Shown here: one piece after another, positions 1 to 27,103 of the stretch | How the letters are laid out: each line of letters starts with the position of its first letter | Numbering within the stretch: the first letter of the stretch is position 1 | Virus record (IMG/VR): IMGVR_UViG_3300033153_007969 | Location: 1-27,103 of that record | Source: a virus | DNA length: 27,103 bases | Reading direction: 5' to 3' (one strand) | Translations under genes and position numbers: made by a program | Notes under the pieces: model-generated | What the model was told of the DNA's origin: nothing | The model's input: only the letters and a program-made list of their open reading frames with translations | Databases searched by the model: none

Positions 1-126
1 CAGAAGATGAAGGATCTGATTGCGCCACTAATTGAGTCTGGTCTCGCTGATGCAGACAGAGAACCCAAATTTGAGGGAAGGAATCTAATTACATTTTTAA
101 TTCCATCTAAGAAAAATAAGGACTAA
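1..126 (+). CDS. C-terminal end of an unidentified protein (partial)
   Basis: An open frame runs in from the left edge and stops at TAA 124-126, giving 41 residues that end in a Lys/Asp-rich tail (PSKKNKD). The frame has no internal stop, and an intrinsic terminator follows 25 bases later, which fits the last gene of an upstream transcription unit. The fragment is amphipathic (DLIAPLIESGLADADREP). It is too short to assign to a family, and no function is proposed. Confidence 0.6.
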   Translation, partial: QKMKDLIAPLIESGLADADREPKFEGRNLITFLIPSKKNKD

Positions 127-150
127 CATTACTTAACACAATGTTTATTA

Positions 151-187
151 GCCAGACGGCGGTTTCCCACCGCTGTCTGGCTTTTTG
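151..187 (+). terminator. Rho-independent terminator
   Basis: A 13-bp stem is formed by 151-163 (GCCAGACGGCGGT) and 169-181 (ACCGCTGTCTGGC), with a single G-U wobble, a 5-base loop (TTCCC) and a T5 run at 182-186. It is GC-rich in an AT-rich surrounding and lies just after a stop codon. It separates the upstream unit from the long gene cluster that starts at 391. Confidence 0.92.
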
Positions 188-257
188 TGCTTGTAAAACG
201 GCTAAATTCCCGTATTCCTTACATTTTTTTGAAAAACTACTACCCAAAACTCCCGCC

Positions 258-274
258 TATACAGTCGCTGTATA
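258..274. repeat. Perfect inverted repeat, operator candidate
   Basis: TATACAG (258-264) and CTGTATA (268-274) form a perfect 7-bp inverted repeat with a 3-base centre, followed by A5. There is no T run, so it is not an intrinsic terminator. Its shape and position, upstream of the first gene of the cluster, fit a dimeric repressor or activator site. No binding protein is identified. Confidence 0.35.
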
Positions 275-341
275 AAAAACAGTGCACCCTCCCATAAAAC
301 CTTGCTTTCTATCAATAATTTACTTTAATAATGTTAGGAGT

Positions 342-355
342 GATCTACCTAGATC
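342..355. repeat. Perfect palindrome upstream of first cluster gene
   Basis: GATCTA (342-347) and TAGATC (350-355) flank CC, a perfect 6-bp inverted repeat about 36 bases before the start codon at 391. It could be an operator or a short RNA hairpin in the leader. The function is inferred only from position. Confidence 0.35.
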
Positions 356-358
356 GCC

Positions 359-384
359 CCTATTGTCAAAACCCTAATAGGAGC
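359..384 (+). promoter_or_regulatory. Ribosome binding site inside a small hairpin
   Basis: CCTATT (359-364) can pair perfectly with AATAGG (376-381), leaving an 11-base loop. The 3' arm contains the first bases of the Shine-Dalgarno sequence AGGAG (379-383), which lies 7 bases before ATG 391. Pairing would hide the ribosome binding site, so translation of the first cluster gene could be controlled by this fold. The stem is only 6 bp and half A-T, so its stability is uncertain. Confidence 0.35.
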
Positions 385-390
385 TGTTAA

Positions 391-855
391 ATGGAAACTC
401 TAGATTGGACCAAATTAGCCGGTGATGTAACTCCCGACACCAGCATAATTCCGTACGAACCGAACAAACATTTGTTCAGAAAGGTCGCATTTGACGTGTT
501 TCAACTCAACTCTTCTCCTGTAGAATCTTTGTGGATTTTAGAGGAAAGTGATGACGGGCAACAATTTTTAGTTGCACGTTATGATGAGAGTGAGCCAGAA
601 ACATTGGAAGTTAAGAGCCATTGGGAGGCTCTTGTCGACCGCCAGGGAGAGAATGTTACTTTAATGTACAAAGACTCTCCAATTCAACGCTTTGCATCTA
701 AAGAATATGGATTTACCAAGGATGATGCACCCGCCTTTCAGGAAGTATTAATTGAAAAATTAAGCTCAGATCAAGAATTTGTCAAAAAGCTCATAAAATC
801 TCAGCCGGAAGCTAAGCGGAAACTATTGTTAGAACAGTTTCCCGAGTTGTCATAA
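391..855 (+). CDS. Unidentified 154-residue protein, first gene of cluster
   Basis: I do not recognise this protein. The start ATG 391 has a good ribosome binding site (AGGAG, 7-base spacing). The N-terminal two thirds reads like a compact alpha/beta fold with alternating hydrophobic strands (ESLWILEES, QQFLVARYDE, ENVTLMYKD). The last 45 residues are helical and charged (EVLIEKLSSDQEFVKKLIKS). There is no signal peptide, membrane segment or Cys pair. The next gene starts 13 bases after the stop, so the two are probably co-transcribed. Its place in the morphogenesis cluster suggests a virion or assembly role, which is inference only. Confidence 0.8.
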   Translation: METLDWTKLAGDVTPDTSIIPYEPNKHLFRKVAFDVFQLNSSPVESLWILEESDDGQQFLVARYDESEPETLEVKSHWEALVDRQGENVTLMYKDSPIQRFASKEYGFTKDDAPAFQEVLIEKLSSDQEFVKKLIKSQPEAKRKLLLEQFPELS

Positions 856-868
856 CTGGAGGACGACC

Positions 869-2599
869 ATGACTAACAATTTTAATATTGGCGACCTTGC
901 TCGAATCGCTCAAGAAACACTCGATTCTAAAACGAGCGGGCAAGAATTCATGCTTGAGGATGTCTGTAATGTCACACGGGCAGCCTACGAGCGCTATCCA
1001 GAGGACCCTGTGATACGACAGGTAGCCTTCACCATTGAAAAAATGGCAGAACGGGCATCTCAAGGGGCAACGATTAATCAGGCTACTATGTCTGAGGTAT
1101 ATAATCACTTTGTGCGCCTTGGCGAAACTAAGTTTCGAGATGTGCTTGGTCACCTTTTGAAAGATGACCGGCCAGACACCAGTACAAGCAGTGCGAATTA
1201 CACTCGCATGAACCGTATTGATGCCGAGACATCAGGACTTAACACCGATGACTTTGTGGATAAAAACCTAACCAATGCGATATCTGCTGCATTTGGTGGC
1301 AGCATTGATGCCGTTAAGGCATTTGATGATAGGATAGCTAAGAAAGGCACTGAGTTTGTTTCTGCTGAGTTGCGAGCCCTTGGTGTAGAGACACCTAACG
1401 TAGAAGTAATGGGCGGTGACCAAAATGTTATTGTGTATGCATCACATTTTGAGACTCGAAAAGGTCGAGTGACAGTGGCAATCCCGACCGAAGTACGCAA
1501 TGAGCGCGTACTATTCCCGAGCACCTTCGTGGCTGACGACCACCTTGAAGAGCTTACGGCATCTAATCTGAGCTACTTTGTTGACAAAAAGACAGAACAA
1601 GAAAACTTCAGCGTTCCCAAAGCGCATGATGTATTGGCGGCAGTTGGAATTATAACAGGACAGGTTAAAACTGCATCTGCAGAAGACGACGACTTGGCCA
1701 AAGAGTTTGACGGACTGTTTGGAGAAAAAGAAGAAGGTATGGCGTTTAGTGCGCCAGCTTTATATGTAGACCGCAAATATGAATCCGCGCAACCTGACAT
1801 TGATACAAGGCAGGAGGCCGAAATGCCTTCAGAGCTTGCACATTTGTCCAGAGATTTCGAGGATGACCTATTAGAGGCAGCAAGTGCATTTGGAATGGAA
1901 GCCATTAAAAAGGGTAAAGCGTTAGTTGCACGGGAGTTAGTAGCAGCTGGTTTTAAAAATGCCCAGGTTAAATTCGGCAGCGAGGGAGGAGATTCGGTTG
2001 TTTATCTAGCGGCCATCAATACCCCTAAGGGCGCAGTTGAAATAGAGGTTCCAGTAGAAATGCAAGCAGTAGCAGAAGATAAGCACCTTCCATTGGTGCC
2101 TAGCTATTTTGCTTATGACGGACTTATTGAGGACTTCACAGCTCCTAAGTTACAGCGTTTTGCAATAAGTCTTCCAGCTCCTTCAACATCAAGTACAGTA
2201 TTTTCTTCAGCATTTACCTATATGACACTACCAGAATTAAAAGATGAAATTCTTAAGTCGGCCACAATAAATGACTATGTCACTTGTGAAGCCGCTCTGG
2301 CACAGATAGAAGAGAAGTTTACAGAAGAAGCTTTTAAAAATGCTGTAGCCGACTATCACTATTTGCTAATGCAAAAATCACACCTAGAAAATGCCGAACA
2401 GCATCAGTGCTCTAAGATGATCGCTGCAGGCAAAGGTTCGATCTATGCACGTTGTGGACACTTTGGTGTTCCAATGCACAAGGTTGTTGTGGGCGAAGAT
2501 GGAAATTGCAAACTCAAGACCGCAGTTGAAAAAGAGAAACTTAACCCCAGTGAAGAAGGTGGGGCGGCAATGAGTGCTGCTAAAATATTCATGGCATAA
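869..2599 (+). CDS. 576-residue protein with an internal duplication
   Basis: The function is not recognised. The start is supported by GGAGG about 7 bases upstream. Residues 146-237 and 340-432 are two diverged copies of one domain: each starts with a helix (RIAKKGTEFVSAELRALG; EAIKKGKALVARELVAAG), then strands containing the VIVY and VVYL cores, KGRVTVAIP and KGAVEIEVP, and ends F(V/A)xDxxxExxTAxxL. Between them is an acidic linker (265-330) with VKTASAEDDD, which resembles the Lys-x-Ala junctions found in other proteins here. The C-terminal 130 residues are helical with four Cys (473, 514, 529, 547) that do not make a standard zinc motif. A structural or virion-associated role is inferred from the location. 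Confidence 0.85.
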   Translation: MTNNFNIGDLARIAQETLDSKTSGQEFMLEDVCNVTRAAYERYPEDPVIRQVAFTIEKMAERASQGATINQATMSEVYNHFVRLGETKFRDVLGHLLKDDRPDTSTSSANYTRMNRIDAETSGLNTDDFVDKNLTNAISAAFGGSIDAVKAFDDRIAKKGTEFVSAELRALGVETPNVEVMGGDQNVIVYASHFETRKGRVTVAIPTEVRNERVLFPSTFVADDHLEELTASNLSYFVDKKTEQENFSVPKAHDVLAAVGIITGQVKTASAEDDDLAKEFDGLFGEKEEGMAFSAPALYVDRKYESAQPDIDTRQEAEMPSELAHLSRDFEDDLLEAASAFGMEAIKKGKALVARELVAAGFKNAQVKFGSEGGDSVVYLAAINTPKGAVEIEVPVEMQAVAEDKHLPLVPSYFAYDGLIEDFTAPKLQRFAISLPAPSTSSTVFSSAFTYMTLPELKDEILKSATINDYVTCEAALAQIEEKFTEEAFKNAVADYHYLLMQKSHLENAEQHQCSKMIAAGKGSIYARCGHFGVPMHKVVVGEDGNCKLKTAVEKEKLNPSEEGGAAMSAAKIFMA

Positions 2600-2610
2600 G
2601 GAGCGCCACA

Positions 2611-4248
2611 ATGACGTTAAATACAAAAGAACTAGCTAAACTGGCAGTACGTTTAGAACATGAAGGGCGTTCTGAAAATGCGGCTGAGCTTAATGACATG
2701 ATTAAACAGCTAGCAGAGCCTGTAGAGATGGGCATTGCGCCTGACGTTTCAGAAGAGGGGCCAGTTGAAATGGGCTCTGAGGAACTATTAAGTGAACTCG
2801 ACAGCATAAAAATTGAAATTGCTACCGACAAAGATGCCCCAGGTTTAAAGGAAAAAGTTCAAAACCTTATTTCCCAGCTAGAAGAATTTGTTGGCGATCT
2901 TGTTGGTGGGCCACCAAGCGGCGCGGTTCCTGTTGGCGCAGTAGCTTCTAAAATTATCAGCCTTACTGACGCATTAGATTCTTGTGGTTGGGACAAAGAG
3001 GCTTCGACATTAGACGGTATGCTACAGAAGATGGCGGTTACAATGGTAGAAGATCCTGATGAAGAGTTTAAAAAGAAACTACAAGAAGAGGGCTATTCTC
3101 CAGACACAAAGGTTTATGTTGGGAAACCCGACGAACAAATTGGCGAAGGCGATATTGTAATGCCAGGAAAAGAAGTAGATGGTCCATCTTTGGACAGCGG
3201 TATAGAATCTAAGCTTGTCGAGCTTGCCAGTCAGGGCTGGGATATATTTGGGCCAGGAGACTTAAATAAATGGCTCGATATAAAGGGCTATAAAAAAATG
3301 AGCGATATGCCGGAAGAAGAAGTGGCTAAGATTCAGGAAGAGATGGATAAGGGTGCATCCGTAAAGCGAGCCGATGTAGACTCCGACTTACCTGGCGTGA
3401 TGGACTTGGAAAGTGAAGACAGAGTCCAACCGGAACAGGAAGCTGGGAATCTACCTGAACATCAGCCAGGCGCATTAGATCTAGATAGCCCACATCGCAT
3501 TAACCCAGAAGAAATAAAACAAGAGCTTGACCTATTTTTAACAAACCCAGAAGAAGCGGCAGGAGAGAATCTTCTGTCCAAGATTCAGCAGCTTATTAAT
3601 GAACAGGTCGTTGAACTTCCTGGCGGAACCGATGAAGAGGCCGTCAACTCTCTTGAACAAGTTGAAAAAGCAAAGGGTGTCACATGGTCTACACGTAAAG
3701 AAGTATTCACTAAGCTGGCAGACCTTGCAGACAGATTAGATGATATCGGAGCTACTGACGAAGCAAATTTGGTAGACCAATTTATCGAGGTTCATGCTAC
3801 AGACTTAGAGTATAAGGGTGAGGCCGACACAGAACAAAGCAAGAGATATGATGACAAGCATCACCACTCATTACAAGTTCGTGAGCCAAAGACCAAGCAA
3901 GAACGGGTAGATCGTGAGGGACGCGACAAGCATCACGTTCATACATATGAGAACCAAGAGAGAGACACACAGCACTATAATAAAGGCAAAGAGAATAAGA
4001 AGGAAGCCTCGTTAAGCACTAGATATTGCCCTGAGCATATTGGCGTGTCGATGGGTAGAGTTGGCGAAAACACTTACCAATGCCCATTGTGCCGTGAAGT
4101 ATATAATTGGGAAACCGGCTGGTCTGATCATGATGGTAAAGAACATCCAGGCGGCTCAGTAGCTGCGCAGACACCAGATTCATCTGGCTATGATATTCCT
4201 CATAGAATATTTGACAGCAGAGAAAACATATCTAATAGGGTAAACTAA
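2611..4248 (+). CDS. Acidic multi-hairpin protein with C-terminal zinc ribbon
   Basis: A 545-residue acidic protein of unknown function, preceded by AAGGAG. It carries three copies of the recurrent helical hairpin: residues 5-36, 112-142 and 363-396 (for example LADLADRLDDIGATDEANLV). Between them lie acidic, Pro-containing linkers, including KGASVKRADVDSD (248-258), a KRA-type junction. Residues 400-460 are very rich in His, Lys and Asp. The C terminus holds a likely zinc ribbon, C473-P-E-H476 ... C491-P-L-C494, directly preceded by ASLSTR (466-471), another form of the h-S-x-R motif. The layout is modular: hairpin tags, linkers and a small metal-binding domain. It could be a scaffold, an adaptor or a processed virion precursor. 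Confidence 0.85.
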   Translation: MTLNTKELAKLAVRLEHEGRSENAAELNDMIKQLAEPVEMGIAPDVSEEGPVEMGSEELLSELDSIKIEIATDKDAPGLKEKVQNLISQLEEFVGDLVGGPPSGAVPVGAVASKIISLTDALDSCGWDKEASTLDGMLQKMAVTMVEDPDEEFKKKLQEEGYSPDTKVYVGKPDEQIGEGDIVMPGKEVDGPSLDSGIESKLVELASQGWDIFGPGDLNKWLDIKGYKKMSDMPEEEVAKIQEEMDKGASVKRADVDSDLPGVMDLESEDRVQPEQEAGNLPEHQPGALDLDSPHRINPEEIKQELDLFLTNPEEAAGENLLSKIQQLINEQVVELPGGTDEEAVNSLEQVEKAKGVTWSTRKEVFTKLADLADRLDDIGATDEANLVDQFIEVHATDLEYKGEADTEQSKRYDDKHHHSLQVREPKTKQERVDREGRDKHHVHTYENQERDTQHYNKGKENKKEASLSTRYCPEHIGVSMGRVGENTYQCPLCREVYNWETGWSDHDGKEHPGGSVAAQTPDSSGYDIPHRIFDSRENISNRVN

Positions 4249-4249
4249 T

Positions 4250-5140
4250 ATGAATAAGATGTTAGATGAGTTAATCATGCTTGCTGACATTTTAGATGTT
4301 GGTGGGCTCAAGTGCGAAGCAGCCGAACTTGACGACATCATTAAAGAGGGGTCGACGGTAAGGCCAGTAGTCCAAAGTTTTGTAGAAAGTTTGACACAAA
4401 AGATTCGCGAAAACGAAAAAATTAGCCCAGAAATGTCAGCGGAATTTATTAAAGAGATAAATGATTTAGCTGAGACTGGTTTTAGAACTCTTGATGAAGG
4501 TGATATAGAATCAATGAATATGCAAGAGAATATAATTCCTGAGAACATTGCCGGCACGGTTGATAGTATTAAGGAAGTATATAAAGGTTTAGAATCATCG
4601 CCAGATAATGCAGATCTGTTGCGTGAGTTACATAAATATATACCTGGACTAGCAAATAGTGTGCGCTCACTAGATATCCTAATAAATGGTTCAAGGCCAA
4701 ATGATCAAGCGCTAGCAACGAAAATATTAGACAAGTTGGGTGATAAATTTAATGAAGCTAAAGGAATATTGACAGACTACCATAATAGATTTGGTGTGAG
4801 CAAAGAAGAAATTGAAAAAGGTATTCCTCTAATAATTGAGCGGGCCCAAATGCTAGGCGCAAAGATTCAGACAACCATTAGAGAAAAAAGGCAGCTTGAA
4901 GAATTAATAGTTTCCCCAGGTCAAGAAACAACTAGAAGCGATGATATGCAAAAGATTGATGGAGAGCTGGGACAGATACGTATATATGTAGATTCTGTTA
5001 GAAAACACTCGACCGAAATATTAAAAAGCATTGATATGCTAAGCGTAGTCGAACCAGAATATGTTAAGCAGCTTAAAGAAACATTCGGTGAAGGTTGGGC
5101 AATACTCGAAAGAGCTAAAGATATGGAGTTAAAGCTGTGA
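4250..5140 (+). CDS. Helical protein with N-terminal hairpin motif
   Basis: A 296-residue, almost entirely helical protein that begins with the hairpin motif (residues 4-33, LIMLADILDVGGLKCEAAEL). Long heptad-like stretches follow, for example around residues 120-290 (EKRQLEELIV, DGELGQIRIYVDSVRKHSTEILKSID shortened here), suggesting coiled coils. The start lies one base after the previous stop and the end overlaps the next gene's GTG start by three bases (GTGA), so the three genes are translationally coupled. The ribosome binding site is weak (AGGG). The function is unknown; an assembly or scaffold role would fit its form. Confidence 0.8.
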   Translation: MNKMLDELIMLADILDVGGLKCEAAELDDIIKEGSTVRPVVQSFVESLTQKIRENEKISPEMSAEFIKEINDLAETGFRTLDEGDIESMNMQENIIPENIAGTVDSIKEVYKGLESSPDNADLLRELHKYIPGLANSVRSLDILINGSRPNDQALATKILDKLGDKFNEAKGILTDYHNRFGVSKEEIEKGIPLIIERAQMLGAKIQTTIREKRQLEELIVSPGQETTRSDDMQKIDGELGQIRIYVDSVRKHSTEILKSIDMLSVVEPEYVKQLKETFGEGWAILERAKDMELKL

Positions 5141-5871
5141 GCAAGAAGATATTAAAACATCCTGATAAAGAAGAAATAATAGAGATGCTAAGTAATGGCG
5201 ACTCTGTTCGTGGCGTTGAGGCAAAGCTTAAGGAAAAATATCCTAGCAATAAAAGCTTGTGGCTATCTTCCGTTACGTTACAAAAATTTAGAAAGGACAA
5301 TTTGCAGCTAGAAGGGAAGGTTTTAAAAGATATTCAGGAAGTCGGAAGAGTTCAAAAGCAACAGCTAGAAGAACAAGACCGGCAACAGGCACTTGACGCC
5401 TCGGATGCGTATAATAGAAAGATCAGTGAGATAGTAGACTCTAAGTTGGACGTAGCACGAAAGATTTTAGAGCTAGACAAGATAATTGAAACCAGAATGG
5501 AATATTGGTTCAATGCGGTTGCAAGTGGAGAGGAGTCAGCATCAAAGGGCGACAAAGAGCTACGGCAGTTTATGGATAGACAAATGACTCTTCTGGGCCA
5601 ATACAAAAAATTTGTAGAGGGATTGGCAGACAAAACTATAGACCATAATGTTAACATAACAGTTTTTAATGATCAAATAGCCGTAATACAAGACGTGATT
5701 CGAGAATGTATTGCTGGGTTCGAGCCAGAAAGAGCAATGATGTTTATGGAAAAGCTTAGCCAGCGTTTAGCGAATACAGTTTACAGCCCACAAGGACTTC
5801 CAGAACCAGTTAAGCTAGAAGATCTTCAGGACGCTGAATTTGAATTAGTTGAGGGACAAGATGACAAATAA
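5137..5871 (+). CDS. Probable terminase small subunit
   Basis: A 244-residue protein starting at GTG 5137, which overlaps the previous stop. Residues 8-50 look like a helix-turn-helix region (EEIIEMLSNGDSVRGVEAKL then a second recognition-type helix SSVTLQKFRKD). A long coiled coil follows (about 55-130, rich in Q, E and K), then a helical C-terminal part with an acidic tail (EFELVEGQDDK). A DNA-binding N terminus, a central oligomerising coil and an acidic tail are typical of small terminase subunits, which recognise phage DNA and hand it to the large subunit. The large subunit lies 6 kb downstream rather than adjacent, so the assignment rests on architecture. An alternative is another HTH-type phage DNA-binding protein. 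Confidence 0.5.
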   Translation: MSKKILKHPDKEEIIEMLSNGDSVRGVEAKLKEKYPSNKSLWLSSVTLQKFRKDNLQLEGKVLKDIQEVGRVQKQQLEEQDRQQALDASDAYNRKISEIVDSKLDVARKILELDKIIETRMEYWFNAVASGEESASKGDKELRQFMDRQMTLLGQYKKFVEGLADKTIDHNVNITVFNDQIAVIQDVIRECIAGFEPERAMMFMEKLSQRLANTVYSPQGLPEPVKLEDLQDAEFELVEGQDDK

Positions 5872-7321
5872 AATCATAGAGTCTTTCAAAGCCGGAAGGC
5901 TAAACGATTATATGCGTGATAAGCTACTCGATGTGACACGCAAGGGTGTTTCAGAGTGCATGATAGGTGAGCTTGTTGATGATGCGCAATGTGCTTGTGA
6001 CGCCGGTGTAAACAGCGATAGTGATTACAATGTATATTTCTTTATTATGCGCTTCGCTGATGACATATTGAATGATACTTTTGGTATGAAGATTGGCCCA
6101 GGGCAGAAAAAAGACTTATGTCATTACATGATGTCACATAATGGTGGCGGAGAATATAATTTTAATAATCTCACTGACTACAGGCTTTTAACACACAAGT
6201 GGTTATGCGATAGATTATCAAAAAAGGCATACCCAAATATTTCTGGGAAAGAAAATAGAGAATCATTGTTTGATATAGACAAATGGATTGGCCTTTTAAA
6301 AGATATTTATGCCTCAATCCACTCAGAAGGAATTGGAAGACACGCTGCGATAGATCATTTTACAGCAGATTGGGATGCAGATGAAAAGCAAAGCTTTGTC
6401 AACTGGATGCGATACTACGAAGAAGGAACTACGGAGAAGTACAACGTGAAAACAGCTAAATTTATCAAAGAGGCTTTTGATGGCCCGGCTATCCCTGAGG
6501 CATGGACTCAGAGAGAGGACAGAGCAGATGACAAGATGTATATGTCTACCCGCCAACAAAAGCGCGAACAAACAAAACGTGAACAAGAACTAGACAAAGC
6601 TAGGGCCTTTAAGACCAAGATGCGCGGGCGACTGCGTGCCTTCAAGCGTTTGGTAGAAAAATATAATGATGTACTTCCAAAGCAAAATGTAGATGATATT
6701 TATGATGAGATATATAAATTAGAGAAAAGCGTTAGCAAACTAGATGTGTATGCATCTCTACAGGATTGTGTAATTCGTTCTGCTAATAGACTTACCAAGT
6801 TTGGGTTCCATGAGGGTGCAGATTTCTTGCACAAGCTTGCAGAAGAACCTGCAGCTGGCACCGAAGTAATTGAATCAATGCCTCCTGCCGGGTCAAAAGA
6901 ACCGGATTTGCCGCCTCAAGGTGCGCTAGGTAACGTTCAAAACATTATTAACAGGCTTGAGGCAATAAGTAAGGCTCTAAAGTCTAGGGATATGATAAGA
7001 GAGTTGGCCGGAATAGATATTTTACTTAATGAGATGGGAATGGCAAGTTATTTTCCAGAATTAACAGACGCGCAGGCCAAACTAATTGAGTCGTTTGGTT
7101 ATGCAAGTAATAAGGTAGAGGGAATTGTTGCGAAGTTGCGTGGTAGTGGTGTTAGTAAGCCGGCCCCTGCGGCTCCGGAAGCGCCAGCTCCAGCTCCAAT
7201 GCCAGTAGCGCCAGCTCAACCAGAAGTTCCACCGGCTGCACCAGCAGTTAAGCCTATAGAGACAGGCGAGCTGTTAGCAAAACCCGTTGGAGAAGTTAAA
7301 AAGCAGTTACCAACGGAATAA
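5861..7321 (+). CDS. Unidentified protein with Pro/Ala-rich tail
   Basis: 486 residues from ATG 5861, chosen over the TTG at 5849 because GAGG (5851-5854) is correctly spaced for it; it overlaps the previous gene by 11 bases. Residues 1-210 are a globular region with many aromatics (NVYFFIMRFADDILND, KWIGLLKDIYASIH). RLSKKA (118-123) and YMSTR (227-231) resemble the linker motifs of the window. Residues 235-300 are a charged coiled coil. Residues 299-329 and 364-394 are two diverged copies of the helical hairpin. Residues 430-465 are Pro/Ala-rich (APAPAPMPVAPAQPEVPPAA), a flexible linker. Function is unknown; a modular virion protein is plausible. Confidence 0.8.
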   Translation: MTNKIIESFKAGRLNDYMRDKLLDVTRKGVSECMIGELVDDAQCACDAGVNSDSDYNVYFFIMRFADDILNDTFGMKIGPGQKKDLCHYMMSHNGGGEYNFNNLTDYRLLTHKWLCDRLSKKAYPNISGKENRESLFDIDKWIGLLKDIYASIHSEGIGRHAAIDHFTADWDADEKQSFVNWMRYYEEGTTEKYNVKTAKFIKEAFDGPAIPEAWTQREDRADDKMYMSTRQQKREQTKREQELDKARAFKTKMRGRLRAFKRLVEKYNDVLPKQNVDDIYDEIYKLEKSVSKLDVYASLQDCVIRSANRLTKFGFHEGADFLHKLAEEPAAGTEVIESMPPAGSKEPDLPPQGALGNVQNIINRLEAISKALKSRDMIRELAGIDILLNEMGMASYFPELTDAQAKLIESFGYASNKVEGIVAKLRGSGVSKPAPAAPEAPAPAPMPVAPAQPEVPPAAPAVKPIETGELLAKPVGEVKKQLPTE

Positions 7322-7324
7322 GCA

Positions 7325-8092
7325 ATGAAAATTGATGATCTACTATCTAAAATAGACGATATAGCTCGTGCTTCCAACATAAGCACGCCGTTTATTGTTG
7401 GTGGTGTTCCAAGAGACCGTATATTAGGAAAGCGCAGTGGAAAGGCAGATGTAAACGACATAGACCTTACAACTGGCGGGAAAGACTCGCTAGCTTTTGC
7501 AGAGGCGGTTAATAAGTCTTTGCCGAACAGCAACTATAGAACATATGACGATGGACATGCATCAATTGATTTTATGGGAATCCATTTAGATTTTTCTAGC
7601 AACTTTGTAGCGCCTGGTGTTGAGAAAGCGTTAGCTAAGATGGGGATTAAAGATTTAGATTCTATGAAGCTTGAGCTTTATAGTAGAGATTTTACCATGA
7701 ATACTTTATTAGAAAGCTTGGATTTTAAATCTATATATGATCTAACTGGAGAGGGAATTGGCGATATCCAGGCTGGACTAATTAGGTGCCCAATTGACCC
7801 TGAGATTTCGATAGGTGTAGACCCACGAAGAATTTTGAGAGCAATTAAATTTGCTGTACGTTTTGGGTTTAAAATTGATGATGGCCTTAAGGCAGCTATG
7901 ATGAACCATCGCAAAAAGATACAAACCCTTCCTGTTAAGTTTGTGCAAGACAAGATGAATGAGATTGTTAGAATAGATGATGACCAAGGCGTAGAGATGC
8001 TAATAGAATATAAACTGTTGCCTCTTGTTCAAATTACAAAAACGATTTCAGACATATTAATACAACGAAGACAATTAGCGAGGGCCCTATAA
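7325..8092 (+). CDS. tRNA nucleotidyltransferase / poly(A) polymerase-type protein
   Basis: A 255-residue member of the class II CCA-adding enzyme and poly(A) polymerase head family. Visible motifs: G26-G27-V-P-R30-D31 followed by D45-I-D47, the metal-binding pair; S-R121-D122-F-T-M-N, the RRDFTxN motif that sets ribose and strand contacts; and D166-P-R-R-I-L-R-A-I-K-F-A-V-R-F-G-F, the nucleotide-selecting helix region. It stops after the neck, with no HD domain and little body or tail, so it is much shorter than cellular CCA enzymes (about 400 residues). It may add nucleotides to RNA 3' ends, but its substrate is unknown. A second, complete copy of the fold is inside the giant protein at 16077. 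It ends in a one-base TAATG overlap with the next gene. Confidence 0.85.
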   Translation: MKIDDLLSKIDDIARASNISTPFIVGGVPRDRILGKRSGKADVNDIDLTTGGKDSLAFAEAVNKSLPNSNYRTYDDGHASIDFMGIHLDFSSNFVAPGVEKALAKMGIKDLDSMKLELYSRDFTMNTLLESLDFKSIYDLTGEGIGDIQAGLIRCPIDPEISIGVDPRRILRAIKFAVRFGFKIDDGLKAAMMNHRKKIQTLPVKFVQDKMNEIVRIDDDQGVEMLIEYKLLPLVQITKTISDILIQRRQLARAL

Positions 8093-8808
8093 TGAACAGA
8101 CCGCTTTCTAAAAGAGCACAAGATGGCATGTCTGGGACAAACACTGTCCAGAACATACAAAGCCTTAAGGGCGAGCTTGGCAAATTAGGACCCATGATAC
8201 AAAATTTACCAGCCCAATTGGAAGCTGTTAATAAATTGGTATCTGATATTGAGGTACAAGTACAATCTTTAGAACAAATGCGAGCCAATGTTGTAAAACA
8301 ACAGGCTGAAATGAAGACACAAACGCAAGAGGCCGGGCAAGCAGCCCAGGCAGATGATGGCGCTAATCAAGACGCAAGAGATTTTTGGAAAGCTGTACAA
8401 AATGTAGCCGGAAAAGGAATGGCGACGCTCGAAAAGTTTTTTGGCAAAGAATGGAAAGATGAGGGAACCGAAAATTCAGTTGCTGGTGTGCGTGGGTCAG
8501 AAGATTATGACATATCAAAGAGGGCCAAAGACGAGAACAAGCTGAAGGGCGGAAAGGGAGACAAAGTTCCAGAAGCCAAGGTAAATAAAAAGCAATTAGA
8601 CATGGGGCAAAAGGTAGAAATGGAACATACAGATGATCCAGAGATTGCCAGAGAAATAGCAAGAGACCATTTGGCAGAAGAATTAGAAGAAGGTAGGGAA
8701 AAAGAAGACCACAAATATTATACTAATTTAAAGAAAATACATGAGGACAAGTGCAGTGATGGTGTCCCTGCATTTTGGCGTAAAAATCTAGATTATGGGA
8801 GCCACTAA
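8092..8808 (+). CDS. Two-junction protein with DUF5661-like C-terminal domain
   Basis: 238 residues with two exact SKRA motifs: L5-S-K-R-A9 near the N terminus and I141-S-K-R-A145 in the middle. Between them (10-135) is a coiled coil rich in Q, L and K (LEAVNKLVSDIEVQVQSLEQ). After the second motif, residues 163-220 (QLDMGQKVEMEHTDDPEIAR, REIARDHLAEE, DHKYYTNLKKIHED) match my memory of the small phage domain DUF5661. If SKRA is a cleavage site, the gene yields a short leader, a coiled-coil piece and the DUF5661 piece. It is coupled on both sides by one-base TAATG overlaps. The biochemical function of DUF5661 is not known to me. Confidence 0.85.
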   Translation: MNRPLSKRAQDGMSGTNTVQNIQSLKGELGKLGPMIQNLPAQLEAVNKLVSDIEVQVQSLEQMRANVVKQQAEMKTQTQEAGQAAQADDGANQDARDFWKAVQNVAGKGMATLEKFFGKEWKDEGTENSVAGVRGSEDYDISKRAKDENKLKGGKGDKVPEAKVNKKQLDMGQKVEMEHTDDPEIAREIARDHLAEELEEGREKEDHKYYTNLKKIHEDKCSDGVPAFWRKNLDYGSH

Positions 8809-9491
8809 TGACAAAAAAAGAAAAAATAGTGGTAAAAGAGGCAACTATACGCGGTAAAAATGTGCGTGAGTGCCCATTTGGACTGCCTATTCCAGAAGCA
8901 TGCGAGAATTTGGGCGGATCTGTTGCAAGACTAGCCCCTATTGATGACAAAGATAGCGCTAAAGACGTTGCAAAAGCAAATAGGTTGGTATATGCTTATC
9001 AGAAGGAGTGCAGAAAGTGCCCTTATGCTGATAAAATATTGGAAGAACACGGAAAGGTAGATTGTGATTTTGGTGATACAGCGGCAGGAAAGAGGGTTCC
9101 TTCGTTAAAAGGAAGCCCATTGTACCCACAAACGTTTCATGGCATTGGTCTAGATGGACTCTATGGATATCCATTAGGCTTTTATGCTGATAACAATGAA
9201 AGTCGTAATTTATTTTTTGGCTTATTTAGTATGTTAGGATACACCACGATTGATGATCTTATTAAACTCGGTGATACTTACGATAAAGTTGGAGAGGAAG
9301 ATAAGGCCGATATTCTCGACGGCTTATTAGCCAAACTTAAGCGGATTAAGGAAGAGTTTAGAGATACTTTTGATAAAACTGAGAAGTATTTAGCTGAACA
9401 CAGGCAGAAGTTCGAAGACAAAAGGGCCGATACGGGTCTACTGTGGGAACTCTCTGATGCGTGGTTTGGTCCAAGACAAGTGAACAGATAA
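8808..9491 (+). CDS. Cys-rich protein with helical hairpin motif
   Basis: 227 residues, not recognised. The N-terminal 90 residues hold five Cys in two clusters (C22, C32; C68-R-K-C71, C86), suggesting zinc or another metal. A Gly/Pro/Tyr-rich stretch follows (100-128, GIGLDGLYGYPLGFYADN). Residues 149-178 are a variant of the recurrent hairpin (LIKLGDTYDKVGEEDKADIL). The rest is a charged helix and a Trp-containing end. The start ATG 8808 overlaps the previous TAA by one base. A structural or assembly role is inferred from neighbours only. Confidence 0.8.
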   Translation: MTKKEKIVVKEATIRGKNVRECPFGLPIPEACENLGGSVARLAPIDDKDSAKDVAKANRLVYAYQKECRKCPYADKILEEHGKVDCDFGDTAAGKRVPSLKGSPLYPQTFHGIGLDGLYGYPLGFYADNNESRNLFFGLFSMLGYTTIDDLIKLGDTYDKVGEEDKADILDGLLAKLKRIKEEFRDTFDKTEKYLAEHRQKFEDKRADTGLLWELSDAWFGPRQVNR

Positions 9492-9507
9492 TTAGGAGGA
9501 TTTGGAA

Positions 9508-10428
9508 ATGCCCAATTTCTATGACATGAATGATGATGCTATGATGGTTGATGAGGCCGTAGACTTTCTTCTAGAGGATTTAGAAGAGATCCTTGTAGAC
9601 GAAGAAGAGGTCGACAAACCCGAAATTATTCTGGTAGAAGAACCAGAAAAAGACCATATGGAACGCATTACCGTGCCAGGCGCACCAGGATGTGAGTTTC
9701 ATGAGGAAGAAGCGGAAGAAGAAAAACCTAAAACATGGAAAGACCATGGCGATCACAGCCAGTTTGTCGGGCATGTTAAGGATAAGCTAACCAAGATACC
9801 TCGTCATACTGGAGAAACTGTTCCAGGTTGTGAGCGTGCCAAGGCTTTTTTGAAATCTATCGACACCGAAATTAGTAAAGCTATGAGATCAGACCTTGAG
9901 GGCGTTGTTGATGAGAGTGAAATTGACGCATTGCGCAAACAGGTTGATGACATGGTAGATAGACTAGACAAACAAATCAAAAAGCTAACAGGAACTAAGA
10001 GGGCTGCTCTCGATGTTCGAATGGTATCGGAAGGACACTGTGAAAAGTGTGCTTCGTCAGCTCCTATGTGGCACGATACAGCAAATGACAAGCTTGTATG
10101 CATGAGTTGTGAAGGCGAAGCGGTCCGAAAAAATGACGGATTGGATAAAACGGCGAGTACTCCTGTATTAAATGTATACGTAAGCGCATTTGAGCGTGCA
10201 GTTGTTGGTACAATGATTAATTCCAAGGTATCAGCTGGGCGACATATCGAAGAAACATATGAGAAGCTGAAGAATAAGTATAATTTCACTCCTCGTGAAG
10301 AGCTAGCTATACAGCAGCTTGTTTCTGACTATGGATATCCTGTATATAAAGATCGTGGGCTACTTAATGAGCCATCAGATCCGGCGTCAGGAGATGGCGT
10401 AGATTGGCTTACGCAATATCACGCATAA
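9508..10428 (+). CDS. Acidic protein with zinc ribbon and KRA/KTA junctions
   Basis: 306 residues from ATG 9508, preferred over TTG 9502 because AGGAGG (9494-9499) is spaced 8 bases from it. Residues 10-75 are extremely acidic. Residues 140-165 form a short helix. G162-T-K-R-A166 leads into a zinc ribbon, C178-x2-C181 ... C198-x2-C201. A second junction, D213-K-T-A-S, leads into a C-terminal domain (217-306, VLNVYVSAFERAVVGTMINS). The pattern of acidic region, KRA, metal domain, KTA and final domain repeats the modular style of the genes at 2611 and 8092. Function is unknown. Confidence 0.82.
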   Translation: MPNFYDMNDDAMMVDEAVDFLLEDLEEILVDEEEVDKPEIILVEEPEKDHMERITVPGAPGCEFHEEEAEEEKPKTWKDHGDHSQFVGHVKDKLTKIPRHTGETVPGCERAKAFLKSIDTEISKAMRSDLEGVVDESEIDALRKQVDDMVDRLDKQIKKLTGTKRAALDVRMVSEGHCEKCASSAPMWHDTANDKLVCMSCEGEAVRKNDGLDKTASTPVLNVYVSAFERAVVGTMINSKVSAGRHIEETYEKLKNKYNFTPREELAIQQLVSDYGYPVYKDRGLLNEPSDPASGDGVDWLTQYHA

Positions 10429-10440
10429 TCTGGAGCTAAC

Positions 10441-10644
10441 ATGACCAACATCACTATTCCGGAAGATTTAAAAGAAATGATTAAAGAAATAGTGGCCTAT
10501 GAAGAGTTTAACGAAGAGCTTGATCAGGAAATTGAAGAGTGGGCGCGAGAGTGGTTATACATTACGCCACCAGTGCCAGAACCATGTCCTGCAATTGAAA
10601 ACATTGATGAAGAAGAAACTTGGAAAATAGAAATTAGAGTCTAA
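10441..10644 (+). CDS. Small acidic protein
   Basis: 67 residues, rich in Glu and Asp, with one amphipathic helix (EDLKEMIKEIVAYEEFNEEL) and a Pro-rich end (PPVPEPCPAIEN). It is placed between two genes with gaps of 12 and 9 bases, and GGAG precedes the ATG. The length is short but the frame fits the tight packing and same strand as its neighbours. No family recognised. Confidence 0.7.
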   Translation: MTNITIPEDLKEMIKEIVAYEEFNEELDQEIEEWAREWLYITPPVPEPCPAIENIDEEETWKIEIRV

Positions 10645-10653
10645 GGGGCAACC

Positions 10654-11241
10654 ATGACAACAGTATCTCGAAACAATATATACGTCAGGGATGAACGCGG
10701 CGGAGATTGGTTTAATGAATTTTTAGAGTCATTTGCCAATGATAAGCCATCGAGTGTCCAAGATGTATTAGAAGCAATCAACAATAAAAGAACCGAGACT
10801 GTTGAAAGTGTTGTACAAAGTTATCGTGAACAGGTCGGCCTAGATATTTTAAGTTCAACAGAAGAAGAAAAACGAACCACAGTTAAGAAAGCAAGCACTA
10901 ATTTTAGGCCATTGTCAATACGACATGCTGAAGAAGCGCCTTCAGTTGTTCAAATGATTAAAGATGATCCTAAAGTAAATGAAGCGGTTGAAAGCCATTG
11001 TGAACATAGCGGTGGAACCAAAAATATACATACACTGATACATTTCCTACGCGACCTATTGGGCAAAGATGTGAGTTTCTCTGATGAGGAACTTAAAGAA
11101 TATTTAGAGGAACGCAAAATGCGCTATAAAGAAGAAGCGCCGGATAAGGGTTCTGAAAATGTCGGCAGAATCGGGATTGACTCTAAAGAAGATCACGACG
11201 ATGATATGGCCGATTACATGAGATATGACGGAAGCAAATAA
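10654..11241 (+). CDS. Unidentified 195-residue protein with junction motif
   Basis: Preceded by AAGGGG with suitable spacing. Residues 1-75 are helical and charged. Residues 77-92 (VKKASTNFRPLSIRHA) contain both a KKAS and an LSIR form of the recurrent linker motifs. Residues 96-155 form a separate small helical domain (SHCEHSGGTKNIHTLIHFLR then DVSFSDEELKEYLEERK). The tail is acidic and disordered (DSKEDHDDDMADYM). The order of N-terminal region, motif and small domain matches the modular proteins nearby. Function unknown. Confidence 0.8.
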   Translation: MTTVSRNNIYVRDERGGDWFNEFLESFANDKPSSVQDVLEAINNKRTETVESVVQSYREQVGLDILSSTEEEKRTTVKKASTNFRPLSIRHAEEAPSVVQMIKDDPKVNEAVESHCEHSGGTKNIHTLIHFLRDLLGKDVSFSDEELKEYLEERKMRYKEEAPDKGSENVGRIGIDSKEDHDDDMADYMRYDGSK

Positions 11242-11245
11242 TAAA

Positions 11246-11839
11246 ATGAAGAAATGTAGTAAGTGCAAGAGTGAAAAAGATCGTAGTAGTTTTGGGAAGC
11301 GATCTAATGTTAGTGATGGACTGCGTTCTGAGTGCAACGAGTGTAGAAAAAAGTATATTATATTAAATAAGAAAAAAATAGCTAAGTATAAAAAACAATA
11401 TTACGACGAAAATCAAGATAAAATAAGAAAATATTTTAAACAATATTGTGCAAGAAACCAAAGAAAAAGATCAGTCCAGCATACGAAATGGCACAGAGAA
11501 AAATATAGAACCAATATTAATTATAAATTAGCCTGTAATTTGCGCAGCAGACAAAATGCCGCGTTAAAAAACAACCAAAAGACTGGCTCGGCGATTTGTG
11601 ATTTGGGATGCTCAATTGAGGAATTTAAGAGGCATTTGGAAAAATTATTCTATTCTCATCCTAAAACTGGTGAGCTAATGACATGGGATAATTATGGGCT
11701 TTTTGGTTGGCACATAGACCATATTAAACCATTATCTGGGTTTGACCTTACGGCCAGAAATCAATTTCTTGTTGCGTGCCATTATACCAATTTGCAACCG
11801 CTTTGGGCAGAAGAAAATCTCAAAAAGGGAACAAACTAA
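11246..11839 (+). CDS. HNH endonuclease, probable homing enzyme
   Basis: The N terminus has a zinc-finger-like Cys set (CSKCKSEKDRSSFG then ECNEC), the middle is a Lys/Tyr-rich basic region for DNA contact, and the C terminus has the HNH nuclease core (WHIDHIKPLSGFD, then N and LQPLWAEENLKKGTN). It would cut double-stranded DNA. I chose ATG 11246, which gives the usual MKKCSKC start; ATG 11225 in the same frame is an alternative overlapping the previous gene. It is more AT- and Lys-rich than its neighbours and sits directly before the large terminase gene, a common place for free-standing homing endonucleases. It overlaps that gene by one base and carries its ribosome binding site. Confidence 0.9.
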   Translation: MKKCSKCKSEKDRSSFGKRSNVSDGLRSECNECRKKYIILNKKKIAKYKKQYYDENQDKIRKYFKQYCARNQRKRSVQHTKWHREKYRTNINYKLACNLRSRQNAALKNNQKTGSAICDLGCSIEEFKRHLEKLFYSHPKTGELMTWDNYGLFGWHIDHIKPLSGFDLTARNQFLVACHYTNLQPLWAEENLKKGTN

Positions 11840-13719
11840 TGGTGACACAAAGCACGTCACATTCTACTATGGAGAAATGGTTTGAGGATCTAAAGAAGGA
11901 AGTCCTTAAAATAGATCCCGTATCGTTTGCCGAAAACTATCTTACAATAGATGGTAAGCCATTGCAACTTGGTGGTGGGACAGGATGGAAATTTTTGGCG
12001 GATATTTATCGCTATGTAGCAACCGTTGGCCTTCAACCTAATGGAAAGCCAGTAGTATGCGTTAAAGGACGACAGGTTGGCGCTACAACTATGGCAACAG
12101 CGTTAGAAATCTATTTCTGCACCAGTGGCCTATTCGGCTCATCTCCAGAAAAACCCCCAATTAGAATCCTTCATTGTTTCCCAGCGCTCGCATTGGTGCA
12201 AAAGTTTGCCAAAGACAAACTTAGTACCATGATGCGCACGTCTGCGGACAATTATGTGATGGAACAGTCTTTGTCTTTAGATATTAAAACTGGCAAGCGC
12301 AGATTAGATGTTCCAGACGATACACTTACAGAGAAGCTGTTTAAACACGAAAACAAGCTTTGGGTAGATTCTAATGCTAATGATGCGCAACGACTTCATG
12401 GTATGTCTTTAGACGGAATATTTTATGATGAGGTTCAGCGCATGAACCAAGACGATATAGGCAACAGTAAAAGAACATTGACTGCTGCCAGGTATGGGCC
12501 AAAAGGCCAGGGCATCCAGTTATATTTTGGAACCCCGCTACAGCGTGGGTCTAATTTTTATAAAATGTGGGAAGCGTCCGACAAAAGAATATATCATTTG
12601 GGTTGTGCCGAATGTAATCATCTTTTTCCTTTATATGTCCCTGGTGCTTCAAACAATGACGATTGGGAAAGCATTTGGCTATATGGAAATGTCGTAGAGT
12701 GTCCGGAATGCCACCATCAACAGGATAAGATAGAGGCAGTTGAAAGGGGCAAGTGGATTGCTTCACAACCAATAATGCCAAACGGGGAAGAGCCCCTGTA
12801 TGTCGGGTTTCATTTTAATCAATTGCTTATTCCATATTTCGTTAAGGAAACAATATTAAAAGAAAAACCTGGGATACATCCTACAAACTCAGAGCGCATC
12901 TGGCAAAATGAAATTTTAGGTGAGTTCTATAGCGGTTCAGATCTGCCAATGTCAGAAGAAGAAATATATGAGCATTGCAGGGATGTGAATAAGAAAATTT
13001 CATTTGGCGCGGCAAATGCCCCAAAAAATGTTAATTTTAAAGTTATTACCCCGTATCACTCACCAACCTTTATGGGTATCGACTGGGGTGGAAAAAATGA
13101 TGATTTAAATTCAACTGGCGGGAAATCATACTCATCAGTTGTTGTTGTATCAGTAGATAAGGCCGGCGTGGCACGGGTTGAAAACGCATTTAAATTAAAA
13201 CGAAATGATTTTCAACACAAGAAAGATGTAATAAACGAGATGTTTAGGCGATTCAACATCAGGGTGGCTGTAGCTGATCTTGGTTATGGCCAAGATATTG
13301 TGCCAGAATTACAAAGAGAATATGGCGGAAGAATTATAGGATGCTTAAGCAGTGGAAGCTTGGTAAATCCTGTTAAATATGACCCTGAGGATTTAAGACT
13401 TATTTGTAATCCTCACGTAGTATTAGAAGAGCTTTTTAGCCAGATGAGAAAAAGCAAAGTGCTTTTCCCATGGCAGAGTTATGAACAAATTCAATGGCTA
13501 ATCGAGCATTGTTGTTCAATGGAAAAGGAAATAAGAACATTTCAAGGAAGAGTTATAACCAGATATGTTAAGGGGTCGGGGCCAAATGACGGACTTATGT
13601 CGCTTATGTATGCACATTTAGCATATAAGTTTTATTTAACCCAGGGGTTTAAAATTAAATCCCACCAGCTTAATGCTGGGAGTAAAGGCCCTATATTGGC
13701 ATATCTGCCAGGAGTATAA
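11839..13719 (+). CDS. terL: Terminase large subunit (packaging ATPase/nuclease)
   Basis: 626 residues from ATG 11839, chosen because AAGGGA lies 8 bases upstream and the ATG overlaps the previous TAA; an in-frame start at 11776 lies inside the HNH gene. The ATPase half has a Walker A-like GRQVGATT (77-84), Walker B IFYDE (about 194-198) and a YFGTP coupling motif (about 229-233). A zinc finger follows, C256-x2-C259 and C288-x2-C291, as in GpA-type terminases. The RNase H-like nuclease half has GIDWG (D415), ADLGYG (D480) and a C-terminal Asp in GPNDG (D584). The P-loop lacks the usual GK(S/T) Lys and has Ala there; K75 just upstream may replace it. It drives DNA into the prohead through the portal encoded next. 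Confidence 0.95.
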   Translation: MVTQSTSHSTMEKWFEDLKKEVLKIDPVSFAENYLTIDGKPLQLGGGTGWKFLADIYRYVATVGLQPNGKPVVCVKGRQVGATTMATALEIYFCTSGLFGSSPEKPPIRILHCFPALALVQKFAKDKLSTMMRTSADNYVMEQSLSLDIKTGKRRLDVPDDTLTEKLFKHENKLWVDSNANDAQRLHGMSLDGIFYDEVQRMNQDDIGNSKRTLTAARYGPKGQGIQLYFGTPLQRGSNFYKMWEASDKRIYHLGCAECNHLFPLYVPGASNNDDWESIWLYGNVVECPECHHQQDKIEAVERGKWIASQPIMPNGEEPLYVGFHFNQLLIPYFVKETILKEKPGIHPTNSERIWQNEILGEFYSGSDLPMSEEEIYEHCRDVNKKISFGAANAPKNVNFKVITPYHSPTFMGIDWGGKNDDLNSTGGKSYSSVVVVSVDKAGVARVENAFKLKRNDFQHKKDVINEMFRRFNIRVAVADLGYGQDIVPELQREYGGRIIGCLSSGSLVNPVKYDPEDLRLICNPHVVLEELFSQMRKSKVLFPWQSYEQIQWLIEHCCSMEKEIRTFQGRVITRYVKGSGPNDGLMSLMYAHLAYKFYLTQGFKIKSHQLNAGSKGPILAYLPGV

Positions 13720-13731
13720 AGAGGTAAAACA

Positions 13732-15714
13732 ATGGGTATCAAAAGAGGAACATGGAAACCAGAAACATTTAGCAAGGTGGCAACAGTAAAAACTGGCCGG
13801 TTTGGAGCAAGACCAGCGCCAGTGACTACATCAGGGGCATCTAACTCCTCAGACCACATGCTTAAACGTGGAGTGCCTACTGCGGATCAGGCTATACCTG
13901 AGGGTATATCTGACCATCGCGCAGAGGAACTTATTAGAGGAACAACTGCTCATGGCGGAGAAGCTGGTCCTACACCGGTCGTTGTGTATAGCAACTCATA
14001 CAAACGTTCACAAGAGATACGAGAATCATACGGGCTAAACAAAACGGCAGGAATTTCGATTTCAGATGGTAGCCGAATGGGTGCTACAGGCAGTACTGTG
14101 CGCCAGGCACCAGAAGTATATTCACCTCTATTCCAAATTGCCAACCTTCAGCTTCCTCGCGACCGCATAACGATGAACGCATGGAATAGAAACTTTTATG
14201 ACACACACCCATTGGTTCATAACTGTATTAATTTGCATTCTACATATCCGATAAGCAAAATCAACATTAAGTGTAAAGACCGCAAGGTTGAACAATTTTT
14301 TAATGATATGGCAGAAGAGATTGACCTGATAAACGTTTTACAAACCGTTGCTCTTGAATTTTGGAAGATGGGGGAAGTTTTCCCATATGCTGAGTTAGAT
14401 GAAAACAAGGGTACGTGGAAGAATATTATAATTCAGAACCCAGACTATATTCACGTTAAGACTTCAGTCTTAGGTGGAGATCCTGTTGTGTCTATGCGAC
14501 CAGATGCTGCATTACAACGATTGGTTCATAGTAGTAGTCCGGCCGATGTACAGCTTCGCAAACAAATAGATGAAGAGATTTTGTATCATGTCAAAAAAGG
14601 AAACAATATTCCTTTGGATAACTTTCATGTAAGCCATTTGAAAATGTTGTCTTCTCCATATGACATTCATGGAACCTCTCCAATAGTAAGTATATATAAA
14701 GACCTAATGCTATATGACAAATTACGTGAGTCTAAGTTCGCTCAGGCTGACAACTTGGTCAATCCGATTACACTTGTAAAGGTTGGCGGAACTGCCGAGG
14801 GCGAGTACCATCCCACTGGCGATGACCTAGAAAAATGGAGACAAACTTTTGAGGCTGCTCAGTATGACAAAGATTTTAAAATTATCAGTCATGCAGGAAT
14901 AGCTGTTGAACGCGTTGGCGCATCTGGCTCAATCATTGATATCGGCCCAGATATGACTTTTATTTTAGACAACGTGCTATTTGGTCTTTTGGTGCCAAAG
15001 GCTGTTGTAACACAGGAAGGCGCGTCATTTAATAGCGCAACAGTTGGTCTTGAGGTATTAAAACAACGCTATGAGTCATTTAGAAACATGATGGCTCAGT
15101 GGCTTACCAAGAAGATTTTTGCCCCAATCAGCGAAATACAAGAATTTTACGAATATAAAGATGGTGATAAAAAGCTTATAATTCCAGAAGTAGAGTGGAA
15201 TAGGATGATATTGTTTGATATGGATAACTATATCAATGTTTTAAATGGCCTTGTTGGACAAAATACTGTATCCAAGACTACATTATTCCGCAGTCTAGGT
15301 TTAAATGTCGAAGAAGAGCGAAGGCTAATCAAAGAAGAAATGATTCATCAGGCTATCGTGACCAAGGAAATGACCATTATGCAAGGAATGACACTTGGTG
15401 CATTGCGCGCAATTAAGCCCGATGAAGACATCATAGAGCCCACAGAAGCCCCATTACCAGGAACTCCTGGTGCAGAAGAAGCTGGCGTTCCAGGGGCAGC
15501 ACCACCCGGCGCAGGCGGCATGGGCGGAATGCCTGGCCTCGGCGCACCACCGGCAGGCGGCGGCATGCCACCAATGCCTGGTGGGGGCGGAATGGGCGGA
15601 GCACCCCCAATGGGCGGTGATCTTGGCGGCGCCGGCGGAGCACCACCGGCAGGCCCAGGTGGCGGTGATCTAGGTGGGGCACCACCGGCAGGGGGCGGCG
15701 CGCCGCTAGTATAA
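13732..15714 (+). CDS. Portal protein with long Gly/Pro/Met-rich tail
   Basis: 660 residues directly after the terminase, AGAGGT upstream of the ATG. The core (about 130-565) reads as a large-phage portal: an N-terminal clip and wing region (RNFYDTHPLVHNCINLHSTY), FWKMGEVFPYAEL, the DNFHVSHLKMLSSPYDIHGT segment where such proteins bind nucleotide-independent partners, and a helical stem (LVPKAVVTQEGASFN, VLKQRYESFRNMMAQWL). It forms the dodecameric channel through which DNA enters and leaves the head. Residues 1-130 are an extra, poorly conserved extension containing GLNKTAG. The last 95 residues are low-complexity Gly, Pro, Ala and Met. The assignment comes from position after terL and overall pattern, not one diagnostic motif. 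Confidence 0.87.
   Translation: MGIKRGTWKPETFSKVATVKTGRFGARPAPVTTSGASNSSDHMLKRGVPTADQAIPEGISDHRAEELIRGTTAHGGEAGPTPVVVYSNSYKRSQEIRESYGLNKTAGISISDGSRMGATGSTVRQAPEVYSPLFQIANLQLPRDRITMNAWNRNFYDTHPLVHNCINLHSTYPISKINIKCKDRKVEQFFNDMAEEIDLINVLQTVALEFWKMGEVFPYAELDENKGTWKNIIIQNPDYIHVKTSVLGGDPVVSMRPDAALQRLVHSSSPADVQLRKQIDEEILYHVKKGNNIPLDNFHVSHLKMLSSPYDIHGTSPIVSIYKDLMLYDKLRESKFAQADNLVNPITLVKVGGTAEGEYHPTGDDLEKWRQTFEAAQYDKDFKIISHAGIAVERVGASGSIIDIGPDMTFILDNVLFGLLVPKAVVTQEGASFNSATVGLEVLKQRYESFRNMMAQWLTKKIFAPISEIQEFYEYKDGDKKLIIPEVEWNRMILFDMDNYINVLNGLVGQNTVSKTTLFRSLGLNVEEERRLIKEEMIHQAIVTKEMTIMQGMTLGALRAIKPDEDIIEPTEAPLPGTPGAEEAGVPGAAPPGAGGMGGMPGLGAPPAGGGMPPMPGGGGMGGAPPMGGDLGGAGGAPPAGPGGGDLGGAPPAGGGAPLV
15459..15711. 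repeat. GC-rich coding repeats in portal tail
   Basis: This part of the portal gene is strongly G+C-rich compared with the rest of the window. The 14-mer GCACCACCGGCAGG occurs exactly three times (15544, 15640, 15679) and GGCGGTGATCT twice (15613, 15661). They encode GAPPAGG and GGDLGG units. Such repeats expand and contract by slippage, so length is likely to vary between relatives. Confidence 0.8.
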
Positions 15715-15716
15715 TT

Positions 15717-16052
15717 ATGAAAGATTTATTTACAAAAATAGACTATTATGTAGATTATGGCAATCATTATAGTATACGTAGGGCGTTAACAACCTTAGGA
15801 AGAGAATTTGAAATTGCTATGTCTAGAAATAATGGCGAGCATGCAAGGGCAGCAATAAGTGCTGTGCGCCAAATGTATGATAAATTAAGTTTAACATACC
15901 GCGAGAGTGAAGATTGGGGAGAAACGATGAGTTATTCCCAGAAACTTTTGGCACAGCGAATGAGAAGATTTATTGCTTATTTAACCAATAGGTTAAAACA
16001 AAAATCTGGTATTAAAGACAGAGAACAAGAAATAGAAGAAATTTTAGTTTAA
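15717..16052 (+). CDS. Small helical protein
   Basis: 111 residues, all helical and basic in the second half (AQRMRRFIAYLTNRLKQKSG). It starts two bases after the portal stop with no clear Shine-Dalgarno, so it is probably translated by coupling to the portal. No Cys, signal peptide or membrane segment. No family recognised. The position between portal and the giant protein suggests a small assembly or portal-associated factor, which is inference. Confidence 0.75.
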   Translation: MKDLFTKIDYYVDYGNHYSIRRALTTLGREFEIAMSRNNGEHARAAISAVRQMYDKLSLTYRESEDWGETMSYSQKLLAQRMRRFIAYLTNRLKQKSGIKDREQEIEEILV

Positions 16053-16076
16053 GAAAATTAAACTTGGGCAAATGCG

Positions 16077-19000
16077 ATGACTAAAAAACTAAGTAGCAGG
16101 GTGATTAATTATCCATTGTCTGGACGCGATCCGGGCACATCTGGACATTTGCTTAGCAAACGTGGTGCGCTGTCTATCGAACAGGCAGAAAAAGATCCAT
16201 TTTTGTTTTTTTATCTAGAGCAGTGGAAGACTGCTCCACAAGAAATTACAGAGGCGGCGGCAAAAAGCCTTATGGTAAAGAATTTGCAGTTTTACTTTAA
16301 TTCATATAAGGTTCAAAACATAGACCAAGTATCATATGAAACACAGCTTGAAGCTGCTAGAAAATATTATGTACAATATACTCCACCATGGGTTGATTAT
16401 GCCGAGATAATTAAGGGATATCGTGGTGGCCCTGGCCAGCGCGCTAGTGCCATAGCTGCAGCCGAGGGCGCAGCATATAGATATCCTAGGGAATATTTTT
16501 TAGGCGGCGCGGCTTCATTTATGCCAGAAGAAACATCACAAATAGCCAGAGAGCAGCTTATGTCGCACTTAAAATCGTCACTAGAGTATTTTAAGTTTGG
16601 GTTGTACCAATCTTTGCCACGAGAAACAACTGTTGATATGGCAAGAAAAGTGATATATAACGACCCTGTTGAATTTTTTGACTATAAGCTATATGATGTA
16701 GTTCCAAAAAATATAACTGATGAAGCGGGACAAAGCATAGCACGGCAACTTCCGGGGGCATTTTTCGAGATTAGGATAGATGGCGATTCGCTCATTAAAT
16801 ATTTTCCGCAAGAATTTACTATTTTAGCTGCAGAAACAATGGCTAAACAAGACCCTGATATGTTTTTTGAATTTGGTTTAGATAAACTAGATATTCCTGG
16901 TATAGCGGATATTACTGATTCCGCAAAAATGAGACAGGCGCGTAACTTAGCAAACAGCGACCCGCATAAATTTTTTCATATGAACCTTCAGGAGATTGCC
17001 CCTGACCATTTTACACAAAGGGCTATTTATGGAAAATTAGTTAATGATATGTGGTCTCCTGAGGAAATGCCAGATCAAATTGCTAGGTTTGGTGAACAAC
17101 TGCGTGATGAGAAAGGCGTAGATTACAATATATTTTTAAAGGCACTTAAACTGTTTGGAGAAAATGACCCTACCAAGTATTTTGCATGGGATCTTTTTAC
17201 AATTGTAAAAGAAAACGAGTTTAATCAAAGCCTGGTGACAGCACTTATAAAGCAGTTCGGAGTCAAAAAATATTATTATTTAAGATTACACGAAAAACTT
17301 CCTACTGAAATCACAGCATCAGTGCAACGCCTATTTGAAGATGTTGATCCAACAGATTTTTTCCAGCATGACTATTTTAGCGTAGCTCCAATGGATATTA
17401 CGGTATCAAAAGCACGTGCGTTTGCATCGACAACAAGCGAGCACTATGATTTTCTTGATGCTATAGGATCTATTGTAAATAGTAAAATATATGAATATAT
17501 CCCTAGCGAAATATTAGGGGAAATCGCGCACAGGTTTGCTAAATACTACGGAATCGGACAATATTTAAGAAATGACTTTTCTAAACTTAAGGAAGTTAAA
17601 AATATAACTGACTCGGTTATCAATAGTGATGAAGTATTTGATATAAATCCGGTTGATTTTTTCGAGGATAGGGTTTTTAAAAGCGTTGAGTCTTCAGATG
17701 TATTAACAGCAATGGCAGAAAAACTTGCCACTTTGTGTGAGGAATCGGGACTTAACTCTGGAGTTGCTAATTCTATAGATATAATTTTTGATGACCGTGC
17801 GGTTTATAAAAAGATACCTGTTGATATATTGGTAAGAATCGGAAAAATGTATGCAGAATATATAGGGACTAAAAGATATTTGTCGCGCAATATTTCAAGA
17901 GTGCCAGAACTTCGTGAGGTAACAGAAGAAATTTTGCAGGACCCGACTATATATATGGATGAAGAACTTGGAAACATATACAAAATTAACCAAGATGTTA
18001 CCAAGGATAATTTTGTATCTATAACAGAGTCTCCGTTTCAGTCAGAGCAGAGACCGCTTGGAACTGAAGATCTTACAAGATATGATTTTGCACTTAATAC
18101 GGCTATGATGGGTGAAGAAAATGAAATGCAAAGTGATATATTGAATAATTTATTTCATGAGGCAACATCTGGCGAGGTTCACAATGTTGGACTTCCGGGA
18201 CACACTAAAAGTTTTGCGCTAATTTCATTTCCAAGTCAAGATTCAGTATATTTGGAAGAAATTCAGTCCGACCTACCACCTGTTCTTCACGCACTGGTTG
18301 GCGCAAAAGATAAGGATGGTAACAGGACGGAAAGTTACAGAAAAAAAGATTTCGTTGACAAATACGGAATTGATAGCTTTTCAAAGTTTGTGGGGTTTGC
18401 AAATAAACATGTTAGAGTTTATCCATATGTGTTAATAGGAAAGCTTGCAGAATTTGCCGCGCAAAATGACATAAAAGAAATCAAAATGTTAAATGAAGAG
18501 ACTGTTGTGGATATGGCAGGCATATCAAATAGGAAAAAGGCAAATTGGATATATAACAAGGTTCCTGAGGAGTTAGGTTTTAAACCGTCAGGCCCCGAGA
18601 ATGTAATATATAATGGAGATATGAACGAATTGGCAGCAAAAGCAAAAGAAAGAATTGAAGCTATAGTCGGCAAGAAGATGTCAAAAAGACAGAAGCGAAA
18701 GAACACAGTGGACTTATCTGTTGTTGCCCCGGTAATTAAAAAAATGCTGGGAGACAGGGCGGAAGAGGTAGATATGACTAACAATTTGCCGAGCCTTATG
18801 AAGTCAATACACAAACTAAAACAAGACGGAAAAATTACGAATAAAGAGAATAACCACTTAACAGCATTGATAACAAAACATGTCGTAGCACAACTAGACG
18901 CTTCGATAATTAAAATGGCGGAATTTCATATGGATCATCCGATTAGCAAACGAGCAAAAGTAAAATCTGACAAACCGGCATATAAAGAGAAGAAAAAGAC

Positions 19001-22000
19001 CGACAAGGGATACGTGTGGGTGTATGACGAGAAGCACGTAGAAAAGCGTTGGAAGGAAAAGAAAGACAAGATGAAGAGTCTTGAAAAGAACCTCCAAAAG
19101 GTTAGAAGCAAGTACCAATCAGATCTTACTGCCGAAGATGATAAAACTAGAGCAATTGCAGCCATTGTTGGTATAATGGACGATACCGCTATGCGTATTG
19201 GAAATGAAGACTCCGCAAAGGAAGGCACATTTGGTGCAACCACTTTAAAGGTTAAACACGTTAAAGGTGGAACGGGCAATATGACTTTTGATTTTCCTGG
19301 AAAAGGCGCAATAGAACAGAATGTTGTTTTGAAAAATAACAAGGTAATCAAAGTAATTAGAGACCTAATGAAAGGTAAAAAAGCAAACGACTTTATATTT
19401 GAAATTGATGGAAATAAGATATGGGATCGTGCTGTTAATCGTTATCTAAAAGAATTTGGGATTAGTGCAAAAGATTTGCGCGGATTCCATGCAAATCGTT
19501 TAATGAAAGACATGCTTAAAAAGAAAGATTGGAAAGAGGCACTAGAAACCGTTGCCGACATAGTTGGACACGAGGCGTCTACTTTAAAAAACCAGTATCT
19601 TGACCCAGAGCTTGTAGAAAAACATGAGGGCAAAGATAAGAAAGATGATAAGAAAGAAAAGAAGGCGGCTATAAGTAGTCGTGCAACTGGACAAACAACA
19701 GAGCCTATGCCCTATATACCAGGGTCTGAAGAAGATTTTGATTCGATAAAGCAGCCAATCCAATCGGATCCTAATGATTTGCAAAACATGGTAAAGATGG
19801 TAGATACCAATCTTAATGTTAACAATGCTAAAAGTGCAGTTGTATTTCAAGATCCCAGTGTTCAAAATGCTTGGAGAACAATTGCTCCGTTTTTGCCACC
19901 TGGTTCTATGATAACTAGTGCCTTTAGAGATGATTTTGAACAGGCTAAATTCTTTGTTCAGAAATGGCGATCTTGGGCAAATGGATGGAAACCAAGACAA
20001 GGGTTTTTTGCAAAAGAGCATCCGGAATACGATAGATTTGTAAATCGTATAGAAAGTAAGATAGAAAAAGAGGTACCATTTACCCAACGTGATTATGCCA
20101 GATTTGTCAAGATGAATAATATTATGCGAACGATGGCAAAAGATATTGAAGGATATAAAGAATTTGCCGTTGCTGTTCCAGGCTCATCATATCATGCACA
20201 AGACGCAGCATTTGATGTCACTGGGGCATCGTTAAACAAGATAGTGGGGGCAATAAACTTTGTTGTCCAATCATTCCCTCAACATATACAGCTGCGCCGT
20301 GATCCATTCCTAGAGCCAGAACCACAATCTGCCGTTCATGTGGAACTTAGTCGAGCCGCTGGTGTTCCGGATATGAGCCAATATGTTCCTGTTCTGTATA
20401 AATACTTAGAACAAGAGAACAGGCTTGCATATAACCAGCCAATTACAAAACAAGAGGCGCTATCGTCTCCTATTTCAAAAAGAGCAGAGCTAACACCTGA
20501 GGATGCACAGTGGGTAGAAAAGAACTTAAAAACACTGTCCGGAAGAGCGATTCCTGATGGAGTAGAGGTTGATCAAAAGATTAAAAAGTCATATCGCATA
20601 AGACCAAAGGTTAAACTAAATAGTTTATTGTTTGATGCATGGAGAACGCTTCAGCCGTTTCTGCCTCGTGGCGCAGTTATGACATCAGGGTTCAGAACAC
20701 CCGAAGACCAAAAGCGCATTCTTAATAATTATTGGAAAAAAGCAACTGGTTCACCAGTACCTTCACACCTACAAACTGACCCCAGAGTGTGGCGACAAGT
20801 GTCTAGACTTCTAAGGAGACACCACGGATATATAGTGGGCCCACCACTTACTCCAAATTCATCTAAAAAGAAATTTGGTCACTTTAAAGGCAATTGCCTA
20901 GACATTAGTGGCGCAGATTTATATGATATATCTTCAATTGTAAAAGCTGTTTCTGACCACAAGGATTTGCCGGTTAAATTCCGCAAGCCTTTTGTGGAAC
21001 AAGGAAATAATTGTGTTCATATTGGTGTTGTGAGCGCCACATATGATGAAAGCGCAGTATCTAGCGTGCTGAATGCGACAAATCAACGCGTTGCCTCTAT
21101 TTCAAAAATAGCACAAGAGGAAACATTAGAGAAACAAATCGAGAACATGTATGGCGATTTGGTGATGTCAGACCCTCCTGACGACTTGGTCAAAGAGTTT
21201 GGCGCAGCATTTGATATTGATGCATCGTATGATGAGGACGAAGGCATAGCTGACGGAGAAGATGAACTCATACTGGATATGGGGTTTGGAAAAGAAGACA
21301 TGCGCGGAGACTGGTTTGAAAAATCTCCAATATTCAGATGGCGCGAAGATATACCTAAGTTTGAATTACACGATCTTGAAGAAGCCGCTACAAAAAAGAT
21401 GGCAGAAGAAGATCCAGAAAAGTTTTTCTATCGCGGGCTACATAGGGAATATCCAAAATTAGAAGCACTTGCTTTAGAAAATATGATAGAGGACAATGCA
21501 AAGTTTTTCTTTATCTTCCTGTATCACGAACGCGAAGAAGATTCATTCCAAGATTTGGTAGAAAAAGCTGCCGAAGCGCTATCCTTGCAGGATGCGCGAG
21601 CATTTTTCTATTATCACCTCCATCATAAGTTCCCAGAGTTAGGGCGTGGCGCAATCATACAACTTATTGATACCAACCCAGACACGTTTTTTGATTTAGG
21701 ATTACAAAAAGACTATCCTGATTTGGAGGAAAGTGCTGGTAATGCCAGAAACATCAAAGACCCGAACAAGGTTGAACTAGAACAACCAGAGTGGCTTAAG
21801 AAGGATATAGAAAATCCAATATCGTTACGAGATAGAAATGCAAAAAAGCTGTTTAGTAAGCGTGCGGGCGAGAGCCCAAAAATACAAACAACGCCTGAGG
21901 AAGAGAAGGTGTTTCAGGTTTTAGAAGACACTATAAAACACTTTAGGCTAGGCACAAATGTGCGTGTTGCCGGTGGATGGGTGCGCGACAAGCTTATGGG

Positions 22001-23942
22001 CCTGCAATCTAAGGATATAGACATTGCTATAGACAACATGATGGGCAAGCAATTTGCCGAGTATGTCGGCCAATACGCAAGATCTATGGGTATTGAGGCA
22101 ACAGCCGGAGTAATTCCAGCAAAACCAGAGCAAGGCAAACACCTAGAAACTGCAGTTATTCACATGTTTGGCGAATCAATCGATGTTGTGAACTTGCGGG
22201 ACGAAGAATATGACGAGGAATCAAGAAAACCAGTCGTAACAATTACAGATTCGCCAATGAAAGATGCTTTCAGGCGAGATCTTACAATTAACGCATTGTT
22301 CTATAATATACATACAAAAGAAGTAGAAGACTTTACAGGACAAGGCTTGACGGATATCGAAGATAAAGTTTTGCGCACTCCGCAAACCATTAGTGAAGAA
22401 CAAGAACAAGAGGTAGGTCGACCTATAGATGCGAAGCAAATCTATTTAGATGACCCTCTCAGGGTAATGCGAGCAGTTAGGTTCGCAAATAGATATCCTG
22501 AATTCAAGATTGACCCAGAGATACCTACTGCAGCTAAAGATCCAGAAGTTCAAGAGGCGTTTAGAACAAAAATAACATTCGAACGCAGACAGGATGAGCT
22601 TAAAAAGATTTTTCAGGAGAAGAGAAGTCCTCGTGAAGCTCTAGAGCTTATTAAAGACTGGGGATATCGTTCTGAGATCTTACAGCTTCCAGATCAATAT
22701 TCAGAATGGGAACTTGACCAAAATAATCCACATCATGAGTTTCATGTTTGGGGACATCTTATGGAGGCCCTAGATAATATATATCAGATCACAGAAGGTG
22801 AAGACCTAGATAAGGCAGATCGATATATTTTAAATTGGGCTACGCTGTTACATGATGTTGGGAAACTAGATCCAAACATACAGGGTGCTAAAGAACAGGG
22901 CGACCAGATTATTAATACGTTTCATGGACACGAAAATTCTAGCATAGAGGCTGCACAGCATATATTGGGTAAGCTTAAGGGTACCAAAAGTAAGGATATT
23001 AAACGAGTACAAAGTCTTATTGACTCTGCACGACGTGTAGACTTAGATCCAGAAAAAGCTGCAAACATAAAGGCCAAAACTATACGAAAAATTTTAGAGA
23101 TTACTAAAGATTTTGAGGGAGATTGGCGTAGGGCAATGCAGGTTGCACTTGCTGACGCCGCTGCACACAAGGGTGGGTGGCTCCCAACATTCCCTAGAGA
23201 AGGATATGACCATCTTGTAGGGCAATTTCAGAAAGTTCCACCAGAAACACTAACCCCTTTGATCAGTGGTATGGATTTACAAAACATGTTTGGTCGTAGA
23301 CCAGGCAGGTGGATAGGTCAAATTAATAAAGACCTACAAACATGGCAGACACAAATGGCAACACAGGGCGCTGCCCCTACTGCTGATGATGCAAAGCAAT
23401 TCGTACAAACGTTCGACGCGCAAAACATATACGATGAAAAACGCAAAGAATATAATGAGCCGGTTGTATCTTTGGTTAAAGAGGCTAGTCAGCATGTAAT
23501 ATCAAAACGAGCCGAAGATACTGATATAATATCATTACCCAGTGTGTCCGACATTAATGAAGAACTAGGCAATTTGCCTGGAGCATTTCCACAAAGAGAT
23601 GAAAGAACGTCATCTGGACAACTTGACATTTCAGAGGGCGTTTCGCTACTGTGGAATTATTTTATATATTCTGACGGCACAGCAGGTCCAAGATATGGTG
23701 CTGTGGCAAACCTCCAATATGCTACAGGCGCTCTTTCCCAATATATAAAGGTTTTTTCGTTTACCGGAGGAAGTCAGCAAGAAACTCTAGAACAGCTACA
23801 ATCGTTTCTAATGGATCAAGATCTACACAACAAAATGACACAAATTATAGTGGACAAAGAAAAATCTGAAGAAGATGGTTTGGCCGAGGTTATACCTCTT
23901 TTTGGGAAAAAACTTAGTACACGACATATGGTTAATAGATGA
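16077..23942 (+). CDS. Giant multi-enzyme protein, probable polyprotein
   Basis: One uninterrupted frame of 2621 residues (about 300 kDa), almost 30% of the window. Modules in order: DPxxFF repeats (about 36-630), EEIQSD polyvalent-like region (about 640-955), type IB topoisomerase (about 960-1190), two M15-type peptidase domains (about 1240-1440 and 1500-1660), DPxxFF repeats again (about 1770-1900), CCA-adding nucleotidyltransferase with HD domain (about 1930-2460) and a C-terminal domain (2480-2621). Junction motifs start at S27 (SKRG), S957 (SKRA), S1200 (SSRA), S1467 (SKRA), S1676 (SKIA), S1927 (SKRA) and S2476 (SKRA), each after I, L or F. Polyvalent proteins of phages and conjugative elements are known to fuse many enzymatic domains and are thought to enter the host with the DNA. 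Cleavage at the motifs is inference. Confidence 0.93.
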   Translation: MTKKLSSRVINYPLSGRDPGTSGHLLSKRGALSIEQAEKDPFLFFYLEQWKTAPQEITEAAAKSLMVKNLQFYFNSYKVQNIDQVSYETQLEAARKYYVQYTPPWVDYAEIIKGYRGGPGQRASAIAAAEGAAYRYPREYFLGGAASFMPEETSQIAREQLMSHLKSSLEYFKFGLYQSLPRETTVDMARKVIYNDPVEFFDYKLYDVVPKNITDEAGQSIARQLPGAFFEIRIDGDSLIKYFPQEFTILAAETMAKQDPDMFFEFGLDKLDIPGIADITDSAKMRQARNLANSDPHKFFHMNLQEIAPDHFTQRAIYGKLVNDMWSPEEMPDQIARFGEQLRDEKGVDYNIFLKALKLFGENDPTKYFAWDLFTIVKENEFNQSLVTALIKQFGVKKYYYLRLHEKLPTEITASVQRLFEDVDPTDFFQHDYFSVAPMDITVSKARAFASTTSEHYDFLDAIGSIVNSKIYEYIPSEILGEIAHRFAKYYGIGQYLRNDFSKLKEVKNITDSVINSDEVFDINPVDFFEDRVFKSVESSDVLTAMAEKLATLCEESGLNSGVANSIDIIFDDRAVYKKIPVDILVRIGKMYAEYIGTKRYLSRNISRVPELREVTEEILQDPTIYMDEELGNIYKINQDVTKDNFVSITESPFQSEQRPLGTEDLTRYDFALNTAMMGEENEMQSDILNNLFHEATSGEVHNVGLPGHTKSFALISFPSQDSVYLEEIQSDLPPVLHALVGAKDKDGNRTESYRKKDFVDKYGIDSFSKFVGFANKHVRVYPYVLIGKLAEFAAQNDIKEIKMLNEETVVDMAGISNRKKANWIYNKVPEELGFKPSGPENVIYNGDMNELAAKAKERIEAIVGKKMSKRQKRKNTVDLSVVAPVIKKMLGDRAEEVDMTNNLPSLMKSIHKLKQDGKITNKENNHLTALITKHVVAQLDASIIKMAEFHMDHPISKRAKVKSDKPAYKEKKKTDKGYVWVYDEKHVEKRWKEKKDKMKSLEKNLQKVRSKYQSDLTAEDDKTRAIAAIVGIMDDTAMRIGNEDSAKEGTFGATTLKVKHVKGGTGNMTFDFPGKGAIEQNVVLKNNKVIKVIRDLMKGKKANDFIFEIDGNKIWDRAVNRYLKEFGISAKDLRGFHANRLMKDMLKKKDWKEALETVADIVGHEASTLKNQYLDPELVEKHEGKDKKDDKKEKKAAISSRATGQTTEPMPYIPGSEEDFDSIKQPIQSDPNDLQNMVKMVDTNLNVNNAKSAVVFQDPSVQNAWRTIAPFLPPGSMITSAFRDDFEQAKFFVQKWRSWANGWKPRQGFFAKEHPEYDRFVNRIESKIEKEVPFTQRDYARFVKMNNIMRTMAKDIEGYKEFAVAVPGSSYHAQDAAFDVTGASLNKIVGAINFVVQSFPQHIQLRRDPFLEPEPQSAVHVELSRAAGVPDMSQYVPVLYKYLEQENRLAYNQPITKQEALSSPISKRAELTPEDAQWVEKNLKTLSGRAIPDGVEVDQKIKKSYRIRPKVKLNSLLFDAWRTLQPFLPRGAVMTSGFRTPEDQKRILNNYWKKATGSPVPSHLQTDPRVWRQVSRLLRRHHGYIVGPPLTPNSSKKKFGHFKGNCLDISGADLYDISSIVKAVSDHKDLPVKFRKPFVEQGNNCVHIGVVSATYDESAVSSVLNATNQRVASISKIAQEETLEKQIENMYGDLVMSDPPDDLVKEFGAAFDIDASYDEDEGIADGEDELILDMGFGKEDMRGDWFEKSPIFRWREDIPKFELHDLEEAATKKMAEEDPEKFFYRGLHREYPKLEALALENMIEDNAKFFFIFLYHEREEDSFQDLVEKAAEALSLQDARAFFYYHLHHKFPELGRGAIIQLIDTNPDTFFDLGLQKDYPDLEESAGNARNIKDPNKVELEQPEWLKKDIENPISLRDRNAKKLFSKRAGESPKIQTTPEEEKVFQVLEDTIKHFRLGTNVRVAGGWVRDKLMGLQSKDIDIAIDNMMGKQFAEYVGQYARSMGIEATAGVIPAKPEQGKHLETAVIHMFGESIDVVNLRDEEYDEESRKPVVTITDSPMKDAFRRDLTINALFYNIHTKEVEDFTGQGLTDIEDKVLRTPQTISEEQEQEVGRPIDAKQIYLDDPLRVMRAVRFANRYPEFKIDPEIPTAAKDPEVQEAFRTKITFERRQDELKKIFQEKRSPREALELIKDWGYRSEILQLPDQYSEWELDQNNPHHEFHVWGHLMEALDNIYQITEGEDLDKADRYILNWATLLHDVGKLDPNIQGAKEQGDQIINTFHGHENSSIEAAQHILGKLKGTKSKDIKRVQSLIDSARRVDLDPEKAANIKAKTIRKILEITKDFEGDWRRAMQVALADAAAHKGGWLPTFPREGYDHLVGQFQKVPPETLTPLISGMDLQNMFGRRPGRWIGQINKDLQTWQTQMATQGAAPTADDAKQFVQTFDAQNIYDEKRKEYNEPVVSLVKEASQHVISKRAEDTDIISLPSVSDINEELGNLPGAFPQRDERTSSGQLDISEGVSLLWNYFIYSDGTAGPRYGAVANLQYATGALSQYIKVFSFTGGSQQETLEQLQSFLMDQDLHNKMTQIIVDKEKSEEDGLAEVIPLFGKKLSTRHMVNR
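16182..17960 (+). other. DPxxFF tandem repeats, block 1 of giant protein
   Basis: At least nine repeats of about 35-50 residues carry the core (D/N)PxxFFxxxLxxxxP followed by a helix rich in Ala and Ile. Examples: NDPVEFFDYKLYDVVP, KQDPDMFFEFGLDKLD, NSDPHKFFHMNLQEIAP, DVDPTDFFQHDYFSVAP, INPVDFFEDRVF. Some copies have lost the DP or one Phe. The pattern suggests a helical solenoid used for binding. I know no named family for it. Confidence 0.75.
17990..18900 (+). other. EEIQSD polyvalent-like region of giant protein
   Basis: LEEIQSD at residues 726-732 is followed, after a variable stretch, by VRVYPYVLIGKLAEFAAQND and IKEIKMLNEETVV. This order resembles the EEIQSDW module of phage and plasmid polyvalent proteins, where the motif precedes an alpha/beta segment with a conserved Ala-rich helix. 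The Trp that often follows the motif is missing. The region 820-955 is basic and helical. Assignment is from memory and moderate. Confidence 0.5.
18945..19650 (+). other. Type IB DNA topoisomerase domain of giant protein
   Basis: All five residues of the type IB active site are visible: R1040 (AMRIGNED), K1076 (FPGKG), R1135 (DLRGFHANR), H1165 (IVGHEAS) and the nucleophile Y1174 (NQYLDP). The spacing H to Y is 9, as in the vaccinia enzyme, and R to K is 36 against 37 there. Such enzymes relax supercoils through a 3'-phosphotyrosyl bond without ATP or metal. It begins right after SKRA (957-960) with a basic helix and ends in a Lys/Asp-rich tail before SSRA (1200-1203). Confidence 0.9.
19800..20400 (+). 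other. M15-type peptidase domain 1 of giant protein
   Basis: ITSAFRD followed by S-Y-H1373-A-Q-D-A-A-F-D1380 and A-V-H1421-V-E-L gives the His, Asp, His zinc set of the D-Ala-D-Ala carboxypeptidase/endolysin (M15) fold, pattern SxHxxGxAxD ... HxE. The usual Gly in the motif is Asp. An insertion of about 90 residues sits between the FRD and SYH parts. A role in cutting peptidoglycan peptides during entry would fit, but protein substrates are also possible. Confidence 0.75.
20580..21060 (+). other. M15-type peptidase domain 2 of giant protein
   Basis: It repeats the layout of domain 1: DAWRTLQPFLPRG (compare NAWRTIAPFLPPG), MTSGFRTPEDQ, G-H1602-F-K-G-N-C-L-D1609 and C-V-H1648-I-G-V. The zinc residues are present, but the Glu after the last His (HxE) is Gly, so activity is uncertain. 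The two domains arose by duplication and have diverged strongly. It is bounded by SKRA (1467) and SKIA (1676). Confidence 0.7.
21380..21770 (+). other. DPxxFF tandem repeats, block 2 of giant protein
   Basis: Four closely spaced repeats of about 30 residues: EEDPEKFFYRGLHREYP, EDNAKFFFIFLYHERE, LQDARAFFYYHLHHKFP and DTNPDTFFDLGLQKDYP, each followed by a short Leu/Ala helix. These copies are more regular than those of block 1, which is over 1000 residues away in the same protein. They are preceded by an acidic segment. Confidence 0.75.
21890..23480 (+). other. CCA-adding nucleotidyltransferase plus HD domain
   Basis: A complete class II nucleotidyltransferase: G1966-G-W-V-R-D with D1980-I-D1982 (metal site), R2066-R-D-L-T-I-N-A-L, DDPLRVMRAVRFANRY and ERRQDELKKIF. 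An HD domain follows with HHEFHVWGH, L-L-H2259-D2260-V-G-K and HGHE, the arrangement of bacterial CCA enzymes that also remove 2',3'-cyclic phosphates. It likely adds or repairs RNA 3' ends. It is more complete than the stand-alone relative at 7325. Confidence 0.9.
23511..23939 (+). other. C-terminal domain of giant protein
   Basis: The last 143 residues, after SKRA at 2476-2479, form a separate small domain (VSLLWNYFIYSDGTAGPRYG, LQYATGALSQYIKVFSF) and end with KLSTRHMVNR, another h-S-x-R sequence. No family recognised. Confidence 0.55.
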
Positions 23943-24028
23943 TGGACAAAATCTGCTAATAAAAATAACTAAATTGAGACCTGCGGGCTCAAAATTGAAT
24001 ATAAATTTGATTATAAACAGGATTAAAA

Positions 24029-24349
24029 ATGGCTAAACTTGGCAAATTCTTCGAAAAACGGTTTAAAAACAAGGAAGTCGAGTTCTATTCTGGATTGGAT
24101 AGGGAGTGGATTACTTATGCCGACTCTAATACTATCAATGGAACGCTCGTGCGTGCTATTTTTACTGAATATGACGAAGATAGTGGAGTCCTGACATTTA
24201 AGACGCTTGATGGCAAACATGAAATATTTGTATCTGAAGCTGCTATAGAAATGTTCTGGGAGCCAGGATTTAGTTTGATGGAACACTCTAGAACAGTTAT
24301 GAACACTGGACAGAGAGTTTTCAATCAAAAGAAACGCGATATTATGTAA
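24029..24349 (+). CDS. Small unidentified protein
   Basis: 106 residues. AGGA lies 8 bases before the ATG. It reads as a small beta-rich domain (REWITYADSNTINGTLVRAI, DSGVLTFKTLDGKHEIFVSE) with a helical basic end. It is the first gene after the giant protein, separated from it by 86 bases, so it may have its own promoter. TATAAATT (24000-24007) lies 21 bases before the start and resembles a T4-type late promoter, but one match is weak evidence. No function proposed. Confidence 0.78.
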   Translation: MAKLGKFFEKRFKNKEVEFYSGLDREWITYADSNTINGTLVRAIFTEYDEDSGVLTFKTLDGKHEIFVSEAAIEMFWEPGFSLMEHSRTVMNTGQRVFNQKKRDIM

Positions 24350-24363
24350 GACTAGGAGATATC

Positions 24364-24645
24364 ATGCTTATTACATTAGTTAAAATTGCCAACAAATTAG
24401 ATTCCCTTGGAGAACACGGGTTGGCTACAGAACTCGATACAGTTATACAAGAGTTAGCCGCTTATGCTGAAAAAAGCCGAGACAAGCTGTTAGATGACTT
24501 AAAAGAGGTTACTAATAGATTAGAAGATGACAAGACCTCGCCAGAAAGACTCAAAGAGCTTAATGAGGTTAGGGAAAATATCGAAAAAGATCTTGCGGTT
24601 TTAGATGACGAAGAGGAGAGTAACAATGATGAATGCAGTAGCTAA
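24364..24645 (+). CDS. Hairpin-motif protein, coiled coil
   Basis: 93 residues; strong ribosome binding site (TAGGAG). The first 31 residues are one of the best copies of the recurrent hairpin (VKIANKLDSLGEHGLATELD). A charged coiled coil follows (DKLLDDLKEVTNRLEDDK) and an acidic Ser/Asn tail. Its 3' end overlaps the next gene by 20 bases, so the two are coupled. It is essentially a hairpin tag plus a helix; no enzymatic motif. Confidence 0.8.
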   Translation: MLITLVKIANKLDSLGEHGLATELDTVIQELAAYAEKSRDKLLDDLKEVTNRLEDDKTSPERLKELNEVRENIEKDLAVLDDEEESNNDECSS

Positions 24646-24850
24646 ACTATACAAATTAGCATATGTGCTTGACAAAAAGAGTATGTTTGACGAGGCACGT
24701 GAAATTGAAAGAGTTATGGAAGCTATGGCTCAGCGTATGGGCATTAAACTAGAAGACATGGTTGCTTTGGCTGATCATTTTGACCAAGTTGGCGAAACAG
24801 TTTTGGCTGACAAGTTTGACCAAATGGCCAAAGAGGCAAAAAAAAAATAA
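24626..24850 (+). CDS. Double hairpin-motif protein, likely frameshifted
   Basis: 74 residues from ATG 24626, chosen because AGGAG (24614-24618) is 7 bases upstream; ATG 24605 has no such site. The protein is two hairpin motifs in a row: about 3-34 (LYKLAYVLDKKSMFDEAREI) and 42-72 (MVALADHFDQVGETVLADKF). It ends AKKK at TAA 24848, immediately after ten A residues. The -1 frame continues open for 200 bases with protein-like sequence (see next entries), so the real product may be a fusion of about 140 residues. Confidence 0.8.
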   Translation: MMNAVAKLYKLAYVLDKKSMFDEAREIERVMEAMAQRMGIKLEDMVALADHFDQVGETVLADKFDQMAKEAKKK

Positions 24851-24876
24851 AACCAAGACCACCCAAAAAGTGGTGG
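24838..24876 (+). other. A10 slippery run with downstream hairpin
   Basis: Bases 24838-24847 are ten A. In the upstream frame they are read AAA-AAA-AAA then TAA. A one-base backward slip gives AAA-ATA-AAA-CCA and enters the open frame to 25053. CCACC (24859-24863) can pair with GGTGG (24872-24876), a GC stem 11 bases after the run. Either programmed -1 frameshifting, transcript slippage or a homopolymer error explains it. Confidence 0.5.
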
Positions 24877-24882
24877 GATAAA

Positions 24883-25053
24883 ATGGTAAAAGAAATAGAG
24901 GAAGGCAGCCCTGATTATTCTGAAGAGCGTGTAAGTGAAACTATCGGGGATATATGGTTTAATAACCTAACGGATGCCAAACGAAAAGAAATAATTAATC
25001 GCGACGGCACTAAAGAGAAGAAAAAAGAGGAAAGGAAAAAGGGAAGAATATAA
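24883..25053 (+). CDS. Reading frame downstream of A10 run
   Basis: The frame is open from 24820 to TAA 25051-25053. From ATG 24883 it gives 56 residues; read from the A10 run it gives about 66, starting KPRPPKKWWDKMVKE. The stretch PKKWWDK just before the ATG looks like real protein, and DYSEERVSETIGDIWFNNLT has a clean amphipathic pattern with a strongly basic end (KEKKKEERKKGRI). This favours translation as an extension of the upstream hairpin gene. Independent start at ATG 24883 is possible, with GGTGGG 5 bases upstream. Family not named. Confidence 0.55.
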   Translation: MVKEIEEGSPDYSEERVSETIGDIWFNNLTDAKRKEIINRDGTKEKKKEERKKGRI

Positions 25054-25065
25054 TAGGGGTTTACT

Positions 25066-25662
25066 ATGAGTACTACAACAATAGGAACATATGGGTTTAA
25101 GAAAACTGCTGCTGAGATCCCGCCCGAAGCGGCCGAGAAACTAAAGAAAATGATCAGAGAAATGGATGAGGAAGAAGGTCATGTTGTGCCTCCAGAATTT
25201 GAAGAGGGGCCGCCAGAGCAAGAACAGGCTAGGGACCTTCATGAGGCATTAACAATGAAAACCAAGCCTCGTACAGAAACTCCTATGGATCCAAAAGAGA
25301 TCGAAGAAGGATACAGGCAGGTTGGCGAAGAAGAGTGGGACGAGCGCCATGGCGGAGTATCTGTAGAAGAACATGATAAGCTTGAGTGGCCAGCAAAAGG
25401 AATAGATGCCGATTGGCTTGAACAAAAAGAGAAGGGTGTAACTAACCCACCAGAAGACCAAGAAATGTTTTTACCAGAAGGCCCACGCGGCGAATTTGAA
25501 GAAGCTGGCGAAACATATGAGGAAGAAGATGATTGGAGAAATTGGATGGAAAGACGCAAGGCAGAAATGAAATCCAAGCTGATCAAAATGGCTAATAAAC
25601 TAGACGGTAAGGGCTTATATGATGAAGCCAATGCTATCGATGAAATTATCAAGGGACTATGA
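25066..25662 (+). CDS. Acidic protein with C-terminal hairpin motif
   Basis: 198 residues, very rich in Glu, Asp and Pro, probably disordered for residues 30-165. The N terminus has FKKTAAE (11-17), a Lys-x-Ala junction. The last 31 residues are an excellent copy of the helical hairpin (LIKMANKLDGKGLYDEANAI), here at the C terminus, whereas in the genes at 24364 and 26578 it is at the N terminus. The stop overlaps the next start (ATGA). A tag on an otherwise disordered acidic carrier fits a scaffold or packaged adaptor. Function unknown. Confidence 0.82.
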   Translation: MSTTTIGTYGFKKTAAEIPPEAAEKLKKMIREMDEEEGHVVPPEFEEGPPEQEQARDLHEALTMKTKPRTETPMDPKEIEEGYRQVGEEEWDERHGGVSVEEHDKLEWPAKGIDADWLEQKEKGVTNPPEDQEMFLPEGPRGEFEEAGETYEEEDDWRNWMERRKAEMKSKLIKMANKLDGKGLYDEANAIDEIIKGL

Positions 25663-26564
25663 AACTAATATCGCGCAGGCACAAAGAGGCTTCTAAAGAT
25701 AAGCCTAAAGCCGGAGTTTTTATCACTTTGCCGGATGATTTGGCAAAACAGTTTCCTTTGTTAGGGAAGCATGATGATTCTCCGCCGCATGTGACTGCGC
25801 TATTTATAGGTGAAGTTTTAAAGAAAGATGAAAGCTTACTGCTTAAAACCATTAAAGAGGTAGCAGAATTGCATGAGCCTTTTGTAATGAAGTTGGATGA
25901 GAAGGTAACTTATTTCCCGGCATCAAAACACTCTGATGATTGTAAAATAGCAAAGCTTAAAATCATATCTCCAGAGTTGCATGAGTTTCATAAAGCCTTA
26001 AAAGAAGCTATCGGAAAGGTAGAGATGCATATCGATGATCATTTTTCTGGCTATAAGCCTCACGTAACTCTGTCTTATATGCCTCCACCTAGGAAAACAT
26101 ATGATCGAGATGTCCCTAGTGGTTCTTGGGTTACTGAAGAAATACATATATGGAATGGAGATAAGAAAAACGTAGTAAGGCTTGGTAACAAAAAGAAAGC
26201 GTCTCTGTCATGTAGACATAAAAATGCTGGCATTGAACAAACGCAATCTGGAATAGGCATTAGTACTTCTGCACGCAAATACTATAGAGAGATTCACCCG
26301 GAGATGGCCGGGATAATGAATGCAGAATTGAACCAAAGTATAGCCCAGGAATTTGCAAGTGCTAAACCTGAACACAGGTTTAAACTTCGCAGTGGAGAGA
26401 TAGCAGAAATTAGAAGATCCAATTCTTTACTTCTAGTTGCCGCTATTCGTGGTAGAGGAACTGCGTCGGTAAGATATGATGTAATAGTGATTCAACCATC
26501 GTATAAAGAACCATCTGATGAGATAAGGAAAATGCGCTTGCAGCCAGGTTGGGGCGTTGAATAA
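25659..26564 (+). CDS. 2H phosphoesterase-like protein with extra domain
   Basis: 301 residues. The N-terminal domain (about 15-170) has the two His-x-Thr motifs of the 2H phosphoesterase superfamily: PPH44-V-T-A-L and YKPH135-V-T-L-S-Y. These enzymes open or cut 2',3'-cyclic phosphates and related bonds, and act in RNA repair; in phages some degrade cyclic oligonucleotide signals of CBASS defence (Acb1). Residues 181-187 (ASLSCRH) are a form of the h-S-x-R motif and separate it from a C-terminal domain (190-301) of unknown type with RFKLRSGEIAEIRRS and a strand-rich core. It overlaps the previous gene by four bases. The substrate cannot be told from sequence. Confidence 0.8.
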   Translation: MKLISRRHKEASKDKPKAGVFITLPDDLAKQFPLLGKHDDSPPHVTALFIGEVLKKDESLLLKTIKEVAELHEPFVMKLDEKVTYFPASKHSDDCKIAKLKIISPELHEFHKALKEAIGKVEMHIDDHFSGYKPHVTLSYMPPPRKTYDRDVPSGSWVTEEIHIWNGDKKNVVRLGNKKKASLSCRHKNAGIEQTQSGIGISTSARKYYREIHPEMAGIMNAELNQSIAQEFASAKPEHRFKLRSGEIAEIRRSNSLLLVAAIRGRGTASVRYDVIVIQPSYKEPSDEIRKMRLQPGWGVE

Positions 26565-26577
26565 AAGGAGAGAGTCG

Positions 26578-27103
26578 ATGAATATATTGGAGAGACTTAT
26601 CAAAATAGCCAATATGCTGGATCAAAAAGGCATGTTTGACGAGGTCGCTGTACTTGATGAAATCATACTAGAGGCTGCAGAAACGCCTGAGCAGGAAATG
26701 AAACGCTTAAACCAACAAATGGTTACTACAATGATAAATACAATTGTGAGTGAGCTACCAGGTGGGGCTACCGGCGGCGGACAAAAGGCTGTTATTCAAG
26801 GGCTTCAAGGAAAAGACTTTTTCACTGCAAAAAGAACTATGGAACAATTTGTTAATACACAACCAGAGATGCGGGGCGCACTAAATAAAGCGCTTAGCCA
26901 AATTAACCCAATGATAGATCGCTTTACACAATTAAAACAACAGGCTGCACAACCAGCTGCACAACCTGCGCAGCAAGCCCCACAAGGCCCAGCGGTCGCT
27001 GGCACGGGACAAAAACAAGCACCTAAACCAAACCCAAAAGTGCTGGCTAGACAAAAACAATATAATGTAAAACGCAAAGAGCTTGCCGGGATGCGGCTTA
27101 TGT
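26578..27103 (+). CDS. Hairpin-motif protein, cut by window end
   Basis: The frame opens at ATG 26578 with a strong ribosome binding site (AAAGGAG) and runs without stop to the right edge (175 residues). Residues 3-33 are the hairpin motif (LIKIANMLDQKGMFDEVAVL). Residues 36-120 are helical, followed by a Gln/Pro/Ala-rich linker (about 122-150, AAQPAAQPAQQAPQGP) and a basic part (KVLARQKQYNVKRKELAG). The layout, with tag, helical region and low-complexity linker, resembles the gene at 5861. Function unknown; more of the protein lies outside the window. Confidence 0.8.
   Translation, partial: MNILERLIKIANMLDQKGMFDEVAVLDEIILEAAETPEQEMKRLNQQMVTTMINTIVSELPGGATGGGQKAVIQGLQGKDFFTAKRTMEQFVNTQPEMRGALNKALSQINPMIDRFTQLKQQAAQPAAQPAQQAPQGPAVAGTGQKQAPKPNPKVLARQKQYNVKRKELAGMRLM

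Follow-up and report, generated by a model that had tools for sequence, protein, structure and literature searches.

Why should a helical hairpin of about 30 residues recur in otherwise unrelated proteins of a single phage locus, and what could such a segment do for the virus? The locus considered here, referred to as the window, is the whole stretch of DNA that was analysed, an entire IMG/VR virus record of 27,103 bases, in which an initial annotation had drawn attention to the hairpin. Judged by its genes, the window is the head-gene module of a tailed phage, anchored by the following two features:

11776..13719, + strand: large terminase, GpA type (PF05876, E 4.7e-15; phrog_675, E 2.5e-54)
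13732..15714, + strand: portal protein (phrog_16240, E 1.1e-56)

The nearest heads among annotated phages were those of Bacillus phage G. The portal of the window is 34% identical to gp14 of this phage, and the major head protein of a relative bearing the hairpin (G013) is 52% identical to its phage G counterpart. It should also be mentioned that terminases 69-81% identical to that of the window are encoded by twelve IMG/VR loci.

Hairpin copies in the window

Ten copies of the hairpin were found in seven proteins of the window (three in ORF 2611, two in ORF 24605 and one each in ORFs 4250, 8808, 24364, 25066 and 26578), in agreement with the seven or eight carriers proposed initially; the strong copies were all present, in frame and where they had been placed. 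The window profile was built from nine copies, and each protein was tested with a profile made without that protein (leave-one-out).

2620..2715, + strand: hairpin at the N terminus of ORF 2611-4248, residues 4-35 (profile, 43 bits)
2941..3036, + strand: hairpin, internal in ORF 2611-4248, residues 111-142 (profile, 46 bits)
3703..3798, + strand: hairpin, internal in ORF 2611-4248, residues 365-396 (leave-one-out E 1e-4)
4259..4351, + strand: hairpin at the N terminus of ORF 4250-5140 (leave-one-out E 2.8e-7)
9252..9338, + strand: hairpin variant, internal in the Cys-rich ORF 8808-9491, residues 149-177 (leave-one-out E 2.5e-5 to 0.025)
24364..24459, + strand: hairpin at the N terminus of ORF 24364-24645 (leave-one-out E 2.4e-9)
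24638..24730, + strand: hairpin copy 1 of ORF 24605-24850 (leave-one-out E 2.3e-4; AlphaFold helices 3-24 and 28-45)
24746..24841, + strand: hairpin copy 2 of ORF 24605-24850 (leave-one-out E 9e-4; AlphaFold helices 49-62 and 64-80)
25567..25659, + strand: hairpin at the extreme C terminus of ORF 25066-25662 (leave-one-out E 3.7e-10; AlphaFold pLDDT 96.6)
26584..26679, + strand: hairpin at the N terminus of ORF 26578-27102, which leaves the window (leave-one-out E 4.1e-9)

Taken alone, the three copies of ORF 2611 gave leave-one-out E-values of 0.17 (first), 0.01 (second) and 1e-4 (third); the N-terminal one was also matched by a profile of relatives at 31 bits, and the third is the copy kept in most orthologues (G001, G003, G004, L002, L005 and L011). 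The range of E-values for ORF 8808 comes from window profiles excluding other proteins, and this variant was accepted because most near relatives are tagged at the same internal place and two distant ones in an N-terminal extension. In ORF 24605 the second copy starts 36 residues after the first, and the protein consists of almost nothing but the two copies; used as a query for related loci, it returned no relative. Two weaker copies formerly noted in 5861 (ORF 5849-7321) were dropped, as the profile gave no domain above 0 bits there.

Clear copies scored 43-49 bits, as against a chance level of 4.8 bits for the best score in 5 x 614 shuffled proteins, and the profile search converged even when started from divergent variants. 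The consensus over 182 distinct copies, L-x-x-[LI]-A-[DN]-x-L-D-x-x-G-x-x-x-E-A-x-x-[IL]-D-x-[IL]-[IL], bears out and extends the one first proposed. Over these copies A7 was conserved in 91%, D11, G14 and A19 each in 95% and D23 in 90%; conserved hydrophobic positions were 3, 4, 6, 7 and 10 in the first helix (helix A) and 15, 19, 22, 25 and 26 in the second. AlphaFold, supplied with an alignment of 41 copies, predicted a single antiparallel hairpin with helices 2-16 and 20-32 at a mean pLDDT of 96.6, and for ORF 24605 four helices with modest confidence (pLDDT 73).

On the evidence of these profiles, the copies are one homologous module. A short, helical motif might suggest unrelated look-alike amphipathic helices, the very outcome of a profile that the initial annotation had named as telling against its proposal; leave-one-out E-values, shuffles, the reversed-pattern control described below and the confident common fold exclude this explanation, to which we accord practically no chance.

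Distribution among viruses and cells

Profile searches of thirteen related contigs, the window among them, gave 53 copies in 43 proteins. Beyond these, the hairpin core (A-[DN]-x-L-D-x-x-G-x-x-x-E-A-x-x-I-D) was searched for as a DNA pattern, with the same codons in reversed order as a control. The pattern occurred in 54 viral stretches of IMG/VR, compared with 1 for the reversed control, and each of the viral ones yields the hairpin when translated in frame. A search of 84,980 cellular genomes returned 13 stretches with the pattern, one of which encoded a true hairpin, located on an 8.4-kb contig of a Rickettsiaceae MAG. This contig is probably phage, because three more divergent hairpin proteins are encoded next to one another on it and the proteins of the contig match those of a 379-kb virus (G006). 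Furthermore, all 26 of the additional viral records tested carry the hairpin, with up to ten copies each.

Searches of 50,697 annotated phages by tblastn with a natural copy, the consensus and a variant returned one irrelevant match (E 8), and tblastn of plasmids with the hairpin gave no credible match. The hairpin was also absent from six records that had been chosen by related head proteins and searched whole with the profile, namely phage G, Rctr197k, LR745208, Tunturi_5, Myrna and Rhodococcus phage E3. Within these searches, the hairpin appears to be almost purely viral and, as far as seen, limited to uncultivated tailed phages.

Mobility of the hairpin and its carriers

Among the 182 distinct copies, 85 were N-terminal, 23 C-terminal and 74 internal. 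With the hairpin masked, the 99 tagged proteins out of 1496 fell into 20 families and 38 singletons, i.e. about 58 unrelated families, a few of which are held together loosely by chained matches. The earlier description of a mobile tag on proteins sharing nothing else is supported.

Differences were also apparent within families. The family of ORF 391, which has no hairpin in the window, carries it at the C terminus in G012, G023 and G024; in the family of ORF 8092 it was found only in L005 and G023; and in the family of ORF 8808 it is internal in most of the nearer relatives, N-terminal in G023 and G024 and absent from six distant ones (L151-L156). Comparison of the orthologous sequences indicates that the hairpin is gained, lost or relocated between them, and this presence, absence and shift within families is what argues most strongly for a transferable module, as opposed to a part of some single fold.

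Most of the carriers sampled match no known family in Pfam or PHROGs. Family matches among the carriers were to LysM, Cell Wall Hydrolase, a DNA-binding/starvation-regulator domain, DUF6582 and DUF5661; in one protein (L137:10470-11219) an N-terminal hairpin is followed by a LysM-like stretch. The LysM protein, the Cell Wall Hydrolase match and the DNA-binding domain resemble cargo and were counted for the docking role proposed below. In the proteins examined, the hairpin was never found on the terminase, portal, protease or major head protein themselves.

Genomic setting of tagged genes

In a 162-kb relative (G001), all ten tagged genes lie within 37 consecutive genes of 152 (P 3e-5). This stretch contains the terminase, the portal and the head maturation protease (phrog_18299), the last preceded immediately upstream by a 382-aa protein with two tags, and directly after the stretch stands the gene of the major head protein, split by homing endonucleases and recognised as to family via its G013 homologue (phrog_2522, E 7.7e-77). 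Over 15 records, 64 of 82 copies were located no more than 20 kb from a head gene where 46 were expected (P 5e-5, an optimistic value, because copies in related phages were counted as independent).

The phrog_2522 head protein or the phrog_16240 portal was present in 20 of the 30 tag-bearing records (in G020 by a weak match only), and most tag-bearing records with visible head genes have a head of the phage G type; head genes missing from such a record say little, because records may be fragments. A related head does not itself need the hairpin, given the six related-head records without it.

Exceptions to this setting were also found. Three tagged genes of G010 stand between a DHH phosphoesterase/PurZ-like block and groEL, and in G006 over 20 kb separates 5 of the 6 copies from the portal and head genes; the 32-kb copy in G009 and 2 of 3 copies in G018 are likewise far from head genes. 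Scattering of tags among non-virion functions, which had been named at the outset as evidence against a shared virion role, is therefore seen in part (G010, G006). The sole common non-head neighbour of tags was a small uncharacterised protein (G001_69582 family).

Proposed role of the hairpin

The reading that we favour, with a likelihood approaching but not reaching an even chance, is that of a mobile docking tag bringing cargo or core proteins to the prohead. Phages would fuse the hairpin to either end or to the interior of many unrelated proteins, encoded mainly in the head module, among the genes of terminase, portal, maturation protease and major head protein. The hydrophobic faces of both helices would pack on a common partner, a candidate being either the hairpin of another tagged protein or a core or scaffold protein of the prohead, and the tagged proteins would be built into the prohead ahead of DNA packaging. 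This reading is favoured because of the position near head genes, the capsid lineage and the precedent of phage T4. The copies far from head genes, the large internal fraction (74 of 182), the related heads without the tag and the many carriers that match no known family count against it. Of the roles suggested originally, i.e. direction to the prohead, scaffolding or common oligomerisation, position and capsid lineage render them plausible, and the distant copies argue against a strict, virion-only version.

The same distant copies would fit a general, mix-and-match oligomerisation module, whose hairpins bundle and gather proteins into complexes that are not specific to the virion. Both helices have more conserved hydrophobic positions than a two-helix contact would obviously need, some proteins carry two to three copies, and ORF 24605 is little beyond two hairpins in series. 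Enrichment near head genes, and one capsid lineage in most of the records that show a head, would however be unexpected for a general module, and we regard this alternative as possible rather than probable.

Alternatively, the hairpin could be an adaptor for one non-capsid factor, such as a chaperonin, a protease or a host protein, marking its carriers for folding, turnover or location. The conserved acidic residues D11 and D23, together with D/N8, suggest a specific partner, the three tagged genes of G010 are near a phage groEL, and TPR units, which the hairpin resembles in geometry, are peptide-binding modules. Nevertheless, groEL was near tags in this one record only, and apart from the small-protein family mentioned above no common non-head gene stands beside them; an adaptor of this kind is in our view unlikely.

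A giant protein and a candidate cleavage site

Should tagged proteins be docked to the prohead, as favoured here, the maturation protease might act upon them, and a lead in this direction came from another protein of the window:

16077..23942, + strand: multidomain protein of 2621 aa (Pfam: topoisomerase IB, poly(A) polymerase head, weak HD and others)

No hairpin was found in its sequence. SxR[AHG] motifs stand near its domain starts, and [IL]SKRA is located near predicted domain starts; it recurs in the giant proteins encoded by G001, G005 and G013, and several small proteins carry it N-terminally. The hairpin ends in D-x-x-[IL]-x-x-x-A, where A is the commonest residue in its column (36%), and this end and [IL]SKRA are in the same register; in one G024 protein the two coincide (LLDRIISKRAG). 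As a lead, the hairpin end and [IL]SKRA could be a site of the maturation protease.

A more far-reaching and distinctly speculative version, which we would hold to be doubtful, is a head-loading code. Proteins bearing the hairpin would enter the prohead core by hairpin packing and reach the host, phages would change their injected sets by shifting this one module of 30 residues from protein to protein, and the maturation protease would free the proteins, perhaps by cutting at the [IL]-x-x-x-A end.

Should the hairpin prove to be a head-loading tag, candidate virion cargo could be listed by profile search for a whole group of large phages, which includes relatives of the phage G head and in which nearly no protein has a known function; the hairpin would furthermore offer a folded, position-independent means of loading large phage heads with proteins of choice. 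As an oligomerisation module it would still mark the members of one interaction network. In both cases, about 58 families that stand apart in the databases are joined by a domain that is mobile, specific to viruses and previously without a name.

Comparison with known systems

The closest geometry was that of TPR units. The predicted hairpin superposed on single TPR units of FimV, IpgC, SycD and PcrH with an rmsd of 0.5-0.8 A over 33 residues (Z 2.8-5.1), which is weak proof of kinship, because two-helix geometry is common. Both have the helix-turn-helix arrangement, and in helix A and the turn their small and hydrophobic residues are spaced alike; the copies of ORF 24605 stand in tandem, 36 residues apart. 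Profile comparison by hhalign with TPR (PF13181 as a sample) gave a probability of 34% over 18 columns, covering helix A and the turn, and weak PDB profile matches were to MamA and designed TPRs (E 0.01-0.04). TPR families of Pfam matched neither the tagged proteins of the window (E 0.1) nor 57 carriers (E 0.001). In contrast to TPRs, the hairpin is mostly single, has near-invariant Asp residues of its own at 11 and 23, and forms no array of three or more repeats, a tandem pair of the ORF 24605 type being the closest. By sequence it thus fails as a TPR member; a common ancestor of the two is possible.

The weak TPR similarity and TPR-like geometry could also mean that the hairpins are leftover or convergent TPR-like elements, serving as structural filler with no common partner. 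This we consider very unlikely: D11 and D23, which the fold does not obviously need, are at least 90% conserved in about 58 unrelated contexts, and the copies are restricted to viruses, most of them standing singly or at a terminus.

The SHOCT domain (PF09851) is a module of about 30 residues with two helices, occurring at the ends of many unrelated proteins, and the hairpin resembles it as a small two-helix module on unrelated carriers. Kinship was rejected, with an hhalign probability of 0.3% against a small sample of three SHOCT sequences and no Pfam match. Pfam and PHROGs held no credible family for the hairpin, so that, together with the SHOCT and TPR sequence tests, the initial impression that it belongs to no named family is upheld. 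Neither the single hairpin nor the two-hairpin model, with its pLDDT of 73, had a Foldseek match at E 0.001; designed mini-proteins and influenza NS1, which appeared in the same searches, were set aside as common helical arrangements and not relatives. The hairpin would, accordingly, act like known portable targeting or docking tags, yet it is a member of none that could be tested.

As to the giant protein, its multidomain build is of the general kind of polyvalent phage proteins (Iyer et al. 2017, PMC5512222). It lacks the hairpin, and the part of that paper drawn on here describes no such hairpin.

No description of a shared helical tag on phage head proteins was found in the open-licence PMC literature. 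The nearest functional precedent for docking to the prohead is the capsid-targeting sequence (CTS) of phage T4 (IPI-III). Propeptides direct the T4 internal proteins to the core, and a foreign protein likewise reaches the head when it is fused to this sequence, fusion alone being sufficient (PMC9026906). Both are short, portable segments common to otherwise different phage head proteins, and the hairpin is likewise common to several proteins of the head or late region, as the enrichment near head genes indicates, with exceptions in G010. The T4 CTS is an N-terminal stretch of about 10 residues that the prohead protease cuts off, whereas the hairpin is a folded segment of 30 residues, found at the N terminus, at the C terminus or internally, whose carriers would enter the head by analogy with T4. 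The hairpin may thus fulfil the role that the capsid-targeting sequence has in T4, albeit in a folded form and free as to its position in the protein.

Sequence motifs of the giant protein and of neighbouring proteins

The giant 2621-residue multidomain protein (16077-23942, plus strand) was found to contain SxR[AHG] motifs, mostly of the form [IL]SKRA, at residues 27, 957, 1200, 1467, 1927, 2476 and 2614. Two of these stand before recognisable domains, namely that at 957 before the topoisomerase IB domain (992-1172) and that at 1927 before the poly(A) polymerase head (1963-2100), and the motif was found again in the giant proteins of the 162-kb tag-bearing relative G001 and of two other records, G005 and G013. 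These motifs may be sites at which a protease cuts a polyprotein that is packaged; alternatively, they may be N-terminal signals remaining from gene fusion. Stand-alone proteins also begin with [IL]SKRA-like motifs: MNRPLSKRAQ in the window (8092-8808), and MKISKRAQ and MKRLSKRAQ in relatives. Furthermore, the N-terminal MKPISLRHK of G001_69582 matches KKASLSCRHK inside ORF 25659-26564, a fusion in which the part with this stretch is joined to a 2'-5' RNA ligase-like domain.

The nucleotidyltransferase head domain of poly(A) polymerase/CCA type occurs twice in the window.

Occurrences of the poly(A) polymerase/CCA-type nucleotidyltransferase head domain
7325-8092: domain alone
16077-23942: domain in the giant protein, residues 1963-2100

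Head genes of relatives

In G001, the major head protein gene (89221-92470; L019) is in three pieces with LAGLIDADG homing-endonuclease genes between them. The portal gene of the same record (54492-58733; L017/L018) encodes 1413 residues, to which the window portal was matched in separate pieces; these matches suggest inteins or other large insertions. The portal gene of another record, G023, has the same appearance.

Tagged proteins and their neighbours

ORF 8808-9491, which carries the variant hairpin and adjoins head genes, has Cys clusters (CPFGLPI..AC, CPYA or CLYA, and a C-x-FGD stretch) that are mostly conserved among relatives, and is likely a metal or Fe-S protein. A protein of 124-137 residues and of unknown function adjoins tagged genes in four phages (G001_69582, G013_11420, G009_31803 and G010_48358), even at sites distant from head genes.

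On contig L093, obtained from the search of cellular genomes, three side-by-side proteins (6111-8000) each begin with a divergent hairpin (LINDLEDQGLTAEASSLQEVFVRVA). This contig was binned as a Rickettsiaceae MAG and has proteins matching the 379-kb virus G006; it is probably a phage contig, and within the tag family its divergent hairpins probably form a second branch.

Follow-up and report, generated by a model that had tools for sequence, protein, structure and literature searches.

A header sequence shared by the modules of a multi-enzyme phage polyprotein and by stand-alone genes of related phages

Among described systems, polyvalent proteins and capsid-targeting leaders are the closest known to the locus considered here. 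As the available passages of Iyer et al. 2017 (PMC5512222) present them, polyvalent proteins carry 2 to 15 disparate domains, occur in phages and conjugative elements, are predicted to be packaged and injected, and are likened to the polyproteins of RNA viruses. Capsid-targeting leaders are exemplified by T4, in which the IP propeptides (IPI-III), of 10 to 19 residues, serve in targeting and are cut by gp21, and Alt loses 7 residues (PMC9026906). In SPN3US and phiKZ, one prohead protease matures the head proteins, including those that are ejected, and its motif in SPN3US is AXE (PMC10052503).

The window (the whole stretch of DNA that was analysed, 27,103 nucleotides or 27.1 kb from the uncultured virus record IMGVR_UViG_3300033153_007969) contains an ORF of 2,621 uninterrupted codons, 16077-23942 (+), which confirms the single 2,621-residue frame described in a first-pass annotation of the sequence. 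Unrelated activities are joined in this one polypeptide: a topoisomerase IB, a CCA-type nucleotidyltransferase, an HD domain, and, from weak matches, M15-like peptidases. Polyvalent proteins, as far as the same passages go, and this group have in common 2H phosphoesterases, pol-beta nucleotidyltransferases, peptidases, and wall hydrolases. Unlike the polyvalent proteins of those passages, nearly every module here starts with a short header, which has a core of phi-S-K-R-A and a broad form, phi-S-x-R-[A/H/D], and which is common to stand-alone genes. The passages describe no recurrent joint motif and no type IB topoisomerase. A literature search, largely outside subscription journals, found no description of a movable header before nearly every module, fused or free.

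The T4 capsid-targeting leader spans 7 to 19 residues, and the header Ser is found at residues 3 to 8 of stand-alone genes. However, the gp21 motif is L/I-x-E, to which phi-S-x-R-A/H/D does not conform, and T4 cargo comes from separate genes, whereas the cargo predicted here is fused in series. Relatives resemble T4 in having a head maturation protease gene within the late region where the polyprotein gene lies. The substrates in SPN3US and phiKZ are single proteins with propeptides rather than chains of enzymes. The polyprotein is laid out as follows.

16077..23942, + strand: multi-enzyme polyprotein P0001, 2,621 aa (ORF, domain matches)
16089..16103, + strand: header-like N terminus, MTKKLSSRV (S6, KLSSR); relatives L001 and L012 have MNKKLSKR
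16152..16166, + strand: LSKRG header, S27 (motif)
16155..17984, + strand: first DPxxFF-type repeat module (repeat units)
17985..18944, + strand: EEIQSD region (family search without a match)
18930..18932, + strand: ATG in frame before the topoisomerase header (MDHPISKRAKV), resembling the L041 start MHPISKRAKV
18942..18956, + strand: ISKRA header, S957 (motif, structure model)
18945..19673, + strand: type IB topoisomerase module, conserved Tyr within STLKNQYLDPEL (Pfam, PDB folds)
19671..19685, + strand: ISSRA header, S1200 (motif, structure model)
19674..20474, + strand: M15-like peptidase module 1 (weak profile and PDB matches)
20472..20486, + strand: ISKRA header, S1467 (motif, structure model)
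20475..21101, + strand: M15-like peptidase module 2 (weak matches, invariant residues)
21099..21113, + strand: ISKIA, a doubtful header, S1676 (motif variant, predicted helix)
21102..21854, + strand: second DPxxFF-type repeat module (repeat units, clustering)
21819..21833, + strand: ISLRD header, S1916, PISLRD (motif, structure model)
21852..21866, + strand: FSKRA header, S1927 (motif, structure model)
21855..23501, + strand: CCA/poly-A-type nucleotidyltransferase and HD module (Pfam, PHROG)
23499..23513, + strand: ISKRA header, S2476 (motif, structure model)
23502..23939, + strand: final module, no fold assigned (other place in the chain order in relatives)
23913..23927, + strand: LSTRH, header-like, close to the C terminus, S2614, KLSTRH (motif)

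Profile searches bear out most of the domains that the first-pass annotation had named. The topoisomerase IB is matched by Pfam (9e-29), and the top PDB folds are type IB topoisomerases. The nucleotidyltransferase matches the poly-A polymerase/CCA head (6e-26) and the PHROG tRNA nucleotidyltransferase (2e-38); the HD domain has a weak match (4e-4). The M15-like domains match VanY weakly (0.026), and in the PDB they find carboxypeptidases (D-Ala-D-Ala, LD or putative; one DacB) at E 0.2-0.35. His/Asp/His and Arg/Gln are invariant across 8 sequences, and from the sequences the two M15-like identities are plausible but weak. The repeat blocks, also named in the annotation, consist of DPxxFF-type units (11 copies seen, 0.4 expected). 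A second poly-A-polymerase-head-like protein, which is headerless and 30% identical to the nucleotidyltransferase of the polyprotein, is encoded at window positions 7325-8092.

All of the motif sites listed in the first-pass annotation (S27, S957, S1200, S1467, S1676, S1927, and S2476) are present, together with three further header-like copies, S6 (KLSSR), S1916 (PISLRD), and S2614 (KLSTRH). From 4,000 residue shuffles of the window polyprotein, 0.011 occurrences of [ILVFM]SKRA are predicted, against 4 observed, and 0.029 of [ILVFM]S[KSTC][RC]A, against 5 observed. Related polyproteins have 3 to 7 copies of [ILVFM]SKRA per chain, compared with 0.006 to 0.014 expected from shuffles. Chance as the origin of the motif is rejected on this test. 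All 37 of the 37 SKRA copies are encoded by different 15-base sequences, among which Ser codons of both families and each of the six Arg codons occur; selection thus acts on the peptide and not on the DNA, and a DNA-level repeat or recombination site as the source of the motif is likewise rejected on the codon variety.

Alignments of relatives point the same way. In the family of the protein encoded at window positions 10654-11241 (10 homologs), which was aligned without reference to the motif, a PLSIRHA header is conserved, the linkers up- and downstream of it are unalignable, and the upstream domain varies. Pairs of orthologous joints agree to 81-100% in their S, R, and A/H residues, whereas identity in the flanks does not exceed 34%; these joints were chosen by the motif, a bias from which the 10654-11241 alignment is free. 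The header is not invariant. Some joints read SKCA, SKIA, SKEA, or SKLA, making a cut strictly at R|A doubtful; the L001 ortholog of the S1676 site is without the motif; and a few expected joints in relatives are without a clear header. Overall, the header is almost certainly a genuine module-level signal.

The first-pass annotation had placed the motif between recognisable domains and not inside them, a reading that burial in folded cores would have contradicted. Two AlphaFold2 models show no such burial for 6 of the 7 copies tested, which lie in predicted low-confidence linkers. In the model of residues 940-1690 (mean pLDDT 65), S957, S1200, and S1467 fall in segments below 50, beside or between folded domains; in that of residues 1676-2490 (mean pLDDT 61), S1916, S1927, and S2476 also fall in segments below 50, S2476 being close to the end of the modelled construct. 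The exception is S1676, predicted to lie within a helix (pLDDT about 58). Because the alignments are thin, and low confidence is also expected from a thin alignment, the models support a linker position rather than prove it. A conserved joint motif in predicted linkers could well be a cleavage signal.

The header also opens separate genes (M-K-x-[IL]-S-K-R-A), including genes for the same modules in unfused form. Across eight related records, a header Ser is found at residues 3 to 8 in 14 of 689 ORFs, compared with 2.0 expected. Separate genes of the window carry headers as well.

2611..4248, + strand: internal header LSTRYC, S469, followed by a Cys-rich module (motif, clustering)
8092..8808, + strand: N-terminal header MNRPLSKRAQ and internal ISKRA, S142 (motif, clustering)
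10654..11241, + strand: internal header PLSIRHA, S88 (homologs; DNA ligase at the joint in some relatives)
25659..26564, + strand: MKLISRRH, 2H phosphoesterase (LigT), LSCRH, and a small domain (domain match, clustering)

At the topoisomerase joint, an in-frame ATG precedes the header in the window, L001, and L015, in L015 with GGAG upstream, and the ATG with its header resembles the gene starts MHPISKRAKV (L041) and MNLLSKRAKV (L014). Together with the N-terminal copies, this indicates that the header belongs to the start of a module and not to the joint. Its presence at the start of stand-alone genes makes it a movable module header, something beyond a linker feature. Cleavage at an N-terminal header would free only about 6 to 8 residues, which suits a capsid-targeting leader, either alongside a pure polyprotein cleavage site or in place of one.

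When viral contigs were scanned, this gene turned up in L001 (2,634 aa), L012 (2,366 aa from its ATG), L041/L042, L014 (1,290 aa), L015, L056, and L058. The header-bearing relatives are all uncultured contigs, and most are fragments. In L041/L042 the chain lies in two frames (865 and 1,406 aa), broken within the nucleotidyltransferase, perhaps through an assembly error. Among the relatives whose contigs include the terminase, it is 71-82% identical to that of the window (59% in L015), yet the content of the polyprotein differs radically. The check proposed in the first-pass annotation, whether the motif is kept at joints while linkers vary, came out in its favor: across seven related contigs the motif still heads the modules, although these differ in kind and in order. 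When the proteins are cut at the header, the modules form clean homology clusters, nearly all of them header-started, in variable order and both fused and unfused.

Individual modules illustrate this shuffling. The last module of the window polyprotein is in mid-chain in L012 and L001. LigT is encoded by its own gene in the window and is internal to the polyprotein in L001, L012, L042, and L014. A small RSGEIAEI-type domain is a header-started stand-alone gene in four phages; in the window it follows LigT, with its header retained. A DNA ligase module precedes the header joint of the 10654-11241 family in L011/L027 and L056; L001 encodes it as a gene of its own, and the window lacks it. The L001 polyprotein has in addition a ligase-D 3'-phosphoesterase, a weak primase-polymerase match, and a 2H phosphoesterase. 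Two neighbouring, header-started paralogous modules in L042 (9306-10205) look by eye like ADP-ribosyltransferases; a PDB sequence search with such a module gave no useful match.

Relatives with terminases of 38-45% identity have, where long enough to judge, no such polyprotein after the portal, and scans of genome contigs for a host or prophage found no relative. In one relative whose terminase is 45% identical, the portal is followed by a gene (L066:4507-5007) with the header-like start MKKISYRNLPP. In a distant phage (L062:5638-6643), a 2H phosphoesterase and the start of a CCA-type nucleotidyltransferase share one ORF after the portal, with LHKRVA at its start and LHKKAT at the joint, which may be a different header. 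By capsid, the nearest named relatives are Bacillus phage G, Virus Rctr197k, and several actinophages. The major head protein is 53.5% identical to gp27 of phage G and the protease is 34% identical to its gp19, but the stretch from portal to protease in phage G contains no polyprotein of this type. Virus Rctr197k has a multidomain frame of 2,176 codons between terminase and portal (L051:16140-22667), in which the SKRA header was not seen. The joints of that frame look rich in R-[RKT]-x-A.

Gene order supports a late head-gene neighbourhood for the polyprotein; in relatives, an assemblin-type head protease gene comes later on that strand. A GpA-type terminase and the portal are directly upstream of the polyprotein in the window, and in the record of L001 the terminase, portal, polyprotein, head maturation protease, and major head protein lie on one strand. 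A 1,265-aa protein of L036 (13309-17106) matches head maturation protease phrog_18299 (1e-12), and the major head protein is found in L037 (phrog_2522, 2e-37). In L042 and in L025/L026 the polyprotein is likewise followed by a homologous protease, whose identity is 72-73% in the case of L042 and L025. The head protease was found via PHROGs; the HK97-type S78 protease model PF04586 had no match in ten related records. Between the protease and capsid genes, the proteins of L037:2280-3728 and L037:3718-4359 are started or divided by headers. SKRA was not found in the major capsid protein (L025:1430-2533), so no known substrate ties the specificity of the protease to the header. The portal of L001 (5336-9577) has 1,413 aa, about twice the size of that of the window, with two intein-looking insertions, and in L037:7573-12467 the major head protein gene is seemingly interrupted, with several homing-endonuclease-like ORFs upstream.

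A zincin metallopeptidase with its own header is a second candidate, besides the head maturation protease, for the predicted processing. A gene of its own encodes it at L038:4237-4758, L023/L024 has a homolog, and in L012, L015, and L058 it forms a module of the polyprotein (HExxH). An embedded zincin is a common theme of polyvalent proteins and is not required; the chains of this group are found with and without it. In one relative only, a trypsin-like protease with a lipoprotein-type signal is encoded near the polyprotein (L026:13550-14260).

The reading of the first-pass annotation, a polyprotein whose pieces are released by one protease and which is possibly virion cargo, is thus supported in part. 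Taken together, these data suggest a mechanism with slightly better than an even chance of being right, a grading that reflects the strong linkage of header signal, cargo, and cleavage: the protein would be a polyvalent cargo polyprotein whose modules are each brought into the head by a header, separated from one another there by the head protease, and passed to the cell along with the DNA. We infer the following steps from the genes. Each enzyme module would bear its own N-terminal header, working like the T4 capsid-targeting leader and bringing the module into the prohead. The head-maturation protease would then cut at the header, splitting the fused chain into separate enzymes inside the head, and the freed enzymes would enter the cell together with the DNA. 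In the window, the cargo would comprise topoisomerase IB, the M15-like peptidases, and the tRNA-end nucleotidyltransferase with HD; in relatives, DNA ligase, ligase-D phosphoesterase, a primase-polymerase-like protein, and 2H phosphoesterase might be added. Their roles could lie in genome repair and topology, wall passage (the M15-like peptidases may act on the wall), and counter-defence. The modules are probably virion cargo, and cleavage at the header is fairly likely. These gradings of header, cargo, cleavage, and combined mechanism are judgements rather than computed values.

A more far-reaching reading, that in a group of tailed phages the five-residue header is a joint packaging and release tag, that header-plus-module cassettes are added, moved, fused, and split, and that the head protease cuts the resulting chain into a set of injected enzymes, is about as likely as not. 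The main competitor of the proposed mechanism, which is unlikely, makes the header a docking motif only, for scaffold, portal, or capsid; the chain would be packaged uncut, with the copies giving avidity, and injected as one long protein like the N4 virion RNA polymerase, which is packaged unprocessed according to the available passages of Iyer et al. (PMC5512222). N-terminal copies a few residues past the start Met would make sense without cleavage, and the motif varies at its x positions in the manner of docking motifs. However, one header per chain would be enough for packaging, yet nearly every fused module has one; the copies are in predicted flexible linkers; and in relatives the late region that holds the polyprotein gene also holds that of a head-maturation protease. 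That the zincin (HELVH) rather than the head protease processes the header is less probable still. Five relatives have the header-bearing zincin as a gene or chain module, and the same passages propose processing of polyvalent proteins by a zincin-like peptidase (PMC5512222), but HExxH is found neither in the window polyprotein nor in other window ORFs (weak evidence, since the window is a 27-kb fragment), and a search of L041/L042 gave only an unconvincing HEIGH.

Two further explanations would give the joints no function in packaging or release. Headers could be relics of gene fusions, former starts of the form M-K-x-I-S-K-R-A that are roleless at internal joints or perhaps act as internal translation starts for some modules. 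The in-frame ATG of the topoisomerase joints (in L015 with its GGAG) fits this, but most internal headers have no ATG nearby, and an identical peptide with varied codons argues for ongoing selection at internal joints, so that the idea appears very improbable. Hardly credible is an ordinary multidomain protein whose joint sequences arose by chance or at a recombination hotspot: the modules are indeed mosaic, but the shuffle test, the lack of a DNA-level repeat, and the retention of the header amid unalignable linkers all speak against it.

If the packaging and release reading is correct, cassettes of header plus module would constitute a modular protein-delivery code in a DNA phage. Because the header travels with the module, fused or unfused, it makes testable how the parts of supposedly injected polyvalent proteins are packaged and freed. 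From it follow predictions of the phage proteins that serve as virion cargo, of the sites at which these are cut, and of the packaging of a foreign protein placed behind it. It could also serve as a search signature for unrecognised cargo, and it would be a candidate for a tag with which enzymes are loaded into phage heads.

The window has six copies (0.02 expected) of a recurrent helical-hairpin-like motif, LxxLAxxLDxxGxxxEAxxLDxII. Its window sites are in 2611-4248, 4250-5140, 24364-24645, 24605-24850, and 25066-25662; it is also found in L035-L037 and L025, and in the record of L001 it is nearly all within the head-gene region. It is possibly a second common tag of virion proteins. In L026:15231-15629, a small protein combines this hairpin motif with a domain that by eye resembles a RelE/ParE toxin.
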